Positions 1 through 41,433 of a stretch of 41,433 nucleotides of DNA are shown here, one piece after another. Below the pieces are notes generated by a model. That model saw only the letters and a program-made list of their open reading frames with translations. It was not told the DNA's origin and did not search any database. Position numbers and translations under genes: made by a program. This stretch comes from Treponema sp. (GTDB taxonomy: Bacteria > Spirochaetota > Spirochaetia > Treponematales > Breznakiellaceae), in assembly GCA_009784975.1 (NCBI GenBank), contig WQXG01000025.1, positions 1-41,433 on the forward strand. The letters run 5' to 3'. The stretch's first letter is position 1; each line of letters opens with the position of its first letter.

Positions 1-47
1 AGAATCTTTATTTTCTCTTCGGCAGTATACCTTTTTCTTTTGCCCAT
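1..47 (-). CDS. Transposase OrfA, IS3-type (N-terminal fragment at window edge)
   Basis: Reading leftward from 47 there is an ATG followed by codons for MGKRKRYTAEEKIKI, which then run off the window. This resembles the opening of the helix-turn-helix OrfA transposase of IS3-family elements (basic stretch, then a YT-EEK-KI helix). A strong Shine-Dalgarno sequence, AGGAGGGA on the minus strand (51-58), sits a few bases upstream and supports the start. Only 15 codons are visible, so the family call rests on a short motif. The rest of the insertion sequence should lie to the left of the window, with one end somewhere between about 60 and 110; I could not define a terminal inverted repeat there. 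Confidence 0.55.
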   Translation of the reverse strand, partial: MGKRKRYTAEEKIKI

Positions 48-110
48 CTTTCCCTCCTGAGCATTGGTAATACCACCTTATAAGCTTTGGTCTAATTCGG
101 CAAGTTCAGC

Positions 111-578
111 GTGGGCACAACAAAAATAAGGGTATTTTACGGCTTATTCTCGCTATTTACTCTTGTTTTAGGTATTTTGATATACCTTTTATTCAGGGAT
201 TTAAGCGATTTTTTCATTTTAAAATGGATCCCGGGTCTAGATTTTACCAAAACTGTCTTTATTAAATTGACACCATCAATATTTTCTGATATATTAAAAT
301 ACAACATTCCTGATATGTTATGGTTTGTATCGGGGATTTTGCTGTTAAGATTTATCTGGTTTTATCGGCTTAAAGAACAAAAAGTATATGTAATATGTTT
401 CTATATAATTGGAGCTTTTTTTGAAATAAGCCAGTTGTCAGATAAAATACCCGGAACATTTGATTTTATGGATTTGCTATTTATGGGAATTGGCGCTTTC
501 GCTGAGGGCTTCATGTACCGGCGATTGGGAAACAAAAACAGGAAGGAAAACGGAATTTTAGATGAAGTTAGGAAATGA
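111..578 (+). CDS. VanZ-like integral membrane protein
   Basis: About 155 residues with four hydrophobic segments (roughly residues 9-28, 65-82, 90-108 and 118-136). The second half, with IPDMLWFVSG, then EISQ and later DFMDLLFMGIGAF, follows the VanZ-like layout in which acidic and Gln residues flank the last helices. VanZ relatives are linked to glycopeptide resistance or envelope functions, but no specific role can be assigned. The start is a GTG without a clear ribosome-binding site; the frame is open only back to a stop at 93-95. The transposase start lies just upstream and faces away, so the 5' end may have been altered by insertion. The 3' end overlaps or abuts the LuxR-type gene, so the two are probably cotranscribed. 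Confidence 0.5.
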   Translation: MGTTKIRVFYGLFSLFTLVLGILIYLLFRDLSDFFILKWIPGLDFTKTVFIKLTPSIFSDILKYNIPDMLWFVSGILLLRFIWFYRLKEQKVYVICFYIIGAFFEISQLSDKIPGTFDFMDLLFMGIGAFAEGFMYRRLGNKNRKENGILDEVRK

Positions 579-582
579 GCCG

Positions 583-2004
583 ATGTTTAGTTTCTCAAAG
601 CTTGGCGAAAGTATAGTAAAATTTGTTAAAATCCGCGATGAACTTGCGCTAAGAAATATACGAAAGGATTATTGGCCTGTTCTTCTTCTTTTTCCGCTTT
701 CTGTCATTTTGGGAGATTTGCGTTATTTCGATTTGGGTATAGAGCTGGCAGGTTTACAGTCTTATGACCTGATGCTTTATCCGCTTGGAATCGGCTGGCT
801 TGTTTTGGTTTTTGTTCCAAGGCGGTTTATTCTTGTGCTTCTTCGTCTGGCTGCCATTTGCAGCGCGCTTTTGCTTCCTTTCCAGCTGCTGTTAACAGAC
901 GACATTGCGAAATTATCGGTGTTCATGGCATTTCAGTTATTAAACGGAATATGCGCCGCTTGCGCTTTTTCTTTGTTCTGTTTTGAGCTAAACAACATAG
1001 AACGGCTTTTGGGTATGTCCATAATAACATTCTATTATGGATTTTATTATACAATATGGCGGGCGTATCCGATAGTTCAATCAATAGGAAAAGTATGGGG
1101 CGGCGTGATTGTAATGGCTGCCTACCTTGTTATTGTTTTCCTGTGCTGCAGGAAAAAACTTGACGGGCACAAAGATACGGCAGAGGACGGCAAAGGTTCA
1201 GGCGCTCCTTTTGTAATAGGCCTGGATATTGTTTATTATACGATAATGTGCATGATCAATCATATTGAATGGGCAGAAAAAATTGTTTACAGTCTGCCTT
1301 ACGGGCTTGGTTCTTTTATATCCATTGCATTAATAATTATTATTATGCTGATGAGCAACCTTAACGCTATGTATATATGGCTCATGTTCCTTGTCTTTTC
1401 TCTTTTTGGGCTTGGTATCCTCATTTACGATTCACAGGCAGCTCAATTTACAGGTTCGCTCTTTTATGGTCTGGGTGACGGTTTAGGCTACATTATTATT
1501 TATTATTTGTGCGCATGGGTAATAAGACGAAGCAGATCCATCAAAATGTTCAGATTATACTGCCTTATCTTTTTTATTGAATATTTTATTATCTCCGGGA
1601 TACTTTCGCAGGCATTTGTAAGTTTTGGAGGTTCAAATCATCTTCTTGCGCTTGGCATTGTGCTTGTTTTATGTTCCGCCTGCTTCCTGCTGATTCCGCT
1701 TATACAAAAAAAGCTGTTTGAAGTTGACTGGACAGACGGTATCCGTTTGCAGGATGTCGCGAAATATTCACAATCACTTGAACATACAGAAGCAATTAAT
1801 CTTAAGGACAGTTTGAATCTTACGGGAAGAGAACAGGAAATATTTACAATGCTTCTTGAAGGAGTGTCTCCCAAAGAAATTGCCTTTACATTGAAGGTTA
1901 GTTATTATACCGTTCTTTTTCACATGAAAAACCTGTACAGAAAACTTGGTATCCAGAGTATACATGAACTTTTTGCAAGATACGGCGCAAAAAAAGGCGC
2001 TTAA
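583..2004 (+). CDS. Membrane-anchored LuxR-family transcriptional regulator
   Basis: The N-terminal 380 or so residues form roughly ten or more hydrophobic helices. The C-terminal 65 residues are a LuxR/GerE helix-turn-helix (LTGREQEIFTMLLEG, then SPKEIAFTLKVS, then TVLFHMKNLYRKLGI). It probably senses a membrane or envelope signal and regulates transcription while membrane-bound; the ligand is unknown. An ATG at 562 is also possible, but the ATG at 583 has AGGA (570-573) at 9 nt spacing, so I prefer it. The gene overlaps or follows the VanZ-like gene by a few bases, which suggests a sensor-plus-effector pair. It converges on the TPR gene with a 17-bp gap. Confidence 0.75.
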   Translation: MFSFSKLGESIVKFVKIRDELALRNIRKDYWPVLLLFPLSVILGDLRYFDLGIELAGLQSYDLMLYPLGIGWLVLVFVPRRFILVLLRLAAICSALLLPFQLLLTDDIAKLSVFMAFQLLNGICAACAFSLFCFELNNIERLLGMSIITFYYGFYYTIWRAYPIVQSIGKVWGGVIVMAAYLVIVFLCCRKKLDGHKDTAEDGKGSGAPFVIGLDIVYYTIMCMINHIEWAEKIVYSLPYGLGSFISIALIIIIMLMSNLNAMYIWLMFLVFSLFGLGILIYDSQAAQFTGSLFYGLGDGLGYIIIYYLCAWVIRRSRSIKMFRLYCLIFFIEYFIISGILSQAFVSFGGSNHLLALGIVLVLCSACFLLIPLIQKKLFEVDWTDGIRLQDVAKYSQSLEHTEAINLKDSLNLTGREQEIFTMLLEGVSPKEIAFTLKVSYYTVLFHMKNLYRKLGIQSIHELFARYGAKKGA

Positions 2005-2020
2005 AAAGACTTTCTTTTTT
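2003..2020. terminator. Weak bidirectional terminator candidate
   Basis: AAAAAGA-CTT-TCTTTTT forms a 7-bp A/T stem between the convergent stop codons of the LuxR-type and TPR genes, with T-runs on both strands. The stem is not GC-rich, so its strength is doubtful. Confidence 0.3.
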
Positions 2021-2021
2021 A

Positions 2022-4109
2022 TTACCGTAATGTGCGCAATAGGGAGCGTAATTCAGGATTTGCCGCGCTCTCTGTCTGTCTTGTTGTTTTTTCAGGCTGT
2101 AGTATAATTTCGTCTCCGGGTTCTATGCGATCAAAGAAACCAAACCGTGCCAAAGAACCAATTGCTATCTCTTCATCAACATTGGTAATTGTAAGTTTAC
2201 CGACCAGTTCATCGTTTGAGTAGACAAGTGCTAAACCTTCATTCGCTGTCTGCGGCCGCCCGCGCTTTACTACATCGTAAACTGCGTCCTGCTGAATACC
2301 ATCGGCTCTTCCTTTATTAATAAGCGCCTGTCCCTGTCTGCGCATTAATAGCCTTCCTCTTAACGGCATAGATGATGAAAGCTGGCTTACTATCCCGCGG
2401 GATGCATCACGCAATCTGTCTGTGCCGGTACGGTAAGTGTAAAATGTTCCGGCAGGAGAACCTGTTCTTCCTACAAAAAGTTCGGCTTTTATCGCGATAT
2501 CACGTTCATTTTCTGTTACGGAAACCAGCATAAAATAATCGGCGCCTGCTTCTCTTGCCTGCCTGAAACTCTGGGAAAATGTAGCCTGGCGTAATTCAAG
2601 ATTCATGGGCATTATATTGCGGTTATGTACCAATAAATCACGAATAACCCCTGCCGCAACTGTGCCCGCATCGGCATGATAAAAACTTGATTGACCTGCC
2701 ATGGAAAAGACGGCTACTTTCCAGTGACGTTCGATTATTTCTGTCGGGTTTACCTGCCACTGCCTGAACAGGGCATTGGAAAGAAGAGAACTGTAGGTTT
2801 CTACCGCGTCATTAAGTGAACGATCCGCTATGCCCTGATCCTGCAGAAAACGCAGTTCTTCCAGATAACGGGCAGGGTAGCCCTGTAATCTTAGAATCTC
2901 GGCATACTCGCGCCTGTCTCTGGCAAAAGGATTTAGCCTTAAGCCGCGCTGATATTCAAACAGCGCCTGTTCAATTAAATTGCGCTGGCGGAAACTTCTT
3001 GCCCTGTTAAAATGCCATGTTGCCCATCTTGCGCGGCGGGGATCTTCCAGATTGGTGGATGTGATAAGGGTTTCTTCCAGGGCAGCGCGGATAAATTCAT
3101 CCATTTCATTAATTGCCAGAGCGTTGGAAAAAACTGTTATTGCCTCTGCGGTGCGTCTCATTCTTACAAAGGACAATCCTTTTAAATACCACGCGCTCAT
3201 GTTGTTTCTGTCGGCGGCTATTGCTATGTCGCAAAGACGCGCCGCTTCTTCATATTCACCGTTGCGGTAACGCAATGTTGCCATCAGTACCTGAGTTGGT
3301 TCATGACCCGGTCTGTGGTGGAGGGCGCGCTGCGCGTAGCGGATAGCCTCGCTTAGCCTTCCGTTTTGTGAATAGATATATGCGGCGTAATAAAAAACAC
3401 GGTAATCTTCCGGGTGCTGCGTAAGAGCGCTATTAATGTACTGGATGGCAGATTCACCGTCACCCATGGAAACAAGAACAAGCGCAAGAGAAATTAATAA
3501 TCTGCGATCGTCGGGGTAGCGGCGGACTGCTTCACGGTAACGAAGTATCGCCTCGGACGGTTTGTTTCTCGCGATATCAAGTTCTCCGGCTGCAAAGAGA
3601 GCTTCCCTGTTGTAAGGTTCTCTTGAAAGGATTTGTGATACAAGAGCCGATGCCGCATCCAGCTGGCCTAGCGCGATGAGGGTGAAAACTTCCAGGTTTG
3701 CCACAGACATATTGGCGCGGGAGAGCTGTCTTGCTTTTCTTACCCAGTTTAGCGCTTCGTCGAATTCTGCCAGTTCATAGTAACATTCGGCTAAAGCGGC
3801 AGTTCCCTCAGCATGGGCGGGGTTGATCCTTAAACATTCAAGAAAAGCCTCGACCGCGGAGTACCAGTTTTCGTTAGCCATGTGGCTTTTACCCCGTTCA
3901 AAAAAAACCGCCGCCGTCTGCGCCTCCAGCGCTATCGGAAGAAGTAATAATATAATTAAAAAAAATAATTGGAATATTTTCTCGCGGACCGCAAACCGAA
4001 GGTTTGAAGGGGACGCAGAAAAGGGAAAAAGCGGTTCCCTCTTTCTTAATATTCTCTGCGATCTCTGCGCCTCAGCGTCTCTGCGAGATGTTCTTTCAAA
4101 TAAAATCAT
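2022..4109 (-). CDS. Exported TPR-repeat protein with FlgO/FlgT-like C-terminal region
   Basis: About 695 residues. Tandem tetratricopeptide repeats cover roughly residues 65-420 (AECYYELAEFDEALNWVRKA, YYAAYIYSQNGRLSEAIRYA). The C-terminal part resembles surface lipoprotein/FlgO-type domains (VAVFSMAGQSS, ADYFMLVSVTENE) followed by an FlgT-like beta region (GRLLMRRQGQALINKGRADG). A hydrophobic signal segment, IFQLFFLIILLLLPIALEAQ, is expected to direct export, but it begins only about 45 residues in. Residues 6-43 are translated from a copy of the window's palindromic repeat (3980-4088), so the ancestral n-region was probably MILFE plus EKIF. The start is ATG at 4109, with a GGGGGGG stretch 3 nt upstream; a TTG at 4121 is less likely. 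It is the last gene of the long minus-strand operon. Function unknown, probably periplasmic or outer-membrane scaffolding. Confidence 0.7.
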   Translation of the reverse strand: MILFERTSRRDAEAQRSQRILRKREPLFPFSASPSNLRFAVREKIFQLFFLIILLLLPIALEAQTAAVFFERGKSHMANENWYSAVEAFLECLRINPAHAEGTAALAECYYELAEFDEALNWVRKARQLSRANMSVANLEVFTLIALGQLDAASALVSQILSREPYNREALFAAGELDIARNKPSEAILRYREAVRRYPDDRRLLISLALVLVSMGDGESAIQYINSALTQHPEDYRVFYYAAYIYSQNGRLSEAIRYAQRALHHRPGHEPTQVLMATLRYRNGEYEEAARLCDIAIAADRNNMSAWYLKGLSFVRMRRTAEAITVFSNALAINEMDEFIRAALEETLITSTNLEDPRRARWATWHFNRARSFRQRNLIEQALFEYQRGLRLNPFARDRREYAEILRLQGYPARYLEELRFLQDQGIADRSLNDAVETYSSLLSNALFRQWQVNPTEIIERHWKVAVFSMAGQSSFYHADAGTVAAGVIRDLLVHNRNIMPMNLELRQATFSQSFRQAREAGADYFMLVSVTENERDIAIKAELFVGRTGSPAGTFYTYRTGTDRLRDASRGIVSQLSSSMPLRGRLLMRRQGQALINKGRADGIQQDAVYDVVKRGRPQTANEGLALVYSNDELVGKLTITNVDEEIAIGSLARFGFFDRIEPGDEIILQPEKTTRQTESAANPELRSLLRTLR
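3980..4088. repeat. Palindromic repeat copy A, inside the 5' end of the TPR gene
   Basis: A 109-bp segment starting TCTCGC (3980-3985) and ending GCGAGA (4083-4088), with GC-rich arms in inverted orientation. The left arm carries the 23-bp hairpin module at 3988-4010 (core CAAACCGAAGGTTTG). The right arm reads CTGCGCCTCAGCGTCTCTGC. On the minus strand it is read as codons giving the peptide TSRRDAEAQRSQRI. It has the same arm sequences as the copies at 26940, 36751 and 41137. Confidence 0.8.
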
Positions 4110-4132
4110 AGTCCCCCCCAATTTATAAACAA

Positions 4133-4894
4133 CTAAACCTTTTTGTGCGTTACGATTTTTATCGAATTGATTTTATGGCCGTCCATGTCCTGAACTATAA
4201 AATCATAGTCTTTGTATACGATCTTTTCGTTTTTAACGGGTATTTTCCCGAACAGGTCAAAAACAAAGCCGCCGAGTGTGTCAAAATCACCCACAGGCAG
4301 ATCGATGTTGGTTTCTTCCGCAAGGAATTCCAGGTTTACTCTGGCATCGCAGAGCCAGGAGCCTTCGCCAAGTACCACAACATCATCGGTTTCGTGATCA
4401 AACTCGTCCTGTATATCCCCGATTATTTCTTCGATTATATCTTCCATGGAAACAATGCCGGATACTCCGCCGTATTCATCCACTACTATGGCAATGTGGT
4501 TTTTTTTGCGGCGCAGTTCGCGCAAAAGATCATCAATATGTTTTGAAACCGGTACAAAAAAAGGTTTTCTTGCCAGTTCATTAATATTAAAAGGTTTATC
4601 GCTAATGAGCGCTTTTAATACATCCTTTACATGCAGGATGCCGATTACATTGTCTACAGTGTCCTGATATACGGGAAAACGCGAATGTTCACTTTCGCAG
4701 ATACATTCAAGCAGCTCTTCTTTGGATGCGGATGCGGAAAGAAAAACAGTGTCTGTGCGGGGAACCATCACTTCCTTTACCGTTGTATCCGATAATTCCA
4801 CGACACCCCTGATCATCTCCTGCTGATCTTCTTCCAGTTCTTTTATTGCTTTTGGGTTTAACTGAAAAGGCGCTCGGGCTGGGTTTGCTTTCAA
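4133..4894 (-). CDS. CorC/TlyC-type CBS-domain protein
   Basis: A 253-residue protein with two CBS domains (about residues 45-100 and 108-165; motifs VMVPRTDTVFL, HSRFPVYQDTVDNVIGILHVKD, DEYGGVSGIVSMEDIIEEIIG) and a C-terminal CorC/HlyC domain (about 175-250, ending VYKDYDFIVQDMDGHKI). The transmembrane DUF21 domain of full-length CNNM/CorC transporters is absent, as in the short cytosolic CorC and spirochaetal TlyC proteins. It probably takes part in Mg2+/Co2+ efflux control or nucleotide sensing; the haemolysin label is historical. The start is TTG overlapping the ybeY stop (TTGA), with GGGAGGAG just upstream on the minus strand (about 4898-4905). Confidence 0.88.
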   Translation of the reverse strand: MKANPARAPFQLNPKAIKELEEDQQEMIRGVVELSDTTVKEVMVPRTDTVFLSASASKEELLECICESEHSRFPVYQDTVDNVIGILHVKDVLKALISDKPFNINELARKPFFVPVSKHIDDLLRELRRKKNHIAIVVDEYGGVSGIVSMEDIIEEIIGDIQDEFDHETDDVVVLGEGSWLCDARVNLEFLAEETNIDLPVGDFDTLGGFVFDLFGKIPVKNEKIVYKDYDFIVQDMDGHKINSIKIVTHKKV

Positions 4895-5352
4895 CTTTCT
4901 CCTCCCGGCGGTATTATATGTTGGTTTTTAAGCTTGTTCAGTATCTCCTCCTGTAATAAAAGCATGGGCTCATTTGGTTCTATCGTTTCATGCTCCATTC
5001 CGTCTAAGTGCAGGATACCATGAATTATCAGTCTGCGTAACTCCTCATCCTGCGGTATTTTAAAAAAATCGGCATTTTCCCGCAGGGTATCCAGCGATAT
5101 TACGATGTCTCCGGGCAGATAAGTATCCTGTATTGTTTCGCCCAGATTAAACGAAAGTATATCTGTAGGCTCATTTTTATTCCGGTATTGATTGTTAAGC
5201 TCTTTTATTGTCCTGTCATCGCATAAAAGGATGGATAATTCCCAGTTGTTCCTTTTTATTTCATCCAGAACTTTCAGCGCGTAATCAATTATGGAGCCGC
5301 TGTAAGAGGGCATAGGGATTTCCTGCGCGGTAATTTGTATATTATTCATCAT
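4891..5352 (-). CDS. ybeY: Endoribonuclease YbeY, rRNA maturation factor
   Basis: At 153 residues this is the usual family size. It carries the UPF0054 zinc signature HGILHLDGMEH, with ligands H111, H115 and H121 (H-x3-H-x5-H). The typical upstream motif DILSFNLGE followed by GDIVIS is also present. YbeY is a single-strand endoribonuclease needed for 16S rRNA 3'-end maturation and 70S quality control. The start ATG overlaps the stop of the upstream 7TM-HD gene (ATGA), and the gene overlaps corC downstream by 4 bp. The phoH-pgpH-ybeY-corC order matches a common bacterial cluster. Confidence 0.95.
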   Translation of the reverse strand: MMNNIQITAQEIPMPSYSGSIIDYALKVLDEIKRNNWELSILLCDDRTIKELNNQYRNKNEPTDILSFNLGETIQDTYLPGDIVISLDTLRENADFFKIPQDEELRRLIIHGILHLDGMEHETIEPNEPMLLLQEEILNKLKNQHIIPPGGES

Positions 5353-6818
5353 GTTATCTCTTGTTTTGGATATTCGATTCTTGAATGATAATATCCGGCA
5401 AGCACTCTTACAAACGCTTTTTTAATTATTTCCAGTTCGCAGAAAGACAGGGCAGATTCTGATAATTGCCCGTGATCGATTTTTGCCTGAAAAAGCTGCT
5501 GGATAAATTTTTCCATTTTTCCCGGTGTGGGTTTGGTTAAAGTTCTTACGGCGGCTTCTGTGATATCGGCAAGCATTACAATAGCGGATTCTTTTGAGCG
5601 GGGCGGGCTTCCGGGGTAGGAAAAATCTTCGGAATTTACAGTTACGGGTTTTCCTTCCGGCGCGGTTTGTTCTGTCGCCTTGTTATAAAACCAGGAAATT
5701 ATTGAATTACCGTGATGTTCGGAAATAATTGATATTACATCTTTGGGCAGCCCAAGACTGTGCGCTTTTTCCACGCCAAGTTTTACATGAGAGCGGATGA
5801 TGGTCGCGGAAAGACGCGGCGCAATTTCATCATGTCTGTTGTGATCTGTTTGGTTTTCTACAAAGTAGGACGGGTTTTCCATTTTTCCGATATCATGGTA
5901 ATAAGCGCCGACACGCGCAAGAAGAGGATTCGCTCCGATGTCCTGGCAGGCTTGCTCCGCAAGGTTTGCTACCATTAACGAATGGCTGTAGGTTCCCGGA
6001 GCCGTTGTAAAAAGTTTGCGAAGGATCGGAGCATTCAGATCCGACAGTTCCATAAGCCTGAAAGGGGTAACCGCGTTCAGGGCATATTCAAGAGGCGGCA
6101 GGAAACCTATTGTTAACATTCCGCAGATTATGCCGTTTAATGATGCCCAGAATAAAAGGGCAGAGAAGTCATAGAATGCGGCTTTTCTGATGAGCAGAAT
6201 TATCACTGTCGCAGCGCAGTTTGCCGCGGCTATTACAAGCCCGGCTTTTATAAGGCTCATTCTGTTCTGCGCGCGGGAAGGGTTTGCATTATGAAGGACA
6301 GCGGCTGCTGCTCCTGAAACAAGCGCAATTATATAGGAGTGGCTGTCGAATGCTCCCGCCAGGAATGCGCCTAGCGGCAGGGCAAGAGCCATAATCATTG
6401 CGGGGCGTTTCCCCAAAAATACCGCAAGCAGCATTATAAAAAGAGCGGTGGGAACGGCAAGGGATACGGGGAAGCCTTCCGAGCCGGGGGAGAGGTTGTT
6501 TAACAATACGGAGCCGATTATGTAGGAGCCGGCAAGAGATGAGAGCAGATAACGTTCGCTGTTATTCATTTCTCTGCCGAAAATTACAGGCCGGCGTATA
6601 ATAAGATAAAGTATGTAAATTAAAAGTATAAGTAAAATAGAGCCCGCAAAATCAAATGGATTTTCTATACCTTCACTGTATCTGCTGCCCAGTATAACGC
6701 CGGCAGTAATGATGCATAATACAATGCTGAAAATATTCGGACCTGAGCGCAGGCGGCGAAGCATAACAGGGATGGTTCTTTTTAACTTTGCTATAAAGGG
6801 TTCACGTTTCTCTTTCAT
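5349..6818 (-). CDS. 7TM-HD membrane phosphohydrolase (PgpH/YqfF-type, short form)
   Basis: 489 residues: an N-terminal cytosolic patch, about seven hydrophobic segments (residues 28-245) and a C-terminal HD domain with H279 (GTYSHSLMVANLA), the HD pair H308/D309 (YYHDIGKMENP), H344 (IIRSHVKLG) and H368/H369 (SEHHGNS). Members such as Listeria PgpH hydrolyse c-di-AMP. The usual family length is about 700 residues because of a large extracytoplasmic 7TMR-HDED domain between the first and second helices; here that domain is missing. c-di-AMP hydrolysis is therefore inferred from the HD part only. The gene overlaps phoH by 17 bp and ybeY by 4 bp. Confidence 0.85.
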   Translation of the reverse strand: MKEKREPFIAKLKRTIPVMLRRLRSGPNIFSIVLCIITAGVILGSRYSEGIENPFDFAGSILLILLIYILYLIIRRPVIFGREMNNSERYLLSSLAGSYIIGSVLLNNLSPGSEGFPVSLAVPTALFIMLLAVFLGKRPAMIMALALPLGAFLAGAFDSHSYIIALVSGAAAAVLHNANPSRAQNRMSLIKAGLVIAAANCAATVIILLIRKAAFYDFSALLFWASLNGIICGMLTIGFLPPLEYALNAVTPFRLMELSDLNAPILRKLFTTAPGTYSHSLMVANLAEQACQDIGANPLLARVGAYYHDIGKMENPSYFVENQTDHNRHDEIAPRLSATIIRSHVKLGVEKAHSLGLPKDVISIISEHHGNSIISWFYNKATEQTAPEGKPVTVNSEDFSYPGSPPRSKESAIVMLADITEAAVRTLTKPTPGKMEKFIQQLFQAKIDHGQLSESALSFCELEIIKKAFVRVLAGYYHSRIEYPKQEIT

Positions 6819-7746
6819 TGTATGCCTGTATTATTTTTTTTATGAGCGGATTGCGCGCGACATCGCACGTGTGCAGAAAAGAAAAGCTTAAATCTTCAAT
6901 GCCTCTCAGGATTTCAAGGGCATGCAAAAGCCCTGAATCGGATTTGCGCGGCAGATCAATCTGGGTTGTATCCCCTGTAATGATTGCCCGCGTCCCATTT
7001 CCTATTCTTGTTAAAAACATTTTCATTTGTTCTTTGGTTGTATTCTGGGCTTCGTCCAGAATTACCATGCAGTCATTTAAACTTCGTCCTCTCATGTAGG
7101 CAAGAGGGGCGATTTCTATCGCTCTTGTGTCTTCCATTCTGTTAATTACATCGAAGGGGACAAGAGATTCCATCGCGTCGTAGAGCGGTTTTAGATAGGG
7201 GTCGATTTTTTGGGCAAGATCTCCGGGGAGGAAGCCCAAATTTTCACCTGCTTCTACTACAGGACGGGTAAGCACCAGTTTACGCATTTTTTTTGATAAC
7301 AGCATTTGAAGAGCATGGGCGATAGCAAGGTAGGTTTTGCCGGTTCCCGCAGGTCCTATGCAGGAACAGATTTCGTTTTCTCTCATTCCCTGTATATATA
7401 AAGCCTGGTTTTTACTGCGCGGATATACCCTTTTAAAGCCATGGGGTATCTGGATCATAGAATCGCGGAAAACTCCCTTTTCGCCGGATGAAAAATCCCC
7501 TGCCAGGGTGCGGATATAATCGGGAGAAGGTTCATCTCCTTCTTTTACCGCAGTTACCAGATTGTCAATCATCGTCTTAAAACGTTCAACAGCGGATGCT
7601 TCTCCTTCAAAGTGAATTTCATTGCCTCTTGCCGTAATGTATCCGCCAAGGGAACTTTCAATTATTTTTAGATTCCCGTCATTTGCGCCGCAAATCCCTG
7701 AAAGTAATTCCCTGTCATCAAAAGCTATAGTTATTCCGTCCTCCAA
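6802..7746 (-). CDS. phoH: PhoH-family ATPase (PhoH/YbeZ)
   Basis: A P-loop ATPase with Walker A GPAGTGKT, Walker B MVILDEAQNTT and the TRPVVEAGENLGFLPGD segment that defines PhoH-like proteins. An N-terminal KH-like part precedes it (GYITARGNEIHFEGE). PhoH proteins usually sit next to ybeY and are thought to act in RNA metabolism. I chose a TTG at 7746 because AGAGG lies 5 nt upstream and the resulting N-terminus (MEDGITIAFDD) matches family length (314 residues). A TTG at 7776, with no ribosome-binding site, would add 10 residues. Confidence 0.9.
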   Translation of the reverse strand: MEDGITIAFDDRELLSGICGANDGNLKIIESSLGGYITARGNEIHFEGEASAVERFKTMIDNLVTAVKEGDEPSPDYIRTLAGDFSSGEKGVFRDSMIQIPHGFKRVYPRSKNQALYIQGMRENEICSCIGPAGTGKTYLAIAHALQMLLSKKMRKLVLTRPVVEAGENLGFLPGDLAQKIDPYLKPLYDAMESLVPFDVINRMEDTRAIEIAPLAYMRGRSLNDCMVILDEAQNTTKEQMKMFLTRIGNGTRAIITGDTTQIDLPRKSDSGLLHALEILRGIEDLSFSFLHTCDVARNPLIKKIIQAYNERET

Positions 7747-7792
7747 AAAAACCTCTTTTCTAATTCTATACCTCAATAATTCAGCCCGTCAA

Positions 7793-7831
7793 GTAGACGG
7801 CTGTCTACAGTAGCCGGCTGCTTACAGTAGC
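7793..7831. repeat. Two-copy 17-bp tandem repeat with small hairpin
   Basis: CGGCTGTCTACAGTAGC (7798-7814) is followed immediately by CGGCTGCTTACAGTAGC (7815-7831), two differences apart. The first copy overlaps a 6-bp stem, GTAGAC (7793-7798) and GTCTAC (7803-7808). The repeat lies between the stop of the lptD-like gene and phoH and may be a short slippage product or an intercistronic RNA structure. Confidence 0.75.
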
Positions 7832-10800
7832 TTATTCCACAGTCCATTTTTCTGTTCTGCCGTCGTATTTAATGTCCGTTTTAATTTCTGTTATTGGTTT
7901 CCATTGAACCAGGAAGGAAATATCTGAAGTAAACCTGAACGGCTCTGTAGAGGTGCTTCTGTACGGGTACATTCTTATGCTTAATGTCGCAGTCCAGTCT
8001 CCCAGAAAATGGTTAACCTGAAGGTTCAGGCTTTGCAGTTTAAAGCCGGATCTGCGCCGTTTGGATTCGTCAAAAAAGTTAAACGAGTCAATTAAATCTA
8101 TAAACAGGTTGTTCTGGGGTCCGTCAATATACATATGCGTTAAATCCGCCATTCCGGGAAAGTCTTTAAAGTACCTGAAAATAACAGAGTTATCTGATGT
8201 TGAAGACAATGTTAACTCAAGAAGCCCGGTTATTCTGGCTGATAAACTCATGGTAAACTGGAAATTGGAATCGGTATATCGCTGGAGATTAAAATCAAGC
8301 GAAGTATTAAAGCTAAAATTCATATTAAAACGGTTTCTTATTATTTCTATATTTCTGAATGATTTGCCGTATGATATTTGCAGCCTGTTTGGATTCAGGG
8401 AAGGTTCCCCCTCGCTTTTCCATTCTCCGCCCCGCGTATGATCGTTTTCGTCATTAAAAACAAATCTGGATTTGGCAACTTTGATAGCGGAGAAATTTAC
8501 CCTTAGTTCCCACAATGACAATGACGAGTTTATTCTGGTAATTTCAAAATCACTTTCCGGATCAATTGTCATGTTAAACGATAATGATCCAATGTTGGCG
8601 AATCTCAGCGTTTCCCTTATTTCTATAGGCCTGAATATCCAATCGCCTTCTTCTTTATCCGGGAATTGTGTGTTGACAGCGGTAAGTCTTTCCATGCGGA
8701 AACTTACGCCTGTTTCCGTGATCCAGAATCTGAATGAGCCGCTTGTAGAAATTAATTCATCCAAAGGAGGCAGATTCGCGCTGACTGTTATGGATTGGTT
8801 TTTGTCCATAATGTTTGCGGAAATATTCGCGGAAAGCTGATGGCTGTTAAGACCGTAAATATCAACGCCGTCTTTTCTTTCTTCTTTTACCCATGAGCCC
8901 CATTGGGGAGTAAGTTCAGGACCATGCGGGCTGTCGTTTTCATTGTAAGCTTTAGATCTTACCAAAGTACCTCTGAATGAATATTGAAGGCTTGACTGGC
9001 GGAATATCGGGTTGTCAAAAAATGGCTGAAATCTGCCGGTGTAAGAATAGGAAGATGTATATGATGTCTGGGCAAACTCCTGTCTTCGCAGCCGTCTCAT
9101 TGTATCAGTATCAACTTCTCCGCTTGAGCTTGTAAAAGCATCATCGTAAAGATAAATATCCCTGTATGTACCGCTGCCCGTTAAAGATACAGTGTTGGTA
9201 AATATTCCTGTTGAGTGATCCATTCGGATATTTATACTTGCGTTTCCGCTGACGCTTGTTCTGATCGATTGAACATCGGAATAATCAATATCGTCTACTG
9301 TTCTCCAGTTTTTGTTTATAAATTGAAGTTCAGAAGAACTTGTAGGAGAAAACTGGTAATCAATGCTAAAACGTATATTTCCTGTTCTGGGTAATGTAAA
9401 AGTCTGTCTTAACACAGGAGGCGTTAAAGGATCTGCCGCCGCCGCTGCTGCAGCTGCCGCCGCTTCTGCTTCATTTTCAGGCCATGGAGAAATGGGTATG
9501 CCTATATTTTTTAAAGGGTCTTCTACAGGAGCATCCGGTGTTCTTGTTGTTCTGGCTGTAGTATTGCCAAGATTTAAAGGGGTGCCGGAGACAGAGCCTG
9601 ATATACTATAGAGTGTTAATTTATCCGGCGCGTAAAAAAAGATACCGGGGTCCTGACTGTTTATAACTCTGTCTGTGGGATTTGATCTCATGGTGCCGAA
9701 ACCCAGTGTCATGGAGATATTGGAAATTGATAATCTGGAAATGAACGGAGCAAGTTTGGGTAACTGGGGATTTATGCTTCCGCTGATTTGCCATTGATAT
9801 GATTGAATTTCATTTTGCGCAGAGGTAGCAGGATCAATCGCCGCGCCCTGCTGGAGCATACTGATATAATCCATGCTTTCCGCGCGATCCAGAAAATCCC
9901 TGTCTACGTAAGGATCGGAATAGTATGGAAACAACAATGAAAGCCCGCCGTATCTTCCGCTGATACCGGTGCTTAATCTCATTCTGTAACGGAACGGAAC
10001 CTGAAAGAAAAGAAATTTGGACGTATTCCAGTCAAAGGTACCGTCATAATCCGGCGCGTACGGGGTGTAAGCTCCGGTTGATGAATTATGAAAGATAGTT
10101 CTGGAAAAACCTAATCCCAAAGTAAAATCTATCGCGTTTAAAATTCCTGTTCTGGGCGTTAAGAGATCTAAACCCGCATATACTCCAAGGTTAACATAAT
10201 AATCCAGCATGGCTTTTAGGCTTACTTCTGTTTTGCTAACCGCTTTTTTTCCTGTGCTGCGAAGGAATAATCCGTGCTGTTCTTTTTCCATGTCGTTTGA
10301 ATTGCCTAGAATCCTGCTAAGAGAACTGGAATCAGAAGAGTCTGCTTTGGGACGTCCTAAAATATAATAGGTTGTCTGTATAAAACCGCCCTCTCTGTTG
10401 CGGTATCCAAGCACCGGATGAAAAACAATTTCGTCTGTGGGAAAAAAGAAAAATGGAATATATAAAACAGGTATTTCTCCTACTTTTAAAACCGCGTTAA
10501 AAATCGCAAAATCAGAACCCGGAAGAAGCCAGAGCCTGGAAGCGTTTATTGACCAAAACGGCTCTTCGCTCCCCGCGCTTGATATTCTTGCATTTCTGAG
10601 TATTGTAACATCATCTCCTGTACGTGAAATAACCTGCCCGGAAAAAAGATACGCAGAACCGTCGCTTTCCAGGGTAGAACTTCCGTCCAGGAAAATGCTT
10701 GACCAGTCGTCTATGTTAACTTTTATATTTTCCCCGCGGAAAGTTTCTGTTTTATCTTTATCTATTTTTTTGTACTCAACCTTTCCTTTGGCTGTTATTA

Positions 10801-11323
10801 TATTCCTTGTCCTGTTAAAAAGTATTTCATTTGCGCTTATTTCGTGGACTGTTTCTCCGTCTTTTAAACTGATTGAAACATCTCCCTTTAAACGCGCATA
10901 ATCTTCATTTACTGCGTCTATCGTAAAATATTCTGTTGTTTGAGCGCTTTTAATCGTAATTGTTTTTTGGTTTGCCGAGGGCTGATCTTCTGACTCAGGC
11001 AGTTTAAAATGATCGCTTATTCGTTTTGAAAGCTCTGCTCTTGTGCCGCTTTGCGGAAGACCGAGCGAGCGGCACCATTGTGCAAGTTCGCCCAATGTTG
11101 ATGTTCTTATTTCCATTTCGATACGCTGTCTTTCCTGCGCTGAAATTCTGGAAACAGGTTCAGTCTGTTTTACTTCAACTTCCTCTTCTTCATATTCGTC
11201 ACCATCATCATCATCCGCGAAAACAGGTAGAATACAGAAAAGCAGAAAAAGAAATAAAAAGATTTTTTTTAATAATGAAACAGAAGAGTGTTTGTAATTG
11301 TTTTTCGCAAGCATTGTTTTCAT
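7832..11323 (-). CDS. LptD/OstA-family outer-membrane assembly protein with N-terminal SAP-like motif
   Basis: 1163 residues. A signal peptide (about residues 18-36, [16 protein letters not shown]) is followed by a very acidic stretch, a SAP-like helix pair at 75-106 ([13 protein letters not shown], then [11 protein letters not shown]), an OstA/LptA-like beta-jellyroll (about 120-280, with [19 protein letters not shown] and [11 protein letters not shown]), and a long C-terminal beta-barrel region typical of LptD ([15 protein letters not shown]-like segment near 290). LptD inserts lipopolysaccharide into the outer membrane, yet treponemes are generally held to lack classical LPS, so the cargo here is unclear. 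A run of about ten alanines occurs near residue 625. The start ATG overlaps the uvrA stop (ATGA). Confidence 0.82.
9428..9470 (-). repeat. Poly-alanine (GCN) tract within the LptD-like gene
   Basis: A run of GCN codons encodes about ten consecutive alanines, preceded by ENEAE and followed by DPLTPP. It lies between barrel strands and probably forms a loop or linker. Mixed GCN codons make it less slippage-prone than a pure triplet repeat. Confidence 0.8.
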
Positions 11324-14154
11324 TTCTTCCTGTTTCTTTTAAGCATTTCTGCTATATAAAACCCCGTATATGAACTTTTGCACCCGGCAACCTGTTCCGG
11401 TGTCCCTGTAGTGATAACTTCTCCGCCCTTGTCTCCGCCTTCCGGTCCCAGATCGATAATATGATCGGCTTGCAAAAGAACATCAAGATTATGCTCTATC
11501 ATTATAACGGTATTTCCCTGATCTACCAAGCGTTGAATAACAGCCATTACTTGTTTAACATCGGCAAAATGAAGCCCTGTGGTCGGTTCGTCAAGGATAT
11601 AAAGAGTTCTGCCTGTAGAGCGTTTTGACAGTTCCAGAGCCAGTTTTACCCTTTGCGCCTCTCCGCCGGAGAGCGTAAGCGCGGATTGCCCCAGTTTTAC
11701 ATACCCCAATCCAACCGATAAAAGCGTCTGCATTTTACGCGCAATCTGCGGAATGGGAGAGAAAAACACTGCCGCCTCTTCGATAGTCATATCCAGTATA
11801 TCAGAAATATTTTTGCCCTTATAGCGGATTTCCAGCGTTTCCCTGTTAAATCGTTTTCCGTGGCAGACATCGCAAGTTATGTAAACATCCGGCAGAAAGT
11901 TCATCTCTATTCTTAGAGTTCCGTCTCCTTCGCAATGTTCGCATCTGCCGCCGCGCACATTAAACGAAAACCGCCCCGGCTTGTAACCTCTGATTTTTGC
12001 TTCCGGTAAATTGGAAAACATATCCCTTATTGCGGTGAAACCTTCGACATAGGTTATCGGGTTTGACCGCGGCGTTCTGCCTATGGGGCTTTGATCTATA
12101 TCAATTACTTTATCAATGTATTCCGCGCCGTCGAGTTTTTTATAAACGCCTTCCGTATGATTGCTTCCGTAAACTTTATTTGCCAAAGCAGGATACAAAA
12201 CATCAGAAAGCAAGGTTGATTTTCCGGAACCTGATACTCCTGTTATACAGGTAAAAATTCCAAGAGGGAACTCTATATTGATGTTTTTTAAATTGTGCTC
12301 TTTTGCTCCGCGCAGTTTCAGGCTGGCGCCGTTTCCCTTGCGTCTTTCTTTGGGGATATCAATACAAATTGCGCCTTTAAGATACTGACCTGTGATGCTC
12401 TCCTTTACTTTCATTACATCTTCGGGTTTTCCCTGCGCGACAACATAACCGCCGTGAACGCCGGCGCCCGGTCCCAAATCGACAATGTGATCTGCTGTGC
12501 GCAGAGTCTGCTCATCATGCTCAACTACTATCAGCGTGTTGCCTAAATCGCGAAGATACAGCAATGTGTCTATGAGGCGCTGGTTGTCTCTCTGGTGCAG
12601 CCCGATAGACGGTTCATCCAGAATGTAAAGCACCCCGACAAGACTTGAGCCGATCTGCGTAGCAAGCCTGATCCTTTGCGCTTCTCCTCCCGAGAGGGTA
12701 GACGCTTTGCGTTCAAGGCTCAGGTAATCAAGACCTACATTTTTCATAAAGCCAAGCCGCGCGTTTATTTCTTTTAATATCTGATACGCGATTTTATTTT
12801 CATTTTTGCCGAGTTTTATGGTTTCAAAGAACTTAATTGAATCTGTAACAGATAACTGCGAAAGTTCCCAAATGTTTTTTCCCGCTACAGTTACGGCTAA
12901 CACTTCCGGTTTTAACCGTTTGCCGCCGCAGTCTTCGCAATCCTTCTGGCTCATAAATTTTTCCAGCCAGTCTTTTACACCCTGCGATTGTGTTTCAAGA
13001 TAACGTCTTTTTAATTCTTCCAGAATACCCTGGAATTGCGTCTGATATTGAAAATGCCCCGTGCCTTCGCGGTTCACATAACGCACTTTTATTTCATCAT
13101 TTGTGCCGTAAAGAATAGTATTCATTATTTTTTTTGGCAATTTGTTAAGCGGCGTATCAAGACTGAAGCCGAAATGTTTGGCAAGGCTTTTAAAACGGCT
13201 GGAATGCCATGCGCTGTCCGGGTTGTAGGGGATAACACCGCCTTCGTTATACGACAAAGTACGATCGGGTATAACAAGGTCGGGATCAAATTCAAGTTTT
13301 GTGCCGATGCCGGAACAGCCGGTGCATGCGCCGAAAGGATTGTTAAAAGAAAAAAGCCGCGGCTGCAGTTCCGGAATTGAAACGCCGCAATCGGGGCATG
13401 AATTTTTCTGGGAAAAAAAACATTCTCTTGTTTTTCCGTCTTCGTCAATCAGAACCTGAAGTAATCCGTCCGCTGTTTGAAGCGCCGCCTCTGTGGATTC
13501 TGAGAGTCTGGATCGGATATCTTTTCCTATTACCAGTCTGTCAACAATTATATCGATAGAGTGTTTTTTTTGTTTATCCAGTTTTATTTTTTCATCAAGG
13601 CTGACAGGAACGCCGTCTATCCGCGCGCGGGCAAATCCCGCTTTACGCGCGTCATCTATTATTTTTTGATGCTCTCCTTTTTTTCCGCGTATAACAGGAG
13701 CTATAAGCTGTATTTTTGAACCTTCTTTAAACTGCAAAATTGTTTCGATAATTAAATCAACAGGCTGTTCACGGATTTCCTTTGCGCAAATAGGGCAGTG
13801 GGGGATACCGATTCGCGCAAAAAGCAAACGGTAGTAATCGTAAATTTCTGTCACTGTTCCTACAGTAGAACGCGGATTACGGTGTGTGGTTTTCTGCTCG
13901 ATGGAAATTGCGGGGGAAAGACCTTCGATGTAGTCTAAATCGGGTTTATCCATGCGTCCCAAAAACTGACGCGCGTACGCGGACAAACTTTCAACATACC
14001 GTCTTTGCCCCTCCGCAAAGATAGTATCAAAAGCCAATGAACTTTTGCCTGAACCGGAAAGCCCCGAAATAACGATAAGTTTGTCACGAGGCAGTTCCAA
14101 ATCGATATTTTTAAGGTTATGCTCACGGGCGCCCTTGATGATTAATTTGTCCAT
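11320..14154 (-). CDS. uvrA: Excinuclease ABC subunit A
   Basis: 944 residues, full length. Both ABC modules are present: Walker A motifs [12 protein letters not shown] near the N-terminus and [11 protein letters not shown] in the second half, signature LSGGEAQR in each, and Walker B ILDEP in each. Zinc-binding cysteines are visible in CPICAKE, CPDCGVS...CTGCSG and CEHCEGDG...CDVCHGKRF. UvrA2 recognises bulky DNA lesions and loads UvrB. It is probably the first gene of the 12-kb minus-strand operon. Its promoter (14163-14191) ends 8 nt from the ATG and there is no Shine-Dalgarno sequence, so it may be translated from a leaderless mRNA. Confidence 0.98.
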
Positions 14155-14162
14155 ATATGGAA

Positions 14163-14191
14163 AGAATAGCGGGTTTTGGGGTAAGTTTCAA
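14163..14191 (-). promoter_or_regulatory. uvrA promoter, leaderless type
   Basis: On the minus strand TTGAAA (14191-14186), 17-nt spacer, TATTCT (14168-14163), then 8 nt to the uvrA ATG. No ribosome-binding site is seen in that gap. Confidence 0.65.
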
Positions 14192-14219
14192 TCAGAACGA
14201 GGAGGGACAGAGGTAGGTC

Positions 14220-14248
14220 TTGACACTTTTACCATAATTATATACAGT
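14220..14248 (+). promoter_or_regulatory. tRNA promoter
   Basis: A consensus TTGACA -35 box at 14220-14225, 17-nt spacer and TACAGT at 14243-14248. The predicted transcription start falls about 6 nt before the tRNA. It is divergent from the uvrA promoter. Confidence 0.65.
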
Positions 14249-14261
14249 AAAAACAGCAAAT

Positions 14262-14334
14262 GGCGGCTTAGCTCAGTTGGTAGAGCAAACGGCTCATATC
14301 CGTTGGGTCATAGGTCCGAGTCCTATAGCCGCTA
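14262..14334 (+). tRNA. tRNA-Met (anticodon CAT)
   Basis: A cloverleaf of 73 nt: acceptor GGCGGCT/AGCCGCT (the first pair is G-U), D arm GCTC-AGTTGGTA-GAGC, anticodon stem AACGG/CCGTT with loop CTCATAT (anticodon 14295-14297), five-base variable loop, T stem ATAGG/CCTAT. The T loop reads TCCGAGT instead of the usual TTC start, so position 55 is C. No CCA is encoded. A T-run (14335-14343) follows directly. Elongator tRNA-Met is most likely; a lysidine-modified tRNA-Ile cannot be excluded from sequence alone. Confidence 0.88.
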
Positions 14335-14343
14335 TTTTTTTTT
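14335..14343 (+). terminator. T-tract following the tRNA
   Basis: Nine T residues come directly after the tRNA's last base, so the acceptor/T-arm structure plus the T-run may serve as a terminator. The following gene has its own -10-like box. Confidence 0.35.
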
Positions 14344-14351
14344 AAGTAAAT

Positions 14352-14362
14352 TATACTATACT
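14352..14362 (+). promoter_or_regulatory. -10-like boxes before the rqcH-type gene
   Basis: Two overlapping TATACT boxes (14352-14357 and 14357-14362) lie 11 and 6 nt before the ATG. The -35 region is only a T-run, so this is weaker than the other promoters in the window. Confidence 0.35.
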
Positions 14363-14368
14363 GGCGTT

Positions 14369-15802
14369 ATGTCTCTAAACTGGAAAGAAATCAATCTTGT
14401 ACTCGAAGAACTTGCCCTGGAAGGTGCGCAAATTCAAAGCGCCGTGCAAAGCGCGTTTGATGTTGTGGTTTTTAAAATACACAAAAAAGGCGAGACAAGG
14501 CATATCTTAATAAGTTTAAGTTCAGGGGCTTGCCGGCTGCATGAAACATTTACGGCGTATCCAAAGCATCCCGGGAACTCCCAAAAATCGCTTCGTTTTG
14601 CGCAGTTTCTTAACTCCAAAATAGTAAACGGCTGGATAACAGAAGCGGTGCAGCTTGGGGATAATCGTATTGTGCGTATTGCTGTAAAACGGGGGGAAGA
14701 TGTTTACAGGCTGTATTTAAGATTATGGTCAAATGCCGCGAATTTTATCGTTACAAATGAAGAGGGTATAATATTTGATGTTATGCGGCGGCTGCCAAAA
14801 CGCGCTGAAATAACAGGCGGATGTTATTTGCCGGAAGATACGCGGATTGCCGCGCCGGCAAGGTCAACGTCACCTGAAAAACCTGTCCGGGAATATAATA
14901 TACGCGAACTGCCCGGCGAGGGTTCTTTTAATAAAAAGATCGATGTTTATTATACGGCAAAAGGCGGTGCGCTTTCGCTTGAGGCGCTCAGGGAACAGGC
15001 TTTACGGCGGCACGAAGGCAGTATTGGCAGAATTACTTCTGCGCTGGAAAGACTGCGGGAAAAGGAAAACTCATTTGCAAATGCAGAACGTTTTAAACAT
15101 TACGGCGATCTTATTCTTTCAAATATCGCGGATATAAAACCGGATGATAAATGGCTGGAAGCGGATGGTATAAGAATTGAACTGGAACCGCACATAAGTC
15201 CTGCTTCTGCGGCTGGAAAATATTATGATCGGTACAGGAAAGCGAAAAACAGACTGGCAGAAATTCAAAGGGAGATAGCCGCGGGCGAAAAGGAATTAAA
15301 AGATTTAACGGATAAATTAAATCAGCTTTTAACCGAAGAAAACCCGCTTGTTTTGGCAAAACTTATTAAATCTGCCGTCTCTTCTGCTGCGGCAAAACCA
15401 TCAAAAAAGGAGAAAACGCGTCCCGGACTGACATTCAAGCGCGGCGACTGGCTGATTTATGTAGGCAGAGATGCAAACGAAAACGATGAACTTCTTCGCC
15501 GCCATGTTAAGGGTAACGACTTATGGCTTCATGCGCGTGATTATCACGGATCATATGTTTTTATAAAACAACGTTCGGGGAAAACCTTTCCTCTGGACAT
15601 CATGCTGGATGCCGGAAATCTGGCAATTTTTTACTCAAAAGGCAGAAACAACCGCGCAGGCGACCTTTTCTACACCCAGGTAAAATACCTAAAAAGAGTA
15701 AAAAATGCCCCAAAAGGCCTGGTCATCCCCACCCAGGAAAAAAACCTAACCATAAAACTGGACGACGAAAGACTACGCACCCTGGAAAACTGCAAAATAT
15801 AA
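14369..15802 (+). CDS. NFACT/RqcH-type ribosome quality-control protein
   Basis: 477 residues with the NFACT layout: an NFACT-N (FbpA-like) domain at about 1-180, a helical coiled-coil middle (about 205-325), and an NFACT-R (DUF814) domain at about 353-440 with [19 protein letters not shown] and [20 protein letters not shown]. RqcH binds stalled 50S-peptidyl-tRNA complexes and adds C-terminal alanine tails. The B. subtilis protein is about 570 residues, so this is a shorter form. The catalytic DR pair of NFACT-N seems to be N99-R100 here (GDNRIVRI). Reading could extend upstream through the tRNA, but the ATG at 14369, preceded by a -10-like box, is the sensible start. Fibronectin-binding annotation is a family legacy name. 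Confidence 0.85.
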
Positions 15803-15867
15803 ACAACAGTTTCTATCCTTATATAAACAACCCAACATCATTTTATTGTAGTTTTTTATTTTTTCCC

Positions 15868-15896
15868 TTGCATCTGGCTCTTTGAGGCACTAGAGT
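15868..15896 (+). promoter_or_regulatory. Promoter of the MEMO-family gene, leaderless type
   Basis: TTGCAT (15868-15873), 17-nt spacer, TAGAGT (15891-15896), then 8 nt to the ATG at 15905; no Shine-Dalgarno sequence. Confidence 0.5.
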
Positions 15897-15904
15897 TAAT
15901 ATAT

Positions 15905-16726
15905 ATGGAAGCAGTGCTTGCCCAAAGAAAACGGGTTCGCAGTCCGGTTGGAGCCGGAATGTTTTATCCCGATGACAAAACAGAAATTCTTGGCAAATTA
16001 AGGTCTTTTAACCTTACAAACAAGGGCGAAGCAAAGGCAATTATTGCTCCGCATGGGGCATGGAACTATTCCGGCTCTCTTGCGGCAGATGCTTTTTCAT
16101 GCGCAATTGGCAGAAATATCGAACGGGTGGTTATTTTAGGGCCAATTCATGATAAAAGGGAAAAAGGGCTCTTTTTATCGAATTCTCACTCTTTTTATAC
16201 CCCGCTTGGAGATATACTTGTAGATCAGGAAATATCAGATGAACTGGAATTTTACGGCGAATCCTTTGAAATAAATGATATTCCTCATCTTGGCGAACAT
16301 TCTATCGAAGTTCTTCTTCCCTTTGTTAAACATTGTTTTCCAAAAGCATCGATTGTTCCCATTCTGATGGGGCAGCCGGGCGCGCAGTATATTTACGATC
16401 TTGCTCAGAGCCTTAAAGCCGTAATAACGCCGGTGCTGGATGATACTTTAATCGTGGTTTCCTGTAATCTTTCCTGCAACAAGGATGAAAGAACAGCGCG
16501 GCTTTTAGCGGAAGAATGTCTGCGTCTTTTCTGTGAAAAAAATACACCGGCGCTTACATCCGCTATTCTGGAAGGCCGATTAAATGCCTGCGGCGGCGCT
16601 CTTGTTGTCAGTCTTTTGGAAAGCGGTCTTTTGGGGGATGCTTCCTGCTCTGCCGTGGGTAATCTTGAAAGCGCTGTAAGCTCAGAAAAAAATACCGTTT
16701 ATTACAGCGGATTTTCGTTTGTCTGA
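15905..16726 (+). CDS. MEMO-family protein (AmmeMemoRadiSam system protein B type)
   Basis: 273 residues, typical family length. Recognisable segments are VGAGMFYPDD near the N-terminus, IIAPHGAWNYSG (family PHAGY-YSG), VVILGPIHD (family LGPNH), and HLGEHSIEVLLPF (EHS-E-QLPF). These build the non-haem iron/dioxygenase-like fold of MEMO proteins. The usual Asn of GPNH is Ile here and PHAGY is PHGAW, so some metal-site surroundings differ. In other bacteria MEMO proteins occur with AMMECR1 and a radical SAM protein; neither partner is in this window. Function unknown. Confidence 0.85.
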   Translation: MEAVLAQRKRVRSPVGAGMFYPDDKTEILGKLRSFNLTNKGEAKAIIAPHGAWNYSGSLAADAFSCAIGRNIERVVILGPIHDKREKGLFLSNSHSFYTPLGDILVDQEISDELEFYGESFEINDIPHLGEHSIEVLLPFVKHCFPKASIVPILMGQPGAQYIYDLAQSLKAVITPVLDDTLIVVSCNLSCNKDERTARLLAEECLRLFCEKNTPALTSAILEGRLNACGGALVVSLLESGLLGDASCSAVGNLESAVSSEKNTVYYSGFSFV

Positions 16727-16738
16727 CCAAATATGATG

Positions 16739-16768
16739 TTGACCGGAATAAAACTAAAATCATATAAT
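16739..16768 (+). promoter_or_regulatory. Promoter of the LEA-type lipoprotein gene, leaderless type
   Basis: TTGACC (16739-16744), 18-nt spacer, perfect TATAAT (16763-16768), then only 5 nt (TAAAT) to the ATG at 16774. Confidence 0.65.
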
Positions 16769-16773
16769 TAAAT

Positions 16774-17274
16774 ATGCGTAAATTATTTGTTATTATTTTA
16801 ACGATTTTTATTTTAGCCGGCTGCAAATCTCCTCCGCCTTCTGTTGTTGAAGAAACAGTAATTGAAGTAATCGATCCGGAATTTGAAGTAGTTTCAATTT
16901 TGATTTTACAGGCAGATCTTGTAGTTACCGAATTTGAAACAGTATTAAGAATAAAAAATCCCAATGAATTCCCTGTAGAGCTTAAATCCATGACTTACGA
17001 ATTGCATGGTAACGGTATTTTTTGGGCGGATGGCAAAGGAGCCGATATTCTGCATATCGAACCTTTTGGTACTCAGGAAGCAAAATTTACTTTTAAAATG
17101 AATTTTATCAATATGAACCGCAGGCTTTTGGACGATATTATCGCCATGCGTCAGGTGCGTTACCGTTTTAAGGGCGAAGCCGAAGTACAGCCTGTTATTG
17201 CTCAAAGGAGCGTTCCCCGGTCTTTTATCATAAGTTATGATTGTTCCGGGCTTTCAGAAGTAAAACCCAAATAG
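16774..17274 (+). CDS. LEA14/WHy-domain lipoprotein
   Basis: 166 residues. A lipoprotein signal peptide (KLFVIILTIFI) ends in lipobox LAGC with C17. The mature part resembles the LEA_2/WHy domain (FETVLRIKNPNEFPVELKSMTYELHGNG), a small beta-sandwich found in desiccation-related and envelope proteins. It is expected to be anchored at the inner or outer membrane facing the periplasm. It has its own promoter and is followed by the his genes after about 50 bp, with no evident functional link. Confidence 0.8.
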   Translation: MRKLFVIILTIFILAGCKSPPPSVVEETVIEVIDPEFEVVSILILQADLVVTEFETVLRIKNPNEFPVELKSMTYELHGNGIFWADGKGADILHIEPFGTQEAKFTFKMNFINMNRRLLDDIIAMRQVRYRFKGEAEVQPVIAQRSVPRSFIISYDCSGLSEVKPK

Positions 17275-17290
17275 CTTTTGCTAAGCAGAC

Positions 17291-17319
17291 TTGCTACTGA
17301 AGGCTATCAATTATATAAT
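17291..17319 (+). promoter_or_regulatory. his gene promoter, leaderless type
   Basis: TTGCTA (17291-17296), 17-nt spacer, perfect TATAAT (17314-17319), then 7 nt to the ATG at 17327. No leader peptide or T-box can fit between promoter and start, so classical attenuation is unlikely. Confidence 0.65.
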
Positions 17320-17326
17320 TAGAGCT

Positions 17327-18607
17327 ATGATTATACCTTCAATAGACATACAAAACGGTAAAGTGGTTCAGCTAAAACAGGGCGAAGAACTAATATTACA
17401 ACGGGATAACGAACAGGAACTCGCGCGTGAATTTGATCGTTACGGAGAGGTGGCGGTTATAGATCTTGACGCCGCTATGGGGAAGGGCTCGAATCTTGAA
17501 ATGATTAAACCGCTTCTTAGGATAGCCGAATGCAGGGTGGGCGGAGGTATCAAAACGCCGCAGCAGGCAAAAGAACTGGTGAGCCTGGGCGCGCGGAAAG
17601 TTATTATAGGTTCCTGCGCTTTTAGAACCCCGGGAGCTCCCCCCGGCAAATTCGCTGTTAATATTTCTTTGCTGGAAGAGATGGAAAAAGCGATAGGGAG
17701 GCAGCGGCTTATCGTAGCGGTTGATGCCCGAGGCAGCGAAATTGTCGTGGACGGCTGGAAAACCCCAACCGGGCTTGATTTACTCGAAACCGCAAAGGCA
17801 GTTGAACCTTATGCAGGGGAGCTGCTCTCTACCTGTGTTGAACGTGAAGGCACCATGACAGGAATCGATCTTGAGCCGCTTCGTAAATTACGCAAAGCTG
17901 TAGACTGCCAGATACTTGCCGCCGGAGGCGTTTGCACCCTGGACGAAGTTGAACAAATAGCCGCTTTGGGATGTGATGTGCAATTAGGCATGGCGCTTTA
18001 CACCGGAAAATTAAATCTTACAGATACTTTTATAAACTCCTTAAACTGGAAAAAAGGCATAAATGAATCATTGCTGCCCATTATTGTCCAGTCCTCAGAC
18101 GGCCAGGTAATGATGACAGGCTACACCGACCGCGAAGCGTTAGGCGAAACATTTAAACGCGGGAATGTTTGTTTTCACTCCAGGACAAGAGACAAACTGT
18201 GGATGAAAGGAGAAAGCTCGGGCAATGTTTTAAAACTGGTAAGACTAAGGGCAGACTGCGACCGTGACGCGCTGCTTGCCATCGCAGAACCGGCAGGTCC
18301 TGTCTGCCACACCGGCGCGTGGTCATGTTTTGGAACGAACAGAAATTATACATGGGAATATCTGCAAAAAATAATAAATGATCGTTTTAAAAACCCGGTT
18401 CCCGGTTCATACACCGCAACTCTTGATGACGCAATGGTACGTGAAAAAATAATGGAAGAAGCAAATGAAGTCTGCGAAGCTGTAAAAAGGGAAGAAGTTA
18501 TTTGGGAAGCGGCAGACCTTCTTTATTTTTCTACAGTGCTTATGTCCCGCGCGGGCGTAACAGTTCAGGAAGTTCTTGATGAACTTGACAGAAGGCGAAA
18601 AAAATAG
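17327..18607 (+). CDS. Trifunctional HisA-HisI-HisE fusion, histidine biosynthesis
   Basis: 426 residues in three parts. Residues 1-238 are HisA (ProFAR isomerase), a TIM barrel with catalytic Asp candidates D7 (PSIDIQNG) and D133 (VAVDARG) and phosphate-binding VGGGIKT and AAGGVCT. Residues 250-336 are HisI (PRA-CH cyclohydrolase: TGYTDREAL, FHSRTRDKLWMKGESSGN, DCDRDALL, CHTGAWSCF). Residues 345-426 are HisE (PRA-PH pyrophosphohydrolase: GSYTATL, KIMEEANEVCEA, EAADLLYFSTVLM). HisIE fusions are common, but having HisA in the same chain is unusual. The enzyme would cover three successive steps, from PR-ATP to PRFAR. The start is ATG 17327, just after a TATAAT box; an upstream frame extension to 17291 would run through the promoter. 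Confidence 0.93.
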   Translation: MIIPSIDIQNGKVVQLKQGEELILQRDNEQELAREFDRYGEVAVIDLDAAMGKGSNLEMIKPLLRIAECRVGGGIKTPQQAKELVSLGARKVIIGSCAFRTPGAPPGKFAVNISLLEEMEKAIGRQRLIVAVDARGSEIVVDGWKTPTGLDLLETAKAVEPYAGELLSTCVEREGTMTGIDLEPLRKLRKAVDCQILAAGGVCTLDEVEQIAALGCDVQLGMALYTGKLNLTDTFINSLNWKKGINESLLPIIVQSSDGQVMMTGYTDREALGETFKRGNVCFHSRTRDKLWMKGESSGNVLKLVRLRADCDRDALLAIAEPAGPVCHTGAWSCFGTNRNYTWEYLQKIINDRFKNPVPGSYTATLDDAMVREKIMEEANEVCEAVKREEVIWEAADLLYFSTVLMSRAGVTVQEVLDELDRRRKK

Positions 18608-18619
18608 GAGCAGAGGACT

Positions 18620-19678
18620 GTGAGCTGTTTTTGGAATTTGCGCATAAAAAATATTTCTCCCTATGTGCCCGGTGAGCAGCCCAAAGACAGGCAGTTTATA
18701 AAACTTAATACAAACGAAAATCCGTATCCGCCATCTCCTAAAGTAATTGAAGCTATACAAAAAAACATTGGTCACTCTCTTCGCCTGTATCCTGATCCGC
18801 AGTGTACGGAATTACGCGAAGCAGCTGCGCAATGCTATGGAGTAAAAAAAGAACAGGTTTTTGCAGGCAACGGCTCCGATGAAATCCTCGCGTTTGCTTT
18901 CGGCGCTTTTTTTGAAAGCCAGGAAATTCTTTTTCCGGATATTACCTACAGTTTTTATCCGGTATATGCCTCTTTATGGAATATCCCTTACCGCACAATT
19001 CCTTTAAAAGAAGATTTTTCCATTAATACAGATGATTATAAAATACCATGCGGCGGCGTAATTTTTCCAAACCCCAACGCGCCAACCGGTATCGCGGCAG
19101 AAACGGATAATATTCTTTCACTTGCAGGATTTCTTAAAAAAACAAATAAAGTTTTAATTATTGATGAAGCATATTGCGCCTTTGGAACGAATACAGCTAT
19201 TCCTTACATAAATGAATTTCCCAATCTGTTAACCGTGCATACTCTGTCAAAATCCGCCTCTCTTGCGGGATTACGCGCCGGTTTCGCAATTGGCAGCGAA
19301 GAGCTAATCGAAGGTCTTTGCAGAATGCGCGACTCATTTAATTCATACACGCTGGATCGCCTTGCTCTTGCGGGCGCATCTGCCGCAGTAAAAGACACCG
19401 CGTATTATAAAGAAATCAACAGCCGTGTAATTGCGACAAGAGAGCGTACAACGCAAACTTTATTAAGTTTAGGGTTTACGGTATTGCCGTCGTCTGCCAA
19501 TTTTATCTTTGTTAAGCCGCCTAAAATAAAAGCCGCTGATTTTTTTGCGTTATTGCGCGAACGGGGTATTTTAGTGAGGCACTTTAATAAAGAGAAAATT
19601 TCGGATTTTCTGCGTATCAGTATCGGGACGGACGAAGAAATGGATGTATTGCTGGATATTTGCAGGGAACAAAAATGA
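18620..19678 (+). CDS. hisC: Histidinol-phosphate aminotransferase
   Basis: 352 residues, fold-type I PLP aminotransferase. Visible motifs are LNTNENPYPPSP at the N-terminus, AGNGSDEIL, NPNAPTG (151-157), DEAYCAF (D182), and the Schiff-base lysine K211 in TLSKSASLAGLRAGF. It converts imidazole-acetol phosphate to histidinol phosphate using glutamate. The start is GTG with AGGAG 9 nt upstream. It lies 12 bp after the HisA-I-E gene and overlaps hisD by 4 bp. Confidence 0.95.
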   Translation: MSCFWNLRIKNISPYVPGEQPKDRQFIKLNTNENPYPPSPKVIEAIQKNIGHSLRLYPDPQCTELREAAAQCYGVKKEQVFAGNGSDEILAFAFGAFFESQEILFPDITYSFYPVYASLWNIPYRTIPLKEDFSINTDDYKIPCGGVIFPNPNAPTGIAAETDNILSLAGFLKKTNKVLIIDEAYCAFGTNTAIPYINEFPNLLTVHTLSKSASLAGLRAGFAIGSEELIEGLCRMRDSFNSYTLDRLALAGASAAVKDTAYYKEINSRVIATRERTTQTLLSLGFTVLPSSANFIFVKPPKIKAADFFALLRERGILVRHFNKEKISDFLRISIGTDEEMDVLLDICREQK

Positions 19679-20994
19679 AGATAATAAGTTCTGTCGATTT
19701 TGACGCGTATTGGAAAACTCAGGTAATAAAAGACAGCGATGAGGATGCGGATAATACCGTAAAGGAAATAATTGCCGCGGTACGAAAAGACGGCGATACG
19801 GCGGTACGCAAATACGCGTCTTTATTCGATAAATCTTCTCCAGAAAAACTGGAAGTAGATTTTAAGGAAGCGTTGCGCGCTTTGGATGAATTGCAGAAAA
19901 CAGATCCGATGCTGCTTGATGCTTTAGAAACTTCCTGTTTGCGCATAAAGCGTTTTTCTGAAAAACAAAAAGAACAATTTTACGATTTTGAATATGAAAT
20001 GGACACAGGGCTTGTAACAGGGCAGCGTGTAATTCCCATAGAGAGGGCGGCTGTTTATATACCCGGCGGACGTTATCCGCTTTTTTCATCGGTTTTAATG
20101 TGTTTGATCCCTGCTTTTTGCGCCGGTGTGCAGGAGGTGATACTTTCTTCTCCGCCTGCGCAAAACGGGCTGCCTGACAAAAGAACTCTCGGTGCGGCTG
20201 CTCTTGCAGCCAAAACAACAGGCTGCCAAAACCTTCGCATTTTTGCAATGGGCGGCGCACAGGCAATTGCAGCCCTTGCGCTCGGTACTCAGACAGTGCC
20301 GCGTGCCGATATAATTGCAGGTCCGGGAAACAAATACGTAGCGTCCGCAAAACGTATCCTTTTTGGCGAGGTGGGAATTGATTTTATCGCAGGTCCCACC
20401 GATGTGCTGATTATAAATGACGGAAATACAGATATTGCAGCCGCCGATATGCTTGGACAGGCGGAACATGATGTTGATGCCCGCGCGAGGGCTCTTGTGC
20501 CAACCATGGAAATAGCGGAAAAAATCAAATTGGATATAAACAGACGCTTAAAATCGCTGGAAGAGACAAATCCTGTATGCGCCAAAAACGCGCGCATTTC
20601 GCTTGATACAGGCGGACTTATCGTTGTTTATAAAAATAAAGAAGATGCGGTACGCATTGCCAACATCATAGCCCCTGAGCATCTTGAGCTGCAAATTAAA
20701 GACAGCGAAAGCTGGATACCGGATCTAAAAAATTACGGTTCGCTTTTTATCGGTGTTTTAGCCGCAGAAGCGCTCGGTGATTATTCTGCCGGTATAAACC
20801 ACACATTGCCCACTCAAACGAGCGCGCGGTTTACTGGAGGGCTTTCTGTCCGTCACTTTCTTAAAACGGTTACAACACTGCGCTGTACACAGGGCGAAGG
20901 CTTTGAAAAAGCGCGCAATGCCGCGGAAATTATGGCTCGCGCAGAAGGTCTTGAATGTCATGCCTTAAGCGCTGCTTGCAGAAAAAATAAATAA
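19675..20994 (+). CDS. hisD: Histidinol dehydrogenase
   Basis: 439 residues. Motifs: AAVYIPGGRYPLFSSVLM, MGGAQAIAALALGT, AGPGNKYVASAKR, GPTDVLII, the zinc and catalytic region DMLGQAEHDVDARA, IAPEHLEL and GDYSAGINHTLPT. It oxidises L-histidinol to histidine in two NAD-linked steps. The ATG at 19675 overlaps the hisC stop (ATGA) and has AGGGAA upstream, so the frame extension to 19660 is not needed. It is the last his gene here; hisB, hisF, hisG and hisH are not in the window. Confidence 0.96.
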   Translation: MKIISSVDFDAYWKTQVIKDSDEDADNTVKEIIAAVRKDGDTAVRKYASLFDKSSPEKLEVDFKEALRALDELQKTDPMLLDALETSCLRIKRFSEKQKEQFYDFEYEMDTGLVTGQRVIPIERAAVYIPGGRYPLFSSVLMCLIPAFCAGVQEVILSSPPAQNGLPDKRTLGAAALAAKTTGCQNLRIFAMGGAQAIAALALGTQTVPRADIIAGPGNKYVASAKRILFGEVGIDFIAGPTDVLIINDGNTDIAAADMLGQAEHDVDARARALVPTMEIAEKIKLDINRRLKSLEETNPVCAKNARISLDTGGLIVVYKNKEDAVRIANIIAPEHLELQIKDSESWIPDLKNYGSLFIGVLAAEALGDYSAGINHTLPTQTSARFTGGLSVRHFLKTVTTLRCTQGEGFEKARNAAEIMARAEGLECHALSAACRKNK

Positions 20995-21007
20995 TAAGGA
21001 GAAGTTT

Positions 21008-22078
21008 ATGCTGCGTATTGGAGTTGCGGGTATCGGTAATATCAGCAAGATTTATCTTGATAATCTTACAGGTATGTTCGCCAAAAATGTAAAATTAACA
21101 GGGGTAACAGATGTTGCGTTTCAGCGCGCAGAAAAGGCGGCTGGTGATTATAATATAAAAGAATTCAAATCGCTGGACGAAATGCTAAAAAGCCCCGATG
21201 TAGATATTGTTCTTAACATTACCCCTCCCAAATTTCATTATGATGTAGCGTTAAGCGCGATAAAGGCGGGCAAGCATATTTATAACGAAAAACCAATTTG
21301 CATCAATCGTGAAGAAGCTGACTTTCTTATAAAAACCGCAGAAGAGACGGGAGTGAGAATAGGAGGAGCTCCCGATACATTCCTTGGCGCGGGTTTGCAG
21401 ACCTGCCGTAAAATTTTAGATGACGGCTGGATAGGAACTCCTGTCGCTGCCGTCGCTTTTGTCATGAATCATGGCCCTGAACACTGGCACCCCGCTCCTG
21501 ATTTTTTTTACAAGGCAGGAGGAGGGCCGATGTTTGACATGGGACCTTACTACTTAACCGCGCTTGTAAATCTTTTAGGACCTGTAACAAGGGTTTGCGG
21601 CAGCGCGAAAATCAGCACAACGGAGCGCAAAATTACAAATCAGTATCAATACGGCAGAACCATCAATGTAGAAGTTCCAACGCATATTGCCGGTGTATTG
21701 GATTTTAAAAATGGAGCAGTAGGCACAATAATAACCAGCTTCGATGTTTACTCTCATTCATTGCCGTGTATAGAAATTTACGGAACAGAAGGTACCCTTA
21801 AAGTTCCCGACCCAAATACATTCGGAGGTCCTGTTCTTATAAGGCGTTTGCGCGAAGAGGAATGGTCAAAAATACCTTTATTAAAAGGGTTCGCGGAAAA
21901 TTCAAGAGGTTTGGGAATAACAGAAATGGCTCTTGCAATAGAGCAAGACCGTCCGCACCTTGCTTCATCTGAACTTACGTATCATGTGCTTGATATTATG
22001 CACAGCATCCATGACGCTTCCGCAAAAAGCAGATACATAAAGATCAAAAGCAGGTGCAAACGTCCTGCGGTCCTATAA
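21008..22078 (+). CDS. Gfo/Idh/MocA-family NAD(P)-dependent oxidoreductase
   Basis: 356 residues. An N-terminal Rossmann fold with GVAGIGNIS, the family EKP motif (NEKPICINREEA) and an alpha/beta C-terminal substrate domain (GGPMFDMGPYYLTALVNLLGP). Such enzymes oxidise or reduce sugars, inositols or related polyols; the substrate cannot be read from sequence. AGGAG lies 8 nt upstream and the gene follows hisD by 13 bp, so it is cotranscribed with the his genes, although no role in histidine synthesis is known. Its stop overlaps the stop of the convergent acyl-CoA synthetase gene. Confidence 0.88.
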   Translation: MLRIGVAGIGNISKIYLDNLTGMFAKNVKLTGVTDVAFQRAEKAAGDYNIKEFKSLDEMLKSPDVDIVLNITPPKFHYDVALSAIKAGKHIYNEKPICINREEADFLIKTAEETGVRIGGAPDTFLGAGLQTCRKILDDGWIGTPVAAVAFVMNHGPEHWHPAPDFFYKAGGGPMFDMGPYYLTALVNLLGPVTRVCGSAKISTTERKITNQYQYGRTINVEVPTHIAGVLDFKNGAVGTIITSFDVYSHSLPCIEIYGTEGTLKVPDPNTFGGPVLIRRLREEEWSKIPLLKGFAENSRGLGITEMALAIEQDRPHLASSELTYHVLDIMHSIHDASAKSRYIKIKSRCKRPAVL

Positions 22079-23779
22079 CTTGCCGCGTTTGATTTTCTTT
22101 GTTGTTGTCATTTCCATTGCTTCTTTAAGAACTTCAAACTTGCTTATTTTCTGCCAGGGCTGCAATCTTTGATTTACCTCGGTAATAATGGCTTTTATCC
22201 TGTCCTTCATGGCGCTTTCAGAAAGAGCCTCGCCCTTAAATTTGTAATCGGGACTTGGATAAACAAGCGCTTCAATACCTTCGGTTTTCATTTTTGTATC
22301 CTGAATATATCCGCGGATAAGAATCTGCTCGATTTCTTCGAATAACTGGAATTCATTTTCGATTTCTTCAGGATAGACATTCTTGCCGCCTTCTGTAACA
22401 ATCATGTTTTTCGCGCGGCCTGTAAGATACAGATAATTTTCGCTGTCAAGATAACCCAAATCGCCTGTTTTTAAATAACCCTGTTCTGTAAAGGATGCGG
22501 CTGTTTCTTCCGGCATATTATAGTAGCCGTTCATTACCATTGATCCTTTTACAATTACTTCGCCTACGCCTCTTTCATCCGGATTAAGTATCTGCATATC
22601 TACTCCGGGGCAGACTCTGCCTACGCTGGTTTCTTTGTATGCTTCAATCGGATTAATCGCGATAATGGGAGAAGTTTCTGTCAAACCGTAACCCTGCACA
22701 AAGTCGATGCCGAGCTGGTTGTATTTTCTAAAGATACTTGGAGCCAGAGGACCGCCGCCGCAGATACAAATACGCACCGATGTAAGGCTTGCTTTATCAA
22801 GAATAAACTTGAACATTTTCTTGCCGGGGTTTACTTTAAAAACTTTTTTAATAAAGCCGGATATACCCATAAGGAATCTTATTATCCCGTAAACAACAGG
22901 TCCTTTTGCTTTTAAACCCCTGAAGATCCCCGCGAGAACTTTGTTAAAAAGCATCGGTACGCCCAATAACATGGTTATTTGAGCTTCTTTAAGATCCTTT
23001 AAAATTTGAGTTGTTACCATCTTTTTTCCAAAAACAACTTCCGCGCCTACAGACATCGATTCTATAAATACCGCCAGCATCGTGTAAGAGTGGTGGATGG
23101 GAAGGATGGCATAAAAAACATCGGTATGATAAATAAGAAGCGGAGTTCCCTGAGCAAGATAGCAGTCGGAAACAAGATTTTTATGGGTGAGCATAACTCC
23201 CTTTGGAACCCCTGTTGTGCCGGATGTAAAAAGGATCGCCGCAAGGTCGGTTTCTACCGGCTGTTCGATATTAGCATTTGGTCCGTCAAGGGAGTAGATA
23301 TAAGTGCCGATTCCCTGTTTCAGGGAGATAACTTCTTCAAGACCGACAGGTTTGGGCGAATAGTAATCGTATTTTTCCTCGTCAACAAAAAGTATGCGGG
23401 CGCCTGCGGTTTTAATTAAATTGTCGGTTTCTTCGTTTTTAAGCTGATAGTCGATGGGGACGACAACGCCGCCCGCGAAAAGTATCCCAAGATAGGCAAC
23501 TGTCCATTCAGGAAGATTTTTTCCGGTTACGGCGACCCTGTCACCTCTGCGAATGCCCTTGCTGTGAAGCCAGCGCGCAACCGCTTCTACAAGTTTTAAT
23601 GCTTCGGTAAAGCTTAAAGTGATTCTATCCGGGTCAAAAATAGTAAAACAGTTACGCTCGGGAAAACGGGAAACTGTGATTTTAAACATTTCCGGCAGGG
23701 TAGGCCATTGACCGGTAAAAGCCTTTCCCCTGTAATCTTTTAAAAACTCCCAGGGTTTTTCAGTGTACGGAACAGACAT
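22073..23779 (-). CDS. AMP-dependent acyl-CoA synthetase/ligase
   Basis: 568 residues. Adenylate-forming enzyme motifs: [19 protein letters not shown] (A3), YGLTETSP (A5), YLKTGDLGYLD (A7), and GRAKNMIVTEGGKNVYPEEIE (hinge/A8). A C-terminal lysine (TKKIKRGK) is in place for adenylation. It probably activates fatty or other carboxylic acids. The ATG at 23779 has GGAGGA at good spacing; a longer reading from 23806 is unlikely. A second, differently built ligase is encoded at 25297. Confidence 0.9.
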   Translation of the reverse strand: MSVPYTEKPWEFLKDYRGKAFTGQWPTLPEMFKITVSRFPERNCFTIFDPDRITLSFTEALKLVEAVARWLHSKGIRRGDRVAVTGKNLPEWTVAYLGILFAGGVVVPIDYQLKNEETDNLIKTAGARILFVDEEKYDYYSPKPVGLEEVISLKQGIGTYIYSLDGPNANIEQPVETDLAAILFTSGTTGVPKGVMLTHKNLVSDCYLAQGTPLLIYHTDVFYAILPIHHSYTMLAVFIESMSVGAEVVFGKKMVTTQILKDLKEAQITMLLGVPMLFNKVLAGIFRGLKAKGPVVYGIIRFLMGISGFIKKVFKVNPGKKMFKFILDKASLTSVRICICGGGPLAPSIFRKYNQLGIDFVQGYGLTETSPIIAINPIEAYKETSVGRVCPGVDMQILNPDERGVGEVIVKGSMVMNGYYNMPEETAASFTEQGYLKTGDLGYLDSENYLYLTGRAKNMIVTEGGKNVYPEEIENEFQLFEEIEQILIRGYIQDTKMKTEGIEALVYPSPDYKFKGEALSESAMKDRIKAIITEVNQRLQPWQKISKFEVLKEAMEMTTTKKIKRGKL

Positions 23780-23823
23780 GATTTCCTCCAAATTCAGTGT
23801 AATCAAGAGTATATAACTACCCT

Positions 23824-23839
23824 TGTGATTTTAGACACA
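23824..23839. promoter_or_regulatory. CRP-like palindrome between divergent genes
   Basis: TGTGA-TTTTAG-ACACA differs by one base from the CRP-family consensus TGTGA-N6-TCACA. It lies upstream of the acyl-CoA synthetase gene and about 80 bp from the divergent lipoprotein promoter. One near-match in an AT-rich spacer can occur by chance. Confidence 0.3.
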
Positions 23840-23921
23840 TATGTATAGTTAAGGTTGCGTCTATTTTGACAAATATTCAAATAACGTTCAAGTGCTTTTC
23901 TTAAGAAACTGCTGTTTTCTT

Positions 23922-23950
23922 TTGAAACCTTTTTAAAAATGATGTATTAT
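23922..23950 (+). promoter_or_regulatory. Promoter of the 23959 lipoprotein gene, leaderless type
   Basis: TTGAAA (23922-23927), 17-nt spacer, TATTAT (23945-23950), then 8 nt to the ATG. Confidence 0.65.
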
Positions 23951-23958
23951 CTATATAT

Positions 23959-24672
23959 ATGAAACTAAAAACGGTGCTGTCCCGGGGACAAATCATCCTT
24001 TTTTTGCTTGTTTTCCCCTTAATTTCCTGTACGGCACGCATAAACGGCTCCCTGGCGGCGGACGGTTCTGCCTCTTTACAAATAAATATGTCCCTGGAAC
24101 AGGGTATTACAGCCCTTATCCAGAGGATGTTCTCCGCGGGCGGGCAGCAGGGACCGTTATTGGACGGACCTTCTATCTCCAGTTCTCTGTCCCAGGCGCC
24201 CGGCATTTCTTCGGCTGTTTTTAGAAATACCAGCCCGTCGGCAATAGAAGGGCAGGTGAGGATTTCCCGCGTAAACGACTTTCTTGCTATCGCGGGGTTT
24301 ATCACTTTTGAACAAACCAGAAACGGCGGCTTATGCCGGCTAACCATTAACCGCGAAAACGGTCCTGTAATGCTGGAGTTTCTTTCCTCTGACATATCAG
24401 ATTATTTGAATGCGCTTATGGCTCCGATTGCGACGGGCGAAAAATTGGACAAAGAAGAATATTTGCAGGTTGTCAGCGCGTTTTATAATAAAGCAATAGG
24501 CGATGAAATTGCTTCTTCCAGAATTCGCGCTACTATCGACTTTCCCGGTGTTATAACAGGCATTAAAGGCGGGACATTTTCCGGCAGAAGGGCAAATTTC
24601 GATATCCCGTTAATTGATATTCTTGTTCTTGAAACCCCGCTGTCCTATGAAGTAATCTGGAGTTCCAATTAG
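23959..24672 (+). CDS. Hypothetical lipoprotein
   Basis: 237 residues. A signal peptide (QIILFLLVFPLISC) with lipobox LISC and acylated C24. The mature part begins TARINGSLAADGSASLQI, a short beta-rich start, followed by mixed alpha/beta sequence with no family I recognise. It is probably membrane-anchored and periplasmic or surface-exposed. It has its own promoter and is followed after 41 bp by the XRE-cupin gene, which also has its own promoter. Confidence 0.7.
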   Translation: MKLKTVLSRGQIILFLLVFPLISCTARINGSLAADGSASLQINMSLEQGITALIQRMFSAGGQQGPLLDGPSISSSLSQAPGISSAVFRNTSPSAIEGQVRISRVNDFLAIAGFITFEQTRNGGLCRLTINRENGPVMLEFLSSDISDYLNALMAPIATGEKLDKEEYLQVVSAFYNKAIGDEIASSRIRATIDFPGVITGIKGGTFSGRRANFDIPLIDILVLETPLSYEVIWSSN

Positions 24673-24678
24673 TGCCCC

Positions 24679-24707
24679 TTGCGTCAGATAACTCAATTCT
24701 TTAAAAT
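24679..24707 (+). promoter_or_regulatory. Promoter of the XRE-cupin gene, leaderless type
   Basis: TTGCGT (24679-24684), 17-nt spacer, TAAAAT (24702-24707), then 6 nt (ATCTCT) to the ATG. Confidence 0.55.
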
Positions 24708-24713
24708 ATCTCT

Positions 24714-25280
24714 ATGGCAAAGTTTACATTGGGCGAACGGATCGCCGAAATCAGAAAAACCTATTCAATTAGCCGGGAGGAGCTGTCCGGACGTTCGGGC
24801 GTTTCGACAGATTTAATCGCCAACATTGAAGATAACGGGCACATTCCCGATTTAGCCCCTCTTATTAAAATTTCCAGGGGGCTGGGCGTACGTCTCGGCA
24901 CTCTGCTGGATGATCATGAGCAGCTGGGACCTGTAATTTCCAGGAAGTCTTCTGACTCAACCCAATTTAAAACAGGATTGCCGCAGGGCGACACTCATCA
25001 TGGTTTAAGTTTTAACGCTCTTGCCGCCGATAAAAACAGCCGGCATATGGAGCCGTTTATCGTAACAATCGAAGCGGACGCGCTGCAGGAAAAAACATCC
25101 CACGAAGGCGAAGAGTTTATCTATGTGCTTGAAGGAACTCTTGCTCTTGAATACGGCATGGATAAAGATACGCTTAATACAGGCGATTCTGTTTATTATG
25201 ATTCAATTGTCCCGCATCGTGTGTTTTGCGCAGACAATAAACCGGTCAGGATTTTGGCTGTAATTTATACGCCGGTTTAA
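24714..25280 (+). CDS. XRE-family regulator with C-terminal cupin sensor domain
   Basis: 188 residues. Residues 5-62 are a Cro/CI helix-turn-helix ([41 protein letters not shown]). Residues 110-185 are a cupin_2 barrel with [16 protein letters not shown] and [15 protein letters not shown], where His and Glu are the usual metal ligands. The type senses small molecules and regulates neighbouring genes. The acyl-CoA synthetase starts 16 bp downstream, so this regulator probably controls or is cotranscribed with it. Confidence 0.88.
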
Positions 25281-25296
25281 AAAGTCAGGATTTTTT

Positions 25297-26940
25297 ATGG
25301 AATATATCGAAAAAACTTTAAGCGGGGTTTTGAGAGAGAAAACTCAAAATCATCCCCGTCATGATTTTATTGTCTATGCTGATCGTAATTTGCGCTTTAC
25401 CTACTCTGAATTTGATAAAAGAGTAGATGATTTTGCAAAAGGCCTGCTCTCCATGGGCGTTAAAAAAGGTGATCATGTAGGTATTTGGGCAACCAATGTG
25501 CCGGACTGGAACACCGTGCTTTTTGCATGCGCAAGGATCGGAGCTGTTCTTGTTACCGTTAACACCGGCTACAAAACACATGAGCTCGAATATGTGTTAA
25601 AACAATCAGATATGGTATGCCTCTGTCTTACAAACGGCTGGCGCGATTCCGATTATGTTGCAATGGTTAATGAACTTGTTCCCGAACTTAAAACCGCGCA
25701 AAGGGGACATATTAACTCTGAAAATTTTCCGTTTTTAAAATATGTGGTGCACATAGGCCAGCAAAAACACCGCGGAATGTTCTGTTTTAATGAACTTCTG
25801 CTGCTTGGCCAGCATACAGATTCCGCTGCGTTATGCGAAATTGAAGCTTCTTTAGATACTAACGATGTCGTAAATATGCAGTACACAAGCGGCACGACAG
25901 GGTTTCCAAAAGGCGTAATGCTTACTCACAGAAATATTCTTAACAACGGCTGGGATATCGGCGCAAACCAGCGTTTAACGGAAAAAGATATCGTATGCCT
26001 TCCTGTGCCGCTGTTTCACTGTTTTGGTCTTGTATTGGGCATGATGGCTGTTCTTACGCACGGTTCAACTGCCGCTCTTATCGAATGGTTTGATCCGCTG
26101 CTCGTGCTTGCTACCATTCAAAAAGAAAAATGTACGGCAGTTTACGGTGTGCCTACAATGTTTATTGCGGAGCTTAACCATCCCATGTTTAAAATGTTCG
26201 AACTTTCAAGTCTTCGCACGGGTATCATGGCGGGTTCTCCCTGTCCAATCGAGACAATGCGGCAGGTGATAGACCTTATGCACATGAAAGAAGTGACTAT
26301 CTGTTACGGTTTAACCGAAGCATCTCCTGTAATGACGCAAACCCGCTATGATGACGGGCTGGAAGTTAAAGTGGAAACTGTAGGGCGTTGTCTGCCCGGC
26401 ATAGAAGTTACTATCCGTAACCCGGAAACAGGCGAAGAATGCCCTGACGGTACTCACGGAGAGTTTTGCTGCCGCGGTTACAATATAATGAAAGGTTACT
26501 ACAAAATGCCCGAAGCGACTGCCGCTTGTATCGATAAAGACGGATGGCTTCATTCCGGGGATCAGGGTATTAAAGACGCGGCTGGAAATTTTAAGGTTAC
26601 GGGGCGCATTAAAGACCTGATTATCCGCGGAGGAGAAAATATTTCTCCCAAAGAAGTAGAAGACTTTTTGTATACCATGCCGGGTATCAAAGATGTGCAG
26701 GTTGCAGGGATAGCGAGCGAAAAATACGGAGAAGAGGTGGGCGCGTTTATCATTTTAAAACCGGATGTAAAAATTACGGAAGAAGAAGTACGCGATTATT
26801 GCCGCGGCAAAATAGGCAGGTTTAAGATACCCAAATACGTGTTTTTTGTAGACAGTTACCCGCAAACACAAAGCGGCAAAGTACAAAAATACCTGTTACG
26901 CGAAATGGGAAACAAACTGATACAGGAAAGACATGGGTAA
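25297..26940 (+). CDS. AMP-dependent acyl-CoA synthetase, FadD-like
   Basis: 547 residues. Motifs: [72 protein letters not shown] and the C-terminal lysine region [14 protein letters not shown]. The layout is that of medium/long-chain acyl-CoA synthetases (and related acid:CoA ligases), which form acyl-AMP and then acyl-CoA. CAGGA lies upstream of the ATG. It follows the XRE-cupin gene by 16 bp. The palindromic repeat element begins at the last base of its stop codon. Confidence 0.92.
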
Positions 26941-27107
26941 GACTCTCGCAGAGACGCAGGGGCGCAGAGAACGCAGGGTTGTAGTTCGGCATCTTAACCT
27001 ATATCCCTGGAAAAATATGTTAGCTTTCATAGATTACCAGGAAATAGAGTTAAGAATTCAAATAATAACTCCGCGTCCTCTGCGCCTCCGCGCCTCAGCG
27101 AGAGTCT
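26940..27107. repeat. Palindromic repeat copy B between convergent genes
   Basis: 168 bp with terminal inverted repeats: AGACTCTCGC at 26940-26949 and GCGAGAGTCT at 27098-27107. The arms (about 37 bp each, GC/AG-rich with repeated CGCAGAG or CTCTGCG units) flank an AT-rich core of about 90 bp (26978-27067). It occupies essentially the whole gap between two convergent stop codons (26940 and 27116). It has no coding sequence and could form a cruciform or a two-way terminator hairpin. Confidence 0.85.
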
Positions 27108-27115
27108 AGCAAGTT

Positions 27116-28123
27116 TCAGCTGTAAACTTCCACGCGGTTGCGGCCGTGTTCTTTGGCTTTGCGAAGGGCGGTATCTGATGTTTCTTCCAGTTCTTCAAGT
27201 GTGTTTGCGTGTTTAGGCGCAATTGCTATGCCAATGCTGGTGCGGGTGCTGATAAAAACTGTTTCCGCGCTGCCGGGGCTTGCGGGAACTTCAATTTGTT
27301 TTTTTTCTATTTTTTCTCTTATGCGCTCTGCCATTTTTACAGCGTCTTTTTTGTCCGTGTCAGGAAGAAGAACAGCAAATTCATCGCCGGAAAGACGCGC
27401 CGGAATATCTCCCTGCCGCAGGCAGGATCGGATTATCTCGGCGGCAGTGGTTATTACAATATCTCCCGCTTTTGTACCGTACTTGTCATTGATACCGTGT
27501 ATTTTATCAAGGTCCATCATTAAAAGTGACATTATGCGCAAATTCATTGATTTGTTATTTAAACGTTCTTTTATTGTGTCTCCCAAAAAACGGCGGTTAT
27601 AAAGCCCTGTCATTTCATCGGTAATTGCCCTTTTGCGCGCTGTTTCACCCCACCGGATTAAATCGCTTACGGACTTTGATGTTTGATCCAGCCACTGGTT
27701 TTGCACAATGCTTATAGATTTAAGTATTTTATAACCAATTGCCGGATGATTCGAAATAATACTGTAAAAATCGCTGCCTTTAAATTTTATAGCGGTAGAA
27801 TCTTCTGCGGCGGTTATTGTTACAGTTCGCGGTACATTGGCTATAATGGACATTTCGCCGAAAAATTCACCGGGAGTAACATTGAATAACAGGCGTTTTG
27901 CTCCGTCTGACTGTGTGCCAAAAGCATTTAAGGTTCCGGAAAAATGAATAAACATATCTTCTCCGGGATCTCCTTCATTAAAAAGCGTTTCTCCTTTATC
28001 AACATAAAGTGTTTTTAAAAATCCGCTTGTTATACTGAATTCTTTTTCATCCAGAGCGGAAAAAAGAGACAACTGGGAAATTACCGACAATATAGCCTGT
28101 GAATTGAGTATTTCTTCTCTCAT
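27116..28123 (-). CDS. cNMP-binding/GGDEF protein, putative diguanylate cyclase
   Basis: 335 residues. Residues 15-140 form a cyclic-nucleotide-binding (CRP-type) beta-roll (GDPGEDMFIHFSGTL, PGEFFGEMSIIANVPRT). The C-terminal half is a GGDEF domain opening with TDEMTGLYNRRF; the active-site loop is SGDEF (245-249) and an RxxD product-inhibition site (R236-D239) lies five residues before it. Serine for the first Gly is found in some active cyclases. The usual FK and GH of the D-x-D-FK-x-ND-x-GH region are altered (DLDKIHGINDKYGTKAGD), so activity is likely but not certain. It overlaps its upstream paralogue by 4 bp (ATGA). Confidence 0.85.
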   Translation of the reverse strand: MREEILNSQAILSVISQLSLFSALDEKEFSITSGFLKTLYVDKGETLFNEGDPGEDMFIHFSGTLNAFGTQSDGAKRLLFNVTPGEFFGEMSIIANVPRTVTITAAEDSTAIKFKGSDFYSIISNHPAIGYKILKSISIVQNQWLDQTSKSVSDLIRWGETARKRAITDEMTGLYNRRFLGDTIKERLNNKSMNLRIMSLLMMDLDKIHGINDKYGTKAGDIVITTAAEIIRSCLRQGDIPARLSGDEFAVLLPDTDKKDAVKMAERIREKIEKKQIEVPASPGSAETVFISTRTSIGIAIAPKHANTLEELEETSDTALRKAKEHGRNRVEVYS

Positions 28124-29097
28124 GTTTTATCATTCCTGTTTGAATAATGAACTATTGTGTTTCCGGTTGCTTTCCATGTATCCAATAGATTTGCATAATT
28201 ACCCTGAAAAAGGCTTTCCCATTCATCCCCGTCCAAAGGCCAGATACACCATGAAATTGTCGCGGAAAAATCAAATGCCGGATTATCCTCATGCGCCGCG
28301 ACCGGCTCCATGGCATTTATTTCTTCTGCCAATTGGTTTGCTATTTTTTCTGCCGCCGAAGCGTCACAGCTGCTGAAAATAATTCCTGTTTCGTTGCTTT
28401 TAAAACGCAAAGGCCATCCGGCGCCGATTTGCCTGCAAATGTTTTTTAATATAAGCGCTATCCTGATCATGGCTTCGTCCCCGGCGCTGTGCCCCCGTGA
28501 ATCAACCAGTATCTTAAAACGATCGGGTTTTAGCATGATCAAAGCGGAAGGATCTTTTAAAGCGCCGATTATTTCGTCTGTTATAAGGGTTTGTTTCCAA
28601 AGACCTGTTCCCGCATCTTCATATACTTTTCTGTGAAGATCCTGCACCCATGACATATTATCCAGAATCAGCCTGTTTGTGGATTTTATACGCCCTGTCA
28701 TCATTACAATAGCATTTCTCATAATACTGCATGCTGTCCGGGGCTCTTTGGCGGAAAGGGTATCCATTGTAAGATTTAAGGCGGGAAACACTATAAGCTG
28801 AGAATCCACTGCCGCTTCCGCAAAAGCGTCATATTCCGCCCCCCTGGCAAAGTCAAAATCCCCGATGGTATCGCCGGATGTAAACCTCGCCATTTCCTGT
28901 TCGCTGCCATCGTCGTTTTTCTTAAAAACCCGGATTTCCCCGCTTGTTAATATGTAAAAACGAGCCGCTTTTTCTCCCGCAGAAAATAACACCTCTTTTT
29001 TAACAAGACTGATTGTCCCCGAATGGGAAATAACAAAATCAAGCTCGTTTTTCTGCAAACTTGAGAAAAGCTCCGTTTTTTGTAACGCTGAGGTCAT
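28120..29097 (-). CDS. cNMP-binding protein with degenerate GGDEF domain
   Basis: 325 residues, same layout as the downstream gene: a cNMP-binding domain at about 5-115 (SAGEKAARFYILTSGEIRVF, GDTIGDFDFARG) and a C-terminal GGDEF-like fold (DAGTGLWKQTL, then PDRFKILVDSRGHSAGDEAM). The active-site motif is replaced by SNETG (234-238 in RFKSNETGIIF) and the first metal Asp by K190, so cyclase activity should be lost. It may be a c-di-GMP or partner sensor. The ATG lies 6 nt from a CATAAT box with no ribosome-binding site. Confidence 0.8.
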   Translation of the reverse strand: MTSALQKTELFSSLQKNELDFVISHSGTISLVKKEVLFSAGEKAARFYILTSGEIRVFKKNDDGSEQEMARFTSGDTIGDFDFARGAEYDAFAEAAVDSQLIVFPALNLTMDTLSAKEPRTACSIMRNAIVMMTGRIKSTNRLILDNMSWVQDLHRKVYEDAGTGLWKQTLITDEIIGALKDPSALIMLKPDRFKILVDSRGHSAGDEAMIRIALILKNICRQIGAGWPLRFKSNETGIIFSSCDASAAEKIANQLAEEINAMEPVAAHEDNPAFDFSATISWCIWPLDGDEWESLFQGNYANLLDTWKATGNTIVHYSNRNDKT

Positions 29098-29103
29098 GGG
29101 GAT

Positions 29104-29132
29104 ATTATGTACCTATTTTTGAAAAAAGTCGA
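29104..29132 (-). promoter_or_regulatory. Candidate promoter of the cNMP gene pair
   Basis: On the minus strand TCGACT (29132-29127), 17-nt spacer, CATAAT (29109-29104), then 6 nt to the ATG. Both boxes are imperfect. Confidence 0.4.
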
Positions 29133-29133
29133 T

Positions 29134-29175
29134 GGTAACTGCTGCCGTTTTGGCGAAATGATGGCAGCTGCTACC
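29134..29175. promoter_or_regulatory. Inverted repeat between divergent promoters
   Basis: GGTAACTGCTGCC (29134-29146) and GGCAGCTGCTACC (29163-29175) pair at 11 of 13 positions with a 16-nt spacer. It fills the space between the -35 box of the cNMP gene (ends 29132) and the -35 box of the hydrogenase operon (starts 29176), so it could be a shared operator or a hairpin. It does not resemble a Rex or CRP site. Confidence 0.5.
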
Positions 29176-29204
29176 TTGCCAATATCCTTATAAACTTATA
29201 CAAT
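29176..29204 (+). promoter_or_regulatory. Hydrogenase operon promoter
   Basis: TTGCCA (29176-29181), 17-nt spacer, TACAAT (29199-29204). It leaves a leader of about 11 nt that contains AGGGGGA before the ATG at 29223, so this transcript does carry a ribosome-binding site. Confidence 0.6.
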
Positions 29205-29222
29205 ATCTGCATAGGGGGACTC

Positions 29223-29711
29223 ATGGCTGATAATGCAAAAACAGAAGGGGATATTTCGTTTCCTCAGGAATTATTAACATTTATAGAAGAATGGAAGGAT
29301 AAACCCGGCAGTCTTATAATGATTTTACATAAAACCCAGGAGATTTTTGGGTATATTTCCCGCCCTGCGGCAGAAAAACTCTCGCGGCTGGTAGGGATTC
29401 CGCTGGCACGGGTTTATGGGGTTATTACTTTTTATCACTTTTTCAAAACAACCAAGCCGGGAAAACATACAATTTCCGTATGTCTGGGAACTGCATGTTA
29501 CCTTAAAGGCGCCCAGGACTTAATCGACGAAATCAGGAAAATTCTGAACCTTGAGCCGAACGGCGTGACAGAGGACGGTCTTTTTTCTGTTGACCCCGTG
29601 CGCTGTATAGGATGCTGCGGTCTTGCGCCGGTGCTGACAGTCGGAACCGATACTTACGGGAAAATCTCAAAAAAAGATATCCCCGATATTATCGCAAAAT
29701 ACAGGGGTTAG
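29223..29711 (+). CDS. [FeFe] hydrogenase subunit, NuoE-like (HydC/HndA type)
   Basis: 162 residues. A thioredoxin-like [2Fe-2S] protein with C87 and C92 (SVCLGTACYLKGAQ) and C128 and C132 (RCIGCCGLAP). It matches the 24-kDa subunit of complex I and HydC of Thermotoga-type or HndA of Desulfovibrio-type trimeric hydrogenases. It passes electrons between the NuoF-like flavin subunit and the rest of the complex. GGGGGA stands about 4 nt before the ATG. First gene of the hydrogenase operon. Confidence 0.92.
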   Translation: MADNAKTEGDISFPQELLTFIEEWKDKPGSLIMILHKTQEIFGYISRPAAEKLSRLVGIPLARVYGVITFYHFFKTTKPGKHTISVCLGTACYLKGAQDLIDEIRKILNLEPNGVTEDGLFSVDPVRCIGCCGLAPVLTVGTDTYGKISKKDIPDIIAKYRG

Positions 29712-29719
29712 GAGTATTT

Positions 29720-31609
29720 ATGGCAAAATTACATTTAGACGATTTAAGATTGTTTCGTGAATTAAAAAAGAAAGATTTTAATAAACGTGATGCTGAAAGT
29801 ATTCAGGTTGTTATCGGCATGGGAACATGCGGAATTGCCGCGGGAGCAAAACAAACATGGGACGCGTTTACTTCAGGACTTGATGCTTCATGTATTGTAA
29901 AACAGACAGGGTGCATGGGGCTTTGTCATTCAGAACCCACTGTCGAAGTTATTGTTCCCGGTAAACCGTCTGTTATCTACGGAATGGTGGATGCCGCTCT
30001 TGCAAAAGAAATTATTCAAAAGCATATACAGGGCAATCAGCCTGGCAATCAGCCTTTGGATAACCATGTTCTGGAAAAACCGGCAATAGATATTATTAAA
30101 AACGAAGCTGATGACAGCAGCAAATTTCAATACCGTGTAGTTCTGCGCAACTGCGGAATTATCGATCCCGAAAATATCGATGAATATATAGCGCGGGACG
30201 GCTATTCCGGCCTTGAAAAGGTTTTGTTTGAATGGTCTGCGGAACAAACAATCGAAGAAATGAAAATATCAGCTCTTCGCGGACGCGGCGGAGCAGGTTT
30301 TCCTACATGGCTTAAATGGGATTTGGCGCGCAAAGCCGTAAGCCCGGATGGTGAAAAATATGTTATCTGCAATGCAGATGAAGGAGACCCCGGCGCGTAC
30401 ATGGATCGTTCCACAATAGAGGGCGATCCGCATTCCGTAATAGAAGGCATGATTACGGCAGGCAAGGCAATAGGCGCGAATAAAGGTTATGTGTATATCC
30501 GCGCGGAATATCCTCTGGCAATAGAAAGGCTTAAAATCGCAATTGATCAGGCGCGCGATTTTGGGCTGTTGGGCGAAAATATAATGTTCAGCGGTTTTTG
30601 TTTTGATATCGAAATCCGTCTTGGAGCGGGCGCGTTTGTCTGCGGCGAAGAAACGGCTCTTATTAAATCTGTAGAAGGCAACCGCGGAATGCCTGTTCCC
30701 AAACCTCCGTTTCCGGCAAACAAGGGTTTGTGGCAGAAACCTTCCATCATTAATAACGTTGAAACATTCGCGACAGTGCCTGTAATTACAGCAAGAGGCG
30801 GCGCATGGCATGCGAAAATCGGCACAGAAAAATCCAAAGGTACAAAAGTATTCGCGCTTACGGGGAAAGTTAAACATTCAGGCCTTGTTGAAGTACCCAT
30901 GGGCACTTCGTTACGCGACATTGTTTACAAAGTCGGCGGCGGAATCATGGACGGAAAAAAGTTCAAGGGAGTGCAGACAGGAGGTCCTTCAGGCGGCATT
31001 CTTACGGAAGCATCGCTTGATCTCCCGATAGACTTTGATACATTAACGGAAAACGGTTCAATGATGGGCTCCGGCGGCATGATTGTCATGGATGAAGATG
31101 ACTGTGTAGTGGACGTATCGCGCTTCTACATGGAATTCTGCGTAGATGAAAGCTGCGGTAAATGTTCACCCTGCCGTATCGGCACTACCCAGACTTTAAA
31201 ACTTCTTGAAAAAATCACAGAAGGCAAAGGTACACAGGAAGACCTTGTAAGCCTTGTAGCAATTGGAAACGCAATGACAAAAGCGTCTTTGTGTATGCTG
31301 GGCTGTACGGCGGCTAACCCCGTAATGTCTACCATTAAAAATTTCATAGAAGAATATAATGAGCATATACATGATAAAAAATGCCGCAGCGGAAAATGTA
31401 AAAGTTTGCTTACTTTTACAATTGATACGCCAAAATGTATCGGCTGCGGTATTTGCGTAAAGAAATGCCCGACAAATTGTATAATCCCTGAGGATGCTGC
31501 GAAATATCCTGACAAGAAAAAACCGCCCGTTTTAATTAAACAAGAGGGTTGTATAAAGTGCGGTGAATGTTTGGCAGTATGTAAATTTAACGCGGTAATA
31601 AAGGCATAG
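29720..31609 (+). CDS. [FeFe] hydrogenase flavin subunit, NuoF-like (HydB/HndC type)
   Basis: 629 residues from ATG 29720 (GGAG upstream); an extension to 29612 would overlap the previous gene. In order: an N-terminal [2Fe-2S] thioredoxin-like domain (GMGTCGIAAGA, TGCMGLC), the FMN site GRGGAGFP, the NAD(H) site NADEGDPGAYMDR, a SLBB-like part, a [4Fe-4S] domain (ESCGKCSPCRIG, later LCMLGC), and a C-terminal 2x[4Fe-4S] ferredoxin (CIGCGICVKKCP, CIKCGECLAVC). This is the layout of the bifurcating flavoprotein HydB. A small GNQP duplication (residues about 111-118) links the first two domains. Confidence 0.94.
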   Translation: MAKLHLDDLRLFRELKKKDFNKRDAESIQVVIGMGTCGIAAGAKQTWDAFTSGLDASCIVKQTGCMGLCHSEPTVEVIVPGKPSVIYGMVDAALAKEIIQKHIQGNQPGNQPLDNHVLEKPAIDIIKNEADDSSKFQYRVVLRNCGIIDPENIDEYIARDGYSGLEKVLFEWSAEQTIEEMKISALRGRGGAGFPTWLKWDLARKAVSPDGEKYVICNADEGDPGAYMDRSTIEGDPHSVIEGMITAGKAIGANKGYVYIRAEYPLAIERLKIAIDQARDFGLLGENIMFSGFCFDIEIRLGAGAFVCGEETALIKSVEGNRGMPVPKPPFPANKGLWQKPSIINNVETFATVPVITARGGAWHAKIGTEKSKGTKVFALTGKVKHSGLVEVPMGTSLRDIVYKVGGGIMDGKKFKGVQTGGPSGGILTEASLDLPIDFDTLTENGSMMGSGGMIVMDEDDCVVDVSRFYMEFCVDESCGKCSPCRIGTTQTLKLLEKITEGKGTQEDLVSLVAIGNAMTKASLCMLGCTAANPVMSTIKNFIEEYNEHIHDKKCRSGKCKSLLTFTIDTPKCIGCGICVKKCPTNCIIPEDAAKYPDKKKPPVLIKQEGCIKCGECLAVCKFNAVIKA

Positions 31610-31619
31610 GGGGAAAAAT

Positions 31620-33368
31620 ATGATCAATATAACAATAAACGGCAAATCGTTGGAAGTTGAACCGGGAACAACAATCCTGGATGCTGCAAAACTTGTAAAT
31701 ATAAAAATTCCCACACTCTGTTATACTCCGGATCTTCCGGCATGGGCATCCTGCGGAATTTGTATTGTAAGAATGGCAGGGTCTCAGAAAATGGTCCGCG
31801 CCTGTACCACAATATGCGACAATAACATGAATATCATTACTCATGAGCCGGAAATTATTGCTGTAAGGCGCACCGTTCTTGAACTGATGCTTTCAAATCA
31901 TCCTGATGATTGTCTTCAGTGTCCGCGGAATCATTCCTGCGAACTTCAGAATATTGCCGCAGACTTTGGGCTGCGTGAAACTCCTTTTGTCAAAATTAAA
32001 AGCAATCTGACTATTGACGATTCTAACCCGGCGATTGTAATCTGCCCGGAAAAATGTATCCGCTGCGGCAGATGCGTTAAAGTTTGTCAGGAAGTACAGA
32101 ATGTCTGGGCGCTTGAGTTTATGGGCCGCGGCGTTCAGGGGAAAGTTACAAGCGCGGCAGAAAATCTTGCTGACAGTCCGTGTATCAAATGCGGTCAGTG
32201 CGCGGCGCATTGTCCTGTCGGCGCGATTTACGAAAGAGACGATACCGCAAAAGTGTGGAGCGCCCTGCAGAACAGTGAACTTCATCCTGTGGTGCAGATA
32301 GCTCCGGCAGTCCGCGTCGCGTTAGCGGAAGAATTCGGGCTTGCTCCGGGAACAGTTTTTACAAAGAAAATCTACGGCGCTCTTCGCAAACTTGGTTTTA
32401 AAACAGTTTTTGATACAAACTTTTCCGCAGACCTTACAATCATGGAAGAAGGAACCGAACTTGTAAAACGCCTGACAGAGAAAGGTAATGTTCTTCCTCT
32501 TATTACTTCCTGCTGTCCTGCCTGGGTCGACTATCTGGAAAAATACTATCATGATTTAATTCCAAATTTTTCTACAGCAAAATCTCCCCAGCAGATGATG
32601 GGAGCTATGATAAAAGCCTACTGGGCAGGGAAAGCCGGCATTGACGGCTCAAAGGTATTTTCCGTATCCGTAATGCCCTGTACAGCGAAAAAATGGGAAG
32701 CGCGCAGAAACGACGACATGAGGAGCGCAGGATTTGGTCCTGACGTGGATATTGTAATTACTACCCGTGAACTTGCGCGCATGATCAAGCAGGCAGGTAT
32801 CGAAATACTAAAAATTGATGATGAAGAAGCTGACAGTCCAATGGGACCGTACACAGGAGCCGGAACAATATTCGGCGTAACGGGCGGCGTAATGGAAGCG
32901 GCGGTTCGCAGCGCATATTATCTTGTAACAAAAAAAGAACTTCCCGATGTTAACTTTAAACCCGCCCGCGGGCTTGAAGGCGTAAAAGAAGGCGAAGTAG
33001 ATTTTGGCAACGGCATGAAAATAAAAATAGCCGTGGCGCATCAGATGGGCAATATCGCCGCAGTACTGGAAAAAATCCGCGCCGCAAAAGCAGCGGGCAA
33101 AGAGCCGCCATACCATTTTATAGAAGTAATGGCATGCCGCGGCGGATGTATTGCAGGCGGCGGACAGCCCTACGGCTGCACCGATGATGTGCGCAAACAA
33201 AGAACAGCCGGTATTTACAATGACGATGAAAAGTCACAGTACCGCTGTTCGCACCAGAACCCGTTTATCAATCAGGTTTACAAGGAATTCCTTGGAGAGC
33301 CCGGCGGACATAAAGCGCATGAGCTGCTGCATACCAAATATATAGAAAGACCTCTCTATCTGAGGTAG
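31620..33368 (+). CDS. [FeFe] hydrogenase catalytic subunit (HydA/HndD type)
   Basis: 582 residues. An N-terminal [2Fe-2S] ferredoxin (C34, C45, C48, C62), a His-ligated [4Fe-4S] site (H94, C98, C101, C107), two [4Fe-4S] clusters (C146, C149, C152 and C188, C191, C194, C198), then the H-cluster domain: L1 TSCCPAW (C298 proton relay, C299 ligand), L2 MPCTAKKWE (C354), L3 MACRGGCIAGGGQP (C506, C510). All H-cluster ligands are present. L3 has Arg where clostridial enzymes have Pro. With the two upstream subunits it should form an electron-bifurcating NAD(H)/ferredoxin hydrogenase; maturases HydEFG are not in the window. Confidence 0.96.
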   Translation: MINITINGKSLEVEPGTTILDAAKLVNIKIPTLCYTPDLPAWASCGICIVRMAGSQKMVRACTTICDNNMNIITHEPEIIAVRRTVLELMLSNHPDDCLQCPRNHSCELQNIAADFGLRETPFVKIKSNLTIDDSNPAIVICPEKCIRCGRCVKVCQEVQNVWALEFMGRGVQGKVTSAAENLADSPCIKCGQCAAHCPVGAIYERDDTAKVWSALQNSELHPVVQIAPAVRVALAEEFGLAPGTVFTKKIYGALRKLGFKTVFDTNFSADLTIMEEGTELVKRLTEKGNVLPLITSCCPAWVDYLEKYYHDLIPNFSTAKSPQQMMGAMIKAYWAGKAGIDGSKVFSVSVMPCTAKKWEARRNDDMRSAGFGPDVDIVITTRELARMIKQAGIEILKIDDEEADSPMGPYTGAGTIFGVTGGVMEAAVRSAYYLVTKKELPDVNFKPARGLEGVKEGEVDFGNGMKIKIAVAHQMGNIAAVLEKIRAAKAAGKEPPYHFIEVMACRGGCIAGGGQPYGCTDDVRKQRTAGIYNDDEKSQYRCSHQNPFINQVYKEFLGEPGGHKAHELLHTKYIERPLYLR

Positions 33369-33394
33369 AAAGTAAATTAAAGGAGAAAAAAGCT

Positions 33395-34804
33395 ATGGGA
33401 AATTTTCTGGAAAAGTGCTTTAAGTTAAAAGAGAACAAAACTACCGTTAAAACAGAAGTGCTTGCAGGCGCTACCACATTTGTTACGATGGTATACATCC
33501 TGGTTGTTAATCCGAGCATTCTTTCAGGGCCAACAGGAATGCCCTGGGGAGGTTTGTTCACAGCAACTGCCATAATGTGTGTTTTAGGTACAATTTTGAT
33601 GGCTGTTATATCAAAGTATCCTTTTGCGCTCGCGCCCGGCATGGGGCTTAACGCGTTTTTTGCGTATGTAGTAGTATCCTCTATGGGCGGAAACTGGTAC
33701 ACAGCATTATTTCTGCTTTTATTGCAGGGTGTAGGGTTTGTTCTTCTTGCGTCAGTAAAATTCAGGGAAAAAATATTCGAAGCCATTCCCAAAAGTATGA
33801 AGCTCGCTATCGGTGTTGGTATCGGACTTTTTATTATGCACATAGGATTACAGAATGCGGGGTTTATTGTCGGCAATCCGGCTACAAAAGTCGCGCTTGG
33901 CAACATGACATCAGTTCCGGTTGTCTTATTCATGATTGGAGTAATATTAACAGGATTTTTACTAGCCAGAAAAATTCGCGGCGGGCTTTTGCTGGGAATA
34001 CTCGGAACTTATCTTCTTGGTTTAATTGCGCAATTGGTCGGACTGTATAAGCCATATGTTTATAATGAAGCAGGTGAAATAATCGGCGGACATGGTTATT
34101 CTCTTATTCCATCAGGTATTGTATCGCTTCCGCCGTCTTTGGCAGAAGTAAACCTTCTTACAAACTTTGATAAAGTCAGTTTTTCTGATATCAGTGTTTT
34201 TACAATAATTTCATTAATGATAATTCTTCTTATTGTTGACGGTATGGATACGGTAGGAACCGCCATTGGTGTTTCAGAAAAATGCGAAGACTTCCTTGAC
34301 AAAAATGGCGACCTTCCAAGAAAAGGAAAAGTATTGCTCGCTGACGCCATTACTACCGGTATGGGCGCTATGTTCGGCACATCAACCGTTACTACTTACA
34401 TAGAATCGGCAGCCGGTGTACAGGTTGGCGGAAGAACAGGGCTTGTAGGGTTTGTTGTTGCTTTTCTGTTTTTAATTGCAATGTTCTTTTCTCCCATTTT
34501 TTCTGTTATTCCTGCGTTTGCAACAGCGCCGGCGCTTGTGTTTGTGGGATTATTTATGACAACTACTGTTGCAAAAATTATGTGGAATGACGCAAAAGGC
34601 ACAGATATTGACTTTACAGAAGCGCTGCCCGCGTTTCTTATTATTGTTTTAATGCCTTTAACATACAGCATTTCCAATGGTATTATTTTCGGCGTTATTT
34701 CATTTGTATTGTTAAAGCTTTTTACCGGACGCTATAAAGAAATATCGATTGTAATGTATATTCTGGCTGCATTCTTTATTTTTAAACTGGTTTCGCCGTT
34801 TTAA
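33395..34804 (+). CDS. NCS2/AzgA-type guanine/hypoxanthine permease
   Basis: 469 residues with about 12-14 hydrophobic segments. The N-terminus (TEVLAGATTFVTMVYILVVNP), PFALAPGMGLNAFFAYVV and DGMDTVGTAIGV with GTSTVTTYIESAAGV are hallmarks of the AzgA/PbuG branch of nucleobase transporters. It probably imports hypoxanthine, guanine or adenine with protons. It begins 26 bp after hydA with AGGAG upstream, so it could be read through from the hydrogenase operon. deoC follows after 6 bp. Confidence 0.92.
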   Translation: MGNFLEKCFKLKENKTTVKTEVLAGATTFVTMVYILVVNPSILSGPTGMPWGGLFTATAIMCVLGTILMAVISKYPFALAPGMGLNAFFAYVVVSSMGGNWYTALFLLLLQGVGFVLLASVKFREKIFEAIPKSMKLAIGVGIGLFIMHIGLQNAGFIVGNPATKVALGNMTSVPVVLFMIGVILTGFLLARKIRGGLLLGILGTYLLGLIAQLVGLYKPYVYNEAGEIIGGHGYSLIPSGIVSLPPSLAEVNLLTNFDKVSFSDISVFTIISLMIILLIVDGMDTVGTAIGVSEKCEDFLDKNGDLPRKGKVLLADAITTGMGAMFGTSTVTTYIESAAGVQVGGRTGLVGFVVAFLFLIAMFFSPIFSVIPAFATAPALVFVGLFMTTTVAKIMWNDAKGTDIDFTEALPAFLIIVLMPLTYSISNGIIFGVISFVLLKLFTGRYKEISIVMYILAAFFIFKLVSPF

Positions 34805-34810
34805 TTTTAT

Positions 34811-35488
34811 ATGAAAAACGAAGATATTTTAAGTAAAATCGATCATACGCTTTTAAAAATGACAGCTTCATGGCAGGAGATTCAAACTCTCTGTGATGAA
34901 GCTGTGCGTTTTAAGACCGCGTCCGTTTGTATTCCTCCTTCCTATGTACACCAGGTTTGCCTCGAATATAAAAATTTAAATGTATGTACAGTTATTGGTT
35001 TTCCGCTGGGTTATAATTTGTCTGAGGTAAAGGTTTTTGAAACCGCCTATGCCGTTAAATGCGGCGCAAATGAAATTGATTTGGTTATAAATATAGGCGA
35101 TGTAAAGAATAATGACTTTGGTTTAGTGCTGGAAGAAATTGATATGATAAAAAAAGCCTGTTTAAAAGCAGATTGCGGCGAAAAAATATTAAAAGTAATT
35201 ATAGAAACCTGCTATTTAACAGAAGAAGAAAAAGTGTGTTTATGCAAAATTGTAACGGAAGCCGGAGCCGATTTTATAAAAACCTCGACAGGTTTTGGAA
35301 CAGCGGGAGCGGCATTGGCAGATATCGAACTTTTTAAAAAGCACATTGGCCCCAATGTAAAAATAAAAGCCGCAGGCGGCATAAAAACCCGCGAAGACCT
35401 TGTAGCATTTATCAACGCGGGCGTTTCGCGTATTGGGACAAGTTCCGCGGTAAAATTGCTCTGCGGCGAGAACGCTTCTGGGTATTAA
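34811..35488 (+). CDS. deoC: Deoxyribose-phosphate aldolase
   Basis: 225 residues, a TIM barrel with DHTLLKM at the start, EIDLVINIGD, the Schiff-base lysine in DFIKTSTGFGTAGA, and IKAAGGIKT. It splits 2-deoxyribose 5-phosphate to glyceraldehyde 3-phosphate and acetaldehyde in deoxynucleoside catabolism. It lies 6 bp after the purine permease, which makes a nucleoside-salvage pair. Its stop overlaps the end of the convergent membrane protein gene. Confidence 0.95.
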   Translation: MKNEDILSKIDHTLLKMTASWQEIQTLCDEAVRFKTASVCIPPSYVHQVCLEYKNLNVCTVIGFPLGYNLSEVKVFETAYAVKCGANEIDLVINIGDVKNNDFGLVLEEIDMIKKACLKADCGEKILKVIIETCYLTEEEKVCLCKIVTEAGADFIKTSTGFGTAGAALADIELFKKHIGPNVKIKAAGGIKTREDLVAFINAGVSRIGTSSAVKLLCGENASGY

Positions 35489-36045
35489 AAATTACGTGCA
35501 GGAGTCAGCGGGGCTTCCCATCTGAGAGTGTCTGAATTGGGGAAAGCAACTACTCTGTATTGGGTAAGGTCGATATGATATATGCTTCCTTCGTATTTAA
35601 TTTCAAATGCCATGATTAAATCGCCTCTTCCGTTTTTTTCATAACTTACCCTTGGGCTGATTATTTGCACCCCTTCTTCATACATAAAAAAACCGATGTT
35701 TACTTTATAGTTTTCTGTATTTTCACTTTCCAGTTCAAAATCTTCTGTTCCGATAAATCGCTTTTTTGAGGCTTCGTTTACGGTATTGATATAAACAATC
35801 ACAAAAGCATGTCCTTCCTCTGCCGCGATTGTTTCATTGTTCAATATAAAAGAACCTGAAAGCTGGGTATGAGATAAATTAAAATATAAACCGTCCTGAT
35901 GTGAAGATGTAAAAATACCGCTTCTGAATATTATAACTGCCGCGCTTACCAAAAATATAACTATGGGAATTAGCCATTTATATTTGAGTATAATTTTAAA
36001 TATTCTTTCTAATTTGTCTGTAAAACTGTCAATATGTTCTTCCAT
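35485..36045 (-). CDS. Hypothetical membrane-anchored protein
   Basis: 186 residues with a single N-terminal transmembrane segment (about 22-40, KYKWLIPIVIFLVSAAVIIF) after a short charged cytosolic stretch. The remaining residues form a mostly beta, presumably extracytoplasmic domain (HTQLSGSFILNNETIAAEEG, VSYEKNGRGDLIMAFEIKYE) with some likeness to DUF4352-type immunoglobulin-like domains. It begins immediately after the hsp20 stop, so it is cotranscribed. No function assigned. Confidence 0.65.
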   Translation of the reverse strand: MEEHIDSFTDKLERIFKIILKYKWLIPIVIFLVSAAVIIFRSGIFTSSHQDGLYFNLSHTQLSGSFILNNETIAAEEGHAFVIVYINTVNEASKKRFIGTEDFELESENTENYKVNIGFFMYEEGVQIISPRVSYEKNGRGDLIMAFEIKYEGSIYHIDLTQYRVVAFPNSDTLRWEAPLTPARNF

Positions 36046-36046
36046 T

Positions 36047-36604
36047 TTAGTTTCCTTCTTTTACAATTTCTATGCGAATTCCGTCGTTTTGATCCGGCTC
36101 GTCTTTGGGAGGGATTGATACGCGCAGAATGCCGTTTTTATAAACCGCTTTTACTTTTTCCTGCGCGTATTTATCAAGCGGCACAAAATATTTTTGTTTT
36201 TCGATATCTTTCATTTTAAGACGGCGTTTAAAGTAACGGACATTTTCATCTTTTTGCAAAAATGCAGGAGTATCATCGTCCATTTTTGCGGAGAAAACCA
36301 TGTAATCGCCCTGGAAGGAAAGACTAATGTCTTTTTCATCAAAGCCGGCAAGAGCAAATTCAAAAACAAGGGATCTGTCTTCCAGCATAAAAACATTCAT
36401 TGGAGGATACGAATAATTGGGATAAAAATCGGTGTTTTCGTCACAGAAATATTTGTCAAAAGAAAACGGTTCCTGATTAAAAATCGTCCTGTCCAGATTG
36501 CGCGGGTTAAATTTTCTGTGAAAATCATCCTGAAAACTTCTGGCTGCTTCGAAAATCTCATCAAAGACATTGCCCAAATCCATGTAATTTCTTGTACCTT
36601 TCAT
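36047..36604 (-). CDS. Small heat-shock protein Hsp20
   Basis: 185 residues. The alpha-crystallin domain spans about residues 65-165 (MLEDRSLVFEFALAGFDEKDI, YFKRRLKM, VKAVYKNGILRVSIPP). The C-terminal I/V-x-I oligomerisation motif is VSIPP-like. Small heat-shock proteins hold unfolding proteins in a refoldable state. AGGAG at 6 nt spacing precedes the ATG. A 5' leader of about 90 nt contains a 9-bp dyad, so its expression may be regulated at transcription or by RNA structure. Confidence 0.9.
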   Translation of the reverse strand: MKGTRNYMDLGNVFDEIFEAARSFQDDFHRKFNPRNLDRTIFNQEPFSFDKYFCDENTDFYPNYSYPPMNVFMLEDRSLVFEFALAGFDEKDISLSFQGDYMVFSAKMDDDTPAFLQKDENVRYFKRRLKMKDIEKQKYFVPLDKYAQEKVKAVYKNGILRVSIPPKDEPDQNDGIRIEIVKEGN

Positions 36605-36616
36605 AAAAAACTCCTG

Positions 36617-36644
36617 TTATGTCATGCTTACGCCAATGACATAA
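36617..36644 (-). promoter_or_regulatory. 9-bp dyad immediately upstream of the hsp20 ribosome-binding site
   Basis: TTATGTCAT (36617-36625) and ATGACATAA (36636-36644) form a perfect 9-bp inverted repeat with a 10-nt loop, ending one base from the CAGGAG site on the minus strand. It may be an RNA hairpin or an operator. It is not a CIRCE element. Confidence 0.55.
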
Positions 36645-36700
36645 TTGATATAAAGAACCCCCATACAGGCGATCCCAAAGAGCGCAACGGCTCCTAGTTA

Positions 36701-36729
36701 AATTTACAGGTATTCTAACAAAAAGTCAA
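36701..36729 (-). promoter_or_regulatory. hsp20 promoter
   Basis: On the minus strand TTGACT (36729-36724), 17-nt spacer, TAAATT (36706-36701). It predicts a 5' leader of about 90 nt. No sigma-32-like boxes were recognised. Confidence 0.5.
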
Positions 36730-36750
36730 ATAAAAAGAATAAATCGAGCA

Positions 36751-36948
36751 AGGACTCTCGCAGAGGCGCAGAGGCGCGGAGGACGCAGAGGGAAGAGGGG
36801 GAATGAGCGGTTGTTTGAATTCTTCCCTTTTATTCCTACATATCTCGGATTAATTCATAGATTTCTTGGGAAAAAGGAGAAGATTTCGTACTAAAACTCT
36901 GCGTCCTCTGCGTCTCCTTCAAACCTTCGGTTTGCGGTCTGCGAGAAA
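36751..36948. repeat. Palindromic repeat copy C
   Basis: About 198 bp. Left arm AGGACTCTCGCAGAGGCGC... (36751-36790); right arm from CTCTGCGTCCTCTGCG (36897) to GCGAGA (36941-36946), carrying the 23-bp hairpin module at 36916-36938. The core (36791-36896) is AT-rich. It lies between the stop of the YmdB-like gene and the hsp20 promoter and, with that promoter, makes up the 350-bp non-coding stretch 36605-36954. Confidence 0.85.
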
Positions 36949-36954
36949 TCTTCC

Positions 36955-37767
36955 TCATTCAATCTTGTGCGACTTTTCTACGGCAACACGTATTCGTTCG
37001 ATTGATTGGGTTTTGCCGTCATTGGCTATGTCCAAAAATACGCCCTGGAGTTCAAGGTTATCCCATGCGTCTTTTGTCCAGTCCGGGATACCCGATAAAT
37101 ATTCCCTGATGCGGGAGTTAATTTCGCAGCCGCCCACAGAGTGCTGGCTGCCCGTTCTGCCCGCGTCGCTGATGCAGGCGGTTCCGCCGGGCAGGATTAT
37201 TTCATCTGCGGTTTGGACACGGGTATGAGAGCCGATCACGGCAGAACAAAGACCGTCTGCGGCGTAAAAAAAAGTTTTCTTTTCGGCGCTTGCCTGCGCG
37301 TGAAAATCAACAATTACATAGGGAGTTTGCTTTTTTAATTTTGCCAAAGTGTCGTGGGGTCCCCCCGAGAGAAAAGCGAATGGGCTGTTGGCGTGCAGGC
37401 GGTTAAAACCGTTTTGGCCCAAAAAAACAGCGACCGCTATTTTTTCGCTGCCAACTTTAAAAACAAAGGAGCCAAAGCCGGGAGCTTCGCTGTTAAGGTT
37501 ATCGGGGCGCAGTATAAATCGGCATGAATCAAGATTTTCTGTTAAATCTTTTTTGTAAAAACAGCAATCCCCCAGAGTGACGGCGTTTGCGCCCAGCTTG
37601 TGAATATACATAGCATGACTGTGTCCAAGCCCGTTACCGCCGGTTGCTCCGTCTGCGCAGACAATCATAAAGTCCCATTCGTAACGTGTCTTTAAATCTT
37701 TTATTGCTTTTTTAAAAGTATATACTCCCGCTTTACCGACTATTTCCGCAATATAGAGAACTTTCAT
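36955..37767 (-). CDS. YmdB-family metallophosphoesterase with altered metal site
   Basis: 270 residues, same length as Bacillus YmdB (2',3'-cyclic nucleotide phosphodiesterase) and collinear with it: IRF-type end, IVDFHAQASAEK, GSHTRVQTADE, LPGGTACISDAGRTG. But positions that bind metal in the family differ: the GD near residue 8 is AE, the NGEN motif is C-A-D-G (37-40), GNH is GDC (66-68), and the HTH pair is H181-T-R183. H156 and H181 remain. Catalysis is therefore doubtful or metal-shifted. It overlaps the upstream TPR gene by 4 bp. Confidence 0.82.
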   Translation of the reverse strand: MKVLYIAEIVGKAGVYTFKKAIKDLKTRYEWDFMIVCADGATGGNGLGHSHAMYIHKLGANAVTLGDCCFYKKDLTENLDSCRFILRPDNLNSEAPGFGSFVFKVGSEKIAVAVFLGQNGFNRLHANSPFAFLSGGPHDTLAKLKKQTPYVIVDFHAQASAEKKTFFYAADGLCSAVIGSHTRVQTADEIILPGGTACISDAGRTGSQHSVGGCEINSRIREYLSGIPDWTKDAWDNLELQGVFLDIANDGKTQSIERIRVAVEKSHKIE

Positions 37768-38297
37768 TTTGATTGACCATTAATTGCGTCATAGCCGCAA
37801 AGGAGACGTTCAAATTCCGCTGCTGCGCGAAAATCTTTTAGTTCCCTGCAAGTGTCGCGCAGATTATAAAGCGCATCGTAAAAATGCGGCCATAAATTTA
37901 CAGATTTTTCAAAACAATTACGGGCTTCTTCAAAATTACATTTGTTAAAATATAAAACGCCCAGATTATTCCATGTTTTAGGATCGTTGTCATTGCGCAG
38001 CAGGGCAGAGAGGTAACATTCTTCTGATAAATCAAATTCTTTTAACTCATAATAGATAAGACCGAGGGAATGCCAGGCTTCGCAAAGATCTTCGTTTATC
38101 GTTATGCAGCGCCGGAAACTTTCAATCGCATCGGAATAATCACCTGTTTTTTGCTGGGCGATGCCCAAATTCAGCCAGAGTACGGCATTTTCAGGCTCCA
38201 AAATCAGAGCCTGGCGGAACACGGAGATTGCCTCAAAAGGACGGTTTGCCTCGGTTAGAGCGATACCCGAATTGTTTAATACTGCTGCGTTTTCCAT
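37764..38297 (-). CDS. TPR-repeat protein
   Basis: 177 residues made of about four to five tetratricopeptide repeats (FEAISVFRQALILEPENAVL, GDYSDAIESFRRCITINEDL, EFDLSEECYLSALLRNDNDP, NFEEARNCFEKSVNLWPHF). No signal peptide, so it is probably a cytosolic protein-protein adaptor. First gene of the TPR-ymdB unit. The promoter (38304-38332) ends 6 nt before the ATG with no ribosome-binding site. Confidence 0.85.
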   Translation of the reverse strand: MENAAVLNNSGIALTEANRPFEAISVFRQALILEPENAVLWLNLGIAQQKTGDYSDAIESFRRCITINEDLCEAWHSLGLIYYELKEFDLSEECYLSALLRNDNDPKTWNNLGVLYFNKCNFEEARNCFEKSVNLWPHFYDALYNLRDTCRELKDFRAAAEFERLLCGYDAINGQSK

Positions 38298-38303
38298 ATA
38301 TAT

Positions 38304-38332
38304 AATTTACATTAAAAAGGCAGGATAAACAA
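38304..38332 (-). promoter_or_regulatory. Promoter of the TPR-ymdB unit, leaderless type
   Basis: On the minus strand TTGTTT (38332-38327), 17-nt spacer, TAAATT (38309-38304), then 6 nt to the ATG. Confidence 0.55.
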
Positions 38333-38387
38333 CTAAAATAGTTTTTAAAAACGTTTTGGGATACTATTATTTTCTTAAGATATATAT

Positions 38388-38393
38388 TATAAT
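38388..38393 (+). promoter_or_regulatory. -10 box before the cyclase-like gene
   Basis: A perfect TATAAT 9 nt before the GTG start at 38403. No -35 at normal spacing; TTGGGA at 38356-38361 is too far. Confidence 0.35.
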
Positions 38394-38402
38394 AACTTTA
38401 CC

Positions 38403-39914
38403 GTGAAAAACATTAACGAATACAACAGCGGAATGACAGAGTTTGAATTATTCTCTTTTCTTTACGATAAAATTGTCACAAAGGAGATTACTTCCTTTTC
38501 AAAGTTAAGAGAACTAATAGCTCCTGTCTTAAAGGATAAATGGACTCATCCTGTAGTTATGAGGGCTTTTCTCATGCTGAAACGCCTGAATTGGGGGTTT
38601 TTTGCGTCAATTTGCCCAAATACCCATAAAAAACTCTGGAAAGAACTGGTAATTCCGGACAGGGATTTTCCCGAAGCGGGCGATTTAAAAAAGACGCTTC
38701 AAATTTCCAACCTTTATGTGGCAATGCTTGATATCCACGGTTATACAAAGTTTTGCATGGAATCCCGGAAAAATCTGTCTATGATGCATAATTTGGACTG
38801 GGCTATAGAAAACGAGGTAAAACGTATTTCTACCCAGTGCGGCGCGATAAGCCAGAGGGAACGCGGGGATGAAATGGTCGTAGTTGCCGCCAGCGCTACG
38901 GATGCGCTTATGGTTACTCTGTGTATTATCGACTATTTCGGCAAGACAGATACTGTAGGCGATCCTGATATATCAACAAAACGTACCGGCAATGCCGAGG
39001 CGCTGCCTCCTTTTAAAATTTCTGCCGGGATTACAGGCGGTAATACTCAAAGCCCTCTTATAATTACAGAAAGGGGAAACCTCGCCGGCTTCCTTTTAAA
39101 TTCCGGAGCGAGGCTTCAAACAAGGGCGAATGAACTTTCTCCTAAAGATTCAAGGATTATGATCGCCAAGCAGGTCATGATGAATTATGAAAAAGAAAAT
39201 AAAGAAAACAAAGACAATAAATGTATACTTTTGCAAAAAGATTCAATCTATTTTTTTGATACAGGGCATATCGAATTTAAAGGTGTAATGATTCCAACCT
39301 GCGAAGTTGTTTTTGACAAAGACGAACGCTACAAGGAAAAATTTTCAGAGGATATGACAAAATTGTTTTCGTCCATTCGTGAAAATCTGTGGGAGCAGAG
39401 AATATTCCAGGATTTGATGGAGCTGCTGACAAGGGTAGCGCAGACAATGCCGAAGTTTTCTGTTACGCCTTCCGCCCCTGTTCACGGAATACAAACTGTC
39501 ACAAACGAATCTTATGTCCAAATTTGCCGTCTTGCTCTTAAAGCCTATGCCGTAAGCGAAGATTATTATCTTGCGGTAGAATATTTAACGGCTCTTGGTG
39601 ATATCAGCGAAAATATAAAATCATTTGACAGATTGATTTTTGATTACCTAAAAGGCATTACAGAAAAATACAAACTTCTGCTTGATGCTTTTGAATCACG
39701 CATTAACAAGGAAGTTGATGAAAAAGCCGAGCAGATATTCGGGAATCATCATAAAACATGGACTGCCGCCAAAAACGGCTGCCAGATATACGAAAAAATG
39801 CAGGGCATCGGACGCAAGAGCAAAGAAATAACCAAGAAAAAAAATCTGTGGCTCAGCACTTTTTCCCAGAATAAAGAAAAGATGGAATTTACTCTGTACT
39901 CGGGGAAGAAATAG
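38403..39914 (+). CDS. Class III nucleotidyl cyclase-like protein
   Basis: 503 residues. An uncharacterised helical N-terminus (about 1-95) is followed by a class III cyclase homology domain (about 103-305): metal Asp candidates D110 (AMLDIHGYTKF) and D156 (ERGDEMVV), transition-state N233 and R237 (LLNSGARLQTRA), and EFKGVMIPTCEVVF near its end. A helical C-terminal region of about 190 residues follows. It may make cAMP or cGMP, which would suit the cNMP-binding proteins at 27-29 kb, but substrate is not certain. The start is GTG with no clear ribosome-binding site; ATG 38433 is an alternative. Its end overlaps the convergent MFS gene by 26 bp. Confidence 0.7.
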   Translation: MKNINEYNSGMTEFELFSFLYDKIVTKEITSFSKLRELIAPVLKDKWTHPVVMRAFLMLKRLNWGFFASICPNTHKKLWKELVIPDRDFPEAGDLKKTLQISNLYVAMLDIHGYTKFCMESRKNLSMMHNLDWAIENEVKRISTQCGAISQRERGDEMVVVAASATDALMVTLCIIDYFGKTDTVGDPDISTKRTGNAEALPPFKISAGITGGNTQSPLIITERGNLAGFLLNSGARLQTRANELSPKDSRIMIAKQVMMNYEKENKENKDNKCILLQKDSIYFFDTGHIEFKGVMIPTCEVVFDKDERYKEKFSEDMTKLFSSIRENLWEQRIFQDLMELLTRVAQTMPKFSVTPSAPVHGIQTVTNESYVQICRLALKAYAVSEDYYLAVEYLTALGDISENIKSFDRLIFDYLKGITEKYKLLLDAFESRINKEVDEKAEQIFGNHHKTWTAAKNGCQIYEKMQGIGRKSKEITKKKNLWLSTFSQNKEKMEFTLYSGKK

Positions 39915-41079
39915 TTTTTCTGCCTTTCATAAACATTATTAATAAAACTGCCGCAAGCAGAGACAAGCATGCGCCGAAAAGAAACGGGACTGCGTGTCCG
40001 TAAGCATTCCATAAAAGACCGGCTATTACGCTTGCGGGAAGCAGAGCGATACCCGCTACAGTAGAATGCAGCCCAAGCAAGGTGCCTTTTAAAGGCGCAG
40101 GCGCAATTTCCGCGACAAAGGCGCGTTCTACGCCTGTTATCATTGCCGTAAAAATTCCGTAAAGGATAAAAACAGCAATTATGGAAAAAGCGTTATCTGC
40201 AAATGCAAACCCGAAGTAACAGGCGGCGAATGTAAGATAACCGGGAACAAGCAGATTTTTTCTTCCTATTTTATCAGACAGTTTTCCAAGCGGCACGGAT
40301 AAAAGCGCTGCAACCGCGTTATAAACCAGAAAAAGCAGAATAACATTCGCTTCGCTAAACCCTACTGCTTTTGCCTTTAAAATTAAAAAAACTTTGGATG
40401 AGTTTCCCAGCGTAAAAATAAAAACAACAAACAGATACAATTTTAGCTGATTATCTATTTTATTTATATTTTTCCAAAACGGAGTTTTTTCTGTTTTTGC
40501 TTCTATTTGCTCTGTATCCCGTTTTTTTTCTTTTACAAAAAGAAACATAAAAAGCCCAATCGCTGCCGGTATCATGGAAAGCGCAAAAAGGTTTTTATAA
40601 CTATAATCGCCCCCGGATCTTATTATAATTAAATAAACGATAAGTATTCCAAGCGCGGCTCCTGCTTTATCAAGCGCCTTATGAAGCCCGAATGCTTTCC
40701 CCATATTTTCCTTATCTGCGCTTTCGCTGACTAAAACATCCCTGGGAGCAGTTCGTATCCCTTTGCCGACTCTGTCAATTACTTTGGCGCCGAGTATCCC
40801 TATCCATGAACCCGCGAAAAGCAATGCGAATTTATATACCAATCCCGCTCCATAGCCAAAAAAGGCAGTTAGTTTTTTCTTCTGAAACTTGTCTGTTAAA
40901 TAGCCTGAAAAAACCTTTAATAAACTGGCAAGGCTTTCGGCAATTCCTTCAATCAGCCCGACAAGCGCGGGTGTAGCGCCGAATACGCTTACAAGGTACA
41001 GCGGTATCAGCGGATAAACCATCTCTGTGCTGATATCTGTGAAAAAACTTATTAGTCCTATGAATACTACGTTAAGCAT
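39889..41079 (-). CDS. MFS transporter
   Basis: 396 residues with 11-12 transmembrane segments. Segments such as FTDISTEMVYPLIPLYLV near the N-terminus, GRKNLLVPGYLTF in the middle and RVGKGIRTAPRDVLVSES (MFS loop 2-3 type) identify it as a major facilitator. The substrate is unknown; the PRDVLVSES segment is typical of a bacterial MFS subgroup with no agreed substrate. The convergent 26-bp overlap with the cyclase gene is unusual but both frames are intact. A TAAAAT box lies 8 nt before the start, and a stronger promoter pair is further upstream at 41376-41406. Confidence 0.88.
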   Translation of the reverse strand: MLNVVFIGLISFFTDISTEMVYPLIPLYLVSVFGATPALVGLIEGIAESLASLLKVFSGYLTDKFQKKKLTAFFGYGAGLVYKFALLFAGSWIGILGAKVIDRVGKGIRTAPRDVLVSESADKENMGKAFGLHKALDKAGAALGILIVYLIIIRSGGDYSYKNLFALSMIPAAIGLFMFLFVKEKKRDTEQIEAKTEKTPFWKNINKIDNQLKLYLFVVFIFTLGNSSKVFLILKAKAVGFSEANVILLFLVYNAVAALLSVPLGKLSDKIGRKNLLVPGYLTFAACYFGFAFADNAFSIIAVFILYGIFTAMITGVERAFVAEIAPAPLKGTLLGLHSTVAGIALLPASVIAGLLWNAYGHAVPFLFGACLSLLAAVLLIMFMKGRKTISSPSTE

Positions 41080-41136
41080 GTTGCATTATTTTAACAAATT
41101 TAGATATTTTGAGGAAGAGTTTTTACCACGGGGGAT

Positions 41137-41205
41137 TTGCTAGGACTCTCGCAGAGACGCGGAGGCGCGGAGGACGCGGAGAGGAAGAAGAGGGAAGAGG
41201 GGGAA
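41137..41205. repeat. Palindromic repeat half-copy D1
   Basis: TTGCTAGGACTCTCGC begins the arm (41137-41152), followed by CGGAGGCGCGGAGGACGCGG and a purine-rich tail ending about 41205. There is no inverted right arm. It lies in the 354-bp non-coding stretch between the MFS start (41079) and the window end. Confidence 0.8.
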
Positions 41206-41207
41206 GA

Positions 41208-41294
41208 TTGCCAAGACTCTCGCGGAGGCGCGGACCGCAAACCGAAGGTTTGAAGGAAGACGCGGAGGAAGAGGGAAGAGGGGGGAGGGGGGAG
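41208..41294. repeat. Palindromic repeat half-copy D2 with hairpin module
   Basis: TTGCCAAGACTCTCGC (41208-41223) opens a second, same-direction arm only a few bases after D1. It carries the 23-bp hairpin module at 41234-41256 and then a purine-rich tail of AGG/GGGA units to about 41294. No right arm is seen. Confidence 0.8.
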
Positions 41295-41345
41295 AGTTGG
41301 GAATTTATATGTCCCTTTAAATTCCCGATTTTAGCCAGAAAATAG

Positions 41346-41360
41346 CCCGCGGTCAGCGGG
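41346..41360. other. Small GC hairpin downstream of the right-edge promoter
   Basis: CCCGC (41346-41350) and GCGGG (41356-41360) with loop GGTCA. For the minus-strand promoter at 41376-41406 it would lie at about +10 to +24 of the transcript, where it could act as an attenuator or 5' stabiliser. Confidence 0.35.
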
Positions 41361-41375
41361 GATTATTTGTATACT

Positions 41376-41406
41376 ATTATAGCATTATTTTAATAAAAAA
41401 AGTCAA
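41376..41406 (-). promoter_or_regulatory. Candidate promoter at the right edge, reading left toward the MFS gene
   Basis: On the minus strand TTGACT (41406-41401), 19-nt spacer and perfect TATAAT (41381-41376). The spacing is slightly long. Transcripts would cross both repeat half-copies before the MFS start at 41079. Confidence 0.4.
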
Positions 41407-41433
41407 GATGCCTCTATAAAATGTTTATTTTAA

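Follow-up and report, generated by a model that had tools for sequence, protein, structure and literature searches.

The window, a 41,433-nucleotide contig of a Treponema sp. genome (GCA_009784975.1, WQXG01000025.1), carries copies of a palindromic repeat at four loci (Table 1). All four could be read, and the repeat family that an earlier note had recognised there is real. The core GACTCTCGCNGAG has five exact sites and one two-mismatch site within the window, six being a number that none of 100 shuffles reaches, and it occurs exactly 69 times in the 2.6-Mb source genome, where the reversed control gives none. Of the four loci, only that at 3980 lacks an exact core, having a degenerate one instead. 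The inverted second arm claimed for three loci was likewise found, the exception being copy 4 (41144-41270), in which two half copies follow each other in direct orientation near the contig end. Copy 2 starts directly 3' of the TAA of an AMP-binding ORF. At the gathering threshold the sole Rfam match in the window is a tRNA, and the repeat copies have no match.

Table 1. Repeat copies in the window
Feature	Position	Strand	Description
Copy 1	3980..4088	.	Degenerate hairpin; core TTTCTCGCGG... / ...CTGCGAGA
Copy 1, left arm			22-bp insert at 3989-4010
Copy 1, right arm	4054-4088		
Copy 2	26941..27106	.	Full hairpin, GACTCTCGC...GCGAGAGTC, 166 bp
Copy 3	36753..36948	.	Inverted arms, 3' of YmdB-like ORF
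Copy 3, right arm		minus	22-bp insert at 36916-36937
Copy 4a	41144..41181	+	Half element: single arm and purine-rich tail
Copy 4b	41215..41270	+	Second half element, direct orientation; 22-bp insert at 41235-41256

The repeat family in the genome and across phyla

Full-length copies form hairpins about 165 bp long, and the inverted end TCNGCGNGA is found 30-230 bp downstream of the core in 36 of the 69 genome copies. Each arm is built of about three units (mostly 2-4), each consisting of CRC and 4-5 further bases, which are phased at 8-10 bp; this spacing occurs 161 times against about 6 expected. For the 69 copies the end consensus reads TTKGSNAR-GACTCTCGC, which contains neither a GTAG nor a CGTC tag. 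Sharing of the outer flank was confirmed, with G at -5 in 63, T at -7 in 60 and A at -2 in 58 copies, but the motif GCWAR proposed for it fits only 25 of the 69, and TTKGSNAR before GACTC describes it better. At least 98 stretches of DNA, spread over many phyla, contain the arm 21-mer; this bears out both the earlier note's mention of similar strings in unrelated bacteria and its suggestion of a widespread but little described family. Several arm flavours coexist within one genome, and the same flavours recur in distant phyla. A separate reversed control, other than that used for the 69 cores, was not independent of the arms, since tandem arms read similarly backwards.

GxxExxY genes enclosed by inverted phased arms

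An enzyme of transposase or REP type with ends matching the repeat had been envisaged, and a gene with such ends was found; it encodes not a RAYT but GxxExxY (TIGR04256), a small protein of predicted PD-(D/E)XK nuclease fold (PF13366, PDDEXK_3). The two GxxExxY proteins of the source genome score 125 and 134 bits against TIGR04256 (cut-off 35) and 127 and 131 bits against PF13366 (cut-off 22). The conserved D ... ExK (and QxxxY) pattern of PD-(D/E)XK nucleases is present, the putative active-site residues among 58 proteins being D in 57, E or D in 58, K in 58 and Q in 56. An AF2 model of a Nostoc GxxExxY protein reached a pLDDT of 85.8 and a pTM of 0.80; GxxExxY weakly resembles Cas4, and no solved structure matched it at E<=1. 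Phage records gave no match, and none of 188 pattern stretches in viral contigs encodes a relative, in a narrow search whose pattern came from a two-sequence alignment.

One GxxExxY gene of the source genome (C14) lies between inverted copies of the window's own repeat and the other (C48) between inverted CACAAAGG arms. The latter is a miss in TIR scoring (20 and 15): the left arm directly adjoins its ATG and so falls within the sequence that was taken as domain. Enclosure by inverted phased arms is shown for GxxExxY genes of several phyla, at a frequency greatly exceeding that of control ORFs. A TIR score of at least 30 was obtained across phyla for 39 of 68 GxxExxY genes, the corresponding figures for other ORFs and for mismatched pairs being 1 of 45 and 3.3%, and in a second set for 15 of 37 genes against 2 of 49 other ORFs, these controls being drawn from L208-L236 only; short flanks were skipped in the scoring (L162, L208, L214; L331, L356). 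Two sets were not selected by the repeat, namely relatives and plasmid genes: 14 of 29 loci of relatives reach the same score, and 3 of 7 plasmid-borne genes have a TIR, or 4 of 7 when overlap of the right arm with the end of the ORF is allowed (plasmid hit H8 was left out of this inspection). Among 98 loci chosen by the 21-mer alone, 7 of the 8 arm pairs scoring at least 30 and lying 300-700 bp apart enclose GxxExxY. About half of the GxxExxY genes (49 of 104, about six genes being counted twice) have no TIR by this measure.

Repeats and GxxExxY also co-occur when all flavours are taken together. GxxExxY over cut-off was found in 40 of the 50 genomes that the 21-mer had selected and in 0 of 14 controls, a proportion that gives no base rate because the other-phyla set was chosen by the repeat; this set comprises neither the genomes behind L108, L147, L171 and L181, which were dropped, nor the Treponema loci, L129 and L186-L203. 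Among 98 relatives, GxxExxY is present in 13 of 15 with at least 30 arm matches versus 25 of 83 others (18 of 24 versus 20 of 74 at a threshold of 10; 19 of 29 versus 19 of 69 at 5). Three of the 15 repeat-richest relatives, all incomplete drafts, have no GxxExxY (G023, G070) or only a fragment (G025). Flavour-specific co-occurrence with the CACGAAC pattern was not found among the genomes compared: CACGAAC arms are abundant in G000, G019, G034, G044 and G050, where no CACGAAC-flavoured gene is known (GxxExxY being partly labelled), and G012 has such a gene and 0 matches to the pattern.

Alternatively, a RAYT (HUH, Y1 tyrosine transposase) might mobilise the REP/MITE repeats, with GxxExxY a hitchhiker in the hairpin. 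The source genome (G000) does contain a single Y1_Tnp gene, whose contig region it shares with several repeat copies, and RAYTs are found somewhat more often in relatives rich in arms (11 of 15 versus 39 of 83 at a threshold of at least 30 arm matches, p=0.054). However, that gene is flanked by different repeats with GGTAATTGATACC ends. Y1_Tnp genes of relatives reach a TIR score of at least 30 in only 4 of 26 cases (ORF ends by a rough motif rule), phased CRC units were seen in 0 of 5 Y1_Tnp TIRs examined (score at least 26), and no Y1_Tnp was found in the draft genomes of the repeat-rich G008, G019, G025 and G073. Both enclosure and co-occurrence associate the repeats more strongly with GxxExxY. 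A RAYT as driver, which we regard as improbable, was rejected for its different ends, the lack of phased arms seen and the weak co-occurrence.

Arm flavours and occupancy of matched sites

Repeat and GxxExxY are concordant in their evolution. Five arm flavours (CRC-RGAG, CRC-NNAT, ACAGGAT, CACGAAC and CACGACG) require four changes on the GxxExxY tree, which is the minimum, against a shuffled mean of 21.8, and a label-free Mantel r of 0.40 compares with a permutation maximum of 0.21. The 58 genes of the tree were labelled by eye before it was built, the labelling being confined to genes with a visible TIR; L230 and L368 stayed unlabelled at TIR scores of at least 30, as did L330, L353 and L381 at 26-27, and L204, L213, L218, L220, L320 and L332 were labelled by arm reading with some or all windows below 30. 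Such concordance would equally arise from linked descent without recognition.

The same sites were also compared in relatives, as the earlier note had suggested. Treponema-like congeners carry different, shorter or no elements 3' of the same genes. One orthologous site in Nostoc alternates between hairpin alleles with the gene and alleles without it; the latter keep a hairpin, which comes in two flavours, and sequence resembling GxxExxY occurs in either orientation. The Nostoc pattern is explained in part by gene loss from an older insertion. It would also suit a homing-type process, in which GxxExxY would be a free-standing homing nuclease lodged in the hairpin, its target, and the hairpins would spread otherwise. 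We consider this possible though rather unlikely, since the sequence compared shows no hairpin at all behind YmdB in G008 and G033 or where fabD meets fabG in S. paeninsulae and Methylobacterium (between-species comparisons, in which loss is possible); at that junction one Sphingomonas has a gene-bearing copy and another none. A target-site duplication, one of the signs that the earlier note had asked for, was not recognised by eye at sites A, B, Nostoc and fab, in comparisons without a strain-level empty site.

Copies often sit shortly 3' of stop codons, and 16 of 34 classified arrays (55 in total, 8 inside ORFs) lie between convergent ORFs versus 28 of 119 adjacent ORF pairs at the same loci. 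These positions would fit immobile host RNA or terminator elements regulating GxxExxY as a host gene. Varying occupancy behind the same genes, dispersal of the 69 cores, the mixture and recurrence of flavours and the copy between fabD and fabG argue against this reading, as do the missing Rfam matches and the absence of a compensatory signal in the inner AT-rich hairpin, where within-copy complementarity is not above cross-copy (p=0.16, 13 segments); we hold it to be very improbable. The core count, the varying occupancy, the spread over many phyla and the enzyme gene with matching ends support instead the REP- or MITE-like element first suggested.

A candidate mobile system and its known counterparts

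We propose that the repeats are probably gene-less hairpin copies of a cross-phylum mobile element, of which GxxExxY is the presumed mobiliser in the gene-bearing form. On sequence evidence GxxExxY is the likely partner of the repeat, and this putative DNA-cutting enzyme may spread the hairpin element. It would recognise its own phased arms and nick or cut either at these arms or at a hairpin that single-stranded DNA extrudes; a new copy of the hairpin, which may or may not include the gene, would then be placed elsewhere through repair or re-insertion. Internal deletion would produce the gene-less hairpins, which would spread in trans. More broadly, and with only slightly better than even confidence, GxxExxY proteins would be the mobilising nucleases of a pan-bacterial hairpin superfamily with lineage-specific phased arm codes, a transposase-free counterpart of REP/RAYT. 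If true, this would provide a function for a widespread protein family whose NCBI name reflects only a motif, a partner for a large class of intergenic repeats in several phyla, and a REP-like mobile system based on a predicted Cas4/RecB-type nuclease fold. It also raises the question whether a protein-DNA code links every GxxExxY lineage with its own phased arm. The repeat/GxxExxY system was not found in print in the open-licence PMC literature.

Several known systems share some of its features. MITEs of DDE insertion sequences are gene-less inverted-repeat copies found beside a gene-bearing form, as here, but the elements described here enclose something other than a DDE transposase and showed no recognisable target-site duplication. 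I-Ssp6803I is a PD-(D/E)XK homing endonuclease hosted in an intron; GxxExxY would similarly be a lone PD-(D/E)XK nuclease that probably drives a selfish element, whereas its host is a hairpin repeat. CGTC-tagged REPs, short intergenic palindromes that also occur in several phyla, have 8-9 bp stems, a CGTC head and mostly a CCA tail, and are said to be without a dedicated transposase (PMC3733652); the repeats described here have neither that head nor that tail, and they do have a candidate partner. Further parallels are offered by REP/RAYT REPtrons and by REPINs/BIMEs: palindromic intergenic repeats, often downstream of genes, with one gene between inverted repeats, repeat-protein concordance and gene-less paired copies (PMC2817692, PMC3733652). 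All these features recur here. The differences are that the RAYT protein is an HUH tyrosine transposase, in contrast to the PD-(D/E)XK protein GxxExxY, and that the present arms mostly have 2-4 units phased at 8-10 bp and no GTAG or CGTC tag. An HUH/Y1 transposase flanked by the inverted phased repeat was found neither in G000 nor in the five TIRs examined from the 26 Y1_Tnp genes of relatives, nor was a GTAG/CGTC tag seen on a 20-40 bp stem-loop end. By analogy, repeat and GxxExxY appear to function in the manner of REP and RAYT, the transposase being replaced by a nuclease unrelated to it.

Hairpin copies in the window and the genome

The earlier note had described a family of palindromic, GC/AG-rich repeats at four loci of the window, three of them with an inverted second arm; all four loci match that description, and the inverted arm is indeed present in three (see table). 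The genome, a 2.6-Mb draft of 73 contigs with the window as contig C25, contains the core GACTCTCGCNGAG at 69 sites, against 0 for the reversed control, and the outer consensus of its copies is TTKGSNAR-GACTC. In a full copy, a GC-rich arm of ~38 bp and its inverted counterpart enclose an imperfect, AT-rich palindrome; many of the remaining copies are halved or in tandem and have purine-rich tails. Related CAC units are found alongside the CGC units. A 22-bp hairpin-like insert within the arms, CCGCAAACCGAAGGTTTGAAGG, occurs at 42 genome places at ≤2 mismatches and may represent another very small element residing within the hairpin repeat. The sole Rfam match within the window is a tRNA gene.

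Repeat copies and other features (L numbers, stretches fetched from genomes; C18, contig of the window's genome, G000)
Feature	Location	Description
Copy 1	3980-4088	inverted arms, core degenerate
Copy 2	26941-27106	full hairpin, GACTCTCGC...GCGAGAGTC
Copy 3	36753-36948	inverted arms
Copy 4	41144-41270	two half elements, direct orientation, close to contig end
22-bp insert CCGCAAACCGAAGGTTTGAAGG	3989-4010, 36916-36937, 41235-41256	inside arms, unit position varies
tRNA gene	14262-14334	
CACGAAC-type arms	G000, genome-wide; L039, L055, L207	side observation
Y1_Tnp gene	L032:5232-6380 (G000 C18)	GGTAATTGATACC-ended flanks
Further GGTAATTGATACC-ended copies	near L032:7110-7145, 9606-9700, 9860-9960	
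Larger-palindrome loci, alphaproteobacterial MAG	L115, L132, L134, L144, L146, L158, L198	matched inner stretches 118-137 bp

A gene-bearing form in many phyla

The 21-mer GACTCWCGCRGAGRCGCRGAG is present in at least 98 stretches, where ~2 matches per 257 billion bases would be expected by chance if even composition is assumed. Among the matches listed are Planctomycetota, Verrucomicrobia, Chloroflexi, Alpha-, Gamma- and Deltaproteobacteria, Cyanobacteria, Holophagaceae and other Acidobacteria-type MAGs, Bacteroidales, Bipolaricaulota and spirochaetes. The strict 17-mer was found in only 4 of the 98 genomes of the relatives set, own genome included. At 7 of 8 loci inspected in an alphaproteobacterial MAG, a larger palindrome, GCCACCCAG...CTGGGTGGCC, surrounds the CGC hairpin.

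Reading of the flanks of the 21-mer loci revealed adjoining GxxExxY genes, which were then confirmed. GxxExxY (TIGR04256) is a protein of ~125 residues (AF2 model, pLDDT 85.8) that probably adopts a Cas4/RecB-type nuclease fold, as suggested by its motifs (putative PD-(D/E)XK site residues D in 57/58, E/D in 58/58 and K in 58/58 sequences) and by weak similarity to Cas4 profiles and one CRISPR-associated PHROG; a PDB sequence search retrieved no relative. The window's genome has two such genes, both TIGR04256. The one on contig C14 is enclosed by inverted copies of the window's repeat (alignment over ~108 bp), and that on C48 has CACAAAGGCAC arms, one abutting the ATG and the other ~20 bp 3' of the stop codon.

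Enclosure by terminal inverted repeats (TIRs) was scored as the best local alignment of the upstream flank with the reverse-complemented downstream flank, a test that missed the C48 gene despite its arms. In a first set of 37 genes, made up of 29 loci from relatives plus some 21-mer loci, 300 bp flanks gave a median score of 26 vs 18 for mismatched pairs, with 18/37 exceeding the 95th percentile of the null; with 150 bp flanks, scores ≥30 were reached by 15/37 genes vs 2/49 of the other ORFs at the loci from relatives (p=2.9e-5). A second set, drawn from genomes across many phyla that were selected as carriers of the 21-mer, yielded such scores in 39/68 genes, against 1/45 ORFs and, among mismatched pairs, 3.3% (p=1e-10). 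In the unselected sets a score ≥30 was reached at 14/29 relatives' loci and in 3/7 plasmid-borne genes (4/7 if the right arm may overlap the ORF end). Conversely, 98 loci picked by the 21-mer alone contained 88 inverted arm pairs, 59 with a spacer <150 bp; pairs scoring ≥30 with a spacer of 300-700 bp enclose GxxExxY in 7 of 8 cases (exception L131), and two longer (L140, L200) and two shorter pairs (L139, L154) of these loci lack it. At L221, L337 and L445 a complete hairpin, rather than a single arm, seems to stand on either side of the gene, and the L230 gene has a TIR of another kind (AACAAACGGATTTGTTC...), outside the phased code.

Between species, occupancy varies. Site A, 3' of an AMP-binding ORF, has differing phased elements in G000, in relatives G023, G015 and G008 and in one G019 copy, and none was seen in G033, G034, G014 or the second G019 copy; matches to both flanking genes were limited to G015, G023 and G033, with the upstream gene alone anchoring the site elsewhere. 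Site B, 3' of YmdB, has a CACGAAC-type hairpin in G019 and none in the examined stretch of G008 and G033, where YmdB is the sole anchor. At a Nostoc site, contiguous in 8/11 genomes, flavour (arm-unit type) TCTCACGC occurs with the gene in G143 and as hairpin alone in G150, G149 and G156; flavour TTTCGCGC occurs with the gene in G151, as hairpin alone in G148, and with a GxxExxY-like sequence in reverse in G152 and G153. Sphingomonas parapaucimobilis has a gene-bearing copy between fabD and fabG, a junction that is short and without hairpin in S. paeninsulae and Methylobacterium.

Arm flavour and the GxxExxY tree

Arms have a median of 3 units (110 arms, 55 genes), and successive CRC or ACAGG marks are spaced by 8 bp (66 times), 9 bp (63) or 10 bp (32), ~2 each being expected by shuffling. 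Unit types across genes are CRC+RGAG/NAAG, CRC+NNAT, ACAGGAT, CACGAAC and CACGACG. When the five flavour labels are mapped onto an ML phylogeny of 58 GxxExxY domains, they require 4 changes, the minimum possible (shuffled labels: mean 21.8, 0/200 as low); the count is the same once the C-terminal columns, where the reading frame can run into the right arm, are dropped. In G110, 8 tree rows span 4 of the 5 classes and each groups with its own flavour; flavour therefore goes with the protein rather than with the host. Elements whose ends are CTCWCGC-like, the type found in the window, form by eye one supported clade (12 rows, 100/98), in which L204 and L229, with CAC arms, are also placed. A Mantel test that used no labels (52 genes) gave r=0.40 vs a permutation maximum of 0.21. 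We infer that GxxExxY recognises the arms; linked descent on its own would also yield this concordance. G000 contains 27 exact matches of a CACGAAC-type arm, yet this flavour is absent from both GxxExxY genes of that genome.

Candidate partner enzyme and likeness to REP systems

Among 98 relatives, GxxExxY is present in 13/15 with ≥30 arm matches vs 25/83 others (p=5.6e-5), and Y1_Tnp, the transposase of REP systems, in 11/15 vs 39/83 (p=0.054). The GxxExxY association holds at lower arm-match thresholds (p=4e-5 and 5e-4) and, with phylogeny controlled by a genus/rest split only (≥10 matches, E≤1e-15), in both parts: 9/14 vs 4/25 (p=0.003) and 7/10 vs 12/49 (p=0.009). Flavour by flavour, the analysis did not show this co-occurrence. 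The single Y1_Tnp (RAYT-like) gene of G000 has another repeat, of ~90 bp with GGTAATTGATACC ends, on both flanks, also present nearby as gene-less copies.

The repeats are best read as hairpin elements of a new kind, with GxxExxY, the candidate mover, encoded in the gene-bearing form; searches of the open-licence literature retrieved no account of such an element. Membership of REP/RAYT was ruled out after testing for its defining transposase and tags. The hairpin repeats differ from REP/RAYT in being without either, but they work like a REP system, and to that extent the REP-like reading of the earlier note stands.
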